Shown here piece by piece: positions 1-64,000 of a stretch of DNA of 64,000 bases (positions are counted from its first letter, which is position 1; the number at the start of each line of letters is the position of its first letter). The DNA comes from Mycolicibacterium litorale (GTDB lineage: Bacteria; Actinomycetota; Actinomycetes; Mycobacteriales; Mycobacteriaceae), in assembly GCF_014218295.1 (NCBI RefSeq), contig NZ_AP023287.1, forward strand, positions 1,984,001-2,048,000, read 5' to 3'. The position numbers and the translations under genes were made by a program. The notes beneath the pieces are model-generated. The model worked only from the letters and a program-made list of their open reading frames with translations. It was not told the DNA's origin and did no database searches.

Positions 1-717
1 GCCACCCGCGACGGTGACGACTGGATCCTCAACGGCGCGAAGATGTGGATCACGAACGGGTCGGTCGCCGACGTCGCGGTGGTCTGGGCCCGCAGCGACG
101 AAGGTATCCGCGGATTCGCCGTCCCCACCGACACTCCGGGTTTCACCGCCCACACCATCAAGTCGAAGATGTCGCTGCGGGCCTCGGTGACCAGCGAACT
201 GGTGCTCGAGGACGTCCGGCTGCCCGACAGCGCGCGCCTGCCCGGCGCGACCAGCCTGCGCGCCCCGCTGAGCTGCCTGAACGAGGCCCGGTTCGGCATC
301 GTGTTCGGTGCGTTGGGCGCCGCCCGTGACTGCCTGGAGACCGCGCTGGACTATTCACGCTCGCGGCGCCAATTCGATCGGGCGATCGCCGAATTCCAGC
401 TCACCCAGCAGAAACTCGCCGACATGACGCTCGAATACGGCAAGGGTCTGCTGCTCGCCCTCCATCTCGGGCGCCTCAAGGACGCCGGGGACATCGCCGG
501 CCACCAGGTCAGCCTCGGCAAGCTCAACAGTGTGCGCGAGGCGCTGACGATCGCCCGCACGGCGCGCACCATCCTCGGCGCCAGCGGCATCACCTCGGAG
601 TATCCGGTGATGCGGCATGCCAACAACCTCGAGTCGGTGCTGACCTACGAGGGCACCAGCGAGATGCATACTCTCATCATCGGCCAGGCGTTGACGGGAC
701 TGTCCGCGTTCCGCTGA
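1..717 (+). CDS. Acyl-CoA dehydrogenase, glutaryl-CoA dehydrogenase-like (5' end outside window)
   Basis: This is the C-terminal 238 residues of an acyl-CoA dehydrogenase; the reading frame is already open at base 1. The visible part holds the end of the FAD-binding beta domain (GDDWILNGAKMWITNG) and the helical C-terminal domain, with RSRRQF and the family end motif YEGTSEMHTLIIGQALTG, whose Glu is the expected catalytic base. That ending resembles glutaryl-CoA dehydrogenases, which oxidise and decarboxylate glutaryl-CoA to crotonyl-CoA, but substrate cannot be proved from a fragment. The fused E1 gene begins 28 nt downstream on the same strand, and a CoA-transferase follows, so a lysine/tryptophan or dicarboxylate breakdown unit is plausible. 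Confidence 0.9.
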   Translation, partial: ATRDGDDWILNGAKMWITNGSVADVAVVWARSDEGIRGFAVPTDTPGFTAHTIKSKMSLRASVTSELVLEDVRLPDSARLPGATSLRAPLSCLNEARFGIVFGALGAARDCLETALDYSRSRRQFDRAIAEFQLTQQKLADMTLEYGKGLLLALHLGRLKDAGDIAGHQVSLGKLNSVREALTIARTARTILGASGITSEYPVMRHANNLESVLTYEGTSEMHTLIIGQALTGLSAFR

Positions 718-745
718 CGGCCACGGCGTGAGTTCAGGAGGCCCG

Positions 746-2935
746 GTGGCCAGCACGAAACGTGAAGCCGTCGACGAACACTTCACGACCACGATCTCGG
801 CCCTGCCGCGCGGCGCGGCACGGCGGCGCGGGGACGACGACGCCGTCCGCGACGGGTCCACGGTGACTGTGCACGAGGCGCTCTCGCTGTTCGACGCCGC
901 GCTCGGCAGCCGTCACCTCGACCTGGCCGCCCGGTGGCTGCGCTCGCAGGGCCGCGGCTACTACACGATCGGATCGTCCGGTCACGAGGGCAACGCCGCC
1001 GTGGCGGCGGCGCTGCGCCCGACCGACCCGGCGCTGCTGCACTACCGCTCGGGTGGCTTCTTCCTCGCCCGCGCCCAGCAGGTCGACGACGGACTGTCCG
1101 CGGCGCTGCGAGATGTGCTGCTCGGTCTCGTCGCCGCCACCGAGGAGCCGATCTCCGGCGGCAGACACAAGGTCTTCGGCCGGGCCGACCTCAACATCAT
1201 TCCGCAGACCAGCACCATCGCCTCGCACCTGCCGCGTGCGGTCGGGGTGGCGTTCTCCACGGCGCGCGCCCGAAAACTCGGCGTGCCCTGCCACTGGCCC
1301 GACGACGCCGTCACGGTGTGCAGCTTCGGCGACGCCTCGGTCAACCACTCCACCGCGGTCGGGGCGCTCAACACCGCCATGCACACCGCCTATCAGGGCA
1401 TGCCGATGCCGCTGCTGTTCGTGTGCGAGGACAACGGCATCGGCATCTCCACCAGGACACCGCGCGGGTGGGTGGCCCGCACCTATGCGCATCGGGAAGG
1501 GTTGCAGTACTTCGCCGCCGACGGGTCCGATCTGGTGGCGAGCCTGGAGACCGCCCGCACGGCGGCGGCCTGGGTCCGCGCGCAGCGCCGCCCCGCCTTC
1601 CTGCACCTGTCCACGGTGCGGTTGATGGGCCACGCCGGCTCGGACTACGAACCGGCCTACCGCCGCCCGGACGAGATCACCGCCGACTTCGACCGCGACC
1701 CGGTGCTGTGTACCGCGAGAATGCTTGTGGCCGAGGGAATCCTGTCGCCGGACGAGGTGCTGGAACGCTACGAGGCGACCCGCCGCGACGTGATCGGCAT
1801 GGCCCGCGACGTCGCCGACCTGCCCCAGCTCGACACTCCCGACGCCGTGCTCCGCCCGCTGCGCGACAGCCTCGACGAGGCGGTGGCCGCGTCGGCCGCA
1901 CCGTATCCCGCGACCGAGGGGCCTGCGACTCCGATGACGGTGGCGCAGGCGATCAACCGCGCGCTGGCCGACACGCTGGCCCGCCACCCCGAGACGCTCG
2001 TCTTCGGTGAGGACGTGGCACGCAAGGGCGGCGTGTACGGGGTCACCCGCGGCCTGCAGCAGAAGACCGGTCCGGCCCGGGTGTTCGACACGCTGCTCGA
2101 CGAACAGGCCATCCTCGGCCTCGCGCTGGGCGCCGGAGTGTCGGGTCTGCTGCCGATCCCGGAGATCCAGTACCTCGCGTACTTCCACAACGCCGCCGAC
2201 CAGATCCGCGGTGAGGCCGCGACCCTGCAGTTCTTCGCCGATCGTCAGTACCGCAACCCCATGGTGGTGCGCGTCGCCGGATACGGATACCAGAAGGGGT
2301 TCGGCGGCCACTTCCACAACGACAACTCGATCGCGGCGATGCGCGACATCCCCGGGGTGGTGATCGCCTCGCCGGCGCGCCCCGACGACGCGGCGGCGAT
2401 GATGCACGCCTGCGTGGCCGCGGCGAAGTCGGCGGGTGCGGTGTGTCTGTATCTCGAGCCGATCGCGCTGTACCACACCAAGGATCTGCACACCGACGGC
2501 GACGAGCAGTGGCTGGCGCCGCTGCCGCAGCAGCCCGCGCCCATCGGCCGGGCGCGCACGTACGGCGACGGCGCCGACCTGACGATCCTCACCTTCGGCA
2601 ACGGGCTGTGGATGAGCCTGCGCGTGGCCGACCGCCTCGCCCGCATGCACATCGCCGCCCGGGTGGTCGACCTGCGCTGGCTGGCGCCGTTACCCGTCGA
2701 GGACATGCTGCGCGAGGCCCAGGCCACCGGACGTGTGCTCATCGTCGACGAGACCCGCGAGACCGGCGGGGTGGGCGAGGGTGTGCTCGCCGCACTGCTG
2801 GCCAACGGGTACACCGGCCGGGTCGACCGCGTGGCCAGCCGCGACAGCTTCATCCCGCTCGGCGACGCGGCGCTGCAGGTGCTGCTGAGCGAGGAGACCA
2901 TCGAGGCGGCGGCCATCAAGCTGGCCCGCGGGTGA
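746..2935 (+). CDS. 2-oxoacid dehydrogenase E1, fused alpha and beta subunits
   Basis: A thiamine-diphosphate enzyme of the branched-chain/pyruvate dehydrogenase E1 type with both subunits in one chain of about 729 residues. Residues about 60-390 are E1-alpha; the ThDP/Mg motif GDASVN, followed by FVCEDN, lies near residue 194. Residues from about 397 are E1-beta (TVAQAINRAL, FGEDVARKGG, LDEQAILGLALG). E1 decarboxylates a 2-oxoacid and passes the acyl group to an E2 lipoyl domain; no E2 or E3 gene is in the window. I chose GTG at 746 because AGGAG lies 5 nt upstream; an in-frame GTG at 728 would add six residues. The neighbouring glutaryl-CoA dehydrogenase-like gene and CoA-transferase hint at a 2-oxoacid leading to an acyl-CoA that is then oxidised; that is inference. 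Confidence 0.88.
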   Translation: MASTKREAVDEHFTTTISALPRGAARRRGDDDAVRDGSTVTVHEALSLFDAALGSRHLDLAARWLRSQGRGYYTIGSSGHEGNAAVAAALRPTDPALLHYRSGGFFLARAQQVDDGLSAALRDVLLGLVAATEEPISGGRHKVFGRADLNIIPQTSTIASHLPRAVGVAFSTARARKLGVPCHWPDDAVTVCSFGDASVNHSTAVGALNTAMHTAYQGMPMPLLFVCEDNGIGISTRTPRGWVARTYAHREGLQYFAADGSDLVASLETARTAAAWVRAQRRPAFLHLSTVRLMGHAGSDYEPAYRRPDEITADFDRDPVLCTARMLVAEGILSPDEVLERYEATRRDVIGMARDVADLPQLDTPDAVLRPLRDSLDEAVAASAAPYPATEGPATPMTVAQAINRALADTLARHPETLVFGEDVARKGGVYGVTRGLQQKTGPARVFDTLLDEQAILGLALGAGVSGLLPIPEIQYLAYFHNAADQIRGEAATLQFFADRQYRNPMVVRVAGYGYQKGFGGHFHNDNSIAAMRDIPGVVIASPARPDDAAAMMHACVAAAKSAGAVCLYLEPIALYHTKDLHTDGDEQWLAPLPQQPAPIGRARTYGDGADLTILTFGNGLWMSLRVADRLARMHIAARVVDLRWLAPLPVEDMLREAQATGRVLIVDETRETGGVGEGVLAALLANGYTGRVDRVASRDSFIPLGDAALQVLLSEETIEAAAIKLARG

Positions 2936-2955
2936 CCGCTTGCTAACTTGAGCGG

Positions 2956-4173
2956 ATGCAGTCAACGGATCCGTTCCGGCCACTCGCCGGGGTGCGCATC
3001 GTCGAGATCTCGAGTTTCGTCGCGGTACCGCTGGCGGGGATGACGTTGACGCAGCTGGGCGCCGAGGTGGTGCGTGTCGACCCCGTCGGTGGAGCCGCGG
3101 ACTATCGGCGCTGGCCGGTCACCGACGCCGGAGACAGCATCTACTGGGCCGGCCTGAACAAGGGTAAGCGCTCGGTCGCGGTGGACATGCGATCCGCCGA
3201 GGGGCAGGAACTGGTGACCCGCCTGATCGCCGACGCCGGCGTGCTGATCACGAATGTGGCTGGGCGGCAGTGGCATTCGTACGACACGTTGGTCGAGCAC
3301 CGGCCGGACCTGATCCACGTCGAGGTGTCGGGCCGTGCCGACGGCGGTACAGGGGTCGACTACACGGTCAACGCCGCGACGGGTTTCCCGCTGGTGACGG
3401 GCCCGGCCGAGCTCGCCACCCCGGTCAACCACGTGCTGCCCGCATGGGACGTGTCGTGCGGGCTGTACGCCGCGCTCGCGGTCACCGCCGCGCTGCGCCA
3501 CCGCGACGCCACCGGTGCGGGGACGCGGATCAGCATCCCGCTGGAGAACGTGGCGCTGGCGACGGCGGGCAACCTCGCGTTCCTCACCGAGGCGATGCTG
3601 GCCGGCACGACGCGGCCCCGCGTCGGCAATTCGCTGTACGGCACCTACGGCCAGCACTTCGTCACCGGCGACGGCGCGGCCTTCATGGTGGTGGCCCTGA
3701 CCAACCGGCACTTCCGCGACCTCACCGAACTCACCGGGACGGCGAAAGCCGTTGCGGCGCTGGCCGAGGCGCTGGGCGCGGACTTCGGCGACGAGGGGGA
3801 GCGCTACCGGCACCGCGCGGCGCTGACCGGGCTGTTCACGGTCTGGTTCAGTGCGCACACCGCCGAGGAGGTGGCCGCCGCCCTGTCCGGCACGTCGGTG
3901 CTGTGGGAGCGCTACCGCAGCTTCGCCGAGGTGGCCGCCGACGAGCGGGTCACCGCCAACCCGCTGTTCACCGAACTGGACCAGCCGCGCATCGGCCGAC
4001 ACCTCGCACCCGGCCTGCCCGTCGCGATCGACGGTGCGTACCCGCCCGCCGTTCCCGCGCCCGCCCTCGGCGACGACACCGCGGCGGTGCTCACCGAGTG
4101 GCTGGGCGTCTCCGCCCAGGACATCACCCGCCTGACCGAATCGGGATGCGTGGCAACAGGTACCGACGCGTGA
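2956..4173 (+). CDS. CoA-transferase family III (CaiB/BaiF type)
   Basis: A 405-residue CaiB/BaiF (formyl-CoA transferase-like) enzyme that moves CoA between carboxylic acids through an aspartyl-CoA thioester intermediate. The N-terminus LAGVRIVEISSFVAVPLAGM and the segment AEVVRVDP are typical. The catalytic Asp is probably the one in GVDYTVNAATGFPLVTGP, where many family members have a longer xYDxxxQ-type segment. The hexamer TAACTT at 2944-2949 lies 6 nt before the ATG, so a leaderless transcript from its own promoter is possible although it follows the E1 gene by only 20 nt. Its stop overlaps the start of the thioesterase gene (GTGA), indicating coupling. The substrate is unknown; glutarate or another dicarboxylate would suit the neighbours. 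Confidence 0.88.
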   Translation: MQSTDPFRPLAGVRIVEISSFVAVPLAGMTLTQLGAEVVRVDPVGGAADYRRWPVTDAGDSIYWAGLNKGKRSVAVDMRSAEGQELVTRLIADAGVLITNVAGRQWHSYDTLVEHRPDLIHVEVSGRADGGTGVDYTVNAATGFPLVTGPAELATPVNHVLPAWDVSCGLYAALAVTAALRHRDATGAGTRISIPLENVALATAGNLAFLTEAMLAGTTRPRVGNSLYGTYGQHFVTGDGAAFMVVALTNRHFRDLTELTGTAKAVAALAEALGADFGDEGERYRHRAALTGLFTVWFSAHTAEEVAAALSGTSVLWERYRSFAEVAADERVTANPLFTELDQPRIGRHLAPGLPVAIDGAYPPAVPAPALGDDTAAVLTEWLGVSAQDITRLTESGCVATGTDA

Positions 4174-4982
4174 GCCGCCTGCTCGAGCTCATCGGCGTGA
4201 CGCCGGGGGAGGGTGCGGGCGCGTTCGCCGGTGTCCCGAGTGGGCCGGCGGGCAAACGCGCCTACGGCGGTCAGTTCGCCGCACAGAGCCTGGCGGCCGC
4301 CGCCCGCACCGTCGACCCTGACCGGCTCCCCACCAACCTGCACCTGCAGTTCCTGCGCGGCGGTGAGGCCGGTGACCCGATCGGCTACACCGTCACGCCG
4401 GTGTACGACGGGCGCACCACGGCGTCGCGTCGCGTCGAATCGCGCCAGGACGGGCGGCTGCTCACCACGGCCACCGTGTCGTTCGCGGTGCCGATGGCCG
4501 GACCCGAGCACGGCCGCCGCACACCGCTTCCCGTCGATCCGGACACGCTGGAACGCACGGGTCCGCCCGGGCCCGCCCCGTCCTTGCCGCTCGAGGAACT
4601 CGACATCCGCATCGTCGACGACCGCTCGGACGGGTTCGTCCGCCGGCTGTGGTGGCGCGCCACGGTCGCGCTGCCCGACGATCCGCTGGTGCACACCCTG
4701 GTCGCCGTCTACGTCACCGACCTGTACATGATCGACCCCGCACTGCAGGTGCACGGGCATTCGATGCGGGCGCGAACGCACCGCAGCGGCACCACCGATT
4801 CCTCGGTGTGGTTTCACCGGCCGGTGCGCGCCGACGAGTGGAATCTGCTGGAGTCGACCTCCCCGGCGGCGGCGCGGGGCCGCGGCGTCATCACGGCGAG
4901 CCTGGTGCGCGCCGACGGGGTCGTCGCCGCGACCCTGGTCCAGGAGGGACTCATCGCGGAGCGGGAACCGCGTCCGCGGTGA
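4170..4982 (+). CDS. Acyl-CoA thioesterase II (TesB family)
   Basis: A 270-residue double-hotdog thioesterase that hydrolyses acyl-CoA to free acid and CoA. KRAYGGQFAAQSLAAAARTV in the first hotdog, LHLQFLRGG, and TDLYMIDPALQVHGHSMRAR in the second are TesB hallmarks, and the length fits the family. I chose the GTG at 4170, which overlaps the TGA of the CoA-transferase by 4 nt; an ATG at 4146 would add eight residues. The 3' end overlaps the convergent adenylation/acyltransferase gene by 32 nt, so the two transcripts are antisense at their ends. It probably balances CoA esters made by the upstream enzymes. Confidence 0.88.
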   Translation: MSRLLELIGVTPGEGAGAFAGVPSGPAGKRAYGGQFAAQSLAAAARTVDPDRLPTNLHLQFLRGGEAGDPIGYTVTPVYDGRTTASRRVESRQDGRLLTTATVSFAVPMAGPEHGRRTPLPVDPDTLERTGPPGPAPSLPLEELDIRIVDDRSDGFVRRLWWRATVALPDDPLVHTLVAVYVTDLYMIDPALQVHGHSMRARTHRSGTTDSSVWFHRPVRADEWNLLESTSPAAARGRGVITASLVRADGVVAATLVQEGLIAEREPRPR

Positions 4983-7443
4983 GGGTGGCCCGCCGCGCGT
5001 GCAGCCTGCGGCGCACCAGCGTGATCGCCTGGGTGAGCAGGATTCCGACCGCGAGCGACGCCGCGACCCCGACGGCGGGGTGACCCTCGAACAGCGCGTA
5101 GACCTGGAAGTGCGTGAGGTAGGTGTAGAGCGACGCCTCGGCGACCACGCCCGCCACCACGGTGAGCCCGGCGGGAACGCGCAGGGCGGGCAACCAGATC
5201 AGCAGCAGGAAGCCCGTCAGCACCAGCACCTCGCGCTGCGTGTCGTCGAAGTAGCCGTACAGTCCCACCGCGACGGCGACGGTGACCGCGACGCGCTGCC
5301 ACACCGCGGTGGCCTTCGCCGCAGCCCAGCCGACCGCGAAGAACCAGAACGCCAGCATGGTGAACCAGGCGTCGCGGCCCAGGTCGAGTCCGAGGACGTC
5401 GTAGCGCAGTGCCAGACCGGCCGCCAGGAACATCGCGGCGAACACGAACGGCCGCCGGCGCTCGAGGCGATCCGCCGTGGGCAACGCGATGAGCGCAGCC
5501 AGCGCGACCAGGACCCACACCAGCACCTCGACGAACCACAGGCGTCCGGCCGTCATACTGTCGTGCGGACCCACGATCTTGTTGGCTAGCAACAGGTTCG
5601 AGAAGTGATAGTCGTCGGTCACCATCAGGGCCACGGCCACCCACAGTACCGACGGCACCGCGATCCAGGCGATCGTCGTGCGCAGGTGGCGCACCCGGTC
5701 TGCGCGCGGCGCGGGAGTCAGGCAGAACCGGCCGAAGTTGTAGCCGGCGATCCCGAGCAGTACGTGCGCACCGCCCCACAGCTCGAACAGCTCGGCGTGG
5801 GAGCCGACGATCAACACGATCGCGACGGCCCGCAGGGCGACGCTGGTCTCGAGCGTGGCGGTCCACCGCCGCCGGGGCGCCGTCCGGACCTGCAGATCGC
5901 GCAGCGGCAGGCGCTGCCAGTCGGCCGGCAGCCGGCCCAGCGCGCGTTCCAACCGCACCGACATCGCCACGTAGGTCAGTGAGTTGCCGCCGAGGTCGAC
6001 GAAGCTGGCGTCCGGATCGATCGAGTCCGGGTCCAGGTGCAGGACGTCGGCGAACACCGTCACCAGGTCGGCGGGCTGCTGCGGTGCCGGGTCGGCGAGC
6101 CCGTCGGCCAGCGCCCGCACCGCGGGGTAGTCCGGTTTGCCGGTCGACAGCACCGGCAGTTCGTCGACGGCCACGGCCCGTACGGCGCTCGACGGGACAC
6201 CCGCGGTGTCCGCGGCCAGCCGTGCCACGTCCGCCGGATCGTGTGGGGGCGTCGCGGCGACGACCAGAGAGTCGTCGAGGTCGGTGCAGAGCGCGCGCAC
6301 ACCGTGCTCGCGCAGCGCGGCCTCGACGCGCTGGAGGTCGATGCGTAGCCCGTACATCTTGACGAACCGGCTACTGCGGCCGATCACCTCGTAGAGCCCG
6401 TCCGGCCGGCGGCGGGCGATGTCACCGGTGTGCAGGGCGTCGACCTCGGCGCCCCGCGACAGGTCGGCGGCGTCGTGGGCGTACCCCATCATCACGTTGG
6501 CGCCGCGGTAGACGAGTTCACCCGCGGCGTCGTCGGCCGGCCAGCCGTCGAGCGGTTCGATGGTGAAGGAACCGCCGGGAATGGGGCGTCCGATGCAGCC
6601 GGGGTGGTCGGCGGCCAGCTCGGGCGGGAGGTAGGCCATGCGGGACGTCGCCTCGGTCGCGCCGTACATCACGAACAGCTGCCAGCCGCGGGCGGCGCCG
6701 AGCCGGGCGTACCGGCGCACCCGCTCGGGTGCCAGCCGGCCGCCGGCCTGGGTGAGGTACCGAAGATGCGGCAGGTCCATCGCCTCGAAGCCCACGCGGT
6801 CGAGCAGGTCGAACGTATAGGGCACACCGGCGAACGTGGTGCCGCGGTGACGCCGGAACAGCGCCCAGAACTCGTCGTCGACCACGGAGTGCTCGGTGAG
6901 GATGAGCGCGGCGCCGCGCAGCAGGTGGCTGTGGACCACCGAGAGTCCGTAGCAGTACGACATCGGCAATGTGGTTGCGGCGCGGTCGGTGTCGCGGATG
7001 TCGAGGTATTCGGCGATGGCGGCGGCGTTGCTGGTCAGGTTGCGGCGGGACAGGCGCACGAGTTTCGGCGACCCGGTGCTGCCCGACGTCGACAACAGCA
7101 GGGCCAGGTCGTCGTGCAGGGCGTGGGCGCTGCCCGCGCGCCGGATGTGCAGCCCGTCGCCGTCGACGACGACGTCCGGGTCGTAGGTGTCGACCAGCTC
7201 GTCGTGCCCGCGCTCGGCGGCGACCGGCAGCACGACGTGGCCACCGGCCAGCGCGCCCAGGTAGTGCACCAGCGTGGGGAGGTCGTTACGGGTTTCGAGC
7301 AGCACCAGGCGACGGGTGGGTCCCAGTGCGGCGGCGACCTCCGACACCGCGTCGGCGAGGTCGCGGTAGGAGAGCCGCTGCGTATCGGTCAGCACGGCGA
7401 CCCGTTCACCGTGCCCGCGCAGACGGTCGACGAGCCCGGTCAT
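4951..7443 (-). CDS. Adenylation domain + carrier domain + membrane acyltransferase-3 fusion
   Basis: An 830-residue protein with three modules. Residues about 1-440 form an ANL adenylation domain: LLLSTSGSTGSPKLVRLS (from 116), MYGATEATSRM (259), HTGDIARRRPDG (338) and the A10 lysine in STGKPDYP (K436). Residues about 455-510 are a phosphopantetheine carrier with VDLGGNSLTYVAM (Ser488 is the attachment site). From about 530 to 815 an acyltransferase-3-type integral membrane domain follows (SVALRAVAIVLIVGSHAEL, then GIAGYNFGRFC and many hydrophobic helices). The predicted action is to activate a carboxylic or amino acid, load it on the built-in carrier and hand it to a membrane acyltransferase. 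Its ATG overlaps the stop of the iron-type ABC ATPase (ATGA), making it the last gene of that operon. Product and acceptor are unknown; a metallophore-like or envelope-modifying metabolite is speculation. Confidence 0.88.
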   Translation of the reverse strand: MTGLVDRLRGHGERVAVLTDTQRLSYRDLADAVSEVAAALGPTRRLVLLETRNDLPTLVHYLGALAGGHVVLPVAAERGHDELVDTYDPDVVVDGDGLHIRRAGSAHALHDDLALLLSTSGSTGSPKLVRLSRRNLTSNAAAIAEYLDIRDTDRAATTLPMSYCYGLSVVHSHLLRGAALILTEHSVVDDEFWALFRRHRGTTFAGVPYTFDLLDRVGFEAMDLPHLRYLTQAGGRLAPERVRRYARLGAARGWQLFVMYGATEATSRMAYLPPELAADHPGCIGRPIPGGSFTIEPLDGWPADDAAGELVYRGANVMMGYAHDAADLSRGAEVDALHTGDIARRRPDGLYEVIGRSSRFVKMYGLRIDLQRVEAALREHGVRALCTDLDDSLVVAATPPHDPADVARLAADTAGVPSSAVRAVAVDELPVLSTGKPDYPAVRALADGLADPAPQQPADLVTVFADVLHLDPDSIDPDASFVDLGGNSLTYVAMSVRLERALGRLPADWQRLPLRDLQVRTAPRRRWTATLETSVALRAVAIVLIVGSHAELFELWGGAHVLLGIAGYNFGRFCLTPAPRADRVRHLRTTIAWIAVPSVLWVAVALMVTDDYHFSNLLLANKIVGPHDSMTAGRLWFVEVLVWVLVALAALIALPTADRLERRRPFVFAAMFLAAGLALRYDVLGLDLGRDAWFTMLAFWFFAVGWAAAKATAVWQRVAVTVAVAVGLYGYFDDTQREVLVLTGFLLLIWLPALRVPAGLTVVAGVVAEASLYTYLTHFQVYALFEGHPAVGVAASLAVGILLTQAITLVRRRLHARRATLTADAVPAPR

Positions 7444-8486
7444 CGGAGGAGGATTCCGTCGCCCACCACGTCGATGCGCACCTTGGCGTCGACCGGCGGC
7501 GGGTCGAGGCTGTGCTGGCGCACCACGATCGGGTCGGCGTCGGCGGTCGGGTCGATGGTCACCAGCACGTCGTGACCGAGGAATTCGATGCCGATGACGG
7601 TGCCGACCGCGTCGAGGCGGCCGCTGTCGGCCACCACGGTCGCCACCACCTGCTCCGGGCGCAGCAGCACGGTGGCGGGGCCGTCCTCGGCGGCCCGAAC
7701 CGGGACGGGCCCCAGTGCGGTGTCGGCGACGCCGGCCCGCACCGTGCAGGGAAGTGTGATGCAGTCGCCCAGGAACTCGGCGGTGAACCGGTCGGTGGGA
7801 TGCCGGTACACCTGCTGCGGGCTGCCCACCTGAGTGAATCGGCCTGCGCGCATCACCGCCACCTGATCGGCGATCGACAGCGCCTCCTCCTGGTCGTGGG
7901 TCACCAGCAGCGTGGTCACGCCGGCCTTGGCGAGCAGGCCCGCGACGGCCTTGCGGGTGGCCGCACGCAACCCGGTGTCCAGTGAGCTGAACGGCTCGTC
8001 GAGCAGCATCAGATCGGGTTCGCGAGCCAGCGCCCTGGCCAGTGCGACGCGCTGCTGCTGACCGCCCGAGAGCTGATGTGGCCGGCGCGACGCGTAATCC
8101 CGATCCAGCGCAACGGTTTCGAGGAGTTCGGCGACCCGGGCGCGCACCGCCGCGCTGCGCGCGGAACCAGGCAGGCCGTAGGCGATGTTCTGGCCCACGG
8201 TCAGGTGGGGGAACAGCGCGCCGTCCTGGGCGACGTATCCGACGCTGCGACGGTGGGGCGGCACCGCGTTCGTCGGGCTCGCCACCTGCCGGCCCGCGAT
8301 GGTGATCGTGCCCGCATCCGGGGTCTCGAATCCGGCGATGAGCCGGAGCAACGTGGTCTTGCCGCATCCCGAGGCCCCGACGATGGCGGTGAGGGTGCCG
8401 GGCGCGAGGTCCAGATCGATGTGGTCGAGGACGGGGTTGCCGTGGAAAGCCTTTGCCAGGCCGCGCGTTTCAAGTATCGCGGTCAT
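7440..8486 (-). CDS. ABC transporter ATP-binding protein, ferric-iron (FbpC) type
   Basis: A 348-residue ATPase of the iron/sulfate/putrescine importer class. Walker A GASGCGKTT, signature LSGGQQQR, Walker B LMLLDEPFSSLD and the H-loop VTHDQEEAL are all intact. The C-terminal third is a TOBE-like regulatory region (PATVLLRPEQV, IEFLGHDVLVTI). It would energise uptake of the metal bound by the lipoprotein encoded two genes upstream. Start and stop both overlap neighbours by 4 nt (ATGA with the permease and with the adenylation/acyltransferase gene), so the set is translated as a coupled operon. FbpC-type proteins usually serve Fe(III); the exact ligand is inferred. Confidence 0.92.
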   Translation of the reverse strand: MTAILETRGLAKAFHGNPVLDHIDLDLAPGTLTAIVGASGCGKTTLLRLIAGFETPDAGTITIAGRQVASPTNAVPPHRRSVGYVAQDGALFPHLTVGQNIAYGLPGSARSAAVRARVAELLETVALDRDYASRRPHQLSGGQQQRVALARALAREPDLMLLDEPFSSLDTGLRAATRKAVAGLLAKAGVTTLLVTHDQEEALSIADQVAVMRAGRFTQVGSPQQVYRHPTDRFTAEFLGDCITLPCTVRAGVADTALGPVPVRAAEDGPATVLLRPEQVVATVVADSGRLDAVGTVIGIEFLGHDVLVTIDPTADADPIVVRQHSLDPPPVDAKVRIDVVGDGILLR

Positions 8487-10063
8487 CGTGTGACCACCTT
8501 GGTGGACTGGGCGAGCAGGAGCACCGTCACCGGGACGGCGAGCAGCACCAGCACCAGCGCGTACGGCGCCGCCGCCGCGTAGTCGAGTTCGCTGGCATAC
8601 GACCAGAACAGCATCGACAGGGTCCGGGTGCCCGTCGGGGCCAGCAGCAGCGTCGCGGTCAACTCGGTGGCCACGGCGACGAACACCATCGACGCCCCCG
8701 CCGCGGCGGCGGGTGCGGTCAGGCGCAGGGTGACCCGCAGGAACGTCGCCGTCGGCGACGCGCCCAGGGACCGGGACGCCTCCTCCAGACCCGGAGGGAC
8801 CTGCGCGAGGCCGGCGCGCACGTTCACCAGCGCGCGCGGCATGAACAGCAGCACGTAGGCGAAGACGATCAGCGCGACGCTCTGGTACAGCGGGCGAGCG
8901 ACGTGGATGGTCACGGTGACCAGGGCCAGCGCGGTGACGATCCCGGGAAGTGAACTGGTGATGTAGTTGGCGCCCTCCACCGCGCGGGCGAGAAACCCGC
9001 TGGAGCGCACCGCCACCCAGGCGACGGGGAAGGCGAGCACAGTGGTCAGCGCGGCCGCCATCCCGGCCAGCGCGACGGTCTGGCCCAGGGCGGCGGCCAG
9101 GGCCCCCACATCCCACACCTCGGCGCCGCCGATCCACAGCCACCGCAGGATGGTCCACACCGGAACTCCGAGCGCCAGCAGCGCCAGCACACTGAGGCCG
9201 GTTTGGGCCGGTACGGCGTTGAGGCCCAGGCGGACCGGGGGGACGTCGCGGGGCGCCCCCGAGCCGATCCTGGCGTAGCGGGCCTGACCGCGCGCACCCG
9301 CCTCGGCCACCAGCAGCGCCAGACACAACAGGACCAGGACACCGGCCAGCATGCTGCCCGCCGCCCCGTCGAAGGTCACCTGGAACTGCTGGAAGATCGC
9401 GACGGTGAAGGTGTCGAACCGCACCATCGCGAACGCGCCGAACTCGGCCAGCAGATGCACCGCGATGAGCAGCCCGCCGCCCAGGATCGCCAGCCGCAGC
9501 TGCGGGAGCACCACACGGAAGAAGACCGCGATCGAACCGGAACCCAGTGTGCGTGCGGACTCCTCCACGGCCGGGTCGAGACGCCGCAGCGTCGCGGCCG
9601 CGGGCAGGTACATGAAGGGGAAGTACGACAGCGTGGTCACCAGAACGCCGGCCCACAACCCGTGCAGCGACGGGATCACCCCGACCCAGGCGTAGCTGTT
9701 GACGAACGCAGGCACGGCCAGCGGCGCCACGAACAGTGGACGCCAGAAGGCGCGGCCCGGCAGATCCGTGCGTTCCACCAGCCACGCCACGCCGACACCG
9801 ATCGCCACACACAGCGGCACCGTGAGCGCGACCAGCCCGACGGTGTTGACGAGCAACTCGCCGACGCGGGGGCGCACCACCAGTTCGTAGGCGCGGTGCC
9901 AACCGATCGAGATCGCGCCCCACACCACATATCCCAGGGGGATCAGCGTCGCGGCGACCAGGATCGCCACGACGGCCGTGACCAGCGGCCCCGGGCGGGC
10001 CGCCGGTTCCGGCCGGGATACCGGTGTGGCGGGCGCGGTGGCGGGGGGAGCGGCGGCGACCAC
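8483..10063 (-). CDS. ABC transporter permease, ferric-iron (FbpB) type
   Basis: A 526-residue polytopic membrane protein made of two homologous permease halves, as in FbpB/SfuB, where one chain supplies both pore halves. Hydrophobic segments start at about residue 30 (LVTAVVAILVAATLIPLGYV), and EAA-loop-like EESARTLGSG and EEASRSLGAS occur in the first and second halves, where the ATPase docks. The GTG start directly abuts the TAG stop of the binding-protein gene, and the stop overlaps the ATPase start. Together with the two flanking genes it forms a complete binding-protein-dependent importer. Confidence 0.92.
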   Translation of the reverse strand: MVAAAPPATAPATPVSRPEPAARPGPLVTAVVAILVAATLIPLGYVVWGAISIGWHRAYELVVRPRVGELLVNTVGLVALTVPLCVAIGVGVAWLVERTDLPGRAFWRPLFVAPLAVPAFVNSYAWVGVIPSLHGLWAGVLVTTLSYFPFMYLPAAATLRRLDPAVEESARTLGSGSIAVFFRVVLPQLRLAILGGGLLIAVHLLAEFGAFAMVRFDTFTVAIFQQFQVTFDGAAGSMLAGVLVLLCLALLVAEAGARGQARYARIGSGAPRDVPPVRLGLNAVPAQTGLSVLALLALGVPVWTILRWLWIGGAEVWDVGALAAALGQTVALAGMAAALTTVLAFPVAWVAVRSSGFLARAVEGANYITSSLPGIVTALALVTVTIHVARPLYQSVALIVFAYVLLFMPRALVNVRAGLAQVPPGLEEASRSLGASPTATFLRVTLRLTAPAAAAGASMVFVAVATELTATLLLAPTGTRTLSMLFWSYASELDYAAAAPYALVLVLLAVPVTVLLLAQSTKVVTR

Positions 10064-11095
10064 CTACAACAAGCCAGCCTTCGTCATCAGGTCGGTCACC
10101 TTCTGCGCGTCGAGGGTCGACGGGTCCACCGCCGGCGCCTGCAGGGAATCCAGCGGGGGCAGAGCGGGATTGGCCGGCACACCGCTGGCGACGGGGTACT
10201 CGAACGAGGTGCCCTTCTCGAGCACCTCCTGCCCGGCCCTGCCCGTCACGAAGGTGAGGAACTGCTGCGCCTGATCCTTCTTGTCGCTGGACTCGAGGAC
10301 ACCGCCGCCGGACAGGCTCACGAACGCGCCCGGGTCCTCGTTCTTGAAGTAGTGCAGCGCGGTGTTGCCGCTGATCTCCTTGGTCTTCGACTGGTCGCGG
10401 AACCAGTAGTAGTGGTAGATCACACCGCCGTCGACCTCGCCGGCGTTGACCGCCTTCAAGGTGGCGATGTTGTCGTTGTAGAGGACGGCGTTGGCCTTCA
10501 TCGCGGCCAGCCAGTCGGCGGTGGCCTGCTCGCCCTCCAACTGCAGCAGCGCGGAGACGATCGCCTGGAAGTCGGCCTTCGTCGGCGGTGCGCCCCAGCG
10601 TCCCTTCCACTCCGGCCGCTGCAGATCAAGCAGCGATTTCGGCAGCTGGTCCGGTTGCAGCCGGGCCGTGTTGTAGACGAACACCGTCGAGCGCGCGGCG
10701 ACCCCGGTCCACTTCCCGGTGGCAGGCCGGTACTGCGCCGGGACCTGCTCGATGGTGGCCGGCGCGAGGTCGGCGAACAGTCCGGCGCGTTCGACGGCGG
10801 CCATGGCGGGGGAGTTCTCGGTGAGGAAGACGTCGGCGGGGGATGCCTCACCCTCGGCGACGAGCTGGTTGCCGAGTTCGGTGTCACCGCCCTGGCGGTA
10901 GGAGACCTTGATACCGGTCTCCTTGGTGAAGGCGTCGATCCACTCCTTGGTCAGCGACTCGTGCTGCGCGTTGTAGATCAGCAGGTCGTCGGACTCGTCG
11001 GAACCCGAACAGGCGGTCAGGCCGGTCGCCACCGCGACGACGGTGAGGGCTGCCGCGATCCTGCTCCAACGTGGCCGTATCCGACGCAATCGCAT
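10064..11095 (-). CDS. Iron ABC transporter substrate-binding lipoprotein
   Basis: A 343-residue periplasmic-binding protein of the Fe(III) type. The N-terminus is a lipoprotein signal: basic residues, a hydrophobic stretch and the lipobox LTAC with Cys29, so it should be anchored outside the membrane. LLIYNAQHESLTKEWIDAF, KVSYRQGG and ENSPAMAAVERAGLFADL match FbpA/SfuA-like proteins. I prefer the ATG at 11095, because a GGGAAGG Shine-Dalgarno lies 9 nt ahead of it; the ATG at 11104 would sit directly on that site. It is the first gene of a four-gene minus-strand operon and is transcribed away from the hemophore gene. A degenerate iron-box-like sequence lies about 35 bp upstream. Confidence 0.9.
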   Translation of the reverse strand: MRLRRIRPRWSRIAAALTVVAVATGLTACSGSDESDDLLIYNAQHESLTKEWIDAFTKETGIKVSYRQGGDTELGNQLVAEGEASPADVFLTENSPAMAAVERAGLFADLAPATIEQVPAQYRPATGKWTGVAARSTVFVYNTARLQPDQLPKSLLDLQRPEWKGRWGAPPTKADFQAIVSALLQLEGEQATADWLAAMKANAVLYNDNIATLKAVNAGEVDGGVIYHYYWFRDQSKTKEISGNTALHYFKNEDPGAFVSLSGGGVLESSDKKDQAQQFLTFVTGRAGQEVLEKGTSFEYPVASGVPANPALPPLDSLQAPAVDPSTLDAQKVTDLMTKAGLL

Positions 11096-11130
11096 CCAGG
11101 ACATCCTTCCCGCGCCACCGCGCCGTCAGC

Positions 11131-11149
11131 TGAGGTTGACCTTAGTGAA
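11131..11149. promoter_or_regulatory. Candidate degenerate IdeR/DtxR iron box
   Basis: The 19 bases here match the IdeR consensus (two TTAGGTTAG-like halves) at about 12 of 19 positions; the core reads AGGTT, then CCTTA. It lies about 35 bp upstream of the iron-binding lipoprotein start, where repressor binding would block transcription. The match is weak, and the claim rests as much on the function of the flanking genes as on the sequence. Confidence 0.35.
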
Positions 11150-11488
11150 GATACCCTTCGCTTGCCTGGGACCGGACTGCTGTCGCGCAGCGCGACGGTG
11201 ACGGCTCGGCGGCGTGTCAGGGCGGAAATCGGCGTTCGGTAGCTGTCACATTGCAGTCACAAATTCTTGAGAAGACGTTCGGCGTCCTTAACGAAGGCGT
11301 GACACCCTTAATCCACGCTCAGGAAAACCGGCCGGATCGTGGCCGAGGTCACGCCCCGTCGGTGTAACGCTTTTGAGGGTCTGAACAGGACGTTCTTCGG
11401 CCCGGATTGATCTCGTCGTGCGCGGGTACGTTGGCTTTCGGGTCGCGGGGGAAAGCGACCGATCCACTACAGACGAGGAATACGAGAC
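11150..11488. other. Divergent intergenic region between iron importer and hemophore
   Basis: This gap (with the iron-box candidate, 393 bp) separates the divergent iron importer operon and the hemophore gene, so it should hold both promoters. I see no convincing ORF or RNA gene. A short inverted repeat, GGTCGC then GCGACC, lies about 30-50 bp before the hemophore ATG. A TGTAACGCT at about 11364-11372 resembles the extended -10 found in the 43-64 kb island but lacks the partner TTTACA, so I give it no weight. Confidence 0.5.
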
Positions 11489-11884
11489 ATGACGATCTCC
11501 CCGAAGACCGCGCGCCGCGGCATCGCCGGCGCATTTGCCGCATGTGCTCTCGGCGGTGTCGCCGCCGCGACCATCGCGCTGCCGACGGCGTCGGCCCAGC
11601 CGGCGTGCAATGCCAGCGGCTTCGCCACCACCGCGGGTGGTGTGCTGTCCGCCGCCGGTGGTTACCTTAGCACGCATCCGGGCGCGAACGACGCCCTCAC
11701 GCGGGCGGCTTCGCAGCCGGCCGCCGAGGGTGAGGCCACGGTGCGGTCGTACTTCACGGCCCACCCGAACGAGTTCACCGACCTGCGCAACATCGCACGG
11801 CCGCTGATCGATCAGCGCAACCAGTGCGGCGTCACCGTGCAGCCGACTCAGCTGGGCGCGCTGTTGGACGCACTCTCCGAGTAA
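11489..11884 (+). CDS. Secreted hemophore-related heme-binding protein (Rv0203 family)
   Basis: A 131-residue exported protein. Residues 1-36 are a Sec signal peptide ending ASA, with cleavage expected before Gln37. The mature part is a small helical MHB (mycobacterial haemophore) domain with Cys40 and Cys113 able to form a disulfide. The conserved GGYLSTHPG places Tyr59 and His63, and YFTAHPNEF gives His92; in Rv0203, Tyr and His residues of this kind ligand the heme iron. It would bind heme outside the cell and pass it to membrane importers. The ATG follows GAGGAA. It is divergent from an iron ABC importer, which supports a role in iron supply. A perfect hairpin terminator follows the gene. 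Confidence 0.85.
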   Translation: MTISPKTARRGIAGAFAACALGGVAAATIALPTASAQPACNASGFATTAGGVLSAAGGYLSTHPGANDALTRAASQPAAEGEATVRSYFTAHPNEFTDLRNIARPLIDQRNQCGVTVQPTQLGALLDALSE

Positions 11885-11901
11885 CTCCGGCACGAACGAG
11901 A

Positions 11902-11932
11902 ACCGCCGCCGCAGCGACGCTGCGGCGGCGGT
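11902..11932. terminator. Bidirectional hairpin terminator
   Basis: A perfect 14-bp stem (ACCGCCGCCGCAGC and its complement) with a GAC loop lies 17 bp past each of the two convergent stops, the hemophore and the DUF1206 gene. There is no U-tract, as is usual for mycobacterial I-shaped terminators. Confidence 0.8.
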
Positions 11933-11948
11933 GTCGTCTCCGGGTGAT

Positions 11949-12779
11949 CTACATGCGGCCGTGCCGGCTGCGCACGAAGCTGTACGCCCCGAATGCGGCG
12001 ATGCCGACGGCGGCGACGATCAGCAGGAACTTGCCGAACGGCGCCTGGCCGAGGGTCTTGACCGCGGCGTCGAGGCCGGAGGCCTTCGCGGGATCGGCCT
12101 GCAGCGTCGCGACGATGACCAGGATGCCGGCGCCGGCGAGGACCAGACCCTTGGCGACGTATCCGGTGACACCGACGGCGGTGATACCCGTTCCACCCGA
12201 GACGCGCAGGTCCTTGAAGAACTTCTTCGTGGCGCCCTTGTAGACGTGATAGCCGCCGACGGCGATGACGCCGAGGCCGACGAGAACCAACAGCAGCTTG
12301 CCCCAACCGGACTGCATGAGCTGGGCCGAGATGCCCGCGTTCTGCTGGCCGCTGGACTGTCCGCTTCCGGTGGCGAACTGCATGGCCGAGAACGCGATCG
12401 CGAAGTTGGCGATCGCGAGACCCACCGCCTTGGCCCGCTTCCAGACGGGGTTGTCCTCACCGGTCGAGCCCTCACCGGGTTTGGAGCCGATCACGGCCTC
12501 GGCCAGCCGCCACAGGCCGAGGGCGAGGAGTCCGACGGTGGCGACCCACAGCACGACCTTGCCGCCGGTCTGGCCGGCCAGCGTGGCCAGCGCCCCGGAC
12601 TGGTCGGCGTTGCCGCCGCTGCCGAGGGCGATCTGCAGAATGATGTAGCCGACCAGCAGATGGAGTACACCGCTGGCGGCGAAGCCGGCGCGCGCGGCGT
12701 ACTCGAAGGCGTTGCTGTCGGTGGCTCTGTTGACGGCGCCGTGCATGTTGCCGTACCCGGGCCTGGCGCTCATGCTCAT
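11949..12779 (-). CDS. DUF1206 integral membrane protein
   Basis: A 276-residue protein with about six hydrophobic segments arranged as repeated pairs, typical of DUF1206. Each repeat begins with a similar glycine/alanine-rich helix, for example FEYAARAGFAASGVLHLLVG, KRAKAVGLAIANFAIAFSAM and GYVAKGLVLAGAGILVI. The function of the family is unknown. The start is firm: AGGAGG lies 5 nt before the ATG at 12779. It converges with the hemophore gene across a shared hairpin and is divergent from the HtrA-like protease gene (157 bp gap). Confidence 0.88.
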   Translation of the reverse strand: MSMSARPGYGNMHGAVNRATDSNAFEYAARAGFAASGVLHLLVGYIILQIALGSGGNADQSGALATLAGQTGGKVVLWVATVGLLALGLWRLAEAVIGSKPGEGSTGEDNPVWKRAKAVGLAIANFAIAFSAMQFATGSGQSSGQQNAGISAQLMQSGWGKLLLVLVGLGVIAVGGYHVYKGATKKFFKDLRVSGGTGITAVGVTGYVAKGLVLAGAGILVIVATLQADPAKASGLDAAVKTLGQAPFGKFLLIVAAVGIAAFGAYSFVRSRHGRM

Positions 12780-12936
12780 GGAAACCTCCTGCGTCGGTGC
12801 AGCCCCCGTGTGGACGGCTACGAGTCCCCTTTTTTGACGACCGTGAAACTCGGGGCCGGTGGAGTGGGCGCCGAACGCGGGCCGCGCGCGTAGGTTGACC
12901 TTCACAGCAGGTGGCATCGCATGTGAGGGGGCAGAC

Positions 12937-13971
12937 GTGACGACACGGCAGACGGTCATGGCGATCGCGATGGTGGCGGCGGTGGCGGTGCTGCCGGCCT
13001 GTGGTTCCGGCGGCGGGAGCGACAACGGCACGTCGGAATCCACCGCGACCACGCAGGCCTCCGGCCCGCCGGAGGCACCGCCGGCCGGCTTCGCCGACGT
13101 GGTCGAACGGGTCAGCCCGAGCGTGGTCACGGTGCGCATCGACAGCGGGGTGGGCAGCGGGGTGGTGCTTCGGCCGGACGTGATCGTCACCAACGCCCAT
13201 GTGGTCGGCACCGCGCGCGATGTCATGTTGGAGTTCGCCGACGGCGAGCAGGCCAACGGTGTCGTGCTCGCCTCCGATGCGGTCACCGACCTCGCGGTGG
13301 TCCGCAGTTCGCGCTCCGATCTGCCCGTACCGGAGTACCGGGCCGAGCTGCCGAGGCCCGGCGAGTGGGCGATCGCGATCGGCAGCCCACTGGGCTTCCA
13401 GAATTCGGTGACGGCGGGGGTCATCTCCGGGCTGCACCGCGACATCCCGGGGGCGGCGGCGCAGACGTCGTCGCTCGTCGACCTCATCCAGACCGACGCA
13501 CCGATATCGCCGGGAAATTCGGGGGGCGCCCTGCTGGACGCCGAGGGCCGGGTGGTCGGGATCAACGAGGCCTACATACCGCCGGACGTGGGGGCGGTGT
13601 CGCTGGGTTTCGCGATCCCGACGGCCACCGCCATCGACGTCGCCGACCAGTTGCTCGAGAACGGCCGCGCGGCGCATCCGTATCTGGGCGTGTCGATCAC
13701 CCAGTTGACGCCCGCGGTTCGGCGCAGTCTCGGGGTGGCGGTCGAACAGGGCGCGCTGGTCACCGGGGTCGACCGTGGCTCGCCCGCTGCCGCCGCCGGC
13801 GTCCAGCCCGGCGACGTCATCACCGAACTGGACGGCAACGCGGTGCGCAGCGTGGAGGACCTCTTGAGTGCGTTGCGCCGTACCCGGGCGGGCGCGCAGG
13901 TGCCGATGTCGGTTCAGCGCGGACAGTCCGAACGACAGGTGACCGTCACGATCGGCGAACGCGCCGGCTGA
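12937..13971 (+). CDS. HtrA/DegP-like trypsin-fold serine protease, lipoprotein, with PDZ domain
   Basis: A 344-residue surface protease. The signal ends in the lipobox LPAC (Cys22), so the enzyme should be lipid-anchored. The chymotrypsin-fold domain has an intact triad: His88 in TNAHVV, Asp118 in DAVTDLAVV and Ser195 in SPGNSGGALL. A PDZ domain covers about residues 245-335 (HPYLGVSITQL, AGVQPGDVITELDG). Such proteases remove misfolded exported proteins or signal envelope stress. GTG at 12937 was chosen for the GAGGGGG site 5 nt upstream and because it gives a proper signal peptide; longer in-frame starts would bury it. The 3' end overlaps the convergent sigma-factor gene by 26 nt. Confidence 0.9.
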   Translation: MTTRQTVMAIAMVAAVAVLPACGSGGGSDNGTSESTATTQASGPPEAPPAGFADVVERVSPSVVTVRIDSGVGSGVVLRPDVIVTNAHVVGTARDVMLEFADGEQANGVVLASDAVTDLAVVRSSRSDLPVPEYRAELPRPGEWAIAIGSPLGFQNSVTAGVISGLHRDIPGAAAQTSSLVDLIQTDAPISPGNSGGALLDAEGRVVGINEAYIPPDVGAVSLGFAIPTATAIDVADQLLENGRAAHPYLGVSITQLTPAVRRSLGVAVEQGALVTGVDRGSPAAAAGVQPGDVITELDGNAVRSVEDLLSALRRTRAGAQVPMSVQRGQSERQVTVTIGERAG

Positions 13972-14797
13972 CCGTCCCGCGCGCGGAGACCCGGGCGATG
14001 TCGATCCGGGCGACGCGCTGGTCGGTGACGGTGATGTCGACGACGGCGAGTGGGTGACCGCCCGGGGCGATGACGTGAATCGGGCGGCCGCCGACCACCA
14101 TCGGAGTGCTGGCCCGGATCCGGTCGGCGAACAGCGTCGTCTCCTCGGCGACGGCGCGGGCGCCGGTGACGACGGTCGGCGTCCCGGGAGGGACGAGGGC
14201 GGTGTCGGCCGTCCGCACGCAGTCGTCGGTCATCAGCGCGACCATCCGGTCGATCTGGCCACCGGCAGCCGCGGCGAGGAACGCCTCCACGACGGCGCTG
14301 TCGGTGGTGGCCACCGCCTGCGGAGGTTCGGACTCTGCGAGGCGTCGGCGTCCCCGGCTGGCGTGCTTCTTGGCGTTGTCCGTGCTGGTGCCGAGGATCT
14401 GCGCGACGTCGCTGAACGGGATGTCGAACAGGTCGTGCAGGACGTAGGAGACGCGCTGAGCCGGCGTCAGCAGGTCGAGTACCACCATCAGCGCGCGTGA
14501 GACGTTCTCCCGCCTCAGGTAGTGCTCGTCGGCGGCCAGCGCCTCGGCCGGGAGCATGTCCGCGAGCGCGGGCTCCTCCCGGCGGCGGCTGCGTATTCGC
14601 AGTTGGTCGAGGCACACACGGGTGAGCACGGTCGTCAACCACGCGGCCGGGTTGCGGACGTCTGCGGCGTCCGCGGTCGACGCTTTGATCCAGGTGCTCT
14701 GCACGGCGTCTTCCGCGTCGTGGATCGATCCGAGGAAGCGGAACGCCATCGCCGTCAGCTGCGGCCGGGCCGCTTCGAATTCAGCAACCGGTACCAC
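13946..14797 (-). CDS. ECF41-type RNA polymerase sigma factor (SigJ-like)
   Basis: A 283-residue extracytoplasmic-function sigma factor with a C-terminal extension. Region 2 (AFRFLGSIHDAEDAVQSTWIK) and region 4 (LLTPAQRVSYVLHDLFDIPF, then the HTH VAQILGTSTDNAKKHASRGR) are clear. From about residue 165 a SnoaL-like domain follows, the mark of ECF41, whose own C-terminus controls activity in place of an anti-sigma factor. GTG start with AAAGG 9 nt upstream. ECF41 genes usually sit beside the oxidoreductase, decarboxylase or DoxX-like gene they control; here a divergent DoxX gene starts 130 bp away and the gap contains a good ECF41-type promoter. Confidence 0.9.
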   Translation of the reverse strand: MVPVAEFEAARPQLTAMAFRFLGSIHDAEDAVQSTWIKASTADAADVRNPAAWLTTVLTRVCLDQLRIRSRRREEPALADMLPAEALAADEHYLRRENVSRALMVVLDLLTPAQRVSYVLHDLFDIPFSDVAQILGTSTDNAKKHASRGRRRLAESEPPQAVATTDSAVVEAFLAAAAGGQIDRMVALMTDDCVRTADTALVPPGTPTVVTGARAVAEETTLFADRIRASTPMVVGGRPIHVIAPGGHPLAVVDITVTDQRVARIDIARVSARGTVSRRVRRS

Positions 14798-14801
14798 CTG
14801 A

Positions 14802-14828
14802 TGTCACCTTTCCGCGCCGGGAGACGTC
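14802..14828 (+). promoter_or_regulatory. Candidate ECF41 promoter for the DoxX gene
   Basis: TGTCACC (14802-14808), a 16-nt spacer, then CGTC (14825-14828). As I recall it, the ECF41 target promoter has a -35 of TGTCACA and a -10 of CGTC at this spacing, so only the last base of the -35 differs. It points towards the leader ORF and DoxX gene and starts only 4 bp from the sigma-factor start codon. Confidence 0.65.
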
Positions 14829-14889
14829 GAGCGGACGAGACCACCAATCTCACGTCCGACAGTTCCACCCCCGAGAGGAGACATCTGCG

Positions 14890-14931
14890 ATGAGCGTACC
14901 GACGGTTCTCGTGAGCGGGCCCCGCGCATGA
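14890..14931 (+). CDS. 13-residue leader peptide overlapping the DoxX start
   Basis: A 13-codon ORF (MSVPTVLVSGPRA) begins at ATG 14890, 9 nt after a strong AGAGGAG. Its TGA overlaps the ATG of the DoxX gene (ATGA at 14928-14931), while the DoxX ATG itself has no good ribosome-binding site nearby. Translation of DoxX therefore probably depends on ribosomes finishing this leader. The peptide has no recognised motif. The small size keeps confidence moderate. Confidence 0.5.
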   Translation: MSVPTVLVSGPRA

Positions 14932-15284
14932 CGGCGGCCCTGTTCGCCGCCACGATCGTGTGCATCGTGGCCAACGCGTCCATCGCCGTCGCCGACTACG
15001 CCAAGGCGGGCTTCGTGCTGAAGAACTCCGCCGAGGTCCACGTTCCCGTCGACGTTCTGCCCCACCTCGCGACGCTGAAGCTGGCCGGGGCGGTGGGGCT
15101 TGTCGTCGGTCTGACCGTCATGCCCTGGCTTGGCGTCGCGGCCGGCGTCGGTCTGGTCCTGTTCTTCACCGGTGCCGTCGTCGCCCACATCCGAGCCGGC
15201 GTCTTCCACAACATCGCCTTCCCGGGGCTGTACCTGCTTCTCGCGGTGGCGTCGGCCGCCTACCTGGTCCACCTGGCGCTCTGA
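14928..15284 (+). CDS. DoxX-like membrane protein
   Basis: A 118-residue protein with four hydrophobic helices and the DoxX-like signature VPVDVLPHLATLKLAGAVGL, FFTGAVVAHIRAG. DoxX-family proteins are small quinone- or redox-linked membrane proteins, often partners of ECF41 sigma factors. The start codon is embedded in the ATGA overlap with the 13-codon leader ORF. A TGTCACC-N16-CGTC promoter candidate upstream suggests control by the divergent sigma factor. Confidence 0.85.
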   Translation: MTAALFAATIVCIVANASIAVADYAKAGFVLKNSAEVHVPVDVLPHLATLKLAGAVGLVVGLTVMPWLGVAAGVGLVLFFTGAVVAHIRAGVFHNIAFPGLYLLLAVASAAYLVHLAL

Positions 15285-15412
15285 GTCACGCCGGCCGAGG
15301 GGGAGGACGTCGACCATCCTCTGACGCGGCGCACCTGTGGATGAACTCGCGTCTGGGGATGACCCGGTGCCGCGGTGTCCCGGGTGTCGGTGCGGCTGCG
15401 CAGTCTTCGGTC

Positions 15413-15781
15413 ATGACTTCGTGGACACGCGCGGCGATCGGTGCGCTGGGAGAAGACCTGGCCGTCAGGCATCTTCGCGATCTGGGGATGCATGTGCTGG
15501 AACGCAACTGGCGGTGCCGTTACGGCGAGTTGGATGTCATCGCCGTCGACGATGCCGCGCGGGCGGTGGTGTTCGTCGAGGTCAAGACCCGCACCGGTGA
15601 CGGCTTCGGCGGGCTGGCGCAGGCGGTGACGCCGCAGAAGGTGCGGCGGTTACGGCGGCTGGCCGGGTTGTGGCTGGCGGGTCAGGACGAGCGCTGGGCG
15701 GCGGTGCGCATCGACGTCATCGGGGTGCGGATCGGCCGCCAGGCCACCCCGGAGATCACCCATCTGACGGGGGTGGCCTGA
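15413..15781 (+). CDS. YraN/UPF0102 family nuclease-like protein
   Basis: A 122-residue UPF0102 protein with a restriction-endonuclease-like fold. The core RNWRCRYGELDVIA followed by VVFVEVKTR carries the E-x-D ... E-x-K arrangement expected of a metal-binding nuclease site. Its cellular role is not settled; the gene is regularly linked to yifB and dprA, as here. Its TGA shares one base with the ATG of yifB (TGATG). A longer start cannot be excluded; ATG 15413 gives the usual family length. Confidence 0.88.
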   Translation: MTSWTRAAIGALGEDLAVRHLRDLGMHVLERNWRCRYGELDVIAVDDAARAVVFVEVKTRTGDGFGGLAQAVTPQKVRRLRRLAGLWLAGQDERWAAVRIDVIGVRIGRQATPEITHLTGVA

Positions 15782-17292
15782 TGGCGCTGGGCAGGGCGTT
15801 CTCCGTCGCGGTGGTCGGCCTGGACGGGGTGATCGTCGAGATCGAGGCCGACATCGCGTCCGGACTGCCCGGTGTGCATCTGGTCGGGTTGCCCGATGCG
15901 GCGTTGCAGGAGTCGCGCGACCGGGTGCGGGCGGCGATCACCAACTGCGGCGGCGACTGGCCGCAGGCGCGGCTGACGCTGGCGCTCTCGCCGGCGACGC
16001 TGCCGAAGACGGGATCGGTGTACGACGTGGCGCTGGCCGCCGCCGTGATGTGCGCGCACGGCAAGAAGGAGTGGAAGCGGCTCGAAAAATCCGTGCTACT
16101 GGGCGAATTGGCGCTCGACGGGCGGGTTCGCCCGGTCAAGGGCGTGCTGCCCGCGGTGTTGGCGGCCAAACGGGAGGGCTGGCCGTCCGTGGTGGTGCCG
16201 CATGAGAACCTCGCGGAGGCCAGCCTGGTCGACGGTGTCGACGTGTGGGGGGTGCGGACTCTCGGTCAGTTGCGGGGATGGCTGGCGGGTAAGGCGGATC
16301 TCGAACCGCGGATGTGCGCACCACCGGCGGCGCCCGACGAGAGAGCCGACCTCGCCGACGTCGTCGGGCAGGCGCATGCCCGCTTCGCCGTCGAGGTCGC
16401 CGCCGCGGGCGCACACCACCTCATGCTCACCGGCCCGCCGGGGGTGGGAAAGACGATGCTCGCGCAACGCCTTCCGGGACTTCTTCCGCCGCTGTCGGAG
16501 GCCGAATCGCTCGAGGTCACCGCGATCCACTCCGTCGCGGGGCTGTTGACGGGCGCCGCACCGCTGATCTCGCGGCCGCCGTTCGTCGCACCCCACCAGA
16601 CCTCCAGCGTCGCCGCACTCGTCGGCGGCGGCTCCGGGCTCGCGCGCCCCGGCGCGGTCAGCCGAGCGCACCGCGGCGTGCTCTTCCTCGACGAATGCGC
16701 CGAGCTTCGGGTCAGTGCTCTGGAGGCGCTGCGAACACCGTTGGAGGACGGTGAGATTCGCCTGGCCCGGCGTGACGGCGTCGCCCGCTATCCGGCGCGC
16801 TTCCAACTGGTGCTTGCCGCCAATCCGTGTCCGTGTGCGCCGACCGACCCCAGGGACTGCATCTGCCCGGGCGGGGTCAAACGCCGCTACCTCGGCAAAC
16901 TGTCAGGTCCGCTGCTCGACCGGGTCGATCTGCGGGTCGAGATGCATCCGGTCCGAGCCGGGGCGTTCACCCCGGAAACCGGGGAGCCCACCTCGGTGGT
17001 GCGCGAACGCGTCGCCGCGGCCCGCGCGGCGGCGGCGCAACGCTGGCGACCGTACGGCATCAGCACCAATGCCGAGGTCAGCGGGCCGCTGCTGCGGCGG
17101 AAGTTCCGGCTGTCGACCGACGCGATGGAGCCGCTGCAGACCGCGCTGGACCGCGGCGTGCTGAGCATCCGGGGTGTCGACCGGTCGATGCGGGTGGCAT
17201 GGACGCTGGCCGATCTGGCCGGTCGCTCCTCACCGACCAGAGACGACGTCAGCGTGGCGTTGAGCTTCCGGCAGGTGGAGGGGCTCCGATGA
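15781..17292 (+). CDS. YifB/ComM family Mg-chelatase-like AAA+ ATPase
   Basis: A 503-residue AAA+ protein. Residues 1-170 are the Lon-protease-like ChlI N-domain (ALGRAFSVAVVGLDG, LPKTGSVYDVALA). The ATPase core has Walker A TGPPGVGKTM (about 216-225) and Walker B GVLFLDECAEL, and a Cys-rich segment NPCPCAPTDPRDCICPGG before the Arg finger region. The C-terminal Mg_chelatase_C domain ends RSFR-like (VALSFRQVEGLR). ComM relatives are helicases that aid branch migration in natural transformation. Stop overlaps dprA by ATGA, so the two are translationally coupled. Confidence 0.92.
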   Translation: MALGRAFSVAVVGLDGVIVEIEADIASGLPGVHLVGLPDAALQESRDRVRAAITNCGGDWPQARLTLALSPATLPKTGSVYDVALAAAVMCAHGKKEWKRLEKSVLLGELALDGRVRPVKGVLPAVLAAKREGWPSVVVPHENLAEASLVDGVDVWGVRTLGQLRGWLAGKADLEPRMCAPPAAPDERADLADVVGQAHARFAVEVAAAGAHHLMLTGPPGVGKTMLAQRLPGLLPPLSEAESLEVTAIHSVAGLLTGAAPLISRPPFVAPHQTSSVAALVGGGSGLARPGAVSRAHRGVLFLDECAELRVSALEALRTPLEDGEIRLARRDGVARYPARFQLVLAANPCPCAPTDPRDCICPGGVKRRYLGKLSGPLLDRVDLRVEMHPVRAGAFTPETGEPTSVVRERVAAARAAAAQRWRPYGISTNAEVSGPLLRRKFRLSTDAMEPLQTALDRGVLSIRGVDRSMRVAWTLADLAGRSSPTRDDVSVALSFRQVEGLR

Positions 17293-18407
17293 GTACCGAC
17301 GTCGAACGCGCGTGGGCGTATCTGTCGCGGGTGGCCGAACCGCCGTGCCCGGAACTCGCCGCACTCGTCGCCGACGAAGGGCCGGTCGCGGCGGCTGAGA
17401 AGGTGCGTCGCGGCGACGTGGCGCAGACACTCGAGCGCAGGACCGAGGCCCGCCGTGAATCAGGTTGTGCCCAAACCGATCTGGATGTCCTGGCACGCAT
17501 GGGTGGGCGACTGGTCACCGCATTCGACGACGAGTGGCCGCTGTTGAACTTCGTCGCCTTCGGAAACCTCGACCGCCCGCAGGGGCATGCACCGCTGGTG
17601 TTGTGGGCGGTCGGTCCTGTCCGCATGGACGACGTGGCCCGCCGGGCGGCGGCGATCGTCGGTACTCGTGCGGCGACCGCCTACGGCGAACATGTGGCGG
17701 CGGATCTGGCCGCCGGTCTGGCGATGCGCGACGTCGCGGTGGTCTCGGGCGGCGCGTTCGGAATCGACGGGGCCGCGCACCGGGCCGCGCTCGCCGCCGA
17801 CGGGGTGACCGTCGCGGTGGTGGCCGGCGGCCTCGACGTGCCGTACCCGGCGGGACATGCCGGGCTGCTGCGTCGCATCGGTGAGGAGGGTCTGGTCCTC
17901 AGCGAGTACCCGCCGGGATCCCGGCCGACCAGGAGCCGTTTCCTCACGCGTAACCGCCTCGTCGCGGCGCTGTCGGGGGCGACGGTGGTCGTGGAAGCCG
18001 GCGCCCGCAGCGGCGCCTCCAACACCGCCGGATGGGCGGAGGCCCTGGGCCACCCGGTGTGTGCCGTGCCAGGACCGGTCACCTCGGCAGCGTCGGTGGG
18101 GTGTCACCGGTTGCTGCGCGACCATGCGACGCTCGTCACCCGCGCCGAGGACGTCGTCGAGCTGGTCGGCCGCATCGGCGAGCTGGCGCCGGCCGAACAG
18201 GCGCCGGCGTCGCCACTGGACGGGCTCACCGACACCGAGCGGCGGATCTACGACGCTCTGCCGAAGCGCGGTGCGCGCACCGCCGACGAGGTCGCGTTCG
18301 GCGCGGGCATCCCCGCTCACCAGGTACTCGGGCCGCTCGCGATGTTGGAGGTGGCAGGCTTGGTGGTACGGGACGGCGGCCGCTGGAGAATTGGCACAAG
18401 GCGGTAG
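17289..18407 (+). CDS. dprA: DNA-processing protein DprA
   Basis: A 372-residue DprA/Smf protein that binds incoming single-stranded DNA and loads RecA. The Rossmann-like core is clear: AAIVGTRAATAYGEHVA, VSGGAFGIDGAAHRAAL, VVAGGLDVPYPAGHAGLL, and FLTRNRLVAALSGATVVVEA. The C-terminal winged-helix domain begins near TDTERRIYDALPKRG. The gene is the third of the coupled yraN-yifB-dprA set. Confidence 0.95.
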   Translation: MSTDVERAWAYLSRVAEPPCPELAALVADEGPVAAAEKVRRGDVAQTLERRTEARRESGCAQTDLDVLARMGGRLVTAFDDEWPLLNFVAFGNLDRPQGHAPLVLWAVGPVRMDDVARRAAAIVGTRAATAYGEHVAADLAAGLAMRDVAVVSGGAFGIDGAAHRAALAADGVTVAVVAGGLDVPYPAGHAGLLRRIGEEGLVLSEYPPGSRPTRSRFLTRNRLVAALSGATVVVEAGARSGASNTAGWAEALGHPVCAVPGPVTSAASVGCHRLLRDHATLVTRAEDVVELVGRIGELAPAEQAPASPLDGLTDTERRIYDALPKRGARTADEVAFGAGIPAHQVLGPLAMLEVAGLVVRDGGRWRIGTRR

Positions 18408-18471
18408 CCCACTGGGCGGGCCGTGCCGCTCGTATCGTCGATGAGGATCCCCGAGGAGTCAGGAGGCAGTC

Positions 18472-19329
18472 GTGGCTGGACGACCGGTCCACACGTTCGA
18501 AGTGGTGCGCACTGAGCAGTTGGCACCTCACATGGTTCGGGTGGTGCTCGGCGGCAACGGGACGACCGGCTTCGACACCTTCACGCCCAGCGAGTTCGCC
18601 GACGCCTACGTCAAGCTCGTGATCGTCCCGGACGGCGTCGACGTGTCCGCGTTGGAACAGCCGCTGACCCTGGACAGCTTCAAAGCGCTGCCGCCCGAGA
18701 AGCAGCCGGTGGTGCGGACCTACACCGTGCGCAAGGTCGACCCGGAGCGCGGCGAGGTCACCATCGACTTCGTCGTGCACGGGGAGCACGGGGTCGCCGG
18801 CCCCTGGGCCGCCAACGCACAGCCGGGTCAACCGGCCTACCTCATGGGACCGAGCGGGGCGTACAGCCCGGATCCCGCGGCCGACTGGCATCTGATCGCC
18901 GGTGACGAGGCGGCGCTACCCGCCATCGGGGCCGTGATCGAGGCGCTACCGGCCGACGCGGTGGGGAAGGTGTTCGTCGAGGTCGCCGGGCCCGACGACG
19001 AGATTCCGCTGAACGCGCCGGACGGTGTGTCGGTCAGCTGGATCTACCGAGGCGGACGGGCCGACCTGGTGCCGGAGGAGGCCGCCGGTGACCACGCCCC
19101 GCTGATCGCCGCGGTCAAGGAGGCGGCGTGGCTGCCCGGGCAGGTGCAGGTCTTCATCCACGGCGAGGCCCAGGCCGTCATGCACAACCTACGGCCCTAC
19201 ATCCGCAAGGAACGGGGCGTCGAGGCCAAGTGGGCGTCGTCGATATCGGGCTACTGGCGGCGCGGCCGCACCGAGGAGACGTTCCGGCAGTGGAAGGCCG
19301 AACTGGCCAAGGCCGAGGCCGCGAGCTGA
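18472..19329 (+). CDS. Siderophore-interacting protein (FAD-dependent ferric reductase, ViuB/SIP family)
   Basis: A 285-residue SIP-family flavoprotein that releases iron from ferric siderophores by reduction. The FAD-binding motif [10 protein letters not shown] (about residue 80), the flavin/phosphate segment [10 protein letters not shown] and the NAD(P)H domain [20 protein letters not shown] are present. GTG start with AGGAGG 5 nt upstream. In M. tuberculosis the viuB homologue Rv2895c occupies the same place between dprA and xerC. I saw no iron box in the 64-bp upstream gap, so regulation is unknown. Confidence 0.92.
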
Positions 19330-19378
19330 CACGCGAGCCTGCGCGGTCCTCGGCGCACGGGCTGGCACGCTGACGGAC

Positions 19379-20539
19379 ATGGCATTCGGCGACTACCAAC
19401 TCGAGATCTACCTGCAGGGGCTCTCCGGCATCATGCCGAGGCTGCCGATGACGTTCGCGGAATGGGAGGGCAAGGCCCAGTCCGCGATGCCGCCGTCGGT
19501 GTACTCCTACGTCGCGGGCGGGGCGGGTGACGAACGCACCCAGCGGGTCAACCGCACCGCCTTCGACAACTGGGGTCTGGTGCCGCGTATGTTCCGGGCC
19601 ACCCGCGACCGCGACCTGTCGGTCGACCTGTTCGGATTGTCGCTGCCCGCACCGGTTTTCATGGCGCCCATCGGAGTGATCGGCATCTGCGCGCAGGACG
19701 GGCACGGCGACCTCGCCACCGCCCGTGCCGCCGCGCGCACCGGGGTGCCGATGGTGGTGTCGACACTGACCGAGGATCCGCTCGAAGACGTCGCCGCCGA
19801 ATTCGGGGACACCCCGGGCTTCTTCCAGCTCTACACCCCCACCGACCGCGAGCTCGCAGCCAGCCTCGTGCACCGCGCCGAAGCCGCCGGCTACAAGGGG
19901 ATCATCGTCACCCTCGACACGTGGGTGCCCGGTTGGCGGCCGCGCGACCTGTCGACGTCGAACTTCCCGCAGCTGCGCGGCCGCTGCCTGGCCAACTACA
20001 CCAGCGACCCGGTGTTCCGCGCCGGCCTGGCCCAGCCACCGGAGGAGAACCCGCAGGCCGTGGTGCTCAGGTGGGTGTCGCTGTTCGGCAACCCGCTGAC
20101 GTGGGACGACCTGCCGTGGCTGCGGTCGCTGACCTCGCTGCCGCTCATCGTCAAGGGCATCTGCCACGCCGACGACGCCCGCCGGGCCAATGACGAGGGC
20201 GTCGACGGGATCTACTGCTCCAACCACGGCGGGCGCCAGGCCAACGGCGGCTTGCCGGCCATCGACTGCCTGCCCGGCGTCGTCGAGGCGGCCGACGGCC
20301 TGCCGGTGCTGTTCGACTCGGGCATCCGCAACGGTTCCGACATCGTCAAGGCGCTCGCGCTCGGCGCCACCGCCGTGGGAATCGGCCGGCCCTACGCCTA
20401 CGGCCTGGCGCTCGGCGGCATCGACGGCGTGGTCCACGTGCTGCGCGCGCTGCTCGCCGAGGCCGACCTGACCATGGCCGTCGACGGCTATCCGACGCTG
20501 GCCGATCTCACCCCGGACACGCTGCGGCGCGTCGGCTAG
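19379..20539 (+). CDS. Lactate 2-monooxygenase-like FMN enzyme
   Basis: A 386-residue member of the FMN-dependent alpha-hydroxy-acid oxidase family. [15 protein letters not shown] near the start, the FMN-binding barrel and the active-site motif [13 protein letters not shown] (catalytic His, substrate-binding Arg) are intact, as is [19 protein letters not shown]. Close similarity in layout to mycobacterial lactate 2-monooxygenase suggests conversion of L-lactate plus O2 to acetate, CO2 and water, but related 2-hydroxyacid substrates are possible. The gene sits between the SIP gene and xerC, where M. tuberculosis has none. Confidence 0.85.
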
Positions 20540-20570
20540 ACACCCGCGGCGGCTCTGCCACGGTAGGGGC

Positions 20571-21473
20571 GTGGAGTCCGTCCTCGAGGAGTTCGACCAG
20601 TACCTCGCACTGGAACGCGGCCGCTCCGACCACACCCGCCGGGCCTATCTCGGCGATCTGCGGTCACTGGTGGCGTTCGTCGACGAGCGGACGCCGGGCG
20701 CCGGCCTCACGGCGCTGACGCTGCCGCTGCTGCGGTCATGGCTGTCGGCGCAGGCGGCCGCCGGGACAGCGCGCACCACGCTGGCCCGGCGGACGTCGGC
20801 GGTGAAGACGTTCACCGCGTGGGCCGTGCGGCGCGGGCTGATGGCCTCCGACCCGGCCGTCCGGCTGCAGATGCCCAAGGCGCGCCGCACCTTGCCATCG
20901 GTGCTGCGTCAGGATCAGGCGCGCGATGCGCTCGACGCGGCGAAGTCCGGTGCCCAGCAAGGGGATCCGCTCGCGCTGCGGGACCGGCTGATCGTGGAGA
21001 TGCTGTACGCCACCGGAATCCGGGTCAGCGAACTGTGCGGGCTCGACGTCGACGACGTCGACACCTCCCGCAGGCTGGTGCGTGTCCTCGGCAAGGGCGA
21101 CAAACAGCGCACCGTCCCGTTCGGCGAGCCGGCGGACCAGGCGCTGCGCGCGTGGCTGACCGCCGGCCGGCCCGCGCTGGCCACCGCCGAGTCGGGGCCG
21201 GCTCTGCTGCTCGGCGCACGCGGCCGCCGGCTCGACCCCCGTCAGGCGCGCACCGTCGTGCATCAGACGGTCGGCGCGGTCGACGGCGCCCCCGACATCG
21301 GTCCGCACGGCCTGCGGCACAGCGCCGCCACCCACCTGCTCGAAGGCGGCGCCGACCTGCGCATCGTGCAGGAGCTCCTGGGTCACTCCACGCTCGCGAC
21401 GACCCAGCTCTACACCCACGTCACGGTCGCGCGTCTTCGGGCCGTCCACGACCAGGCCCACCCCCGCGCCTGA
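20571..21473 (+). CDS. xerC: Tyrosine recombinase XerC
   Basis: A 300-residue site-specific recombinase that, with XerD, resolves chromosome dimers at dif. The N-terminal SAM-like core-binding domain covers 1-100. All six catalytic residues are present: Arg151 (ATGIRVSEL), Lys175, His246 and Arg249 (HGLRH), His272 (LLGHST) and the nucleophile Tyr281. GTG start. Its place in the dprA to rpsB block matches M. tuberculosis xerC (Rv2894c) and argues for XerC and against XerD or a phage integrase. Confidence 0.92.
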
Positions 21474-21500
21474 CGGGTGATTTCGGCGTAGTTTCGTCGA

Positions 21501-22868
21501 ATGTCGCTCTACCGTCGACTCGACCGCCGCCTCGAGGAGCAGGCCGACAACGCCGGGCCGGTCCGCGGCACGCTGTCGCTGGGCCGCATCGCGATGATCT
21601 GGCTGGCGGCGAATCTCGTGGTGACCACGCTGCTGACCGGAACGCTGCTGCTGCCCGCCGTCGACTTCGCGACCGCGCTGACCATGATCGTGCTCGGCAC
21701 CCTCTGCGGCGCAGTCGTGCTCGTGCTCGTCGGCAACATCGGCACCCGCACCGGCCTGCCGACCATGGCACTGACCCGCGGCGCATTCGGCACCCGCGGC
21801 AGCCTGCTCCCGGTCGCCGCCAACGTCGTGATCCTGATGGGCTGGAGCTGGGTGCAGGCGATGCTCGCCGGAGTGACCGTCGACTACCTCGTCGAGGACC
21901 TCACCGGCTTCTCCAGCCCGATCCTGTTCTCCGTGCTGTGCCAGACGATCGTCGTGCTGATCGCGATCCTCGGCCACGAGGGCATCGCGCGGGTGGAGCC
22001 GTGGCTCGCGGTGTTGATGCTGGCGATCATCGCGTGGATCTTCGTCATCGCGTTCACCGACTTCGGTCCGGCGGCGTTCCAGTCGATCCCGGTCGACGCG
22101 TCGATCGGGTTCACCGCGGTGACCGTGCTCGACATCGTCATCGCGACCGCGATCTCGTGGACGGTGCTGTCGGCCGACTTCAACCGGTTCGCCCGCTCGA
22201 GTCGGGCGGGGATCGTCGGGTCCGGTGTCGGCTACACGCTGTCGACCGTCACCGCGATGACGTTGGGCGTGACGGCGATCGGCTACGTCATCCTCACCGA
22301 CGGCGAGGCCGTCGCGTTCGACCCGGCCGCGATCGTCGCGCCGTTCGGTGCGCCGCTGGCGATCGTCATCTTCCTGTCGGTGATGGCCACCAACACGATG
22401 GTCGTCTACGGGATGACCACGTCGGTGGTCAACGCACCCGTCGGCGCGCGTCTGCGGTTCCTGCCCACGGCGCTGGCGCTCGGGCTCGTCTCGATACTCG
22501 GGTCGACATGGCTCGGCCTGCTCGGGCAGTTCACCGACTTCCTCACGGTCATCGGTGCGTTCTTCGTCCCGGTCTTCGCGATCATGATCGTCGACTACTA
22601 CCTGGTGAAGAGGTCGGCGTACACCTCTGATCTGTTGCGCGCCCGCGGCGGCCGGTACTGGTACGCCGGCGGCGTGAACTGGATCGCGGTGGCGGCGTGG
22701 GCGATCGGTGCCGTCGCGTCCTACGTGTTGACCTACGTATGGCCCAGTCCGGTCGGCGTCACCATCCCGGCGTTCGCGCTGACGTTCGTGCTGTACCTGT
22801 CGGCGATGCTGCCCCGACGCGCGGCCCGCGAGGAGAGCGTGCATCTCGCGGAGGTCCGCGATGCGTGA
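21501..22868 (+). CDS. Cytosine/purine permease family (NCS1) transporter
   Basis: A 455-residue membrane protein with about 12 hydrophobic helices and NCS1 features: early LSLGRIAMIWLAANLVVTTL, then TRTGLPTMALTRGAFGTRGS with the conserved Arg-Gly-Phe-Gly-like segment. NCS1 proteins import nucleobases, allantoin, hydantoins or related vitamins with H+ or Na+. A TAGTTT lies 6 nt before the ATG, compatible with a leaderless transcript. The last 8 nt overlap the start of a cyclase-family gene, which may act on the imported compound. Confidence 0.88.
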   Translation: MSLYRRLDRRLEEQADNAGPVRGTLSLGRIAMIWLAANLVVTTLLTGTLLLPAVDFATALTMIVLGTLCGAVVLVLVGNIGTRTGLPTMALTRGAFGTRGSLLPVAANVVILMGWSWVQAMLAGVTVDYLVEDLTGFSSPILFSVLCQTIVVLIAILGHEGIARVEPWLAVLMLAIIAWIFVIAFTDFGPAAFQSIPVDASIGFTAVTVLDIVIATAISWTVLSADFNRFARSSRAGIVGSGVGYTLSTVTAMTLGVTAIGYVILTDGEAVAFDPAAIVAPFGAPLAIVIFLSVMATNTMVVYGMTTSVVNAPVGARLRFLPTALALGLVSILGSTWLGLLGQFTDFLTVIGAFFVPVFAIMIVDYYLVKRSAYTSDLLRARGGRYWYAGGVNWIAVAAWAIGAVASYVLTYVWPSPVGVTIPAFALTFVLYLSAMLPRRAAREESVHLAEVRDA

Positions 22869-23518
22869 CCTCAGCCATCCGATCGCGACGGGCATGCAGG
22901 TCTATCCCGGTGATCCCGCCGTCACCGTCGAACCGGCGCTGCTGCTGGCACGCGACGGCGTCGACGTGGCGGTGCTGCATCTGGGCTCGCACACCGGAAC
23001 CCACCTCGACGCGCCGTCGCACTGCATCGAAGGCGGACGGACGACGGCGCGGATCTCCCTGCGGGAACTCACCGGTGACGCGCTCATCGTCCACCTCGAG
23101 GCGCTGGCGCCGCGAGCGACCTACGGTCTGCCCGAGATCCGCGCGGCCCTCGACGGCCCACTGCCGGACCGGATGCCCCCGATCGTGGTGTTCGACACCG
23201 GGTGGGCGGCCCCTTTTCGGCAGCGCCGCCGCGCTGAACCACCCGGCGCTGTCGGTCGACGCCGCCACGGACCTGGTACGCCGTGGCATGCGCGTGCTTG
23301 CCGTCGACACGCTGAGTCCCGACCCCACCGGGGTCGACACCGACTTTCCGGTGCACCAGGTCGTGCTCGGCGCCGACGCCCTGATCGTCGAGAACCTGTG
23401 CAATCTCGACGGCCTACCCGCTCGGGTGCGGATCGGGTTCTTCCCGCTCCCGGTCGACGCCGACGGTGCGCCGGTGCGGGCGGTGGCGTTCGAGTCGCTC
23501 ACCGAAGCAAGCTCATGA
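22861..23518 (+). pseudogene. Cyclase family (kynurenine formamidase-like) hydrolase, frameshifted
   Basis: Two reading frames together make one complete metal-dependent cyclase/formamidase of about 218 residues. The first (from ATG 22861, GGAGG upstream) gives RDLSHPIATGMQVYPGDP, the metal motif GSHTGTHLDAPSH and PIVVFDTGW. The second continues with FGSAAALNHPALSVDAA and reaches a normal end, VVLGADALIVENLCNL, with stop at 23516-23518. The switch lies at CCCCTTTT (23210-23217); removing one base restores a single ORF. This may be a real inactivating mutation, a homopolymer sequencing error or programmed slippage. Metal ligands and C-terminus are otherwise intact, so decay would be recent. 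It overlaps the permease gene by 8 nt and the convergent LLM gene by 20 nt. Confidence 0.8.
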
Positions 23519-24467
23519 CCTTCGCCAGATCAGGCATCGCCGACGGTCGCCCGGCCCACTCGTCGAACACCGTCCAATAGCTCACCCCGAACCGCCGCCG
23601 GCGTTCGACCAGCATGTCGGCCATCTGCTCGTGGGTACCGAGCAGGACGAACGGGGAGTCCAGCAGGTCGGCGGGCCCCACGCCGCCGATGGCGCCGGCG
23701 AGGTCGGCCGCGGCGGTCTCGCGGTCCTCGGTGACAACCACCGCCTGGATGAGCGCCTGCAGTTCGATCTCGTCGAACCGGTCGCCTGCGGCGTCGCGGA
23801 CGACGGCGATCCGGTCGTCCAGACCGTCGGGCCCGAAGTGCGTCAGCGCCACCTCGGTGGCGTCGTGGTTGTGGGTGATCCCCGCGAATCCCGCGATGTC
23901 GGCGACGCGGCCGGCCAGCCGCAGCACCCGCTCACCGTTGCCGCCGATCAGCAGCGGCACCCGGTGCGCCGGCGGCGCCAGCAGCGCACCCGCCCCAGCG
24001 TGCACCCGGTAGTGCGCACCGTCGAGGTCGACGGCGTCCCCGTCGAGCAGCGCCCGGACGACCGCCACCGACTCCTCGAGGCGTCCGACGCGAATACCGC
24101 CGCGGGCGAACGGGATTCCCGCGGCGTCGTACTCGGACTTCATGTGGCCGGCGCCGAGCCCGAGCTCGAACCGGCCGTCGGACACCGTCGCCACCCCGGC
24201 CGATTCGCGGGCGGTCTCCACGGGATGGCGGAAGTCGTTGTTGAGCACCAGTGTTCCCACGTGCAGTCGCTCGGTGGCCATGGCGGCGGCGGTCGCCCCG
24301 GCGAACGGTGAGATCGCGGGCGTCAGATGATCGGCGAAGGTGAGTACGTCGAATCCCGCCGATTCCACGGTGCGGGCGAAGTCGCGGGCGTCCGCACCCG
24401 CGCGCGGCAGCGCGGTGGTGAGGCCGAAGCGAAACGGGCGCGAGCGGTGCGCGGCGCTGGCGATCAT
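23499..24467 (-). CDS. F420-dependent LLM-class oxidoreductase (MSMEG_2516-like)
   Basis: A 322-residue TIM-barrel enzyme of the luciferase-like monooxygenase fold. [50 protein letters not shown] and [22 protein letters not shown] match the mycobacterial F420-dependent subfamily typified by MSMEG_2516, which I recall lying a few genes from rpsB in M. smegmatis, as here. The substrate is unknown; relatives reduce or oxidise with cofactor F420. Its end overlaps the frameshifted cyclase gene tail to tail. Confidence 0.88.
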
Positions 24468-24488
24468 GATCCGATTGTCGCGCCGCGG

Positions 24489-24989
24489 CTACCGCAGCGG
24501 CAGCAGCCGCACCGGTGTCGACGTCAGCAGCCCGAGCGGATCGACGTAGTCGGCCCGCGACGCCGGCCCCCACATCGCGCCCCAGTGCAGGCAGCTCGGG
24601 GCCGCGCATCCCGCGTGCCCGGCGACCACCTCACCGATCGGCGTGCCGGCGCCGACCCGCTGTCCCGACCACACCGACGGCGCCACGGGTTCATAGCTGG
24701 TACGCAAACCGCCGTCATGGGCGATCGACACCAGCGGCCGACCGGCCAATACGCCCGCGAACACCACCGTGCCCGCCTGCCCGGCATACACCGGCTGCCC
24801 CGGCGCGGCGGCCAGGTCGACGCCGCGGTGCCCGCGCTGCCACTTCGCGGCGGGCGCGTCGAAGGTGCGCACCACCGCGGGCCTCGGCCGCAGCGGCCAG
24901 TCCAGTCGGCCGTCCGCGGGCGCCGGGTCGGCGCGCACCGGAGCCGCCGCCAGGACGGCGATCCCCGCCAGTACCGCCACGACCCGCAT
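24489..24989 (-). CDS. M23 family peptidase-like secreted protein
   Basis: A 166-residue exported protein with a signal peptide (cleavage near VRADP) and an M23/LysM-less endopeptidase domain. HRGVDLAA supplies the first zinc motif (H-x3-D), and AGTVVFAG and the late WG segments fit the fold. In the second motif the usual H-x-H reads CLH, so the first His is replaced by Cys. That may leave Cys as a zinc ligand or make the protein catalytically weak. The M. tuberculosis homologue Rv2891 also lies next to rpsB. It would act on, or bind, peptidoglycan cross-links. Confidence 0.85.
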
Positions 24990-25069
24990 CGGCCCAGTTC
25001 AGACGGTCGGCCGCAGAATGGGAAGGCATCGGGGGCTGCCCTGTGGAGCAGGCCTCCGCTGTGGACAAA

Positions 25070-25265
25070 GCACCTGTTCCGACGGTGTAAACTCCTATCT
25101 GCAGTTCGCATCGAGCGGGCTGACTTCGCGTGTCTGCACCTCGACTCGAGAGTCGTACCGGATGCCGGCGGTCCCGTCCCAGACGGGTCCGGCACTCCCG
25201 CAGCCACCAGGGCCCGGCATCACCCGACGCCGGGCGACAACCGACAGATAAGGAATGGCCGAACC
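25070..25265 (+). promoter_or_regulatory. rpsB promoter and leader region
   Basis: The only clear -10-like element is TAAACT, close to 25090 (GGTGTAAACTCC), which would give a leader of about 165 nt before rpsB. I see no close -35. Near the end, GCCCGGC (25212-25218) and GCCGGGC (25229-25235) can form a 7-bp hairpin 30 nt before the rpsB ATG, preceded by a smaller CCCGT/ACGGG hairpin. S2 operons in other bacteria are autoregulated through such leaders; here it is only a possibility. The gap between 24990 and 25265 contains no ORF I trust. Confidence 0.4.
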
Positions 25266-26132
25266 ATGGCTGTTGTGACCATGAAGCAGCTGCTCGACAG
25301 CGGCGCTCACTTCGGGCATCAGACCCGTCGCTGGAATCCCAAGATGAAGCGGTTCATCTTCACCGACCGCAACGGCATCTACATCATCGATCTGCAGCAG
25401 ACGCTGACCTACATCGACAAGGCGTACGAGTTCGTCAAGGAGACCGTCGCGCACGGCGGTTCGATCATGTTCGTCGGCACCAAGAAGCAGGCGCAGGAGT
25501 CGATCGCCGAAGAGGCGACCCGCGTCGGCATGCCCTACGTGAACCAGCGCTGGCTGGGCGGCATGCTCACGAACTTCTCCACGGTGCACAAGCGTCTGCA
25601 GCGCCTCAAGGAACTCGAGGCGATGGAGCAGACCGGTGGCTTCGAGGGTCGCACCAAGAAGGAAATCCTGATGCTGACCCGCGAGAAGAACAAGCTCGAG
25701 CGCAGCCTCGGCGGTATCCGCGACATGCAGAAGGTGCCCTCGGCCATCTGGGTCGTCGACACCAACAAGGAGCACCTCGCGGTTGCCGAAGCCCGCAAGC
25801 TGAACATCCCGATCATCGCGATCCTCGACACCAACTGCGACCCCGACGTCGTCGACTACCCGATCCCGGGCAACGACGATGCGATCCGCTCCGCCGCGCT
25901 GCTGACCAAGGTCGTGGCCGCGGCGGTCGCCGAGGGTCTGCAGGCCCGTGCGGGCGCAGGCAACGGCAACAAGGCCGAAGCCAGCCAGGACGGGCCGGCC
26001 GCCGAGCCGCTCGCCGAGTGGGAGCAGGAACTGCTCGCCGGCGCGACGGCGTCGCCGACCGCGGTCGGTGCCGCACCCGGCACGCCCGAGGCGGAAATCC
26101 AGACCGAACCCACCATCGCCCAGAACCCCTAG
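25266..26132 (+). CDS. rpsB: 30S ribosomal protein S2
   Basis: A 288-residue S2 protein. [20 protein letters not shown] at the start, [25 protein letters not shown] and [19 protein letters not shown] are all diagnostic. The tail after about residue 230 is low-complexity and Ala/Gly/Pro-rich, as in other actinobacteria. S2 binds the small subunit late in assembly and helps hold S1-type function at the mRNA exit. tsf follows after 11 nt, the conserved rpsB-tsf operon. AAGGA lies 12 nt before the ATG. Confidence 0.98.
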
Positions 26133-26143
26133 GGAAGGCTTAC

Positions 26144-26971
26144 ATGGCGAACTACACCGCTGCCGACGTCAAGCGGCTTCGGGAGCTCACCGGCGCCGGC
26201 ATGCTCGACAGCAAGAACGCGCTCGTCGAGGCTGACGGCGACTTCGACAAGGCCGTCGAACTGCTGCGCATCAAGGGCGCCAAGGACGTCGGCAAGCGCG
26301 CCGAGCGCGCGACCGCCGAGGGCCTGGTCGCGGCCAAGGACGGCGCGCTGATCGAGCTGAACTCCGAGACCGACTTCGTCGCCAAGAACGCGGAGTTCCA
26401 GGCCGTGGCCGATCAGATCGTCGCCGCGGCGGCGGCGTCCAAGGCCACCGACATCGACACGCTCAAGGCCGCTCACATTTCCGGCAGCCAGGCGAACCCA
26501 ACCGTCGAGCAGGTCATCGCCGACCTGTCGGCCAAGATCGGCGAGAAGCTCGAACTGCGCCGCGTCGCGTACTTCGACGGCACCGTCGAGACCTACCTGC
26601 ACAAGCGTGCGGCGGATCTGCCGCCGGCCGTCGGTGTGCTGGTGGAGTACGAGGGCGACAACAAAGAGGCGGCCCACGCGGTCGCCCTGCAGATCGCCGC
26701 GCTGAAGGCCAAGTACCTCACCCGTGAGGACGTGCCGGAAGACATCGTCGCCAACGAGCGGCGCATCGCCGAGGAGACGGCCCGCAACGAGGGCAAGCCG
26801 GAGCAGGCGCTGCCGAAGATCGTCGAGGGCCGGGTCACCGGTTTCTACAAGGACGTCGTGCTGCTCGACCAGCCGTCGGTGTCCGACAGCAAGAAGACGG
26901 TCAAGGCCCTGCTCGACGAGGCCGGCGTGACCGTCACCCGGTTCGTCCGGTTCGAGGTCGGTCAGGCCTGA
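26144..26971 (+). CDS. tsf: Translation elongation factor Ts
   Basis: A 275-residue EF-Ts, the nucleotide-exchange factor for EF-Tu. The N-terminal UBA-like domain ([20 protein letters not shown]) and the signature [13 protein letters not shown] are intact, and the length is normal for actinobacteria. An AGGGAAGG ribosome-binding site is at 26131-26138. The rpsB-tsf transcript ends at a strong hairpin just downstream. Confidence 0.98.
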
Positions 26972-26985
26972 CGTAGGACACACGC

Positions 26986-27020
26986 AAAGCGCCCCGGAAC
27001 GCGAGTTCCGGGGCGCTTTT
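26986..27020 (+). terminator. Rho-independent terminator of rpsB-tsf
   Basis: A perfect 15-bp stem, AAAGCGCCCCGGAAC with its complement, closed by a GCGA loop and ending in TTTT, starts 15 bp after the tsf stop. This is the most classical intrinsic terminator in the window. Confidence 0.9.
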
Positions 27021-27067
27021 GCGTCTGCTCGGCCGAGGAGCCGGTACGTGTTGGTACCGTCGGGCGC

Positions 27068-28480
27068 ATGACTGGCATAAGCGCCTTCGCCGACGACGCT
27101 CTGGGTGACCTCGACGCCGTCGGGATCGTCGAGGCACTGCGGCAGGGCCGAGTATCGCGCACCGACCTCGTGGAGGCGGCCATCGCACGCACCGAGGCGG
27201 TCAACCCTGCCCTCAACGGCCTGGCCTACGAAGCCTTCGACCGCGCGAGGGCCCGAGCGGCCGCGCCGCGGTCCTACGGCGGCTACTTCGACGGTGTCCC
27301 GACGTTCGTCAAGGACAACGTTGCGGTCGCCGGCATGCCCACCATGCAGGGCACCGACGCCTGGGAGCCCCGGCCCGCGGCCGCCAACGGTGACTTCGCC
27401 CGCGCCTATCTGGCGACCGGGCTGGTGCCGCTCGGCAAGACGCAGATGTCGGAGTTCGGGTTCTCCGCCTCCGCCGAACATCCCCGCCTCGGTGCGGTGC
27501 GCAATCCTTGGCATCCGGACCACACCGCCGGCGCGTCGTCCTCGGGCTCCGGCGCGTTCGTCGCCGCCGGCGTGGTGCCGATCGCGCACGCCAACGACGG
27601 CGGCGGGTCGATCCGGATCCCCGCGTCCTGCAACGGGTTGGTCGGCCTCAAACCGTCCCGCGGGCGGCTGCCGCTGGACCGGGACATGCGTCAGATGCCG
27701 CTGCGCATCGTCGCCAACGGGGTCGTCACCCGGTCGGTGCGCGACACCGCCGCGTTCTACCGCGAGATGGAACGGGTGTACCGCAACCCCAAGCTCCCGC
27801 CGATCGGTGACGTCACCGGGCCGGGCCGGCAGCGGCTGAGGATCGCCGTCTGCACCCAGTCCATCGCCCGCGAAGCCGCCCCCGACGTCCGCGAGGCGAC
27901 CATGAAAACCGCTGCGCTGCTGGAGGAACTGGGTCACCGCGTCACGCCGATCGACAACCCGATACCCGAGCGCTTCATGGACGACTTCCTGCTGTACTGG
28001 TCGTTTCTGTCCTTCGCGCTCGTCCGCGGCGGGCGCCGCACCTTCGGCGCCGCCTTCGACCGCACCCGCCTGGACAATCTCACCCTGGGGTTGGAGGCGC
28101 ACGCCGCACGCAACCTGCACCGGCTGCCGGTGGCCACCGCCCGGCTCGCCCGCACCCGTCGCATCACCACCGGCCTGGCCCGCGATCACGACGTCGTGCT
28201 CACCCCCACCCTGGCCGACGTCCCGCCGCGGATCGGGCACCTCGACCCGACGGCGGACTACCGGCAGATCATCGACCGACTGATCGACTGGGTGGCGTTC
28301 ACACCGCTGCAGAACGCGACCGGCGACCCCGCCCTGTCCCTGCCGCTGGCCGAATCCGAGGACGGACTGCCCATCGGGATGATGTTCGCCTCCACGGTGG
28401 GACAGGAGGCCCGGTTGCTGGAACTGGCCTACGAACTCGAGCAGGCCCGGCCGTGGCGGCGTCTGCAGGACGCCGCCTGA
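27068..28480 (+). CDS. Amidase signature family enzyme (AmiC-like)
   Basis: A 470-residue amidase-signature hydrolase that cleaves amide bonds using a Ser-cisSer-Lys triad. Lys82 lies in FVKDN, the cis-Ser in GASSSGSG (about Ser157) and the nucleophile Ser181 in DGGGSIRIPAS. The position directly after tsf matches M. tuberculosis amiC (Rv2888c). The natural amide is not known. Transcription starts after the tsf terminator; TACCGT lies 7 nt before the ATG and could be a -10. Confidence 0.88.
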   Translation: MTGISAFADDALGDLDAVGIVEALRQGRVSRTDLVEAAIARTEAVNPALNGLAYEAFDRARARAAAPRSYGGYFDGVPTFVKDNVAVAGMPTMQGTDAWEPRPAAANGDFARAYLATGLVPLGKTQMSEFGFSASAEHPRLGAVRNPWHPDHTAGASSSGSGAFVAAGVVPIAHANDGGGSIRIPASCNGLVGLKPSRGRLPLDRDMRQMPLRIVANGVVTRSVRDTAAFYREMERVYRNPKLPPIGDVTGPGRQRLRIAVCTQSIAREAAPDVREATMKTAALLEELGHRVTPIDNPIPERFMDDFLLYWSFLSFALVRGGRRTFGAAFDRTRLDNLTLGLEAHAARNLHRLPVATARLARTRRITTGLARDHDVVLTPTLADVPPRIGHLDPTADYRQIIDRLIDWVAFTPLQNATGDPALSLPLAESEDGLPIGMMFASTVGQEARLLELAYELEQARPWRRLQDAA

Positions 28481-28510
28481 CCGGGGTTTGCGGCCGTACC
28501 GGCCAGGCGT

Positions 28511-28529
28511 GACAACGAAATCCGTTGTC
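28511..28529. repeat. Short inverted repeat upstream of the FtsX-type ABC exporter
   Basis: GACAACG and CGTTGTC flank a 5-nt centre. It lies 31 bp after the amidase stop and about 98 bp before the exporter's first gene, so it could be a terminator or an operator. Confidence 0.35.
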
Positions 28530-28626
28530 CGCCGACACGCCGACGTAACCACGTCCGTGCGGAGTTAACCTCGACGACACCGCATGCGGCGGTGGGTGAA
28601 ACAACTCGATCCCACCATCGCTGACT

Positions 28627-29802
28627 GTGGAGACCAGTCAGGTCAACAACGCAGCGACGTCTGCCCGGTCACCGGAGATCGCATCCGCCTCCGGGAACAC
28701 CTTCGGGTGTCTGGTCCGGTTCGCGCTGGCCAACATCCGCCGCCGGCCGGAACGGTTCGTGCTGTCGGTACTGGGTATCGCGTTGGCCATCGCCTGTGTG
28801 ACCGTGGTGCGCACGATCTCGTCGAGTTTCGCGATCACCGGCGCGGATTCGGTCACCGACGTGCTCGGCGAGGCGCACCTGTGGGTGGTGCCGGCCGCCG
28901 GGGTGAGCTACGACCCCGATACCCAGGCACTGGTCGCCGGCGGCCCCGCCCCGCTGATCGACGTCCCCGCCGGGTGGACCGCCGCCCGCACCCTGTCCGG
29001 CCGCGCCGAGATCGACGGGGTTGCGGTATCACTTCGGGGACGCGACGAAATCCCCTCGGGCACCGCCCGTTTCGGATCCGCTGTGGCCGACCGGTTGGCC
29101 ATTGGCAGCGGCGATCGCGTCGAGGTGGGCGGACACGATCTCGTCGCGGAGGTCGACGGGACCGGTCAGTCGGTCACGGTGTCCAGTGCGGTCGCCCACT
29201 CCGTGGTGGGAGACGACGGCTGGTGGACCGTCAACGCCCCTGCCGGCCAGGAGAACCGGCGCGATCTCGGGCAACAGTTCAGCGCGGCCACCGGGCTGAG
29301 ATCGACCGCCGATCCGTCACTCAGGCCGGAACCGGGCGGCCCCGGACTGATCTACGACACCGTGGGTGGCGCCGGACCGCTGTCGTTCGAGCAGAAGTTC
29401 TCCGCACTGTTCTCCGGAAAGGTGACGAGTTCGACGCTCGGTCTGATCTCGACGATCGGGTTGGCGCTCGGATTCGTGATCGCGGTGTCGTCGTTCCTGG
29501 CGGCAGTCGCCGAACGCAAACGCGAATTCGGCATCATGTCGAGCATCGGCCTCGCCGACGAGGTGCTCTACTTCTTCCTCGTCGAATCGGCCCTCGTCTT
29601 CGTGGCCGCGTATCTCGTCGGTGTGCTCGGCGCGGGAGCCGCTGTGGCGCTGGTGAGCCCGGGCATCGCGACACCGGTCGCGTGGGCGCAGGCCGCGGGT
29701 ATGGTCGCCGCCTTCATCCCGGCGATGGCGATCGTCGGCGCCCTCGTCCCCGTTCACCGGCTGCTGCAACAACGACCGGTCGATCTCCTGGGAGCCCGCT
29801 AG
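28627..29802 (+). CDS. FtsX/MacB-type ABC transporter permease, large subunit
   Basis: A 391-residue permease. One hydrophobic helix (FVLSVLGIALAIACVTVV, about 43-60) is followed by a large extracytoplasmic domain (about 75-270) and three C-terminal helices (GLISTIGLALGFVIAVSSFL, SALVFVAAYLVGVLGAGAAV, MVAAFIPAMAIVGALVP), the FtsX layout. AERKREFGIMSSIGLADE is the cytosolic coupling segment. GTG 28627 is the likely start. The stop TAG shares its last base with the GTG of the next permease gene. Such transporters move lipids, lipoproteins or peptides, or work as mechanotransmission pumps; the cargo is unknown. Confidence 0.85.
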   Translation: METSQVNNAATSARSPEIASASGNTFGCLVRFALANIRRRPERFVLSVLGIALAIACVTVVRTISSSFAITGADSVTDVLGEAHLWVVPAAGVSYDPDTQALVAGGPAPLIDVPAGWTAARTLSGRAEIDGVAVSLRGRDEIPSGTARFGSAVADRLAIGSGDRVEVGGHDLVAEVDGTGQSVTVSSAVAHSVVGDDGWWTVNAPAGQENRRDLGQQFSAATGLRSTADPSLRPEPGGPGLIYDTVGGAGPLSFEQKFSALFSGKVTSSTLGLISTIGLALGFVIAVSSFLAAVAERKREFGIMSSIGLADEVLYFFLVESALVFVAAYLVGVLGAGAAVALVSPGIATPVAWAQAAGMVAAFIPAMAIVGALVPVHRLLQQRPVDLLGAR

Positions 29803-30368
29803 TGCTGCGCAGAGGACTGTCCTATGGCTGGCTGTCGGCCCGCCGCCGCATCCGCGAGATGGTGCTGCCGGTCGTCACCACGGCGACCGGGGCGTTCCTG
29901 GTGGTCATCGTGTTCGGGATGTCCGAGGGCATCCGGGCGCAGTCGGCGTCCCTCGGTCACGCCGACGAACTCAACCGGGCCGTCGTGCTCATCGCGGTCA
30001 GCGTGCTGCTCGTCGGTGTCGTGGAGGTGGCGGTGGCGACCACCCGCACGGTCGCGCATCGCACCCGCGAACTCGGCGTGCTGGCCGCCAACGGAATCCC
30101 GCGCCTGCCGGTGGTGGCGGCCCTGCTCGTCGAACCCGTCGTCGCCGCGGTGCTCGGTGCCCTCGCCGGCGCCGCGCTGGCCGCCGCCGCCGGCATCGTC
30201 CTGGGCACCACCGGGTTGGCGGCCGGCGGCGTCGCGACGAGCGGGCTGCTCGCCGGATTCGTGATCTCCGTCGGTGTCAGCATCGTCGCCGCACTGGCCA
30301 CCAGCGTCGTGCCCACGTGGACGGCCGCGTCGCGGCCGCCGATCCGCTCCCTGACCGCAGGAGGCTGA
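29802..30368 (+). CDS. FtsX-type ABC transporter permease, short subunit without large outer domain
   Basis: A 188-residue permease with the four FtsX helices and the coupling motif RTRELGVLAANGIPRLP, but almost no extracytoplasmic domain between helices 1 and 2. It therefore looks like the minimal partner of the 391-residue subunit, giving an asymmetric heterodimer with one large outer domain. The start overlaps the previous stop by one base (TAGTG) and the ATPase gene begins 2 nt after its own stop. Start choice rests on this overlap; upstream frame-open sequence is only a shadow of the other gene. Confidence 0.82.
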   Translation: MLRRGLSYGWLSARRRIREMVLPVVTTATGAFLVVIVFGMSEGIRAQSASLGHADELNRAVVLIAVSVLLVGVVEVAVATTRTVAHRTRELGVLAANGIPRLPVVAALLVEPVVAAVLGALAGAALAAAAGIVLGTTGLAAGGVATSGLLAGFVISVGVSIVAALATSVVPTWTAASRPPIRSLTAGG

Positions 30369-30370
30369 CC

Positions 30371-31093
30371 ATGACCGCCATCGAAGAGCGCCGCGACCAC
30401 GATGCCGTCCCGCCGCCCCAGCAGCCGGTCATCGAGATCGCCGACGTCTGGAAGCTCCACAAGCTCGGCGACGAGGTGGTGCGGGCGCTCGTCGCCGCCG
30501 ACCTGACCGTCAATCCGGGCGAGTTCGTCTGCCTGATGGGGCCGAGCGGCAGCGGAAAGTCCACGCTGCTCAACATCATCGGCGGACTCGACCGGCCGAC
30601 GAAGGGCTCGGTGACGGTTGCGGGCCGCGACACCCGCACCCTGACCGAGAGCCAGTTCGCGGCGCTGCGACACGACACCATCGGGTTCATCTTCCAGAGC
30701 TACAACCTGATCCCGTTCCTGTCCGCGGTCGAGAACGTCGAGCTACCGCTGATGTTCGAACCGTATGACCGCAAGGCGTTGCGCACCAGAGCGACCGAAC
30801 TCCTCGAGCTCGTCGGACTGGGCCACCGCGTCCACCATCAACCGACCAAGATGTCCGGCGGCGAACAGCAGCGCACCGCGATCGCGCGCTCGCTGATCAG
30901 CAACCCGACGCTCGTCCTCGCCGACGAGCCGACGGCCAACCTCGACCACCGCACGGGGGAGACGGTGGTGCGCATGCTGCGCGACCTGTGTTCGACGCTC
31001 GGCGTCACGGTCGTCGCGAGCACCCACGACCCCACGGTGGCCGACGAAGCGAGCCGTGTCGTCCGCATGAAAGACGGACAGATCATCCACTGA
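30371..31093 (+). CDS. ABC transporter ATP-binding protein, MacB/LolD type
   Basis: A 240-residue ATPase for the two upstream FtsX-type permeases. Walker A MGPSGSGKST, Q-loop FIFQSYNLIPFLSAVENVELP, signature MSGGEQQR, Walker B LVLADEPT and H-loop ASTHDPTVADEA are intact. The first 20 residues are an extra charged, Pro-rich leader. It closes a three-gene operon (28627-31093), and a permease of another family starts 14 nt later. Confidence 0.92.
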   Translation: MTAIEERRDHDAVPPPQQPVIEIADVWKLHKLGDEVVRALVAADLTVNPGEFVCLMGPSGSGKSTLLNIIGGLDRPTKGSVTVAGRDTRTLTESQFAALRHDTIGFIFQSYNLIPFLSAVENVELPLMFEPYDRKALRTRATELLELVGLGHRVHHQPTKMSGGEQQRTAIARSLISNPTLVLADEPTANLDHRTGETVVRMLRDLCSTLGVTVVASTHDPTVADEASRVVRMKDGQIIH

Positions 31094-31107
31094 CCCCGGA
31101 GGCCCCC

Positions 31108-32631
31108 ATGACTGCGGAACTCGAGGCGACGCCGCCGCCCAACCAGCGCGACGCGCTCATGACCACCGAACTCGTCCCCGAGCAGGTGTTGCCGAAAGTG
31201 CTCGGCACCTTCGGCCTCACCGCCACGTACGTGTTCATCATCTGCTGGATCCCCGGCTCGTCGATCATGGCCGGCGGCGGCTGGAACGCCATCCCGATGT
31301 GGGTGCTGGGCATCCTGACGTTCCTGGTGCCCGCCGCGTTGGCGGTCGCCGAGCTGGGCAACCTGTGGCCCGGACAGGGCGGCGTCTACATCTGGGCGTA
31401 CCGCACCATGGGCGAGAAGATGTCGTTTTTGGGCGGCTACCTGTCCTGGGTGCCCGTCATCCTCAACGCCGCGAGCTCCCCGGCCATCGTGCTGCAGCTG
31501 ATCCTGTTGGCCTTCCACGCTGAACTGGGCCTGACGTTGTCGATCGTCCTGCAGTTGGTGATCCTGTGGACGGTCATCGGCATGGCGCTCGTCAGACTCG
31601 CGGCCAACCAGAAGATCATGAACGTCACCTTCGTCGTGTACGGCGCGCTCACCGTGACGATCTTCGTCTGCGCGGTGCTGTTCACCGTGCGCAACGGCGG
31701 GCCGGCCACGCCGTTCAGCGCCTCGGAGGCACTGGTCCCCAACTTCGCCGTCGCCGGATTCCTCTACGGCACGGTGCTGCTCTACCTCGTCGGCGTGGAG
31801 ACGCCGTTCAACATGGGGGCGGAGTTCCTGTCCGTCAAGCGCAGCGCCACCAAGATGATCGGGTGGGGTTCGGCCGCGCTCATCGGCATCTACCTGCTCA
31901 CCACCCTCGGCACGATCATGGTGCTGCCGACCGAGGAGATCGACCCGGTCACCGGCGTCGTCGGCAACCTCGACGTGTCCGGCTTCCCCGGACTGATGGA
32001 GATCGCGGCGATTCTGTTGGCGGTCATCGTGTTCGTCGCGTTGGTGACCTACCAGGTGGCGTACTCGCGGCTCATCTTCGTCTCCGGGCTGGAGCGCCAC
32101 CTGCCGCGCATCTTCACCCACCTCAACCCCCGCACCCGCAACCCGGTCACCGCGGTGCTCGTCCAGGGCACGTTGTCGTCACTGATCATCGTGGCGCTGT
32201 ACTCGCAGAGCAGCATGGCCAACGTGACGGTCTACCTGCAGGGCGGCCTGAGCGTGGTGTGGCTGATCTCCGGCTTCTTCTTCTTCATCCCGCTGGTGAT
32301 CGCCCGCCGCAAGTACGCGGATCGCTACGCCGGCGAGGACTTCTGGCGCATCCCCGGCGGGATGGCCGCGGTGTGGACGGTGGTCGTGATCGGCTGCCTG
32401 GCCACCTGCGCCGGTATCTACTACTCGTTCGCCGAACCGTGGATCGACGTGCCGAGAGGCACCTGGATGAGCTGGGTGGGTGGCATCTCGGTGGCGATGT
32501 TCCTGCTCGGCGCCCTCGTGTACTACTTCGGCCGCCGCGCCGCCGCCAAGGTGAACCAGGAAGACGCACTGGCGCATCTGGCCGTCCTCGATCTGACCAC
32601 CTCTGAATCGCCCAGCCCGGAAAGGGGTTGA
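31108..32631 (+). CDS. APC-superfamily amino acid/amine permease
   Basis: A 507-residue transporter with about 12 hydrophobic helices and APC features: LGTFGLTATYVFIICWIPGS in helix 1, LAVAELGNLWPGQGGVYIWA (helix 2 and loop) and GVETPFNMGAEF in helix 6. ATG with GGAGG 6 nt upstream. The copper amine oxidase gene starts 7 nt after the stop, so the pair should be co-transcribed; the simplest reading is import of a primary amine that the oxidase then deaminates. The gene follows the ABC ATPase by only 14 nt, so the whole 28627-34654 stretch may be one transcript. Confidence 0.88.
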   Translation: MTAELEATPPPNQRDALMTTELVPEQVLPKVLGTFGLTATYVFIICWIPGSSIMAGGGWNAIPMWVLGILTFLVPAALAVAELGNLWPGQGGVYIWAYRTMGEKMSFLGGYLSWVPVILNAASSPAIVLQLILLAFHAELGLTLSIVLQLVILWTVIGMALVRLAANQKIMNVTFVVYGALTVTIFVCAVLFTVRNGGPATPFSASEALVPNFAVAGFLYGTVLLYLVGVETPFNMGAEFLSVKRSATKMIGWGSAALIGIYLLTTLGTIMVLPTEEIDPVTGVVGNLDVSGFPGLMEIAAILLAVIVFVALVTYQVAYSRLIFVSGLERHLPRIFTHLNPRTRNPVTAVLVQGTLSSLIIVALYSQSSMANVTVYLQGGLSVVWLISGFFFFIPLVIARRKYADRYAGEDFWRIPGGMAAVWTVVVIGCLATCAGIYYSFAEPWIDVPRGTWMSWVGGISVAMFLLGALVYYFGRRAAAKVNQEDALAHLAVLDLTTSESPSPERG

Positions 32632-32638
32632 TCGTCAT

Positions 32639-34654
32639 ATGACCGTCAACAGCAACGTCCTGCAGTCGCACAGCACCGATGGCTCGGTCGCCTACCCGCT
32701 CGACCCACTGAGCGGAGCGGAGATCGAGGCCACGGCCGCCATCATCATGGACTCCGAATATGCGACGCCCACACTGAAATTCGTGATGATCTCGCTGGCC
32801 GAGCCGGCCAAGACCCCCACCCTCACCTTCGAGGGCGTCGACGGGGTGTCGCGCCGCGCGCTCGCCACCATGTACGACGGCGCGGCCAAACTGGTCTACG
32901 AGGCGATCGTCGACCTCGGCGCCCGCGTCATCGACGCGTGGGAGCCGGTACCCGGACGCTTCCCGTCCTACCTCGTCGAGCACATGACCGGGGTGGAGGA
33001 GAAGGTGCGGGAGGATCCGCGCTGGCAGGAAGCGATGCGCAAACGCGGCGTCACCGATTTCAGTCTGGCCATGATCGATCCGTGGCCAGCCGGGTACTAC
33101 GGCCCGCAGGACCACTATGACAATTCACCGCTGATCTGCCGCCCATTGACGTTCGTGCGGGCCGCACCCTCCGAACACGGATACGCCCGGCCCGTCGAGG
33201 GTCTGATCGTCACGTTCGACCTCGACGCCATGGCGGTGATCGACGTCGAGGACCACGGTGTGGTGCCGTTGCCTCCGACCGCGGGCAACTACAGCGAGAA
33301 GTTCATGTTCGATCCGAACAACCGCCCGGCGTTCACCGCGTTCCGCGACGATGTCAAACCCATCGAGATCACCCAGCCGGACGGGCCGAGCTTCACCGTC
33401 GACGGCTGGCGGGTGCAGTGGCAGAAATGGTCGATGCGTGTGGGTTTCAATCCACGCGAGGGCATCGTGCTGCACGAGATCACCTATACCGACCGGGGTG
33501 AGACGCGGCCGATCGTGTACCGGGCGTCGCTGTCGGAGATGGTGGTGCCCTACGGCGACACCTCGCCGACGCACTGGAACAAGAACGTCTTCGACATGGG
33601 CGAGGTCGGGATGGGTTTCTCGGCCAACCCGCTGACCCTGGGATGCGACTGTCTCGGCGAGATCTTCTACTTCGACGGGACCGTGAACGACTCGTCTGGC
33701 AACGCCGTCACCATCCCCAACGCCATCTGCATGCACGAGGAGGACTACGGAATCTCGTGGAAGCACACCGACTTCCGCACCGGTGAGGTCGAGGTGCGGC
33801 GGTCGCGGCGGCTGGTGATCTCGATGATCTGCACCGTCGGCAACTACGAGTACGGGTTCTTCTGGTACTTCTACAACGACGCCTCGATGGAGGTCGAGGT
33901 CAAACTGTCGGGGGTGCTGACCACCGGCGCCGTCGAGGACGGTGAGGAGCCCCGCTGGGGGAAAATGGTGGCGCCCGGCATCTACGGCCCGAACCATCAG
34001 CACTTCTTCAACTTCCGGCTGGACATGAGCATCGACGGCCCGGGAAACAGCGTCTACGAGGTGGATTCGATCCCTGAACCCGATCCGGCGCTCAACCCGC
34101 ACCACAACGCGTGGATCACCCGCGACACGCTGGTCGCCTCGGAGGCCGAGGGCGCACGGGACTGGGACTGGTCGACCGGCAGGTACTGGAAGATCGCCAA
34201 CCCGTCGAAGCGCAACGAGCTCGGCAACCCCGTCGCCTACAAGCTCACGCCCAAGGACGTGGTGCCGGTGATGGTGCAGGAGGGTTCCTACATCTACGAC
34301 CGGGCCCGGTTCGTCCAGCACAACCTGTGGGTGACACGCTACGAGCCGGGTGAGTTGTACGCCGCGGGCGACTACATGTACCAGTCACCCGACATGCAGG
34401 GGCTGCCGCAGTACGTCGCCGACGACGCGCCGCTGGAGGACACCGACGTGGTGCTCTGGTACACCGTCGGCGCGCACCACGTCGTGCGGCCGGAGGACTG
34501 GCCCGTCATGCCCTGCGCCTACACCGGTTTCCACCTCAAGCCGGTCGGCTTCTTCGACGGCAACCCGGCGCTCGACCTGCCCCCGTCACCGCCGAAGGCG
34601 TGCCACGCGCACCAGGCGGGTCTGCCGGTGGCCGACGTCGCGCGCGAGTCATAG
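32639..34654 (+). CDS. Copper-containing primary amine oxidase
   Basis: A 671-residue copper/topaquinone amine oxidase, converting a primary amine, O2 and water into aldehyde, NH3 and H2O2. The cofactor motif TVGNYEYG places the Tyr that self-oxidises to TPQ at residue 403. Copper ligands are His453 and His455 (GPNHQHFFNF) and His632 (GFHLKPVGFFDGNP); Asp319 (FDMGEVG) is the likely catalytic base. There is no signal peptide, so it acts in the cytoplasm. The preceding amine permease is its natural partner, and glycerate-metabolism genes converge on it across a long hairpin. The amine is unknown. Confidence 0.92.
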   Translation: MTVNSNVLQSHSTDGSVAYPLDPLSGAEIEATAAIIMDSEYATPTLKFVMISLAEPAKTPTLTFEGVDGVSRRALATMYDGAAKLVYEAIVDLGARVIDAWEPVPGRFPSYLVEHMTGVEEKVREDPRWQEAMRKRGVTDFSLAMIDPWPAGYYGPQDHYDNSPLICRPLTFVRAAPSEHGYARPVEGLIVTFDLDAMAVIDVEDHGVVPLPPTAGNYSEKFMFDPNNRPAFTAFRDDVKPIEITQPDGPSFTVDGWRVQWQKWSMRVGFNPREGIVLHEITYTDRGETRPIVYRASLSEMVVPYGDTSPTHWNKNVFDMGEVGMGFSANPLTLGCDCLGEIFYFDGTVNDSSGNAVTIPNAICMHEEDYGISWKHTDFRTGEVEVRRSRRLVISMICTVGNYEYGFFWYFYNDASMEVEVKLSGVLTTGAVEDGEEPRWGKMVAPGIYGPNHQHFFNFRLDMSIDGPGNSVYEVDSIPEPDPALNPHHNAWITRDTLVASEAEGARDWDWSTGRYWKIANPSKRNELGNPVAYKLTPKDVVPVMVQEGSYIYDRARFVQHNLWVTRYEPGELYAAGDYMYQSPDMQGLPQYVADDAPLEDTDVVLWYTVGAHHVVRPEDWPVMPCAYTGFHLKPVGFFDGNPALDLPPSPPKACHAHQAGLPVADVARES

Positions 34655-34666
34655 AGGGTCGCGAGC

Positions 34667-34713
34667 CTACGGTTGCTGACCGGAATCCGCGAGATTCCGG
34701 TCAGCAACCGTAG
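34667..34713. terminator. 21-bp perfect hairpin between convergent genes
   Basis: Two perfect 21-base arms (34667-34687 and 34693-34713, starting CTACGGTTGCTGAC) surround the 5-nt loop CGCGA. It begins 12 bp after the amine oxidase stop. The right arm contains the last codons and the TGA of the convergent glycerate kinase gene, so for that gene the hairpin is formed partly from coding sequence. Confidence 0.85.
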
Positions 34714-35819
34714 TGTCGGCGCAGGAAGTCGGCGGCCGCCCGGGCCAGTGACTGCGGTCCCGTGCGCAGGGCCTCCGCGAGCGGCGTGCCGGGTGCGGTG
34801 ATGCCGACGATCTCGTCGACGCCGTGGTCGAGCAGCACCGACGCGTCGTCGCCGACGCGGCCGGCGAAGATCACCACCCGGGTTCCGGTGCGTGCGGCGA
34901 CCTGGGCCACCCCGTAGGGCGTCTTCCCCATCAACGTCTGGGCGTCGACGCCACCCTCGCCGGTGAACACCCACGCCGCACCCTGCAGCGCCTGCTCCAG
35001 CCCGACGGTCTCGGCCACCACGTCGACGCCGGGTCTGCTTGTGGCGCCGAGGAATTCGAGCAGCGCGAAGCCGAGCCCACCCGCCGCTCCCGCCCCCGGC
35101 GTGTCGGCGTGCGCCGCGTCGGCCACCTCGGCGAACCGGCCGAGCGCGGCTTCCAGGCGGTCGACGTCGGCGGGTGCGGCGCCCTTCTGCGGTCCGAAGA
35201 CCGCGCTGGCGCCGCGGGGGCCGAGCAGGGGAGCGGTGACGTCACAGGCCAGTTGAATACGCACCCCCGCCAGCCGCGGATCGAGGTCGCTGACGTCGAT
35301 GCGGTGCAGATCGGCCAGCGCGGCACCACCCGGTGGCAGGGGGGCGCCCTCGGCGTCGGTGAGCGACACCCCCAGCGCGGTGAGCATGCCCGCCCCCGCG
35401 TCGTTGGTGGCCGAACCGCCGAGCCCGACCAGGAATTCGGTGGCGCCGCGGTCCAGCGCGTTCGCGATCAGCTGACCGATACCGAAGGTGCTGGCGCGCA
35501 ACACATCCCGCTCCGGCGGCGGAATCAGCTCCAGGCCCGCCGCGGCGGCCATCTCGATGACCGCCAGCCGGCGGCTCGGGACGTAACCGTAGCCGGCGCG
35601 TACCGGCCGGCCCAGCGCGTCGGCCACCTCGACGGTCACCCGCTCACCGTCGAGCGCGTCCACCACGGCGTCGACGGTGCCCTCACCGCCGTCGGCCATC
35701 GGCACCCCGACGCATTCGGCGTCGGGCAGCGCGGCGCGGACGCCGTCGCGCATGGCGGCGATCGCTTGCGCGGCGGTCATGGACTCCTTGAACGAGTCCG
35801 GTGCGAGAACGATTCTCAT
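34701..35819 (-). CDS. Glycerate kinase (GlxK family)
   Basis: A 372-residue glycerate kinase that phosphorylates D-glycerate with ATP. IVLAPDSFKESMTAAQAI at the start, MADGGEGTVDAVV, GLGGSATNDAGAGMLTALG and VFTGEGGVDAQTLMGKTPYG are family blocks. Its ATG overlaps the stop of the 2-hydroxyacid dehydrogenase (ATGA), so reduction of hydroxypyruvate or tartronate semialdehyde and phosphorylation of the glycerate are coupled, feeding glycolysis. The C-terminus lies within the hairpin described separately. Confidence 0.93.
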   Translation of the reverse strand: MRIVLAPDSFKESMTAAQAIAAMRDGVRAALPDAECVGVPMADGGEGTVDAVVDALDGERVTVEVADALGRPVRAGYGYVPSRRLAVIEMAAAAGLELIPPPERDVLRASTFGIGQLIANALDRGATEFLVGLGGSATNDAGAGMLTALGVSLTDAEGAPLPPGGAALADLHRIDVSDLDPRLAGVRIQLACDVTAPLLGPRGASAVFGPQKGAAPADVDRLEAALGRFAEVADAAHADTPGAGAAGGLGFALLEFLGATSRPGVDVVAETVGLEQALQGAAWVFTGEGGVDAQTLMGKTPYGVAQVAARTGTRVVIFAGRVGDDASVLLDHGVDEIVGITAPGTPLAEALRTGPQSLARAAADFLRRHYGC

Positions 35820-36781
35820 CGGACCGGGGTCAGCGCGGGCCGGCCGGCCAGGACGGCCGCGACGTTGTCGACGGCCAGGATGCCCATGGCGTCGCGGGTG
35901 GCCGCACCCGCGCTGGCGATGTGCGGGGTGAGGACGAGGTTCGGGACGTCGAGCAGCGCGGGATTGACATGGGGTTCATTCTCGAACACATCGAGCGCGG
36001 CGCCCGCGATATGTCCGGCGGTGAGCGCGTCGACGAGTGCCGCCTCGTCGACGACGCCGCCGCGTGCGGTGTTGACCAGATAGGCGGTCGGTTTCATGCG
36101 GGCCAGTGCCGCGGCGTCGATGAGGTGGCGGGTCTGCGGGGTGAGTGGGGTCAGCACACACACGACGTCGCTGTCGGCCAGCAGCGTGTCGGTGTCGACG
36201 AACCGGACGCCGTCGTCGACGCCGGAGGTGCGGTGCCGCGAGGTGGCCAGCACCGTCATGTCGAAGGCGTGGGCCCGTCGCGCCACCGCCCTGCCGATCC
36301 GGCCGAAGCCGAGGATGCCCAGCGTGGCACCCGCGCTCACGTCCAGACCGGTGAACATGCGCGGACCCCAGATCCACGGCTGGCGAGTGCGCAGGAAGCG
36401 GTCGCCGTCGACCACCCTGCGGGTGGCGGCGAGCACGAGGGCGAATGTGTGGTCGGCCGTGGCGTTGTCGAGCACACCGGGGGTGTTGGTGACGGTCACC
36501 CCGGCGGCGCTGGCGGCCGCGACGTCGATGTTGTCGTAGCCGACGGCCACGTTGGCGACCACCTGCAACCCGTTGCCCGCGCACGCGAGCAGCTCGGCGT
36601 CGACGCGTTCGGTCAGCGTCACCACGGCCGCGCACGCCCCGGCGAAGCCGTCCTCGAGCGCCGCGCGGGTGGGCGGGTTCTCCTCGCCGATCACCAGGGG
36701 CCGGCCGAGCTGGTGGAGCCGCGCCATCGCGCCGTCGGTGAGCAACCGCGACAGGTACACATGCCCGGCCGGTGACGTCAT
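35816..36781 (-). CDS. D-2-hydroxyacid dehydrogenase (hydroxypyruvate/glyoxylate reductase-like)
   Basis: A 321-residue NAD(P)H-dependent D-isomer-specific 2-hydroxyacid dehydrogenase. The Rossmann motif TLGILGFGRIGRAVARRA and the catalytic Arg-Glu-His set (NTARGGVVDEAAL, DVFENEP, TPHIASAG) are intact. VANVAVGYDNIDV and TNTPGVLDNATADHTFAL point to glyoxylate/hydroxypyruvate reductases. With glycerate kinase coupled directly downstream, hydroxypyruvate to glycerate is the best guess. The first gene of a two-gene minus-strand operon next to the decayed MarR gene. Confidence 0.9.
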   Translation of the reverse strand: MTSPAGHVYLSRLLTDGAMARLHQLGRPLVIGEENPPTRAALEDGFAGACAAVVTLTERVDAELLACAGNGLQVVANVAVGYDNIDVAAASAAGVTVTNTPGVLDNATADHTFALVLAATRRVVDGDRFLRTRQPWIWGPRMFTGLDVSAGATLGILGFGRIGRAVARRAHAFDMTVLATSRHRTSGVDDGVRFVDTDTLLADSDVVCVLTPLTPQTRHLIDAAALARMKPTAYLVNTARGGVVDEAALVDALTAGHIAGAALDVFENEPHVNPALLDVPNLVLTPHIASAGAATRDAMGILAVDNVAAVLAGRPALTPVR

Positions 36782-36792
36782 GACGCCCGACT

Positions 36793-36991
36793 CTAGTCGG
36801 CGCCGAGCGCGACCAGGATCCGCCCGAACTCGCGCCCCGGCCCCTACACCGGAGTCGGTGCGCGCCAGGATTTCTCGGCCGCCGTCGGTGAGCGCGGCGG
36901 GCCGACCGCCCCGGCCGCCGCGCCAGCATCGTCAGGCAGACGTCCTGCGGGAAGGTCAGACGCCCAGAGGTGATCCGTCAGCGAATCCGAC
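36793..36991 (-). pseudogene. Remnant of a MarR-family repressor (Rv2887-like), deleted and frameshifted
   Basis: Read on the minus strand in shifting frames, this stretch gives pieces that line up with M. tuberculosis Rv2887 as I remember it: VGFADGSPLG (its N-terminus), LTFPQDVCLTMLARRPG, LTDGGREILARTDSGV and the C-terminus REFGRILVALGAD followed by TAG at 36793-36795. About 24 residues after the first piece and most of the DNA-binding winged helix are gone, and the start codon position reads GTC. The location between the amidase block and pyrH also matches Rv2887. No functional repressor can be made. Rv2887 is known as a MarR repressor of a drug-methylating methyltransferase, and here an intact methyltransferase follows immediately, divergent. 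Confidence 0.65.
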
Positions 36992-37023
36992 GCGTCAAAA
37001 TCTTGTCGACATGGATCCACCGG

Positions 37024-37721
<698 letters not shown>

Positions 37722-37727
37722 CGCGCC

Positions 37728-37753
37728 GCCGGGGCGAATTCACGCGCCCCGGC
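37728..37753 (+). terminator. Hairpin after the methyltransferase gene
   Basis: A 9-bp GC-only stem, GCCGGGGCG and CGCCCCGGC, with an 8-nt loop starts 6 bp after the stop codon. No U-tract follows. It separates the methyltransferase from pyrH. Confidence 0.6.
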
Positions 37754-37837
37754 CACATCGGGAACCCCGCATGAGGCAGGATGGGTGTGCCACCTGGGGG
37801 AGCGCCCGGTACGTCGTAGCGAGGAGGCCGGAAGGGC

Positions 37838-38596
37838 ATGTCGGAGCCGAACAACACCCACGGCGCCGGCGCGGCAGTCGGCGACATCCGGCCGCTGTAC
37901 TCGCGAGTGCTGCTCAAACTGGGCGGCGAGATGTTCGGCGGCGGCGCCGTCGGCCTCGATCCGGACGTCGTGCACCTGGTGGCCCGCCAGATCGCCGAGG
38001 TGGTGCGCAGCGGTGTGCAGGTGGCCGTCGTGATCGGCGGCGGCAATTTCTTCCGCGGGGCTCAGCTGCAGCAACGCGGGATGGAGCGCACCCGCAGCGA
38101 CTACATGGGCATGCTCGGCACCGTGATGAACAGCCTGGCGCTGCAGGACTTCCTGGAGAAGGAAGGTATCGACACCCGCGTGCAGACGGCGATCACGATG
38201 GGTCAGGTCGCCGAGCCCTACATCCCGCTGCGCGCGGTGCGCCACCTGGAGAAGGGTCGCGTCGTGATCTTCGGCGCCGGTATGGGGCTGCCGTACTTCT
38301 CGACCGACACCACAGCCGCCCAGCGGGCGCTCGAGATCGGCGCCGAGGTGGTGTTGATGGCCAAGGCGGTCGACGGTGTCTACACCGCCGATCCCCGCAC
38401 CGAACCGGACGCCGAGCTGCTCACCGCGATCACCCACCGGGAGGTCATCGACCGCGGCCTTGCGGTGGCCGACGCGACCGCCTTCTCGCTGTGCATGGAC
38501 AACGGCATGCCGATCCTGGTGTTCAACCTGCTCGTCGACGGCAATATCGCCCGCGCGGTCGCGGGTGAGAAGATCGGAACACTGGTCACCACCTGA
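37838..38596 (+). CDS. pyrH: UMP kinase
   Basis: A 252-residue bacterial UMP kinase (amino-acid-kinase fold), which makes UDP from UMP and is feedback-regulated by UTP and [18 protein letters not shown] binds ATP phosphates, [10 protein letters not shown] and [19 protein letters not shown] are conserved. GAGGAGG and GGAAGG lie just upstream of the ATG. The pyrH-frr-cdsA order is the standard one. A variable 16-residue N-terminal tail precedes the fold. Confidence 0.97.
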
Positions 38597-38643
38597 ACGG
38601 GTGCGGCGACGCCGGGCGAACGTAGCGACGGGAGATACAGACA

Positions 38644-39201
38644 GTGATCGACGAAACGCTCTTCGATGCCGAAGAGAAGATGGAGAAGGCGGTGGCGGTG
38701 GCGCGCGACGATCTGGCGTCGATCCGCACCGGCCGCGCCAATCCGGGCATGTTCTCCCGGATCCACGTCGACTACTACGGCGCCTCGACGCCGATCACCC
38801 AGCTGTCGAGCATCAACGTCCCCGAGGCGCGTCTGGTGGTCATCAAGCCCTACGAGGCCAGCCAGCTGCGCAACATCGAAGATGCGATCCGCAACTCCGA
38901 CCTCGGCGTCAACCCCACCAACGACGGCAACGTCATCCGCGTGGCGATCCCGCAGCTGACCGAGGAGCGCCGCCGCGACCTGGTCAAGCAGGCCAAGGCC
39001 AAGGGTGAGGACGCCAAGGTGTCGGTACGCAACATCCGTCGCAAGGCGATGGAGGAGCTCACCCGTATCAAGAAGGACGGCGAAGCCGGCGAGGACGAGG
39101 TCAGCCGCGCCGAGAAGGACCTCGACAAGACCACCCACACCTACACCAGTCAGATCGACGATCTGGTGAAGCACAAAGAGGGTGAGTTGCTGGAGGTCTG
39201 A
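38644..39201 (+). CDS. frr: Ribosome recycling factor
   Basis: A 185-residue RRF, which with EF-G splits the post-termination ribosome. Family blocks [21 protein letters not shown] (key residues SIRTGRA), [13 protein letters not shown] and [12 protein letters not shown] are present and the length is exact. GTG start. The stop shares its last base with the cdsA ATG (TGATG). Confidence 0.98.
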
Positions 39202-40082
39202 TGGCCTCCCAGCAGCAAGCGGATCCCGTGTCAGAAACCCCGGTCGACGAGCCTCAGAAGAAGTCCTCGCGCGCCGGGCGCAACCTTCCCGCCGCGATCG
39301 CGGTGGGGGTGGCGCTCGGCGGCGGCCTCATCGCGATCCTGTTGTTCGCGCCGTACCTGTGGCTGGCGCTGGTCGCGGCGGCCGTGGCCGTCAGCACCTA
39401 CGAGGTGTGTCAGCGGCTGACCGAGGCCGGATACCGGATGCCGATGATCCCGCTGCTCGTCGGCGGTCAGGCCACGCTGTGGCTGACGTGGCCGTTCGGA
39501 CCCGCCGGGGCGCTCGGCGGGTTCGCGGCCACCGTCGTGGTCTGCATGATCTGGCGGCTGGTGGGCCAGGGCCTGCACCACACACCGCAGAACTACTCCC
39601 GCGACATCGGCGCTGCGGTGTTCCTGGCCACCTGGGTGCCGCTGTTCGCCAGTTTCGGTGCGCTGCTGATCTATCCGGACGACGGCGCCAACCGGGTGTT
39701 CTGCCTGATGCTGGGCGTGGTGTTCTCCGACATCGGCGGCTACGTGGCCGGTGTCCTGTTCGGCAAACACACGATGGCGCCGGCGATCAGCCCGAAGAAG
39801 TCGTGGGAGGGGCTGGCCGGATCGTTTCTGTTCGGGGTGACGGCTTCGGTGCTGGCGGTCGTCTACCTGCTGGACAAGCCGTGGTGGGCCGGCGTCGCGC
39901 TCGGGGTGATGCTGGTGATCACCGGCACGCTCGGCGACCTGGTCGAGTCGCAGTTCAAGCGTGATCTCGGCATCAAGGACATGAGCAATCTGCTGCCCGG
40001 ACACGGCGGGATGATGGACCGCATCGACGCGATGCTGCCGTCGGCGGTCGCGACCTGGATCGTGCTGACGCTGCTGGCCTGA
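39201..40082 (+). CDS. cdsA: Phosphatidate cytidylyltransferase
   Basis: A 293-residue integral membrane enzyme making CDP-diacylglycerol from phosphatidate and CTP, the branch point for cardiolipin, phosphatidylinositol and PIM synthesis. About eight hydrophobic helices follow a charged 30-residue N-terminus. The CDP-alcohol signature is present: [11 protein letters not shown], then [13 protein letters not shown]. It overlaps frr by one base. Confidence 0.96.
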
Positions 40083-40120
40083 GCGAGCACCCCGGTTCTG
40101 GTGGGATACTCGGTGCAGAC

Positions 40121-41245
40121 ATGCCTGAATCCCCCGCGGCGCTGCCGCTCGTCTTCGATGCCCCGCGCCGCGCCAAGCCGCCGCGGCATCTCGCCGACCT
40201 CGACGACGCGGGCCGTGCCGCCGCGGTCGCCGAGCTCGGACTGCCCGCCTTCCGTGCCAAGCAGCTGGCCAACCAGTACTACGGCCGGTTGAGCGCGGAT
40301 CCGCACGCCATGACCGACCTGCCGGCGGGGGTGCGCGACCAGGTGTCCGCGGCGCTGTTCCCGACGCTGCTGCACGCGGTCCGCGAGATCGAGACCGACG
40401 CGGGGGAGACTCGCAAGGTGCTGTGGCGGGCAGTGGACGGGACGACGTTCGAATCCGTCCTCATGCGCTACGCGGACCGCAACACCGTGTGCATTTCCTC
40501 ACAGGCCGGCTGCGGGATGGCGTGCCCGTTCTGCGCGACCGGGCAGGGCGGGCTGCAGCGCAACCTGTCGACGGCCGAGATCCTCGAGCAGGTGCGCGCC
40601 GCGGCGGTCGAGCTGCGTGACCGCGACGGTGAGGGCATCGCCCGTGGGGGCCGGCTGTCGAACATCGTGTTCATGGGGATGGGTGAACCGCTGGCCAACT
40701 ACAACCGGGTGGTCGCCGCGGTGCGCCGCATCACCGCGCCGGCACCCAATGGATTCGGCATCTCGGCGCGGTCGGTGACGGTGTCGACGGTCGGTCTCGC
40801 GCCGGCGATCCGCAAACTCGCCGACGAGCGACTCAACGTCACCCTGGCGTTGTCGCTGCACGCCCCCGACGACGAGCTGCGCGACACGCTGGTTCCGGTC
40901 AACAACCGGTGGAAGGTCGGCGAAGCGCTCGACGCGGCCCGCTATTACGCCGACGTGACCGGGCGCCGCGTGTCCGTCGAGTATGCGCTGATCCGCGACG
41001 TCAACGACCAGCCGTGGCGGGCCGACCTGCTCGGTAAACGTCTGCACGGGGCGCTCGGCCCGCTCGTGCACGTCAACCTCATCCCGCTCAACCCGACGCC
41101 GGGCAGCCAGTGGGATGCGAGCCCCAAACCCGTCGAGCGCGAGTTCGTGCGGCGGGTCCGCGAACGCGGCGTCTCGTGCACGGTGCGCGACACCCGCGGC
41201 CGCGAAATCGCCGCCGCCTGCGGTCAGTTGGCCGCCGAAGCCTGA
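40121..41245 (+). CDS. rlmN: Dual-specificity 23S rRNA/tRNA adenine C2-methyltransferase RlmN
   Basis: A 374-residue radical-SAM enzyme that methylates C2 of A2503 in 23S rRNA and A37 in some tRNAs. The iron-sulfur motif is [15 protein letters not shown] (C-x3-C-x2-C), SAM-binding [14 protein letters not shown] follows, and the C-terminal Cys in [10 protein letters not shown] is the resolving/methyl-carrying position. It ends the conserved pyrH-frr-cdsA-rlmN block; the accessory island begins 23 bp after its stop. Confidence 0.96.
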
Positions 41246-41267
41246 CACCCCCGCTCGCGTCCCGTTC

Positions 41268-41330
41268 CGCCCAAACGAACACATTGGCGCAGAAGTGCGA
41301 GACGTCGCCGCCATTTCGTCGATCTCGGCG
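41268..41330 (+). repeat. 63-bp inverted repeat, left copy
   Basis: This 63-bp sequence, beginning CGCCCAAACGAACA and ending TTTCGTCGATCTCGGCG, recurs in opposite orientation at 41779-41841. The two copies have equal length and differ at only about seven positions, by my reading. The copies flank the SnoaL-like gene. It starts 23 bp after the rlmN stop. Confidence 0.9.
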
Positions 41331-41347
41331 GCGGGGTCGGCGCGTGA

Positions 41348-41767
41348 TCACGGGGCGTTGGTGAACCAGACGTTCTCCTCGCGCAGGCTGCGGCTGCGCC
41401 AGCCGTCCGGCGTGCGTACCAGTTCGTGGTGGTAGTAGCCGCCGCAGGCCGACATCTGCTCCATCCCGGGCAGTTGCATCGGGTTGTAGAACATCGCCCG
41501 CACCCGCGCTGTGCCACTTGAACTCTCGAGGATCTCGATGTTGGTGATGTAGTGCATGCTCCACGGGATCACCCCGAAATTGGCGGCGAACCAGTCGACC
41601 ACCTCGTCGCGGCTTCCGACGATCGCACCGGCCGACGAGTAGTCGATCTGCGCGTCGTCGGTGAACACCGAGCGGTAGAGCTCCCAGTCCTTGCTGTCGA
41701 CGGCCCGCGCGTAGGTCGTCAGCAGCCGGGCGATCTCGAGCTCGTCGCTGATGCGTTGGGTTTCCAT
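41348..41767 (-). CDS. SnoaL-like (NTF2-fold) polyketide cyclase/dehydratase family protein
   Basis: A 139-residue alpha+beta cone-fold protein of the SnoaL/scytalone-dehydratase-like group. EIARLLTTYARAVDSKDWEL, FTDDAQIDYSSAG and SMHYITNIEI, with a late HHELVRTPDGWRSRSL, are typical. Such proteins catalyse aldol, dehydration or isomerisation steps on steroid-like or polyketide rings; the ligand is unknown. GGGAGG precedes the ATG. The gene is boxed in by the 63-bp inverted repeats and is read in the same direction as the aldehyde dehydrogenase. Confidence 0.85.
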   Translation of the reverse strand: METQRISDELEIARLLTTYARAVDSKDWELYRSVFTDDAQIDYSSAGAIVGSRDEVVDWFAANFGVIPWSMHYITNIEILESSSGTARVRAMFYNPMQLPGMEQMSACGGYYHHELVRTPDGWRSRSLREENVWFTNAP

Positions 41768-41778
41768 GGCCTCCCGCT

Positions 41779-41841
41779 CGCCGAGATCGACGAAATGCCG
41801 CCGACGTCTCGCACTTTTGCGCCCGTTTGTTCGTTTGGGCG
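41779..41841 (-). repeat. 63-bp inverted repeat, right copy
   Basis: Reverse-complement partner of 41268-41330. It lies 11 bp upstream of the SnoaL-like start and 9 bp after the aldehyde dehydrogenase stop. In both copies the same orientation follows the 3' end of a gene (rlmN on plus, aldehyde dehydrogenase on minus), which would also suit a shared 3'-UTR element. Confidence 0.9.
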
Positions 41842-41850
41842 CAAACGGCG

Positions 41851-43335
41851 TCACTCTGGCATGCCGATGGTCTTGGCCTCGAGGTACTCCTTGTAGCCCT
41901 CTTCGCCGTTGCGGTATCCCAGCCCCGACTGCTTGGTCCCGCCGAACGGGCTGGTGATCCCGAAGTGGCTCTTGCCGTTGATCGTCACGTTGCCGGTACG
42001 CATCCGGCAGGCCACCGCGAACGCCCGGTCCACATCGTTGCTCGAGACCTCGCCGGACAGCCCGTAGATGGTGTTGTTGGCGATCGCGACGGCCTCGTCG
42101 TCGGTGTCGTACGGCGTCACCGTCAACACCGGCCCGAAGATCTCCTCCTGGGCGATCTGGGAGTCGGGGTCGACGTCGGCGAGCAGCGTGGGTTGGGTGT
42201 AGTAGCCGACGGGCAGGTTCTCCGGGATGCCGCCACCGGTGACCAGTCGCGCCCCCGAGTCGATCCCCGATTGGATCAGCCCGAGCACCTTCTGGCGCTG
42301 CGTCTCGCTGATCTGCGGGCCCTGCATGTTGCCCGGTGTCCACGGATCCCCGACCGGGAAACCCTCCATCATGGTCTTGAGGATCTCGAGACCCTCGTCG
42401 TATCGACTGCGCGGCAACAGGATTCGCGACGGAAGGATGCAGGATTGGCCGCTCATCACACACGCCATCATCGCCGCCATGGGCAGTGCGGCATTGAAGT
42501 CGGCGTCGTCGAGCACGATATGAGCGCTCTTGCCGCCCAACTCCAGCAGTGTCTTCTTCACCGTCGCCGCCCCCGCGGCCAGAATGGCGCGCCCCGTCGC
42601 GGTCGAACCGGTGAAGGTGATCATGTCGACCCGCGGATCGGCCGACAGTGCCGCCCCGACCTCGTTGGCGTTGGACACCACGACGTTGAACACCCCGGCC
42701 GGGATGTCGGTCTCCTCGGCCACGATGCGCCCGTACTCGCTGCCCGACCACGGGGTGAGCTGTGCGGGTTTGAGGACCACGGTGTTGCCGGCCATCAGGG
42801 CGGGCACCGTTTCGGCGATGTTGAGATAGAACGGCACATTCCACGGCGTGATCGCCCCGACCACCCCGACCGGCTCGTAGTGGATCTTGCGCCGTGCCGG
42901 GCCCAACTGGGTGGGATGCACGCCGGTGTCGACCAGATAGTCGAAGTTCCTCCCGTGCTCGGCCCAGTGTTTGACCTCTTCGATCGGGCTTTCGATCTGG
43001 CTACCGCTGACGGTGACCGGGCAGCCCACCTCGGTGATCAGGATGCGGCGCAGCCGTTCCTTGTTGCGCTCCAGCGCCTCGTGCAACTGCGTCAGGCAGT
43101 GGTAGCGGAAGTCGAGATCGCGCGACCAGTCCGTCTCGTCGAAGGCCCGCCGCGCCGCCGCCACCGCGCGGCCCATGTCCTCGACCGTGCCGTCGGTGGC
43201 CTGACCCGCCACCTGCTCACTGGCCGGATGGATGACGTCGAACATGGCGCCACTGCTCGTCAGCTGCAGTTCGCCGTCGATCAGCATCCGCTCGTCGCCG
43301 GCCAACACACCCGATTCGGTCTCCATTGTCGTCAT
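41851..43335 (-). CDS. NAD(P)-dependent aldehyde dehydrogenase
   Basis: A 494-residue aldehyde dehydrogenase that oxidises an aldehyde to a carboxylic acid. Asn166 (ITPWNVPF), Glu265 (LELGGKSAH) and the nucleophile Cys299 (GQSCILPSR) are in place, as is EEIFGPVLTV. Its ATG at 43335 lies exactly 6 nt after TGTAACGCT, the extended -10 seen in this island, so a leaderless transcript is likely. An internal ATG at 43326 is an alternative. Within the catabolic set it would make the acid that a CoA-transferase or ligase then activates. Confidence 0.92.
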   Translation of the reverse strand: MTTMETESGVLAGDERMLIDGELQLTSSGAMFDVIHPASEQVAGQATDGTVEDMGRAVAAARRAFDETDWSRDLDFRYHCLTQLHEALERNKERLRRILITEVGCPVTVSGSQIESPIEEVKHWAEHGRNFDYLVDTGVHPTQLGPARRKIHYEPVGVVGAITPWNVPFYLNIAETVPALMAGNTVVLKPAQLTPWSGSEYGRIVAEETDIPAGVFNVVVSNANEVGAALSADPRVDMITFTGSTATGRAILAAGAATVKKTLLELGGKSAHIVLDDADFNAALPMAAMMACVMSGQSCILPSRILLPRSRYDEGLEILKTMMEGFPVGDPWTPGNMQGPQISETQRQKVLGLIQSGIDSGARLVTGGGIPENLPVGYYTQPTLLADVDPDSQIAQEEIFGPVLTVTPYDTDDEAVAIANNTIYGLSGEVSSNDVDRAFAVACRMRTGNVTINGKSHFGITSPFGGTKQSGLGYRNGEEGYKEYLEAKTIGMPE

Positions 43336-43344
43336 GCGCCTAGC

Positions 43345-43370
43345 GTTACAAACAACGCCCAAAGCGTCAG
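43345..43370. promoter_or_regulatory. Island regulatory element 1 (degenerate)
   Basis: On the plus strand it reads GTTACA-N14-CGTCAG, a weaker copy of TTTACA-N14-TGTCAC. On the minus strand it supplies TGTAACGCT exactly 6 nt before the aldehyde dehydrogenase ATG. The rest of the 43336-43496 gap shows nothing convincing. Confidence 0.5.
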
Positions 43371-43496
43371 GCGAATCGCGGAAATAGCGTTCTCCGAATC
43401 CGAGGTGGCGATTCTCCTTGTCTCCGTCGGACTCGAACCCGACCCGCGCGGAACACGCCAACGCCGCAAAGCCCACCCGAGCCAGGGCGGTGTCGT

Positions 43497-44051
43497 CTAG
43501 TCCTGGTTCTTGATGCCGACCGCGTGGCGCAACTGGGCGAGGAACTCGTCTCCGTCGTCACTGCGCACGATGTAGTGACACACCGCGACGCGGATCGCCG
43601 TGGCGGCCTTGACCGCGGCATTGGGCCCCGACAGCAGCTTCTCCAGGCGCGCCCGCATCAGCGGGATGATCCGCGACAACTGCGCGATGACCACCTCGGG
43701 TTCGATGTCGACGAGCCGGACACCCGAGTAGGACTGCTGGTAGGAAACGATGAATCTCAGCGCGGCATCGAGTTTCTCGGTACCCCGCAGACCCTGGGTG
43801 GCCTTGCTGATGCCCTGGTCGAACATCGACCGCTCGTAGCGGCCGAACGCGTCGAGCAACTCCTGTTTGGAGGCGAACCAGCGGTACAGCGTCGGCCGTG
43901 ACACCCCCGCCTGCAGCGCGACCTCCGACAGGCTCAGCTTCGTCTGGCCGCTGCGCCCGAGCACCTCGGCGGTGGCCGCGAGGATGCGGTGCTGCGTCGA
44001 CGAATCGTCGTATTCGGCGGCGTCGCGCCGGGCGGTCAGTGGTTCGTTCAC
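43497..44051 (-). CDS. TetR-family transcriptional regulator (paralogue 1)
   Basis: A repressor of about 184 residues. The N-terminal HTH is RILAATAEVLGRSGQTKLSL followed by SEVALQAGVSRPTLYRWFAS; the rest is the helical ligand domain (FIVSYQQSYSGVRLVDIEPE). It is clearly paralogous to the TetR protein at 46531-47070: the recognition helix SRPTLYRWF is identical and about 27 of 33 residues around it match. GTG 44051 was chosen because it has GAGG 8 nt upstream and gives an N-terminus like the paralogue; a TTG at 44084 would be longer. It probably controls neighbouring catabolic genes; the ligand is unknown. Confidence 0.9.
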   Translation of the reverse strand: MNEPLTARRDAAEYDDSSTQHRILAATAEVLGRSGQTKLSLSEVALQAGVSRPTLYRWFASKQELLDAFGRYERSMFDQGISKATQGLRGTEKLDAALRFIVSYQQSYSGVRLVDIEPEVVIAQLSRIIPLMRARLEKLLSGPNAAVKAATAIRVAVCHYIVRSDDGDEFLAQLRHAVGIKNQD

Positions 44052-44139
44052 GTCCAGGGCCTCGAGTGATCGGATGTTCCACAAATCGTAGAGCCTGTAA
44101 TGCCGCGTCGGGGCATCCGCAGGGTCCGGCCGTCGCGAA

Positions 44140-45273
44140 TCACAGCGATTTCTTCAGCAGCGCCACCGTGTCGAGGTCCTTCAGCGCGGCCACACCCCGT
44201 CGCAGCCCCTCGTACGCGATGTTCTCGTCCTGCATGCCGCCCAAGCCTGCGGTGATGAGCGCGGCGACATAGGCGTAGAGCGCGGCCTGGCGGTACCGGT
44301 GCCACAGTTGCTCGCGGTCGAGATCCGGACCGCCCGCGGCGACGAGTGCACGGCGGTACGTGTCGAGCAGCTCGCGTTGCGATTCCTGTCGGGCCGCCGG
44401 GGTCATCCCGGTGACCAGGGTGTACGCCAGTTCGCGGCTGGGATGTCCGCGGCGGATCGCCTGCCAGTCGAGCAATCCGGCGGCGCCGTTGCGGAAGTAG
44501 AGGTTCCCGGGGTGGGCGTCGCCGTGCATGATCGTGTGCGGCGGTTCGTCGATCAACTGCGCGGCGGCGCGGTAGTTGGCGTCGATGTAGCCGCCCTGGT
44601 GCACCGCGATGTCGGTGCGTTCGGCCACCCGCCGTGCCGACGCCGTCAGCAGGCGTCCGGTCAGCATGGACGTGTGGTCGGCCGACGCGGAGTAGACCCA
44701 CCCCAGCGGGCCGCCGCCGGAGGACGGCAGCCGGCCCCAGAACGTCGCGTGCAGGCGCGCCAGGAGTTCGACGACCGACGCCGCCTCGTCACGGGTCAGC
44801 GGGTGGAGCGTGTCGGGGAAGCGGCATTCGGCCACCGGCAGGTCCTCGAGCACCAGGACGTAGCGGCCGGTGAGACGGTCGAACGCCGAACCGTACGGCA
44901 TCGGCGCCCCGCTGAGTTCCGGACGCAACTGCCGGTAGAACCGCACCTCGGTGTCGCCGAGCCGGCCGAGTTCGCCCATGAGCCGCGTCGCCACCGTCCG
45001 GGCCGGCAGCTTGACGAATACTGTGGGCGGAACGCCGTCACCGGTCAGCGCCAGCCGGGCCCGCGACGAGGTGCCGGCGTCCGCGCCGACGACCGAGACC
45101 GAGGTGACCGTGCGGTTCATCAGACGTGACAGTGCCGGTGCGTCGAGGTCGGCGACCGAGCGGGGGAACGCCCGCATCCGCCGCAGCGCGGCGTCGGTCG
45201 CCACCCGCTGCAGGCCACGCCCGAGATGGGCGGCCAGGCCCGCGGCGGGCGAAATACGCAGCGTCGTCGTCAC
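44140..45273 (-). CDS. Phosphotransferase (aminoglycoside/ecdysteroid kinase-like fold)
   Basis: A 377-residue protein with the APH/choline-kinase fold. The catalytic loop IMHGDAHPGNLYFR and the metal motif GLLDWQAI are intact, and VLVLEDLPVAECRF precedes. These enzymes phosphorylate hydroxyl groups of small molecules; some relatives are found beside CoA-transferases and acyl-CoA dehydrogenases in sterol or terpenoid breakdown clusters. GTG start with GAGGAG about 10 nt upstream. It is divergent from the CoA-transferase gene, with a perfect TTTACA/TGTAAA palindrome in the gap. Confidence 0.82.
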   Translation of the reverse strand: MTTTLRISPAAGLAAHLGRGLQRVATDAALRRMRAFPRSVADLDAPALSRLMNRTVTSVSVVGADAGTSSRARLALTGDGVPPTVFVKLPARTVATRLMGELGRLGDTEVRFYRQLRPELSGAPMPYGSAFDRLTGRYVLVLEDLPVAECRFPDTLHPLTRDEAASVVELLARLHATFWGRLPSSGGGPLGWVYSASADHTSMLTGRLLTASARRVAERTDIAVHQGGYIDANYRAAAQLIDEPPHTIMHGDAHPGNLYFRNGAAGLLDWQAIRRGHPSRELAYTLVTGMTPAARQESQRELLDTYRRALVAAGGPDLDREQLWHRYRQAALYAYVAALITAGLGGMQDENIAYEGLRRGVAALKDLDTVALLKKSL

Positions 45274-45310
45274 CGATGCGAGTCTCCTCGGGGCACCATG
45301 CTGAGATGAG

Positions 45311-45336
45311 TTTACAAAGAAGCTTCAGACTGTAAA
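45311..45336. promoter_or_regulatory. Island regulatory element 2 (perfect palindromic ends)
   Basis: TTTACA-N14-TGTAAA, the only copy whose two ends are exact reverse complements. It is centred in the gap between the divergent kinase-like and CoA-transferase genes. No fixed 6-nt start distance here; both genes have ordinary leaders. Confidence 0.65.
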
Positions 45337-45368
45337 TCAGTTTCCGCTCACGTCAAACAGGAGGGTCG

Positions 45369-46538
45369 ATGCCGGGACCGCTGGACGGTGTCAAGGTCGT
45401 CGAACTGGGGGTGTGGGTCGCCGCCCCGGCCACGGGCGGAATCCTCGCCGACTGGGGTGCGGACGTCATCAAGGTGGAACCGCCGTCCGGGGATCCGGCG
45501 CGGACGTTCGGGCGGATGCTCGGACTCGACGACGAGGTGAACCCGCCGTTCGAGATGGACAACCGGTCAAAGCGCAGTGTCGTGGTCGATCTCACCGACG
45601 AGAACGGGCAGCGGGTGATGCACGAGCTGCTCAGCGCCGCAGATGTTTTCGTGACGAATGTGCGCCCCCTCGCGTTGCGCCGCCTCGGGCTGGATTTCGA
45701 GACGGTCGCCACCGGCAATCCCCGGCTCGTCTACGGGTTGATCACCGGGTACGGCATGGTGGGACCCGACGCCGACCGGGCCGCCTACGACGTGGCCGCG
45801 TTCTGGGCCCGCGCGGGGCTGGCGCATCTGCTCACCCGTCCCGGTGAGGATCCGCCGTTCCAACGCGGCGGGATGGGCGACCACACGGTGGGGATGACGC
45901 TCGCCGCCGCGGTGTGTGCGGCGCTGGTGTCGCGCGCCACCACGGGCGCCGGTCAGCTCGTGACGACCTCGCTGTACCGACAGGGCGTCTACACGGTCAG
46001 CTTCGACCTCAACACGTTCCTGCTCACCGGCCACCAGATCGCGATCGGCCGGCGGGAATCGATGGGCAACCCGTGTATGAACAACTACGCGGCCGGAGAC
46101 GGACGCCGGTTCTGGATCGTCGGGCTGGAGGGGGAGCGGCACTGGCCGGCGTTGTGCCGCACCGTCGGTCGTCAGGACTGGTTGACCGATGACCGGTTCG
46201 CCACCGGCCGATCGCGGGCGGTCAACGCCCACATCCTCATCGCGGAACTCGACGCCGTCTTCGCAACCCGGCCGCTGTCGGAGTGGGCGGAGGTCTTCGC
46301 GGCCGAACCGGACCTGTTCTGGTCGCCGATCAACACACTGGAGGACGTCGTCTCCGACGATCAGTTCCATGCCGCCGGGGGAGCCGTCTTCGTTCCCGAC
46401 GGCGACGGGACCATTCCCATGGTCGCCACGCCCGCCGACTTCCACGGCACACCCTGTGCGCCGCGCGCTGCCGCCCCGCGACTCGGTGCACACACCGGTG
46501 AGGTCCTGGCCGATCCCCGGTCGGCCTGGCTCAGCTGA
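45369..46538 (+). CDS. CoA-transferase family III (CaiB/BaiF type), island copy
   Basis: A 389-residue CaiB/BaiF enzyme. PLDGVKVVELGVWVAAPATG, GADVIKVEPPSGDPAR, FVTNVRPLALRRLGL and the presumed catalytic Asp in DRAAYDVAAFWARAGL are standard. It would activate a pathway acid with CoA taken from another thioester. AGGAGGG lies 5 nt before the ATG. The end overlaps the convergent TetR paralogue 2 gene by 8 nt. It is distinct in sequence from the CoA-transferase at 2956-4173. Confidence 0.9.
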   Translation: MPGPLDGVKVVELGVWVAAPATGGILADWGADVIKVEPPSGDPARTFGRMLGLDDEVNPPFEMDNRSKRSVVVDLTDENGQRVMHELLSAADVFVTNVRPLALRRLGLDFETVATGNPRLVYGLITGYGMVGPDADRAAYDVAAFWARAGLAHLLTRPGEDPPFQRGGMGDHTVGMTLAAAVCAALVSRATTGAGQLVTTSLYRQGVYTVSFDLNTFLLTGHQIAIGRRESMGNPCMNNYAAGDGRRFWIVGLEGERHWPALCRTVGRQDWLTDDRFATGRSRAVNAHILIAELDAVFATRPLSEWAEVFAAEPDLFWSPINTLEDVVSDDQFHAAGGAVFVPDGDGTIPMVATPADFHGTPCAPRAAAPRLGAHTGEVLADPRSAWLS

Positions 46539-47070
46539 CCGCTTCGCCGTCGGTGACGCCGGCGGCATGACGCAGCTGCGCCAGGAAGTCGTCGGCGTCG
46601 TCGCTGCGCACCAGATAGTGCGAGATCGCCACCCGCACAGCGGTCGACGCTGCGACGGCGGCATCGGGACCGGCCATGCCGCGCTGCAACCGGTCGCGCA
46701 TGCGCGGCAGGATGCGCGACAGCCGCGCGATGACCTGTGCGGGTTCGATGTCGACCATGCGCAGACCCGGATAGGACTGCTGGTAGGAGACGATGATGCG
46801 CAGTGCCGCGTCGAGTCGCTCGTCTGCAGGCAGCTCCGCGGCCGCGGATGCGACGGCGCGCTCGTAGATGGAGCGTTCCCACACCACGAAGGCGGCCAAC
46901 AGATCCTGCTTGGACGGGAACCAGCGGTAGAGGGTGGGGCGCGACACCCTGGCCTGCGCGGCCACCTGCGAGAGGCTCAGCTTCGTCATCCCGTTGCGGC
47001 CGAGCACTTCCGCGGTGGCGGCGAGGATCCGCTCTCGGGTGGTGGCCTCGTCGCCCGACACCGTCGTCAT
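46531..47070 (-). CDS. TetR-family transcriptional regulator (paralogue 2)
   Basis: A 179-residue TetR repressor: ERILAATAEVLGRNGMTKLS, then the HTH SQVAAQARVSRPTLYRWFPS and a ligand domain with IVSYQQSYPGLRMVDIEPAQ. Close paralogue of 43497-44051, with the same recognition helix, so both may read the same operator. The ATG lies exactly 6 nt after TGTAAAGCT, the minus-strand end of regulatory element 3, so the gene is probably leaderless and autoregulated through the site it shares with the divergent P450 gene. Confidence 0.92.
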   Translation of the reverse strand: MTTVSGDEATTRERILAATAEVLGRNGMTKLSLSQVAAQARVSRPTLYRWFPSKQDLLAAFVVWERSIYERAVASAAAELPADERLDAALRIIVSYQQSYPGLRMVDIEPAQVIARLSRILPRMRDRLQRGMAGPDAAVAASTAVRVAISHYLVRSDDADDFLAQLRHAAGVTDGEAVS

Positions 47071-47079
47071 CGTCGTAGC

Positions 47080-47108
47080 TTTACAAATTTTGCGACGACT
47101 GTCACGCT
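47080..47108. promoter_or_regulatory. Island regulatory element 3, shared divergent promoter
   Basis: TTTACA (47080-47085), N14, TGTCACGCT (47100-47108). CACGCT is 17 bp from TTTACA, ideal for a -35/-10 pair, and ends 6 nt before the P450 GTG. On the other strand TGTAAAGCT ends 6 nt before the TetR ATG. One element thus seems to serve both genes. Confidence 0.75.
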
Positions 47109-47114
47109 GGATCG

Positions 47115-48368
47115 GTGACCTCCCCATCAGCGGCGGCCCGCGAGTACAGCTCGGTCGACATCACCTCGTCGTCGTTCTGGCAGCAGCCGTTCGGCCGGCG
47201 GGACAGCACGTTCGCGCAGTTGCGTGCGGCGGACGGGCTGAGCTGGCATCACCCGCTGTCCTCGCTGTTCCCGGTGGAGGAGGCCGGCTTCTGGGCGGTC
47301 ACCCGCCGCGCCGACATCGTGTTCGTCAGCCAGCACCCCGAACTGTTCACCTCCGCACAGGGAGTCGCGCTGGATCCGATGCCGGCCGACGTGCAGCGGT
47401 TCGCATCGTTCTTCCTCACCATGGACCCGCCCGAGCACACCGTGTACCGGCGGCTGATCAGTTCCGCGTTCACCCCGCGCAATGTGCGCCGGATCGAAGA
47501 GCAGATCCACGACAACGCGGTCGCGGTCGTCGACGATCTGGTCGGTGCGGGTGAGCTCGATTTCGTCGCAGCGTGTTCGGCGCGCTTGCCGATGCTGACC
47601 ATCATGGAGATGCTCGGGGTGCCCGCCGCCGACCAGCCGGCCGTCGCCCAAGCCGCCGAGAAGCTGTTCTCCATGAGCGACGACGAGTACAGCACGCTCG
47701 AGGAACGGGCGGCGGATACGGTCAACGAGATCATGCTGCTGTCGGCCACCGGCGCGGAACTCGCCCAATTCCGGCGCAGCCACCCGGGAGACGATCTGAT
47801 GACCAGCATCGTCAACGCCGAGGTCGACGGAAAACGGTTGACCGACGAGGAGATCGGCGCGTTCCTGATCCTGCTGGCGTCGGCGGGTAACGACACCACG
47901 AAGCAGACGACGACGCACGCGATGCTGGCGCTGTCCGAGCACCCCGCCCAGCGCGAGTGGCTGATGGCCGACTTCGAAGGCCGCATCGGCACCGCGGTCG
48001 AGGAATTCGTCCGCTGGTCCACACCGGTCCTGCAGTTCGCGCGGTTCGCCACCACCGACACCGAGATCAACGGACAGCCGGTCAGCGCCGGCGACAAAGT
48101 GGGCCTCTTCTACTGTTCGGCCAACCGCGACGAAACGGTGTTCAGCGATCCGCACGGCTTCGACCTGAGCCGGTCGCCGAACCCGCATCTCGGCTTCGGT
48201 GGCGGCGGCCCGCACTTCTGCCTGGGTAGCCAACTGGCGAAAACCGAACTGCGGCATCTGTTCCGGGAACTGCTGACCCGACTGACCCACGTCGAGTTCG
48301 GCGAGCCCGACCTGCTGTACAGCACCTTCGTGCACGGCATCAAACGGCTCCCGGCCGTCGTCCGCTGA
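47115..48368 (+). CDS. Cytochrome P450 (CYP125/CYP142-like)
   Basis: A 417-residue soluble bacterial P450. I-helix ASAGNDTTKQ (acid-alcohol pair at about 260-261), ExxR at Glu297-Arg300, and the heme loop GFGGGGPHFCLGS with Cys369 as the iron ligand are intact. MDPPEHTVYRRLISSAFTPR matches the steroid- and fatty-acid-hydroxylating mycobacterial families CYP124/125/142. It would hydroxylate the substrate or its side chain using ferredoxin partners coded elsewhere. GTG start, 6 nt after CACGCT, indicates a leaderless mRNA. Confidence 0.92.
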   Translation: MTSPSAAAREYSSVDITSSSFWQQPFGRRDSTFAQLRAADGLSWHHPLSSLFPVEEAGFWAVTRRADIVFVSQHPELFTSAQGVALDPMPADVQRFASFFLTMDPPEHTVYRRLISSAFTPRNVRRIEEQIHDNAVAVVDDLVGAGELDFVAACSARLPMLTIMEMLGVPAADQPAVAQAAEKLFSMSDDEYSTLEERAADTVNEIMLLSATGAELAQFRRSHPGDDLMTSIVNAEVDGKRLTDEEIGAFLILLASAGNDTTKQTTTHAMLALSEHPAQREWLMADFEGRIGTAVEEFVRWSTPVLQFARFATTDTEINGQPVSAGDKVGLFYCSANRDETVFSDPHGFDLSRSPNPHLGFGGGGPHFCLGSQLAKTELRHLFRELLTRLTHVEFGEPDLLYSTFVHGIKRLPAVVR

Positions 48369-48382
48369 GGCGGGCGACCCAC

Positions 48383-48757
48383 TCAGCGTGGATCGATCGC
48401 GTTGCGCAGGCGCTCGGCCGGGTAGGTCGATGCCCCCGCAGCGCGTACGCGTTCGGTCAGCGCACGGTCTGATGTCGCGATACGCAATGCGCCCGGGTCC
48501 TCGGCTGCCCGCACCAGCCGGACGATCTCGTCGTCGGCGGAATCGGGCGCCGACACCGGAGCGTGGGTGACGGTGACCGTCTCGGACGTGATCGGTGGGG
48601 ACAGCGGCTTCTCGAACACGACTGTCACGTCGACGGATTCGGTACGCGCCCAGCGTTCGAGCGCTTCGACGAGGCGCACCATCGCGCCGCGCCGGTCACG
48701 CCACCATCCGTCCGGGCGGGAGCCGATGACGTTCATCCCGTCGACGATCCACCGCAT
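48383..48757 (-). CDS. NYN (PIN-like) domain RNA-binding/nuclease protein
   Basis: A 124-residue single-domain protein of the NYN/YacP group. RWIVDGMNVIGSRPDGWWRD gives the first Asp and Asn of the acidic pocket, VTVVFEKPL and DDEIVRLV the next, and ALRIATSDRALTERV the last. Relatives cleave or bind structured RNA. The start is set by the fold; no membrane or signal sequence. It ends 14 bp from the convergent P450 stop and is the last gene after the thioesterase-like gene (16 bp gap), and seems unrelated to the catabolic theme. Confidence 0.85.
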   Translation of the reverse strand: MRWIVDGMNVIGSRPDGWWRDRRGAMVRLVEALERWARTESVDVTVVFEKPLSPPITSETVTVTHAPVSAPDSADDEIVRLVRAAEDPGALRIATSDRALTERVRAAGASTYPAERLRNAIDPR

Positions 48758-48773
48758 CGCTCCAGCGTAGGCC

Positions 48774-49586
48774 TCACCGAGGGGGTCGTGGGCGCACCAG
48801 CACCGCCTGCTGGATCGCGCCGACCGGCCCGTACTCGTCGAAGAGTGTGCCACTGGTGGTGCCGATCCCGTCCGGCCCGTAGCTGGTGTCGGCGCGGATG
48901 CCGATCCACTCTCCGTCGGGGATCCGATGCACGTGGACGACCAGGTCGGTGTTGAGGAACGTCCACGTGCGGATGTCGAGTTTCGCGCCGATGCCGTTCG
49001 CGTCGTCGGCGACGGCGAACAACCGCTCCAGCGGCGTCATCGTCTCGCCCTGCACGAGGTCGACGGTCGGGGTGATCCACGATTCGCCCGGCCCGTCGTT
49101 CAGGGGCGGGGTGAGCCACCGCCAGTCGAGGCTGTGGACGTAGTTGCGGTCCCAGTCCTTGGCCATGTCCCGGCGTCGGGCCTCCGACAGCGGGCGCAGC
49201 GGCGGCGCCCCCGCGTGCTGGATTCCGGTGGTGTCGAGCTGCTGCAGGCGCCAGCCGCTGGCCCGCGCCACCGGCCGCGGTGAGCCGTCCGGGCCCAGCG
49301 CGGACATCTGCGCGCTGACCAACTCGATCTGCCTACCCGTTCGCTCCCGCCGGGCGCTGACCCACAGGTCGCCCTCGGCCGGGACCGGACCCAGCAGATC
49401 GACCATCACCCGGCTCAACCGGGTGTCGTCACGCTGTTCGCAGCGTTGCAGGGCACGCACCAACAGTGCCGACACGGGTGCGGCGTGCTGGATCGCCGCC
49501 GACCATGTGCTGCGCACCAGATCGGTGGCGAGGAATTTCTCACCGTGTGAATCATCGCCCACCCGTTGGTAATACGCCTCCGACAT
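48774..49586 (-). CDS. Acyl-CoA thioesterase family protein (double hotdog)
   Basis: A 270-residue protein with two hotdog halves: GEKFLATDLVRSTWSAAIQH and DDTRLSRVMVDLLGPVPAEG in the first; SWITPTVDLVQGETMTPLER and LDIRTWTFLNTDLVVHVHRI in the second. It matches the mycobacterial TesB-like/acyl-CoA thioesterase group, but I see no firm catalytic Asp-Gln set, so the reaction is inferred. The ATG shares one base with the SMP-30 stop (TGATG), so the two are coupled. Confidence 0.8.
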   Translation of the reverse strand: MSEAYYQRVGDDSHGEKFLATDLVRSTWSAAIQHAAPVSALLVRALQRCEQRDDTRLSRVMVDLLGPVPAEGDLWVSARRERTGRQIELVSAQMSALGPDGSPRPVARASGWRLQQLDTTGIQHAGAPPLRPLSEARRRDMAKDWDRNYVHSLDWRWLTPPLNDGPGESWITPTVDLVQGETMTPLERLFAVADDANGIGAKLDIRTWTFLNTDLVVHVHRIPDGEWIGIRADTSYGPDGIGTTSGTLFDEYGPVGAIQQAVLVRPRPPR

Positions 49587-50431
49587 CAGGGCAGGCCCGC
49601 GCCGGGGAGGTCGACGATCGTCGTGTCGACACAGGAGTTCTTCGTACCGACGAGTCGCTCCGGATAGGCGTCGGTGGCCGATACGAGGAACAGCATGCGA
49701 CGCTCCGGGCCGCCGAGCGCACACGCGACGGCGATGCGGTCACCGATGTCGATGCGGTCGGTGACTGCCCCGCCGTCGACCACTCGCTGGAATTGGTGAG
49801 CCAGCGTCAGCGCGGTCCAGACCCCACCGCCGGCGTCGATCGCGATGCCGTCGGGTGGTCCGTCGAGCCCGTCGGCGAACGTCCTGCGGTCCCGCAGGGC
49901 GCCGTCGTCGCCGATGGTGAACGCCGTCAGGCGCCGTCCGGTGGATTCGGCGACGATCAACGTGGCGCGGTCTTCGGTGATCGCCATGCCGTTGGGGAAG
50001 TCGAGCCCGTGGGCGACGACGGTTGCGGCACCGTCACCGTCGAGGCGGACGATGACCCCGTCCGTGCGCGCCTGGGAGCCGATGTAGGCGCGGCCCGCGT
50101 CGTCGACGACCATGTCGCCGAGGTCTGCCCCGGTCAGTTCGGCGAGATCGGCGACGACCGTGACGGTCTCACCGTCGTAGCGCAGCACCTGCCTGCTCCT
50201 GGTGGAGGCGATGAGCAGCGAACCGTCCGGCCGGAATCCCAGCCCGGACGGCGCGTGGCCCGGCACGGGGAGGGTGGTCACCGACCCGCTGAGGTCGACG
50301 GTGTGCACCGCTTCGCCCAGCATGTCGGAGAACCACAGCAGCCCTTCGAACCACCGCGGCCCCTCCCCGAGGCAGTAGCCTGCCGTCAGCAGTGTGGGTA
50401 CCGGTCGGTCCGAGATCTGCCGCGCTGTCAC
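49586..50431 (-). CDS. SMP-30/gluconolactonase-type lactonase
   Basis: A 281-residue six-bladed beta-propeller of the SMP-30/gluconolaconase/LRE family. Metal-binding residues are expected in GEGPRWFEGLLWFSD (Glu), DFPNGMAITED (Asn) and GPPDGIAIDAGGGVW (Asp). These enzymes hydrolyse lactones with Ca2+ or Zn2+. In a cluster with a Baeyer-Villiger-type monooxygenase, opening the resulting lactone is an obvious role. GTG start only 5 nt from the minus-strand end of regulatory element 4, so the mRNA is probably leaderless. Confidence 0.88.
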   Translation of the reverse strand: MTARQISDRPVPTLLTAGYCLGEGPRWFEGLLWFSDMLGEAVHTVDLSGSVTTLPVPGHAPSGLGFRPDGSLLIASTRSRQVLRYDGETVTVVADLAELTGADLGDMVVDDAGRAYIGSQARTDGVIVRLDGDGAATVVAHGLDFPNGMAITEDRATLIVAESTGRRLTAFTIGDDGALRDRRTFADGLDGPPDGIAIDAGGGVWTALTLAHQFQRVVDGGAVTDRIDIGDRIAVACALGGPERRMLFLVSATDAYPERLVGTKNSCVDTTIVDLPGAGLP

Positions 50432-50439
50432 GTCACGCC

Positions 50440-50468
50440 TTTACAAAACACGCGACAAGTGTCACGCT
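50440..50468. promoter_or_regulatory. Island regulatory element 4, shared divergent promoter
   Basis: TTTACA (50440-50445), N14, TGTCACGCT (50460-50468), then 6 nt to a GTG at 50475 that opens a 12-codon leader ORF of the big plus-strand operon. In the other direction TGTAAAGGC lies 5 nt from the SMP-30 GTG. Confidence 0.75.
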
Positions 50469-50474
50469 CCCTAC

Positions 50475-50513
50475 GTGCCACTGTCAACCACCTGCGGCGT
50501 TGGCGCGCCATGA
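50475..50513 (+). CDS. 12-residue leader peptide of the monooxygenase operon
   Basis: GTG 50475 lies exactly 6 nt after CACGCT, as at the other leaderless genes of the island. The ORF (MPLSTTCGVGAP) ends in a TGA that overlaps the ATG of the next gene (ATGA at 50510-50513). No Shine-Dalgarno precedes that ATG, so the leader would deliver ribosomes to it. Leaderless small ORFs of this kind are known in mycobacteria; this one is new to me. Confidence 0.5.
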   Translation: MPLSTTCGVGAP

Positions 50514-51214
50514 AGAAGTACCACAGCCACACACTGCTGTACCTCCACGAGACGATCGCGCTGGGATCGGGTCGGTCCGACCGGTTCACCGAACGCTTCA
50601 GCGCCGTCTACCACCCCATGATGACCGACCTCGGTGCCAGGCTGTTCGCCATCTGGGAGACCACACCGTACAACGGGCACTGGCCGCAGGTCACGATCAT
50701 CTGGGAGATCGACGCCTTCGCCGACTACGCCCGTATCGGCAAGGCGCAGGGCAGAGGCGGCAGCCACGCCGGACCCGCGGCGGCGTGGGCGGAGTTCCTC
50801 GCCGAGACAGGGGCCAGCGGCGAGGGCCGGATCATGTACGCCGGACGGAGCAACCGCACGCTGGCACAGCTGCAGGAGGCGGAATTCGGTGCGGGACTGG
50901 TGATCCAAGAGGTGATGCAGACCAAACCGGGCCGGCAGGACGACTACATCCGCGAATTGGAACGACTCTACGTGCCGTGGTCCGAGCGCACCGGCAAGCG
51001 GTGGCTGGGCTCCTTCATCACGACGTTCCGGTTCAACGAGGTCATCCATTACTGGGCGCTCGACGGCGAGTGGGACTGCTTCGCCGAGCACTACCCGTCG
51101 TGGAAGGACAGCCCGCCCGCGGAGATCGTCACCTGGATGAGCGTCGCGCCCGCGTTGCGCGACGGTTGGGAGGACTCCATCCTGGCCGCGCTACCACCGT
51201 CGCCGCTGCAGTGA
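50510..51214 (+). CDS. Duplicated dimeric alpha/beta-barrel (NIPSNAP-like) protein
   Basis: A 234-residue protein I cannot name with confidence. It contains two similar halves, each with a strand, a long helix and strands ending in Trp-rich segments: LYLHETIALGSGRSDRFTER ... VTIIWEIDAFADYA and VIQEVMQTKPGRQDDYIREL ... VIHYWALDGEWDCFAEHYPS. This is the ferredoxin-like alpha/beta-barrel pattern of NIPSNAP, EthD and monooxygenase-type helper proteins. First full gene of the operon, and it overlaps the P450 start (GTGA). Possible roles are a cofactor-free oxygenase, an isomerase or a ligand-binding partner of the P450. Confidence 0.7.
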   Translation: MKKYHSHTLLYLHETIALGSGRSDRFTERFSAVYHPMMTDLGARLFAIWETTPYNGHWPQVTIIWEIDAFADYARIGKAQGRGGSHAGPAAAWAEFLAETGASGEGRIMYAGRSNRTLAQLQEAEFGAGLVIQEVMQTKPGRQDDYIRELERLYVPWSERTGKRWLGSFITTFRFNEVIHYWALDGEWDCFAEHYPSWKDSPPAEIVTWMSVAPALRDGWEDSILAALPPSPLQ

Positions 51215-52467
51215 ACGCCGGCGGGAAGACCCCGGTGAAGCACCGGTTCTCCTACGATCCGTTCGACGCGGCCGTGATGGCCGATCCGCTGCCGTTCTAT
51301 CGGACGCTGCGCGACGAACACCCCCTCTATTACGTGCAGAGGTGGGATACCTACGCACTGTCGCGGTTCGCCGACATCTGGGACGTGCTCGCAATCAACG
51401 ACGGAACGTTCGTCGCCTCCGAGGGCACGCTGCCGTCGTCGGCCGTGCTCGCCACCCACAACACCGGGCCGGTGCCGGATCCACCGTTGTCCCCCATGCC
51501 CTTCCATGCCAACTTCGACGCACCGGTCTACACCGACGTGCGGCGCTGCACCTCGGGTCCCTTCCGGTCGCGGTCGGTGAGCCGGCTGGTCGACAGAGTC
51601 CGGGAACTGGCCAACGAACGCCTCGACGAACTGCTGCCGCGCGGGCGGTTCGACCTCACCCAGGATTACGGTGGAATGGTGGCCGCCGCGATGGTGTGCG
51701 AGCTGATCGGGCTGCCCACCGAACTGGCCCCTGAGGTGTTGGCCACCGTCAATGCCGGCAGCCTCGCCCAGCCCGGGAGCGGAGTCGAGGTGGCCAACGC
51801 CCGGCCGGGCTACCTCGAGTACCTGCGGCCGGTGGTCGAACGCCGACGCGCCGACCGGTCCGTCTCCGCGCTGGCGATCGTGGACGCCCTGCTCGCGTAC
51901 CGCAAACCCGACGGCACGCCGCTGACGGACACGGAGGCCGCCGTGCAGATGCTCGGAGTCTTCATCGGCGGGACGGAGACCGTGCCCAAGATCGTCGCCC
52001 ACGGACTGTGGGAACTCGGCCGGCGACCCGATCAGATGGCGCAGGTGCGTGCGGATCCGGCGGCGACCGTCCCGTTGGCCCGCGAGGAGATGATCCGCTA
52101 CTGCGCGCCCGCGCAGTGGTTCGCCCGCACGGTGCGCAGGCCCTTCACGATTCACGGCACCACCATCGAGCCGGGGCAGCGCATCATCACACTCCTGGCG
52201 TCGGCGAACCGCGACGAGCGGGAGTATCCGGATCCCGACGAATTCGTCTGGGACCGGCGGATCGAACGCCAGCTGGCATTCGGCCGCGGCCAGCACTCCT
52301 GCCTCGGGGTCCATCTGGCACGCCTGGAGATCACCGTCATGGTCACCGAATGGCTCAGGCGGGTCGCGGATTTCAGCGTCGACACCGAGCACGCGTCGCG
52401 CCCGCCGTCGAGTTTCCAGTGGGGCTGGAACCGCCTGCCCGTGCACGTCGAGGTGGAGGGCGTCTGA
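51211..52467 (+). CDS. Cytochrome P450, operon copy
   Basis: A 418-residue P450 of a different family from the one at 47115. The I-helix is FIGGTETVPK (Glu-Thr acid-alcohol pair), ExxR is Glu293-Arg296, and the heme loop AFGRGQHSCLGVH holds Cys364. N-terminal SYDPFDAAVMADPLPFYRTL is typical for soluble bacterial P450s. GTG overlaps the previous stop by 4 nt. It would supply the alcohol that the dehydrogenase encoded next oxidises. No ferredoxin or reductase gene is in the window. Confidence 0.92.
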   Translation: MNAGGKTPVKHRFSYDPFDAAVMADPLPFYRTLRDEHPLYYVQRWDTYALSRFADIWDVLAINDGTFVASEGTLPSSAVLATHNTGPVPDPPLSPMPFHANFDAPVYTDVRRCTSGPFRSRSVSRLVDRVRELANERLDELLPRGRFDLTQDYGGMVAAAMVCELIGLPTELAPEVLATVNAGSLAQPGSGVEVANARPGYLEYLRPVVERRRADRSVSALAIVDALLAYRKPDGTPLTDTEAAVQMLGVFIGGTETVPKIVAHGLWELGRRPDQMAQVRADPAATVPLAREEMIRYCAPAQWFARTVRRPFTIHGTTIEPGQRIITLLASANRDEREYPDPDEFVWDRRIERQLAFGRGQHSCLGVHLARLEITVMVTEWLRRVADFSVDTEHASRPPSSFQWGWNRLPVHVEVEGV

Positions 52468-52468
52468 C

Positions 52469-53437
52469 GTGTGGGCGTATCGGCTGGTGGCCCCGTACAC
52501 CTTCGAGAAGCGGCAACTGCCCGAACCGACGGCCCGAGGACTGGGCGACGGCCAGGTGCTGCTGCGGTTCCTGGCGGCGGGGATCTGTGGGAGCGATCTG
52601 CCCGGATTCCGCGGTGCCAAGGGGCGGCTACCCGGCGACACCGGGGCCAGCGCCGCCGAGATGGACGGCTTTCCCGTCCACGAGATCACCGGTGAGGTGG
52701 TGGCGAGCAGGCATCCGGCGCACCAGCCGGGGGACCGGGTGGTCGGATGGGCCTCGGGGTTCGACGGTCTGATGCAGTTCGTCGTGGCCGACGGCGAAGG
52801 GCTGGGCTCCTACGATGCCGCGCTGGCGCCACACCGCGCCGTCGCACTGCAGCCGCTGGCCTGCGTGCTCTACGCGGTCGAACAACTGCCCGACCTCAGC
52901 GGCCGCCACGTGGCGGTCATCGGTCAGGGGTCGATCGGTGTGCTGTTCTCCTATGTCGCGAAAACCGCGGGCGCCCGGCGGGTTACGGGCGTCGATCCGA
53001 TCGACCGCAGCGCGTTCGGGACGGCATTCGGCGTCGACACCGCCGTCCGGGCGTCCAGTGACCGATGGGTCAGTCATCTGGGCGCCGAGGACCGGCCGGA
53101 TGTGGTGGTCGAAGCCGTCGGCCACCAGGTGGCCACCCTCAACCACGCGATCGAGGCCGTCGCGCCCGGCGGTACGGTCTTCTACTTCGGTGTTGCCGAC
53201 GACGACACCTACCCGATCAGCATGCGGCTGATGCTTCGTAACAACCTGACGCTCAAATCCGGTGTCACACTGGAGCGTAGGCGCATGCTCGCGCGGGCTG
53301 GCGACTTCGCACGCGACCATCCCGACCTCCTGCCCACCTACGTGACCCACACGTTCGGCGTCGACGAGGTGCAGGCGGCCTTCGAACTGGCATCCCGGCC
53401 GACCCCCTGCCGGGTCAAGATCGCGATCACCGCATGA
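52469..53437 (+). CDS. Zinc-dependent alcohol dehydrogenase (MDR superfamily)
   Basis: A 322-residue medium-chain dehydrogenase. Catalytic zinc ligands are likely Cys in AAGICGSDLPGF, His-Glu in FPVHEITGEVV and Cys in QPLACVLYAVE. The cofactor motif is HVAVIGQGSIGVLF, and the Asp after TGVDP suggests NAD. The four-Cys structural zinc loop is missing. It starts 1 nt after the P450 stop and its end overlaps the aldolase start (ATGA). Oxidation of the P450-made alcohol to a ketone is the natural reading. Confidence 0.88.
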   Translation: MWAYRLVAPYTFEKRQLPEPTARGLGDGQVLLRFLAAGICGSDLPGFRGAKGRLPGDTGASAAEMDGFPVHEITGEVVASRHPAHQPGDRVVGWASGFDGLMQFVVADGEGLGSYDAALAPHRAVALQPLACVLYAVEQLPDLSGRHVAVIGQGSIGVLFSYVAKTAGARRVTGVDPIDRSAFGTAFGVDTAVRASSDRWVSHLGAEDRPDVVVEAVGHQVATLNHAIEAVAPGGTVFYFGVADDDTYPISMRLMLRNNLTLKSGVTLERRRMLARAGDFARDHPDLLPTYVTHTFGVDEVQAAFELASRPTPCRVKIAITA

Positions 53438-54225
53438 GCGCCCGCGGCCCACTGCGTGACGTGCTCGACGGGGGCGCGCCGGTCTTCGGCGGGTGGGTGG
53501 TCGGCCCGACCGTCATCGGACCCGAGGAGTTCGCGGCCGCCGGCTACGACTACGTCGGCATCGACCTGCAGCACGGGTACCTCGACGACGCCGATGCCGC
53601 GCTACTGCTGCGCCGACTCGAGCACGTACCCGTCGCCACCGTCGTGCGACTGCCCACCGCCCACGCCGCACCGATCGGCCGCGTGCTCGACGCCGGCGCC
53701 GACGCGGTGGTCGTCGCGATGGTCGAGTCGGCCGACGAGGCGGCGGCCGCGGTCGCAGCCACCCGGTATCCGCCGGCCGGGATACGCAGCTTCGGACCGC
53801 TGCGGGCGAGTCTCGGCCACGATCCGGCCGAACTGGAGGACAGGGTCGGCGTGTTCGCGATGGTCGAGACCGTTCGGGGAGTCGCCCACCTCGCGGAGAT
53901 CTGCGCGGTACCGGGCCTGAGCGGGTTGTACGCCGGGCCCGCCGACCTGGCCGTCTCGATGGGATACGAGCCGGCGTCCGCATGGCGCCGGGAGGAGGTG
54001 TGCGCCGCCATGGCCGAGATCGTCACCGCGGCGCACACCGCCGGTCTGGTGGCCGGGGTGCACGCAGGCACGGGTGCCGCCGGACGCCAGGCGGCGCATC
54101 TCGGTTTCAGGATGATCACCCTCGCATCGGAATCACAGGCTCTGCGGCGCGGTGCGCAGATGCACCTGGCCGAGGCGAGAGCCACCGCACCACCCGACAC
54201 GTCGACGGACGGGGGATACCGGTGA
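53434..54225 (+). CDS. HpcH/HpaI-family aldolase
   Basis: A 263-residue class II (metal-dependent) aldolase. YDYVGIDLQHGYLDDADAAL, VVRLPTAHAAPIGRVLDAGA and FAMVETVRGVAHLAEICAVP (the Glu is a metal ligand) match 2-keto-3-deoxy-type/4-hydroxy-2-oxo aldolases; GLYAGPADLAVSMG is the oxoacid-binding stretch. In the usual QHGxxD segment, His-Gly is present. It would split a late ring-cleavage product into pyruvate or another oxoacid plus an aldehyde. It overlaps both neighbours by 4 nt. Confidence 0.88.
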   Translation: MSARGPLRDVLDGGAPVFGGWVVGPTVIGPEEFAAAGYDYVGIDLQHGYLDDADAALLLRRLEHVPVATVVRLPTAHAAPIGRVLDAGADAVVVAMVESADEAAAAVAATRYPPAGIRSFGPLRASLGHDPAELEDRVGVFAMVETVRGVAHLAEICAVPGLSGLYAGPADLAVSMGYEPASAWRREEVCAAMAEIVTAAHTAGLVAGVHAGTGAAGRQAAHLGFRMITLASESQALRRGAQMHLAEARATAPPDTSTDGGYR

Positions 54226-54944
54226 GCCGGGTGGCGCTGGTGACGGGTGCGGCGCGCGGACAGGGCGCGGCGATCGTCGCGCGGTTGCACGCCGACGGCT
54301 TCCGGGTGGCCGCCTGCGACGTCCGGTTCGACGAACTGCGCAGCACCGTAGGAGATCTCGGCGACGCGGTGCTCCCGATCCGGATGGACGTCACCTCACC
54401 GCAGCAGTGGGCGGACGCGGTCCGCGACACCGTCGCGCGGTTCGGTGCGCTCACCACCCTGGTGAACAACGCGGGCATCCTGCACCGGGCCGCGATCGCC
54501 GACGAGACCCCGGCCGGCTTCGAGAGCAGTTGGCGCGTGAACTGTCTTGGACCGTTCCTCGGCATCCAGGCGGTGACGGAGCACCTGACCGGCGTCGACG
54601 GCGCGGCGATCGTCAACACCTGCAGCACAGGCGCGATCCGTCCGTTCCCGCACCATGCGGCGTACGGCTCCGCGAAGTGGGCGCTGCGCGGGCTGACCCA
54701 GGTGGCGGCCGCCGAACTCGCGTCGTCGGGGATCCGGGTCAACGCCGTGTTCCCCGGACCGGTGCAGACACCGATGCTCGACCCGCAGACGCAGAGCCGG
54801 CTCGCGGCCGCCGCGACGCTGGGCCGGATCGGCAGGCCGGGCGAGATCGCCGACGCGGTGGCGTTCCTGGTCTCGGAGCAGGCGTCGTTCATCACCGGTG
54901 CCGAACTCGTCGTCGACGGCGGCCAGACCCTGCAGATCGGATGA
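54222..54944 (+). CDS. Short-chain dehydrogenase/reductase
   Basis: A 240-residue classical SDR. Cofactor motif TGAARGQG, NNAG, catalytic Ser (NTCSTGAIRPF) and Y-x3-K (AAYGSAKWALRGL) are intact, and the end FITGAELVVDGGQT is typical. Asp in AACDVRFDEL after strand 2 favours NAD(H). It interconverts an alcohol and ketone of the pathway. Starts with GTGA overlap, ends with ATGA overlap. Confidence 0.92.
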   Translation: MSRVALVTGAARGQGAAIVARLHADGFRVAACDVRFDELRSTVGDLGDAVLPIRMDVTSPQQWADAVRDTVARFGALTTLVNNAGILHRAAIADETPAGFESSWRVNCLGPFLGIQAVTEHLTGVDGAAIVNTCSTGAIRPFPHHAAYGSAKWALRGLTQVAAAELASSGIRVNAVFPGPVQTPMLDPQTQSRLAAAATLGRIGRPGEIADAVAFLVSEQASFITGAELVVDGGQTLQIG

Positions 54945-56455
54945 GTGCGTTGGCCGAATCGTTGTCCGTGGCGGTCATCGGCGCCGGTCCCGGCGGGCTC
55001 GCGCTGGGGATCTTCCTGAAGAAGGCCGGATTCGAGGACTTCACGATCTTCGACCGGGAGGACGGCGTCGGCGGGACCTGGCGCATCAACACCTATCCGG
55101 GCCTGGCCTGTGACGTGAAATCGCACCTGTACTCGTACTCGTTCGACCTCAACCCGAACTGGTCGCGGTTGTGGTCGGGGCAGCCGGAGATCCTCGAGTA
55201 CTTCGAGACATGCGCACGCCGCCATCACCTCGGCGCCCACCTGAGGCTGCGGACCGAGATCGTCTCCGCCCGTTGGGACGGCGCGTCGCGGCAGTGGGAC
55301 CTGCGCACCGCCCACGGGCAGCGGTACCGCTTCGACGTCGTGGTCTCCGCGGTCGGGATGTTCACCCGACCGGTCATGCCGGACCTGGTCGAGGAGGAGC
55401 CGTTCACCGGTGTGGTGATGCACACCGCGCGGTGGGACCATTCGGTGGACCTGACAGGTCTCAAGGTGGCGGTGCTGGGAACCGGTTCGACTGCGGCGCA
55501 ACTGCTTCCGGAGGTCGCCAAGGTCGCGGCCACGGTGTACTCGGTGCAGCGGTCGCCGACCTGGATTCTGCCCAAGCCGGACCGTCCGTACAGCGACCGC
55601 GAGAAGTGGCTGTTCGCCCACGTCCCCCTGGCCAGACGCGTCTACCGCGCGCGGCTGTGGCTGCGCAGCGAGCGCAACATCTCGGTCATCGAGCACGGCA
55701 GCGACAAGACCCGGGAGTTCACGGACATCGCCACCCGGGTCCTGGAGGCGACGGTGGCCGACCAGCAGTTGCGGCGCGCACTGACCCCCACGCACCCGTT
55801 CGGGTGCAAGCGACTGGTGTTCGCCACCGACTACCTGCAGACGCTCACCCACCCGCATGTCCAGGTCGTGTCCAGCGCCGCCCGCGCCCTTCGCGCTCGG
55901 TCACTGGTGACCGAGGACGGGACCGAACTCGACGTCGACGTGGTGCTGTGTGCCACCGGTTACGCCGCCGCCGACTACCTCGGCCAGATCGAGGTGGTCG
56001 GCGAAGACGGTGCCCTGCGGGAGAAGTGGCGTGGCGGCGCGTACGCCTACCTGGGGATGACGGTCCCCGGATTCCCGAACTTCTTCATGCTCTACGGCCC
56101 GAACACCAACGTCGGGTCCAACAGCGTCATCTTCATCCTGGAAGCACAGGCCCGTTACATCGTGCGGGCGCTCACACACATGCGGCGCAGGGGCCGATCG
56201 TATCTCGCGGTGCGGCCGCAGACCATGGTCGACTACCTCGCCAAGATCGACCGGTGGATGGTGGGGACCGTCTGGACCACTCGGTGCAGCAACTACTTTC
56301 GCGCCGCCAACGGCCGTGTGGTCACCCAGTGGCCGCGCAGTGCCCGCGCGTTCTGGTCGATGACGCGGCGGTTCCGTGCCGCGGACTACACCTTCGACCC
56401 ACCCGCACACCTGCCGCCGATCGACGTGCATTCCCACCCGACGGCGGACCGATGA
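54941..56455 (+). CDS. Flavin-containing Baeyer-Villiger-type monooxygenase
   Basis: A 504-residue class B flavoprotein monooxygenase. FAD motif VIGAGPGGLALG near the N-terminus, NADPH motif VLGTGSTAAQLLPE in the middle, and between them FTGVVMHTARWD, which fits the Baeyer-Villiger fingerprint F-x-G-x3-H-x3-W-(P/D). GVGGTWRINTYPGLACDVKS is the usual Trp-rich block. Expected reaction: a ketone plus O2 and NADPH gives an ester or lactone. With an upstream P450 and dehydrogenase and a downstream esterase, this is the classic route for opening alicyclic rings. ATGA overlaps at both ends. Confidence 0.92.
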   Translation: MSALAESLSVAVIGAGPGGLALGIFLKKAGFEDFTIFDREDGVGGTWRINTYPGLACDVKSHLYSYSFDLNPNWSRLWSGQPEILEYFETCARRHHLGAHLRLRTEIVSARWDGASRQWDLRTAHGQRYRFDVVVSAVGMFTRPVMPDLVEEEPFTGVVMHTARWDHSVDLTGLKVAVLGTGSTAAQLLPEVAKVAATVYSVQRSPTWILPKPDRPYSDREKWLFAHVPLARRVYRARLWLRSERNISVIEHGSDKTREFTDIATRVLEATVADQQLRRALTPTHPFGCKRLVFATDYLQTLTHPHVQVVSSAARALRARSLVTEDGTELDVDVVLCATGYAAADYLGQIEVVGEDGALREKWRGGAYAYLGMTVPGFPNFFMLYGPNTNVGSNSVIFILEAQARYIVRALTHMRRRGRSYLAVRPQTMVDYLAKIDRWMVGTVWTTRCSNYFRAANGRVVTQWPRSARAFWSMTRRFRAADYTFDPPAHLPPIDVHSHPTADR

Positions 56456-56871
56456 CCCACGACACGAGGAGCACACCACCCATGACGATCCCCGGTCCGC
56501 ACATCTCACGCCGTATCCAAGGTGTCATGGGCGCGCTCATGCTGCTCGTCGGAGTCGTCGGCACGGTGACACCGCGACGGTTGAGCACCGCGTCGGCACC
56601 ACCTGCGGGTGCGGACGCTGCCGCGCAACGGGACCACCTGACCCAGATGTACTCGATGCGGGAAGCCGCGCTGGGGACGATCCTGCTCAGCGGCGCGGGC
56701 GTTGAGGCGGTGCTGGGCGCCACGATCGGCCTCACCGCCGTGGAGGTGGCCACCGCCCTGCGGTCGCCCGCGCTGGATCGGCGGGCCCGGATCACCACGG
56801 TGCTCAGCGCGTCCGTGTTCGGGGCGGCCGCGGCGTATGCGCTGAGCGGAGCGAGAACCAAGGTCCGTTGA
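56452..56871 (+). CDS. Small membrane protein of the monooxygenase operon
   Basis: A 139-residue protein with three or four hydrophobic helices: GVMGALMLLVGVVGTVTPRR, REAALGTILLSGAGVEAVLG (with TIGLTAVEVATAL) and VLSASVFGAAAAYALSG. It has no family I recognise; the first ten residues are polar, and a start at ATG 56482, preceded by GAGGAG, is possible. It sits between the monooxygenase and esterase genes with 4-nt overlaps on both sides (start ATGA, stop TTGA). A transport or membrane-docking role for the pathway is only a guess. Confidence 0.7.
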   Translation: MTHDTRSTPPMTIPGPHISRRIQGVMGALMLLVGVVGTVTPRRLSTASAPPAGADAAAQRDHLTQMYSMREAALGTILLSGAGVEAVLGATIGLTAVEVATALRSPALDRRARITTVLSASVFGAAAAYALSGARTKVR

Positions 56872-57791
56872 CCCCCACCCAGGACGTCGAGTCGCGGCTG
56901 CACCCCGCGCTGAGGCGGTTCGCCGCGGCCCGCACCGACCTGTCGCCGGGAAACCTCGGCTTCGTGCGGGAATCGCTCGACGACCGGCGACGCGAGAGTG
57001 CGGCGGCGCTCGACGTGGCCGGTGTCGAGATCACCGAGGATCGGGCACGGTCCGGGCGGTCCGCGGTGGGCGTGCGGGTCTACCGCGGCGGAGCCGGCCC
57101 GGCGCCCGCGGTGGTGTACTGCCATTCCGGCGCCTTCGTGCTGGGCAACCTCGACACCGATCACCTGCAGTGCGTGCAGTTCGCCCGGCGCGCCGAGTGC
57201 ACCGTCGTCTCCGTCGACTACCGGCTGGCGCCCGAACACCCGTATCCCGCCGCCGTCGAGGACGTGATGACCGCGCTGCGCTGGGTCGCCGCGAAATCAG
57301 CCCTCCTGCAGGTGGATCCGTCGCGTATCGCGGTCGCCGGCAGCAGCGCCGGCGCGGCACTGGCGGCGCTGTCGGCTCAGGCGGCCGCCACGGGGTCCGC
57401 GCCGCCCGTGGTGTTCCAGCTTCTGCACCAACCCGTCCTGGACGACCGGCCGACTCCCTCGCGCCACGAGTTCACCACGACCCCGGGGTTCGACGGCGCC
57501 GCCGTCGAGCAGATGTGGCGTCACTACCGTCCCGCGGACGGCGCGGTGCCTGCCCGCAGCACCGGCCTCACGGGTCTGCCGCCCGCATTCCTCAGCTGCT
57601 CCGAACTCGACCCGTTACGCGACGAAGCCCTCGACTATGCACGGCGCCTGCTCGCCGCCGGCGTGTCGACCGAACTCCACCTGTTCTCGGGCACATGCCA
57701 CGGGTTCGACTCGCTGCTGCCGGATTGGGACACCAGCCGACGGCTTTTCGACCTGCAGACGGCCGCGCTGAGGCGGGCGCTCCACGACTGA
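56868..57791 (+). CDS. Alpha/beta-hydrolase, hormone-sensitive-lipase (HSL) family esterase
   Basis: A 307-residue esterase. The oxyanion segment YCHSGAFVLGN replaces the usual HGGGF with HSGAF; nucleophile Ser is in AGSSAGAALAAL, Asp in CSELDPLRDEAL and His in GTCHGFDSLLP. VVSVDYRLAPEHPYPAAVED is the family signature. TTG start overlaps the previous stop (TTGA). It is the last gene of the operon and would hydrolyse the ester made by the Baeyer-Villiger enzyme. Confidence 0.88.
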   Translation: MTPTQDVESRLHPALRRFAAARTDLSPGNLGFVRESLDDRRRESAAALDVAGVEITEDRARSGRSAVGVRVYRGGAGPAPAVVYCHSGAFVLGNLDTDHLQCVQFARRAECTVVSVDYRLAPEHPYPAAVEDVMTALRWVAAKSALLQVDPSRIAVAGSSAGAALAALSAQAAATGSAPPVVFQLLHQPVLDDRPTPSRHEFTTTPGFDGAAVEQMWRHYRPADGAVPARSTGLTGLPPAFLSCSELDPLRDEALDYARRLLAAGVSTELHLFSGTCHGFDSLLPDWDTSRRLFDLQTAALRRALHD

Positions 57792-57795
57792 CCGG

Positions 57796-58278
57796 TCAGG
57801 CCGAGACGCGCTGGGCGTCGAGTTCCCGGGCGACCGCGGCGTGGTAGCGGTCGATGTTGGCCGGATTGACGATCCTGAAGAAGCCGTCCGGCATCGGCGA
57901 ATCCTTCGGCGCCTCGATCGTCATCGTCCTGCGGAACAGGGTCACGTCCGCACCGGGCCGGGTGAACTGGTACTCGACGGTGATGCGACCGTCCATGCCG
58001 CCGTTGCCGTCACGGTCGTGTCCGAGACGCCCCACGGAGGTGAACACCCACAGGCGCGGGCGGACCGCCATCGCGAGTTGCCACGTGAAGATCCTCTCGC
58101 TGTCGGCGCCGCCCTCCTCCCACATGTCGCCGACCTGTAGCGGCAGACTGTCGAGGCGGCCGACGTAGCTACTCCCCGGATAGGTCCTGGTCCAGTTGCC
58201 GGGGTTGGTGACGAAGTCGTAGACGACCTCGGGCGCATGACGGAACGCGGTGTCCGAGCTGGTCGTGACGATGCCCAA
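57796..58278 (-). CDS. SRPBCC (START-like) ligand-binding domain protein
   Basis: A 160-residue SRPBCC protein: TAFRHAPEVVYDFVTNPGNW at the start, a beta-rich middle and EAPKDSPMPDGFFRIVNPAN in the last helix. The fold has a deep hydrophobic cavity and serves ring hydroxylases, cyclases or lipid carriers. The start is a TTG at 58278 with GGGGAAGG 7 nt upstream; no ATG or GTG fits. It converges on the esterase gene (5 bp gap) and shares element 5 with the divergent acyl-CoA dehydrogenase, with a leader of about 50 nt. Confidence 0.82.
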   Translation of the reverse strand: MGIVTTSSDTAFRHAPEVVYDFVTNPGNWTRTYPGSSYVGRLDSLPLQVGDMWEEGGADSERIFTWQLAMAVRPRLWVFTSVGRLGHDRDGNGGMDGRITVEYQFTRPGADVTLFRRTMTIEAPKDSPMPDGFFRIVNPANIDRYHAAVARELDAQRVSA

Positions 58279-58329
58279 CGGCGTGCCTTCCCCGTGCGGC
58301 GCCCACAGCGGCGCGACGTCCTCCTCACC

Positions 58330-58358
58330 TTTACAGACAGCCGCCGCAATGTCACGCT
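58330..58358. promoter_or_regulatory. Island regulatory element 5, shared divergent promoter
   Basis: TTTACA (58330-58335), N14, TGTCACGCT (58350-58358), then 6 nt to the ATG of the acyl-CoA dehydrogenase. The minus-strand end is TGTAAAGGT, facing the SRPBCC gene. Confidence 0.75.
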
Positions 58359-58364
58359 CAGGAC

Positions 58365-59543
58365 ATGGACTTCTCCGTCGTCGACCTGTCCGACGAAGAC
58401 CGGGCCTTCCAGCGTGAGCTCCGGGGGTTCCTGGGTGCGGTGGTGACCGACGAGGTGCTCGCCCGCGACCGGGCGACGGGGGAGAACTTCGACGAGAGCG
58501 TCCATCTGGCGCTCGGCGACGCGGGTTACCTCGCCGCCGACTACCGCAGCGAGGCCGAGGGTGGCTTCTCCGCGGTCCGCAGGCGCATCTGGGAACTCGA
58601 GATCGGCCGGGCGCACACGCCCTGGTTCCACTGGGGTACCACCGCGATGGTGGCGCACACGGTCGAGCGGTTCGGCTCGCCGGAACTGCGGGACGAAGTG
58701 CTCCCCGGCGTCGTCTCCGGCCGGCTGCGACTGTGTCTGGGCTACACCGAACCGGAAGGCGGCTCCGATGTGGCGACGTGCAAGACCAGGGCCGTGCGCG
58801 ACGGTGACGACTGGATCGTCAACGGCGCCAAGATGTTCACGTCGAACGCGCATAACGCGCACTACGTCTTCCTGATCGCCAACACCGACCCGGCCGCGCC
58901 CAAACACAAGAGCCTCACCATGTTCCTGCTGCCGCTCGATGCGCCGGGCGTGGAGATCCAGCCGCTGCGGACCGTCGACGGCGACCGCACCAACATCACC
59001 TACTACAGCGACGTCCGGATCGGCGACCGTTACCGCGTCGGTGACGTCAACGGAGGCTGGACGGTGTTGCGCGGTGCGTTGGACGCCGAACACGGCACGG
59101 TGCAGCGCGACGACGACGGACTGCAGAAGATCGCGGTGATGACCGAGCACATCACGCTGATGGCGGAGGCGGTGGACCGGATCGCCGCCCTCCTCGGCAC
59201 GCCCGACGCCGAGGGGCATCGACGCGTCGACGACGGCGCGGTCGCCCACCGGTTGGGCCGCGGGATCGCCCGGATGGAGGCGGCGATGAGCACCCCCGAG
59301 ATGTTCGGCCGAGTGGCGATCGCCCAGACCATGCGTGACGTCTCGCCGGATCTGATGGATCTGCTCGGCGCCGCCGGCGCACTGCCGACCGGCACACCCG
59401 GCGCCGCCGACGACGGTGGCGCGGAGTATGTGTTCCGGCTCGCCGGCCCGACCGGGATCTACGGCGGCACCCTCGAGGTCTTCCGCAACATGATCGCCCG
59501 ACACGCCCTCGGCCTCGCGCCGCCCGTCACAGCCGCGCGATGA
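58365..59543 (+). CDS. Acyl-CoA dehydrogenase (FadE type), island copy
   Basis: A 392-residue flavoenzyme. LGYTEPEGGSDVATCKTRAV and GDDWIVNGAKMFTSNAHNAH are the standard FAD/substrate blocks. At the C-terminus the common YEGT-x-E is YGGTLEVFRN, so the usual catalytic Glu is a Gly; some family members carry the base elsewhere, and some mycobacterial FadE proteins work as heteromers. It would introduce the 2,3-double bond in a CoA-activated intermediate. Leaderless ATG, 6 nt after CACGCT. Its end overlaps the convergent LLM gene by 17 nt. Confidence 0.9.
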   Translation: MDFSVVDLSDEDRAFQRELRGFLGAVVTDEVLARDRATGENFDESVHLALGDAGYLAADYRSEAEGGFSAVRRRIWELEIGRAHTPWFHWGTTAMVAHTVERFGSPELRDEVLPGVVSGRLRLCLGYTEPEGGSDVATCKTRAVRDGDDWIVNGAKMFTSNAHNAHYVFLIANTDPAAPKHKSLTMFLLPLDAPGVEIQPLRTVDGDRTNITYYSDVRIGDRYRVGDVNGGWTVLRGALDAEHGTVQRDDDGLQKIAVMTEHITLMAEAVDRIAALLGTPDAEGHRRVDDGAVAHRLGRGIARMEAAMSTPEMFGRVAIAQTMRDVSPDLMDLLGAAGALPTGTPGAADDGGAEYVFRLAGPTGIYGGTLEVFRNMIARHALGLAPPVTAAR

Positions 59544-60516
59544 CCTCGTCGGCGAGCAGGCCGAGGGTGCGGTCGGAGGCGCGGTCGTGAGTGAACAGAA
59601 CCACCTGCCTGAAACCCATGTCCGCCAGTTCGTGCAGCCGGTCCACGATCGCAGAGGCCGTGCCCACCAGGCCCCCGTCGGCCAACCCGAAACCCTCTGC
59701 GCCGAACCGTTTCTCGGCCAGCCGGCGCACGTCGGGCAGGGATGCGTCGTCCGGCGCCAGCGCCATCACGGCCTCGACCGACATCACGATCGTGTCGGGA
59801 TCGCGTCCCACGTCGGCGCAGATGCCGCGCAGCACGTCGACCTTGTGTCGCAGGTCGCCCAGCGCGTACGTGGGCACGTTCCAGACGTCGGCGTAGCGGG
59901 CGACCAGCGGCAGCGTGTACTTCTCGCCGACCCCGCCCACCACGATCGGCGGCCGGGTGCCCCCATCCGGCGCGGGTGTCATCGGCAGGTCCCGGACGCG
60001 GTAGTGCCTGCCCTGAACGTCGACGGTCCCCGTGGTGAACGCCTGAGCGACGATCTCCAGCGTCTCGGCCAGTCGCTGCGATCGTGCGGCGGACGAACCC
60101 CAATCCAGGCCGGCCCGCCGGTGTTCGTCCTCGATCGAACCGCTGCCGATGCCGAACTGGAAGCGGCCGCCACAGATGTGATCGAGCGTGGTCGCCATCT
60201 TGGCCAGCACGGCCGGATGCCGGAACTGGTTGCACAGCACCATGTGTCCCACCCGCAGCCGCTCGGTCCGCGCCAGCAGCGCCGTCGCCAGAGTCCACGC
60301 CTCCATCGACGGGTACTGCGGCGCACCGGGTCCGTACAGGTGGTCGTAGAGCCACAGCGATCCGATTCCGAGCGCTTCGCACCGCATGGCTCGGTCCAGC
60401 ATGTCCCGGTAGGTGAACCCGATCTGAGGTACGTAGACACCGACGTCCAGATCCGACACCGTCGCTCCCGCCTCGGCGAAAGTAGGCTTCGCCGTCGACG
60501 AGAATCGTATTCTCAT
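59527..60516 (-). CDS. LLM-class F420-dependent oxidoreductase
   Basis: A 329-residue (or 310-residue, from GTG 60459) TIM-barrel enzyme: DVGVYVPQIGFTYRDMLDRA, SLWLYDHLYGP, GGRFQFGIGSGSIEDEHRRA and IVVGGVGEKYTLPLVARYAD. It resembles the mycobacterial F420-dependent dehydrogenases and monooxygenases. ATG 60516 gives a 19-residue extension unlike the family and lies at the edge of the palindrome GAGAATCGTATTCTC (60500-60514), so the shorter start may be right. Divergent from a second LLM gene 54 bp away. Confidence 0.85.
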   Translation of the reverse strand: MRIRFSSTAKPTFAEAGATVSDLDVGVYVPQIGFTYRDMLDRAMRCEALGIGSLWLYDHLYGPGAPQYPSMEAWTLATALLARTERLRVGHMVLCNQFRHPAVLAKMATTLDHICGGRFQFGIGSGSIEDEHRRAGLDWGSSAARSQRLAETLEIVAQAFTTGTVDVQGRHYRVRDLPMTPAPDGGTRPPIVVGGVGEKYTLPLVARYADVWNVPTYALGDLRHKVDVLRGICADVGRDPDTIVMSVEAVMALAPDDASLPDVRRLAEKRFGAEGFGLADGGLVGTASAIVDRLHELADMGFRQVVLFTHDRASDRTLGLLADEVIARL

Positions 60517-60570
60517 GGCCGGGCCGGCACAACGACGCGGCGGCCCGCCCGCCGAGGCGAGGAGCGCGCA

Positions 60571-61491
60571 GTGCACTTCAGCATCACCCATCCCATGCAC
60601 ACCCATCCCTACAACCCGGAGTTCGTGACCGGCGCCGGGGTGGCCGCGGTGGCGGTGGCGGCCGAGCAGGCGGGCTTCGCCGGCCTCGGATTCACCGATC
60701 ACCCGGCGCCCACCCAGCGCTGGCTCGACGCCGGCGGCCACGACGCGCTCGACCCGTTCGTCGCGATGGGCTACGCCGCCGCTCACACGACCACCCTGCG
60801 CCTGATCCCGAACATCGTGGTGCTGCCGTACCGCAACCCCTTCGTCGTCGCGAAATCCGGTGCGACGCTCGACCTTCTGTCCGGCGGACGGTTCACGCTG
60901 GCCGTCGGCGTCGGCTACCTCAAGCGGGAGTTCGCCGCGCTCGGGGTCGACTTCGACGAGCGTGCCGAGTTGTTCACCGAGGCGCTGTCGGTGATCCGCA
61001 GGGTGTGGACCTCCGACGACGTCACGGTCGAGGGCAGGCACTTCACCGCAACGGGCATCACCGCACATCCCCGGCCGCTCACCGCGCCGCGTCCGCCGAT
61101 CTGGATCGGCGGCAACACCGCCGCCGCCCGCGCCCGAGTCGCCACGTTCGGCGACGGGTGGTGCCCGTTCCCGGCGCCGGCCATGCTCGCGCAGACGGCG
61201 CGCACCGCGCCCCTCGACTCGTTCGCCCGGCTCGGCGAGGCGATCGACGATCTGCGCCGCCGCTGCGAGGCCGAGGGCCGTGACCCGGCGGCTGTCGACG
61301 TCACGTTCACCAACCTCGGCGGTGGCGATCCCGGTAGCGACGACTTCGACGCCGACCGCTACCTCGAGGGAGTGGCCGCGCTCGACCGCCTCGGCGTGAC
61401 GTGGCTGCAGGTCACGATCCCCGGCGACAGCCTCGCCCACGCGCGGGAGGCGATCGAGCGGTTCGGGACCCTGGTCATCAAGGGGAGTTGA
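60571..61491 (+). CDS. LLM-class F420-dependent oxidoreductase, second copy
   Basis: A 306-residue LLM enzyme: FSITHPMHTHPYNPEFVTGA at the start, GLGFTDHPAPTQRWLDAGGH, SGGRFTLAVGVGYLKREFAA and PPIWIGGNTAAARARVATFG. GTG start with GAGG and GAGGAG upstream. The two divergent LLM proteins are only distantly alike, so they probably act on different intermediates. The end overlaps the convergent DUF427 gene by 14 nt. Confidence 0.88.
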   Translation: MHFSITHPMHTHPYNPEFVTGAGVAAVAVAAEQAGFAGLGFTDHPAPTQRWLDAGGHDALDPFVAMGYAAAHTTTLRLIPNIVVLPYRNPFVVAKSGATLDLLSGGRFTLAVGVGYLKREFAALGVDFDERAELFTEALSVIRRVWTSDDVTVEGRHFTATGITAHPRPLTAPRPPIWIGGNTAAARARVATFGDGWCPFPAPAMLAQTARTAPLDSFARLGEAIDDLRRRCEAEGRDPAAVDVTFTNLGGGDPGSDDFDADRYLEGVAALDRLGVTWLQVTIPGDSLAHAREAIERFGTLVIKGS

Positions 61492-62161
61492 GCGGCAGTT
61501 CCGCCACGACGTCGGCACGCGCCGGATCGAAGCTGAAACAGCCTGCGAGAGAAGCTGATTCCGCCAATGGCTGCGCATACGACCAGGCGACGTCGTCCAC
61601 CACGGCGCCGTCGACGACCGCCGACCAGTACGTCGCCCAACCCTTGTAGTTGCAGTAGCTGGTGGTGGCGCTCGGGTGGAGCACATCCACCCGGACCTGG
61701 GCCGGATCGACGTAGAGCACCGGTGGCAGCGCGGTCTCGAACACCACCACGGTGTGCGTCGTGTCGACCAGCACGGTGCCTCCCACGCTGACACGCAGCG
61801 CGCGGTCGGCCGGCCGGCAGTCCACGCGGTGGTAGGGGTTCGGTGGGTAGTGGACCAGTTCGCGGCCTTCTTCGAACCACGTGTCCACCGCATCCCACGG
61901 CACGTAGACGTATCCCGGCGCCTCCGCGGCGGGCGTGGCGGGCAGATCCCCGACGGCGCTGCTGCGGAAGGCGTAGCTCAGCGGATGCCCGCGGCGGTGC
62001 ACCATGACCACGTCGTCGGTGTCGAGGACGGTGCGGCCCGCGCGCACCGCCACCACCCGTCGCCGGTGAGGTTCGGCATAGACCGCGCCGTCGGGCAGCG
62101 GTGGGACGAACCACCCGGCGGGGTCGGCACTGAGCGGACCGCGTCCGGCGGTGAGTGTCAT
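61478..62161 (-). CDS. DUF427 protein with two tandem domains
   Basis: A 227-residue protein with two DUF427 domains: the first around VYAEPHRRRVVAVRAGRTVL, then PGYVYVPWDAVDTWF; the second around ALRVSVGGTVLVDTTHTVVV with the family motif SYCNYKGWATYWSA. The fold is small and beta-rich and the function is unknown, although DUF427 genes are common beside redox and monooxygenase genes in actinobacteria. ATG start. The upstream gap holds element 6. Confidence 0.85.
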   Translation of the reverse strand: MTLTAGRGPLSADPAGWFVPPLPDGAVYAEPHRRRVVAVRAGRTVLDTDDVVMVHRRGHPLSYAFRSSAVGDLPATPAAEAPGYVYVPWDAVDTWFEEGRELVHYPPNPYHRVDCRPADRALRVSVGGTVLVDTTHTVVVFETALPPVLYVDPAQVRVDVLHPSATTSYCNYKGWATYWSAVVDGAVVDDVAWSYAQPLAESASLAGCFSFDPARADVVAELPLNSP

Positions 62162-62194
62162 CCTGCGCTCCTCGGGCGATGCTCCGGCTCGTGG

Positions 62195-62220
62195 TTGACA
62201 AACTACCGCTTCGGTGTCAC
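62195..62220. promoter_or_regulatory. Island regulatory element 6
   Basis: TTGACA-N14-TGTCAC, one base away from the main form at the left end. It lies between the divergent DUF427 and WS/DGAT genes (34 bp and 94 bp from their starts); neither start is at the leaderless distance. Confidence 0.6.
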
Positions 62221-62313
62221 GTCACCCGCCGCCGGGCGGGTACGCACCGGGCGGCGGCCGGCGGGCTGACGTGACACAGTGTGTGAGACGAACCAGTCGG
62301 GGGCACACCATCG

Positions 62314-63771
62314 GTGACGACGACGGACGGGGGACGTGTGAAGCGACTCAACGGCGTCGACGCGCTGATGCTCTACAGCGAGACGCCCGAGATCCACATG
62401 CACACGCTGAAGGTCGGCGTACTCGACATCTCCGACGTGGCCGGCGGATACACCCGCGACCTCGTCCGCAAGGTGGCCGCACCGCGGCTTCTGGCGCTGT
62501 CGCCGTTGCGCCGCCGGCTCGTCGAGATCCCCGGCCGGGTGCACCATCCGATGTGGGTGCAGAACCCGACCATCGACTTCGACTATCACCTGCGCTTCGT
62601 CGAGGTGCCCGCACCGGGTGGCCGCCGCGAACTCGACGAGCTGATCGGCCGGATCGCGAGCACCCCGCTCGACCGGTCGAGACCGCTGTGGGAGATGTAC
62701 GTCGTCGAGGGCCTGGTGGGTGACCGCATCGCGATCGTGCACAAGGTGCACCACGTCCTTGCCGACGGGGTGGCGTCGGCCAATCAGATGTCTCGGGTCA
62801 TCTCACCGGAGGGCCCGGCGCCGTGCGAGGACGACGCGGCCGGCGACAGCGGACACACCCCGGCGGGGCTGCTGCGCTCGGCGGCCGACGACCACCTCCG
62901 GCAGATCGGCCGGCTACCCGCACTGTTGCGTGACACCGCGGCGGGGGTGTCGCAGGTGTACCGCAGGGGACGCGAGCGCGGGGCCCATCCGGATCTGGCG
63001 CGCAATTTCGCGCCGCCGCGCACGTTCCTCAACCATGTCGTCAGCCCGGCGCGCCGCTTCGCCACCGCGCCCGTCGCGCTCGCCGACGCCAAACTCCTCG
63101 CCCGCACCCTCGGTGTCACGCTCAACGACATCGTGCTGGCGACCGCCGCGGGCGCCCTGCGCGAGCTGCAGCTGCGTTACGACGGATACGCCGACGCACC
63201 GCTCATCGCCGGTGTGCCGATCGCCTTCAACACCTCGCCGGACCGGCTGTCGGGCAACGAGTTCTCGTACATGACACCGTCGCTGCCCGTGCATGTCGAC
63301 GATCCGCTGGAGAGGGTGCGGTTGACGTCGCTGGCGACGCGGATCGCCAAGGAGAACCACCACCTCCTCGGTCCCACCCTCATCGCGTCGTGGCTGAACT
63401 ATCTGCCGCCGCGCCTCGTCCCGCCCGTGTTCCGGTGGCAGGCGCAGCGGCGCGAGTCCAGCATGATCATGAACCTGACCATCTCCAATGTTCCGGGCCC
63501 ACGCGAACTGGGGCTGGTGGCGGGCGCATCCGTCGACGAGATCTACTCCGTCGGCCCGCTGGTGGTCGGCAGCGGGATGAACATCACCGTGTGGAGCTAC
63601 GTCGACCAGTTGAGCATCTCGGTGCTCACCGACGACCGGACCCTCGAGGATCCGCACGAGGCGACCGATGCGATGGTGCGCTCGTTCGCCGGGATCCGCG
63701 CGGCCGCGGGGATCGACGGACCGCTCACCGACGTGCCCGCGGCACTACCCCTCGCTGTCGCCGCCCTCTGA
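62314..63771 (+). CDS. Wax ester synthase/diacylglycerol acyltransferase (WS/DGAT)
   Basis: A 485-residue acyltransferase of the mycobacterial Tgs family, joining acyl-CoA to diacylglycerol or to an alcohol. The catalytic motif H-H-x3-D-G is in HKVHHVLADGVA. KRLNGVDALMLYSETPEIHM at the N-terminus, PLWEMYVVEGL, LNDIVLATAAGALREL and NLTISNVPGPRE are family blocks. GTG 62314 is the longest start; GTG 62338 (just before KRLNGVDAL) is equally plausible. It may store or detoxify pathway acids or alcohols as neutral lipid. Confidence 0.9.
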   Translation: MTTTDGGRVKRLNGVDALMLYSETPEIHMHTLKVGVLDISDVAGGYTRDLVRKVAAPRLLALSPLRRRLVEIPGRVHHPMWVQNPTIDFDYHLRFVEVPAPGGRRELDELIGRIASTPLDRSRPLWEMYVVEGLVGDRIAIVHKVHHVLADGVASANQMSRVISPEGPAPCEDDAAGDSGHTPAGLLRSAADDHLRQIGRLPALLRDTAAGVSQVYRRGRERGAHPDLARNFAPPRTFLNHVVSPARRFATAPVALADAKLLARTLGVTLNDIVLATAAGALRELQLRYDGYADAPLIAGVPIAFNTSPDRLSGNEFSYMTPSLPVHVDDPLERVRLTSLATRIAKENHHLLGPTLIASWLNYLPPRLVPPVFRWQAQRRESSMIMNLTISNVPGPRELGLVAGASVDEIYSVGPLVVGSGMNITVWSYVDQLSISVLTDDRTLEDPHEATDAMVRSFAGIRAAAGIDGPLTDVPAALPLAVAAL

Positions 63772-63799
63772 CCGCACGCCGGAGCGACCGAACCGAGAC

Positions 63800-63828
63800 T
63801 TTACAGATCGCGACGATAGTGTCACGCT
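63800..63828 (+). promoter_or_regulatory. Island regulatory element 7
   Basis: TTTACA (63800-63805), N14, TGTCACGCT (63820-63828), identical in both key blocks to elements 3, 4 and 5. The next start codon (63862) is 33 nt away with CGGAG before it, so this gene should have a short leader. There is no divergent gene here. Confidence 0.7.
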
Positions 63829-63861
63829 GGGGCAATCATCCGACGGCGAACGGAGCTGCCC

Positions 63862-64000
63862 ATGGTGAGCCAGTCCCTTCAGGTCGACGACCTCGGCCGC
63901 ACCTCGCGTATCCCCGGCGCGACGGCGACCCGACTGGAGTACCGGCTCGACGTGCTGGCCACCGACCCGGCCGATCTGGTGCGGTTCGCGGGCGGCTGGA
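63862..64000 (+). CDS. Start of an unidentified gene (3' end outside window)
   Basis: An ATG at 63862, 5 nt or so after CGGAGC, opens a frame that stays open for the 46 codons left in the window. The visible protein (VSQSLQVDDLGRTSRIPGAT, then RLEYRLDVLATDPADLVRFA) has no motif I recognise and no signal peptide. It follows regulatory element 7 and probably belongs to the same regulon. Confidence 0.65.
   Translation, partial: MVSQSLQVDDLGRTSRIPGATATRLEYRLDVLATDPADLVRFAGGW

Follow-up and report, generated by a model that had tools for sequence, protein, structure and literature searches.

A conserved inverted repeat predicted to combine TetR operator and promoter at catabolic genes of Mycolicibacterium litorale

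Introduction

KstR and KstR2 are TetR repressors of mycobacterial sterol catabolism that act via a palindrome. It is useful to compare them with a locus found in a 64,000-nucleotide stretch of the Mycolicibacterium litorale genome (NZ_AP023287.1, positions 1,984,001 to 2,048,000; hereafter the window). Its central element, AGC-KTKACA-N14-TGTMAM-GCT, is a 32-bp inverted repeat of imperfect symmetry that recurs among catabolic genes and two TetR-family genes, tetR1 and tetR2.

At first sight the two cases are alike, as both have a TetR regulator, a catabolic regulon and a palindrome (here a predicted one). The AlphaFold model of TetR2 (mean pLDDT 75.8) also matches KstR structures, among many TetR folds: its top 50 Foldseek matches are TetR-type structures, with TM values of 0.44-0.71 over the query. 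The differences are, firstly, that the operator in the solved KstR structure is 18 bp long, and secondly, that TetR2 and TetR1 score 35.5 and 22.7 bits against the NCBIfam model NF033703, far below the 280-bit cut-off for a KstR equivalog.

Rv0767c-type TetR proteins, linked to the so-called motif X, also lie beside an Rv0768-type aldehyde dehydrogenase (ALDH) and P450s and have a palindromic operator (PMC6593523, PMC4482099). Their dyads are however GGACA-N2-TGTCC and their recognition region is VAPATAYTYF, whereas the present subfamily has VSRPT-YRWF, in which all but one position are invariant among 29 aligned homologues. In the PDB, the sequence closest to TetR1 is a TetR domain of Mce3R (6e-8), which likewise has a long operator, but Mce3R has two TetR domains fused in one protein and its 25-bp sites are non-palindromic (PMC11667970). 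QacR, according to PMC4482099, binds a 28-bp palindrome as a tetramer; it is likened to the present case by operator length, which suggests two dimers here. Among the matches listed in searches of open-access literature text no description of the motif was recognised, and GTGACA was looked for in PMC5337628 and not found.

Copies of the motif in the window

An earlier note had described seven intergenic copies of TTTACA-N14-TGTCAC. All seven were located in the window, each with a 14-bp spacer and each in a gap between script-called genes. The sites are as follows (positions within an element are counted from the first base of KTKACA).

43345..43370, minus strand: degenerate ALDH site, CTGACG-N14-TGTAAC-GCT in the minus-strand reading; three mismatches; ATG 43335 at position 36
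44076..44101, minus strand: extra degenerate site upstream of tetR1; a three-mismatch match, absent from the earlier note
45311..45336, no strand assigned: putative operator with palindromic arms, TTTACA-N14-TGTAAA; two mismatches; between a kinase (45273, minus) and a CoA-transferase (45369, plus)
47077..47108, no strand assigned: symmetric putative operator/bidirectional promoter, AGC-TTTACA-N14-TGTCAC-GCT, between tetR2 and P450a
50440..50468, plus strand: putative operator-promoter in front of the oxygenase operon, with an SGL lactonase (50431, minus) on its divergent side
58330..58358, plus strand: putative operator-promoter of an acyl-CoA dehydrogenase; ATG 58365 at position 36
62195..62220, plus strand: weak site, TTGACA-N14-TGTCAC; one mismatch; between DUF427 (62161, minus) and WS/DGAT (62338, plus)
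63800..63828, plus strand: putative operator-promoter of a leadered hypothetical gene with its ATG at 63862

The copies at 47080, 50440, 58330 and 63800 are exact, and these same four are followed by GCT, as had been noticed before. The copy at 45311 had been called a perfect palindrome; this holds for its arms and not for the whole 26-mer. When the window was resampled 300 times with a first-order Markov model, the mean number of exact copies was 0 (maximum 0), with 0.03 at up to one mismatch and 0.63 at up to two, as against 4, 5 and 7 in the window itself, 45311 being counted twice in the last figure because it matches on both strands. At three mismatches the count is not significant (15 seen vs 10.6 expected; 12 of 100 shuffles reach 15). 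The reported absence of copies from 1-43 kb is borne out at up to two mismatches, where no match was found, but not at three, where there are five.

The 5.63-Mb genome contains four exact copies, all inside 17 kb of the window, and the extended motif at up to one mismatch finds only the same four sites. Matches at up to two mismatches are at background level (46 vs 60 for the controls), therefore 45311 and 43345 are not significant alone and rest on conservation.

Conservation across the genus

In 248 genomes of the genus the exact motif occurs 803 times vs 20 for reversed-pattern controls; 197 of the 248 genomes have it. An exact site is present in each of the 80 named related loci, where the motif recurs in the corresponding divergent gaps and with the fixed spacer. 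Sites of the class lie in the NIPSNAP/lactonase divergent gap in 57 of these loci, in the EcKL|CaiB gap in 32 and in the ALDH|TetR1 gap in 16. Throughout, 277 of 278 strand-hits of the class are outside called genes.

The spacer is fixed: in the related loci there are 208 cases of 14 bp, none of 4-13 or 15-29 bp, and 20 of 30 bp. The last group, TTTACA-N30-TGTCAC, turned out to be the NIPSNAP sites once more, read on into an upstream ORF (uORF) that begins GTG-TCA-C. A match at the start of a second ALDH (L049, L054) overlaps the first codons of that gene and was disregarded as a probable coincidence. Single CTTGACA...TGTCACGCT matches in genera g6 and g24 (18 genomes) look like a conserved element of a different kind and were left out of the counts.

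Among the five nearest relatives, a class site is found at the positions of 45311 (5/5, one with TGTAAC for TGTAAA) and 58330 (5/5), a one-mismatch class site at 44076-44101 (5/5), and a class site at 63800 in the 4/4 relatives whose stretch covers the position. Two members of the original seven stand less firmly: 62195 is weakly conserved (2/5), and 43345, which reads on the minus strand towards the aldehyde dehydrogenase, has a degenerate left half in the window and in all five relatives, its right half and the ATG being kept (the ATG at position 36, or in one relative at 37). Taken together, the motif is very likely a genuine switch, conserved in many mycobacteria, at the starts of breakdown genes.

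A proposed operator-promoter and its start codons

The genes needed for the following comparison are listed here.

43497..44051, minus strand: tetR1, TetR-family regulator, 184 aa; Pfam TetR_N 1.7e-12
46531..47070, minus strand: tetR2, TetR-family regulator, 179 aa; Pfam TetR_N 3e-14; ATG 47070 at mirror position 36
47115..48368, plus strand: cytochrome P450 (P450a), closest to CYP268A2 among solved structures; GTG at position 36
50475..50513, plus strand: putative leaderless uORF of 12 codons; its stop overlaps the NIPSNAP ATG (ATGA)
50482..50487, minus strand: TTGACA (TGTCAA at positions 43-48), a putative -35 box for the divergently transcribed lactonase
50510..57791, plus strand: putative operon of NIPSNAP-like protein, P450b, zinc ADH, HpcH aldolase, SDR, BVMO-like FMO, small ORF and esterase

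Of the GCT-flanked site-directions, 59% have an ATG or GTG precisely at position 36, vs 8% of the others. The codon there is a GTG in all 57 NIPSNAP sites, and 37 of 55 starts on the TetR side fall on the same position. The hypothetical-gene sites have a GTG at position 35 (19/22). The kinase|CoA-transferase sites are without fixed geometry (position 36 in 0/25 and 1/33; in the set of 33, position 35 in 14). At the 47080 site the arrangement is symmetric, the start codons of tetR2 (47070, minus) and P450a (47115, plus) being equidistant from the axis at 47092.5.

The consensus of a -10 box is TANNNT. The motif appears to double as a promoter, as judged from its bases: TTTACA fits a -35 box and CACGCT would be a weak -10, a poor one in that only the A and the last T agree with the consensus. 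We suggest that KTKACA (positions 1-6) would be the -35 and CACGCT or AAAGCT (24-29) the -10; with this placement transcription would start on the start codon itself and give a leaderless mRNA. Leaderless ATG/GTG starts are common in mycobacteria (PMC4633059), and the start codons at position 36 would fit, as expected, with such transcripts.

In a tetO-type site the half-sites are roughly 10 bp apart. Here the distance is 20 bp, close to two turns of the helix, which is atypical for a single TetR dimer and implies either two dimers or an unusual spacing; the earlier remark that the palindrome is as expected for a TetR dimer is thus too simple. The separation suggests two dimers per operator.

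We consider it probable that a TetR subfamily (TetR1, TetR2 and paralogues) has its operator in this motif, and that operator and core promoter are fused there. With TetR1 or TetR2 on the dyad, both boxes would be masked and the divergent genes, tetR2 included, would be repressed together. Release could be caused by a pathway substrate or a CoA-ester intermediate and would induce the oxygenase, the lactonase and a CoA-dependent catabolic route. A more far-reaching version, to which we give about an even chance, is that one 32-bp inverted repeat is a bidirectional operator-promoter in which each strand has its own -35 and -10 boxes and the two leaderless starts are equidistant from the axis, that two TetR dimers two helical turns apart silence both directions together, and that operator, promoter and start codon travel between genomes as one unit in fixed register. 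Such a register would be a clean case of leaderless transcription and repressor binding on one sequence, and the large oxygenase/lactonase/CoA pathway would have a sharply defined regulon with few operators and two candidate regulators.

The regulator and the alternatives

TetR1 and TetR2 are 65% identical, and both have the TetR_N helix-turn-helix of Pfam that places them in the TetR family. The subfamily and the exact motif occur together in 196 of the 248 genomes, TetR only in 11, the motif only in one and neither in 40 (p = 7e-35; the counted sites are related by ancestry, therefore p-values are indicative only). In four genomes with a split cluster and one TetR each, the sites persist at the unlinked locus. 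As in a TetR regulon, the dyad occurs at the putative promoters of the regulator itself and of its candidate targets, though not universally: among 108 TetR1/2 genes, 53 are not directly preceded by a class site. Of the eleven TetR-positive genomes without an exact site, G026 has two one-mismatch class sites and G196 one at the TetR loci, G042 has two-mismatch sites only, and eight have none. The regulator is most likely this pair of sister repressors encoded among the target genes. Comparative genomics gives good support to the regulon under TetR control proposed in the earlier note, through the conserved positions, the fixed spacer, the co-occurrence with TetR, the trans loci and the variant sites of a paralogue; the part that does not hold is the motif as an operator alone, as it apparently overlays a core promoter.

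Some TetR proteins activate. One activating TetR protein of M. smegmatis is named in PMC4895335. That TetR1 and TetR2 are activators, or a repressor and an activator, would agree with two paralogues sharing one operator class and with the weak -10, but the dyad spans the presumed -35 to -10 entirely and occlusion is therefore favoured; we regard activation as unlikely.

We find it improbable that another, unlinked regulator binds the motif and that the TetR genes are mere clustered targets. In its favour, linkage and shared ancestry confound the co-occurrence, and genome G241 keeps two cluster-type sites without a TetR of the subfamily (no match even at E 1e-12). Against this, the exact motif is missing from 40 of 41 TetR-less genomes, and there is a third paralogue, TetR3, 52% identical to TetR1 and located in another neighbourhood, whose 5' end carries a diverged site of the same geometry in 29 of 30 loci. 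Neighbouring genes were compared with the window proteins only, so a further regulator close to the sites may have escaped notice. TetR3 and its site are a natural experiment in operator specificity.

The fixed start-codon distance, the consistent orientation in most gaps and the box-like conservation of both ends around a freer spacer could also be read as a promoter for an alternative sigma factor, e.g. of ECF type, with no repressor operator. We think this very unlikely, since the halves are mutually inverted, including the AGC/GCT flanks at the tetR2|P450 sites, 13- and 15-bp spacers are absent, the kinase|CoA-transferase copies are palindromic, mostly without GCT and at variable distance from the start codon, and the pattern tracks the TetR subfamily and its paralogue.

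Identity with motif X, the Rv0767c operator, is highly improbable and was rejected on the DNA of the loci: motif X is also palindromic and lies beside P450, ADH, ALDH, SDR and tetR genes in operons that are mostly phytosterol-induced (PMC6593523), and the window ALDH resembles Rv0768 (below the family cut-off), but GGACA-N2-TGTCC stands upstream of the ALDH in 30/30 Rv0768-type loci, the present class is found in only two of these (L182, L193, with two mismatches, i.e. background), and TAA and TTA are underrepresented in the regions recovered by Rv0767c ChIP (PMC10312376), while TTTACA contains TTA.

A putative reading frame upstream of NIPSNAP

A separate uORF is present in 56 of the 57 site-bearing NIPSNAP loci, and its stop overlaps the next start as in the window in 19 of 57. 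TGTCAA is found at positions 43-48 in 56 of the 57 loci, and all 56 use TCA for the serine encoded there, which points to a constraint at the DNA level.

Distribution of the motif

The earlier note described seven intergenic copies of TTTACA-N14-TGTCAC, and a re-scan of the window recovered them at 43345, 45311, 47080, 50440, 58330, 62195 and 63800, all with a 14-bp spacer and all outside the script-called genes. Four of the seven (47080, 50440, 58330 and 63800) are exact, i.e. without mismatch, and these are the only exact copies in the 5.63-Mb genome. The exact motif is restricted to 17 kb, with all four copies on the same strand, and 300 Markov resamplings of the window yielded no exact copy. 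A two-mismatch scan of the whole genome gave 46 matches as compared to 60 in the controls, i.e. background, therefore the weaker copies have to be judged by conservation.

An even sample of 248 genomes of the genus, taken from a larger group, contains 803 exact copies in 197 genomes, as opposed to 20 copies in 18 genomes for the reversed-pattern control. We also scanned for related loci with the NIPSNAP-like protein and took the best 80 of 193 relatives in named genomes; apart from two Aldersonia, nearly all of these belong to Mycobacterium/Mycolicibacterium. An exact site is present in each of the 80 loci, and 277 of 278 strand-hits of the looser form KTKACA-N14-TGTMAM (hereafter class sites; palindromic copies counted twice) are outside called genes. 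The motif recurs in matching gaps: most commonly between lactonase and NIPSNAP (57/80 loci), followed by the TetR2/P450 (36/80), kinase/CoA-transferase (32/80), SRPBCC/acyl-CoA dehydrogenase (27/80) and ALDH/TetR1 (16/80) gaps. NIPSNAP lacks a site within 260 bp upstream in 23 of the 80 loci, and in those 23 the cluster arrangement differs. The spacing between TTTACA and TGTCAC is 14 bp in 208 cases, with none at 4-13 or 15-29 bp. A 30-bp spacing occurs 20 times, in each case at one of the same NIPSNAP sites read on into a short upstream ORF (see below). TTTACA and TGTAAA are separated by 14 bp in 50 cases and by 7 and 8 bp in two cases each. The observation in the earlier note is confirmed, and was understated: the motif is very probably a widely conserved TetR-type operator.

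In the five nearest relatives, the P450, NIPSNAP, acyl-CoA dehydrogenase and kinase/CoA-transferase sites are each kept in all five, and the 63800 site in all four whose stretch reaches that far. The ALDH site has kept its right half and the start codon in these relatives, its left half being degenerate. At 44076-44101, ahead of tetR1, there is an additional degenerate site, matched in 5/5 by a class site with one mismatch. The conservation of the 62195 site (gap 62161-62338) is patchy, with a counterpart in 2/5; it may serve DUF427 or WS/DGAT, or be decaying.

Element anatomy and start codons

The extended consensus of 202 distinct sites is A.C-TTTACA-AA-N9-AAG-TGTCAC-GCT, an inverted repeat in which each half reads AGC-KTKACA. 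The half-sites are 20 bp, i.e. two helical turns, apart, which suggests binding by two dimers. Counting the first T of TTTACA as position 1, an ATG or GTG falls exactly at position 36 in 59% of the site-directions in which GCT follows the right half vs 8% of the others (596 distinct site-directions). Starts at 35-37 are present/absent in 243/63 cases with GCT and 92/198 without; the p value of 1e-32 is indicative only, since the rows are related sequences. Position 36 holds the start in 57/57 NIPSNAP sites, 36/53 P450 sites (a further 8 at 35 and 4 at 37) and 17/32 acyl-CoA dehydrogenase sites (a further 8 at 37 and 2 at 35), in 0/25 CoA-transferase sites and in 0/22 hypothetical-gene sites, 19 of which have it at 35. 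Of the 55 TetR genes that have a site upstream, 37 begin at 36 and a single one at 35; the remaining starts fall elsewhere, and among the rows listed these mostly have GAC in place of GCT. At the 47080 site (axis 47092.5), the tetR2 ATG (47070, -) and the P450 GTG (47115, +) are equidistant from the axis.

This position fits a promoter with positions 1-6 as the predicted -35 and positions 24-29 as the predicted -10. Measured against the mycobacterial -10 consensus, the candidate hexamers, CACGCT and AAAGCT on the opposite strand, are a weak fit. The predicted transcription start would fall on the start codon itself. Leaderless mRNAs with a 5' ATG or GTG are described as a major mycobacterial feature in PMC4633059. 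The element appears to combine a TetR-type operator with a leaderless promoter that is in some cases bidirectional.

In front of the NIPSNAP operon, the GTG at position 36 begins a short upstream ORF (uORF):

50475-50513, + strand, putative leaderless uORF of 12 codons; its stop overlaps the NIPSNAP start, and its GTG is kept in 57/57 sites

Such a uORF starts there in 56/57 loci; in the remaining locus, L128, the GTG is NIPSNAP's own start. The stop overlaps the NIPSNAP start by a one-base shift in 19/57 loci and lies five bases ahead of it in 23/57. Positions 43-48 read TGTCAA in 56/57, and the serine codon within it is TCA in all 56, therefore the constraint is at the DNA level. TGTCAA plausibly supplies the -35 for divergent transcription of the lactonase gene.

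Candidate regulators

Two TetR proteins, TetR1 (43497..44051, -) and TetR2 (46531..47070, -), are encoded among the sites and are 65% identical. In the mechanism we consider most likely, TetR1/TetR2 would occupy the dyad, masking the -35 and -10 boxes of a single promoter or of both members of a divergent pair, and would leave it upon binding a pathway compound. The pathway genes encode P450s (one nearest CYP268A2), an alcohol dehydrogenase, a Baeyer-Villiger-type monooxygenase, a lactonase, an esterase, an aldehyde dehydrogenase, a CoA-transferase and an acyl-CoA dehydrogenase; judged from these annotations, they suggest a catabolic route starting at a hydrophobic alcohol or ketone. An operator of this kind is already known; the operator-promoter architecture is a variant that merits testing.

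A TetR homologue (E 1e-25 or better) and an exact motif co-occur in 196 genomes; 11 have only the TetR, one only the motif and 40 neither. Much of this could be explained by linkage, therefore three further tests carry weight. Firstly, in four genomes (G004, G151, G053 and G093) the cluster is split, with TetR1-P450-NIPSNAP-P450 at one locus, the lactonase and the ADH-to-esterase operon at another, and sites at both. Each has one subfamily TetR; three of the TetR1 loci also have weaker TetR relatives (37-39%) nearby. Remote acyl-CoA dehydrogenase loci (L241, L248, L249) also retain the site. Secondly, a third TetR paralogue (loci L286-L315), 52% identical to TetR1 and in another gene neighbourhood, carries a TTTACAT-N12-ATGTMAM dyad at its 5' end in 29/30 loci; the geometry is again 6-14-6. 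A second site lies 0.6-1.5 kb on in 23/30, and in-frame starts are mostly at 34-37. Thirdly, the recognition region VSRPT-YRWF is invariant save one position in 29 aligned homologues. The third paralogue adjoins a gene that, by eye, resembles an alpha/beta hydrolase.

Two results count against the TetR assignment. The one-contig genome G241 has no subfamily TetR and has two cluster-type sites (C1:1207284 and C1:1210699), and eleven TetR-positive genomes have no exact site. The TetR loci of these eleven show one-mismatch class sites in two (G026, G196), two-mismatch sites in one (G042) and none in eight; genome-wide, a relaxed pattern matches in five, all but one of the TTGACA type.

Comparison with known systems

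Among the literature matches listed, compared by their running text, no paper was recognised as describing TTTACA-N14-TGTCAC. PMC6593523 places a 'motif X' at mostly phytosterol-induced operons and attributes it to the Rv0767c orthologue. The Rv0767c type differs from the present one: GGACA-N2-TGTCC dyads occur in 30/30 Rv0768-type ALDH/TetR intergenic loci (L170-L199), and only 2/30 contain a two-mismatch match to our class. GGACA-N2-TGTCC is present in two copies in 29/30 and is likely the Rv0767c-type operator. Rv0767c ChIP regions are enriched in GAC and GTC and depleted in TAA and TTA, according to PMC10312376, and in PMC4482099 motifs were predicted for 30 TetR regulators of mycobacteria, presented as logos. 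Genera g6 and g24 carry a distinct conserved element, CTTGACA...TGTGA...TGTCACGCT, found as a single copy in each of 18 genomes.
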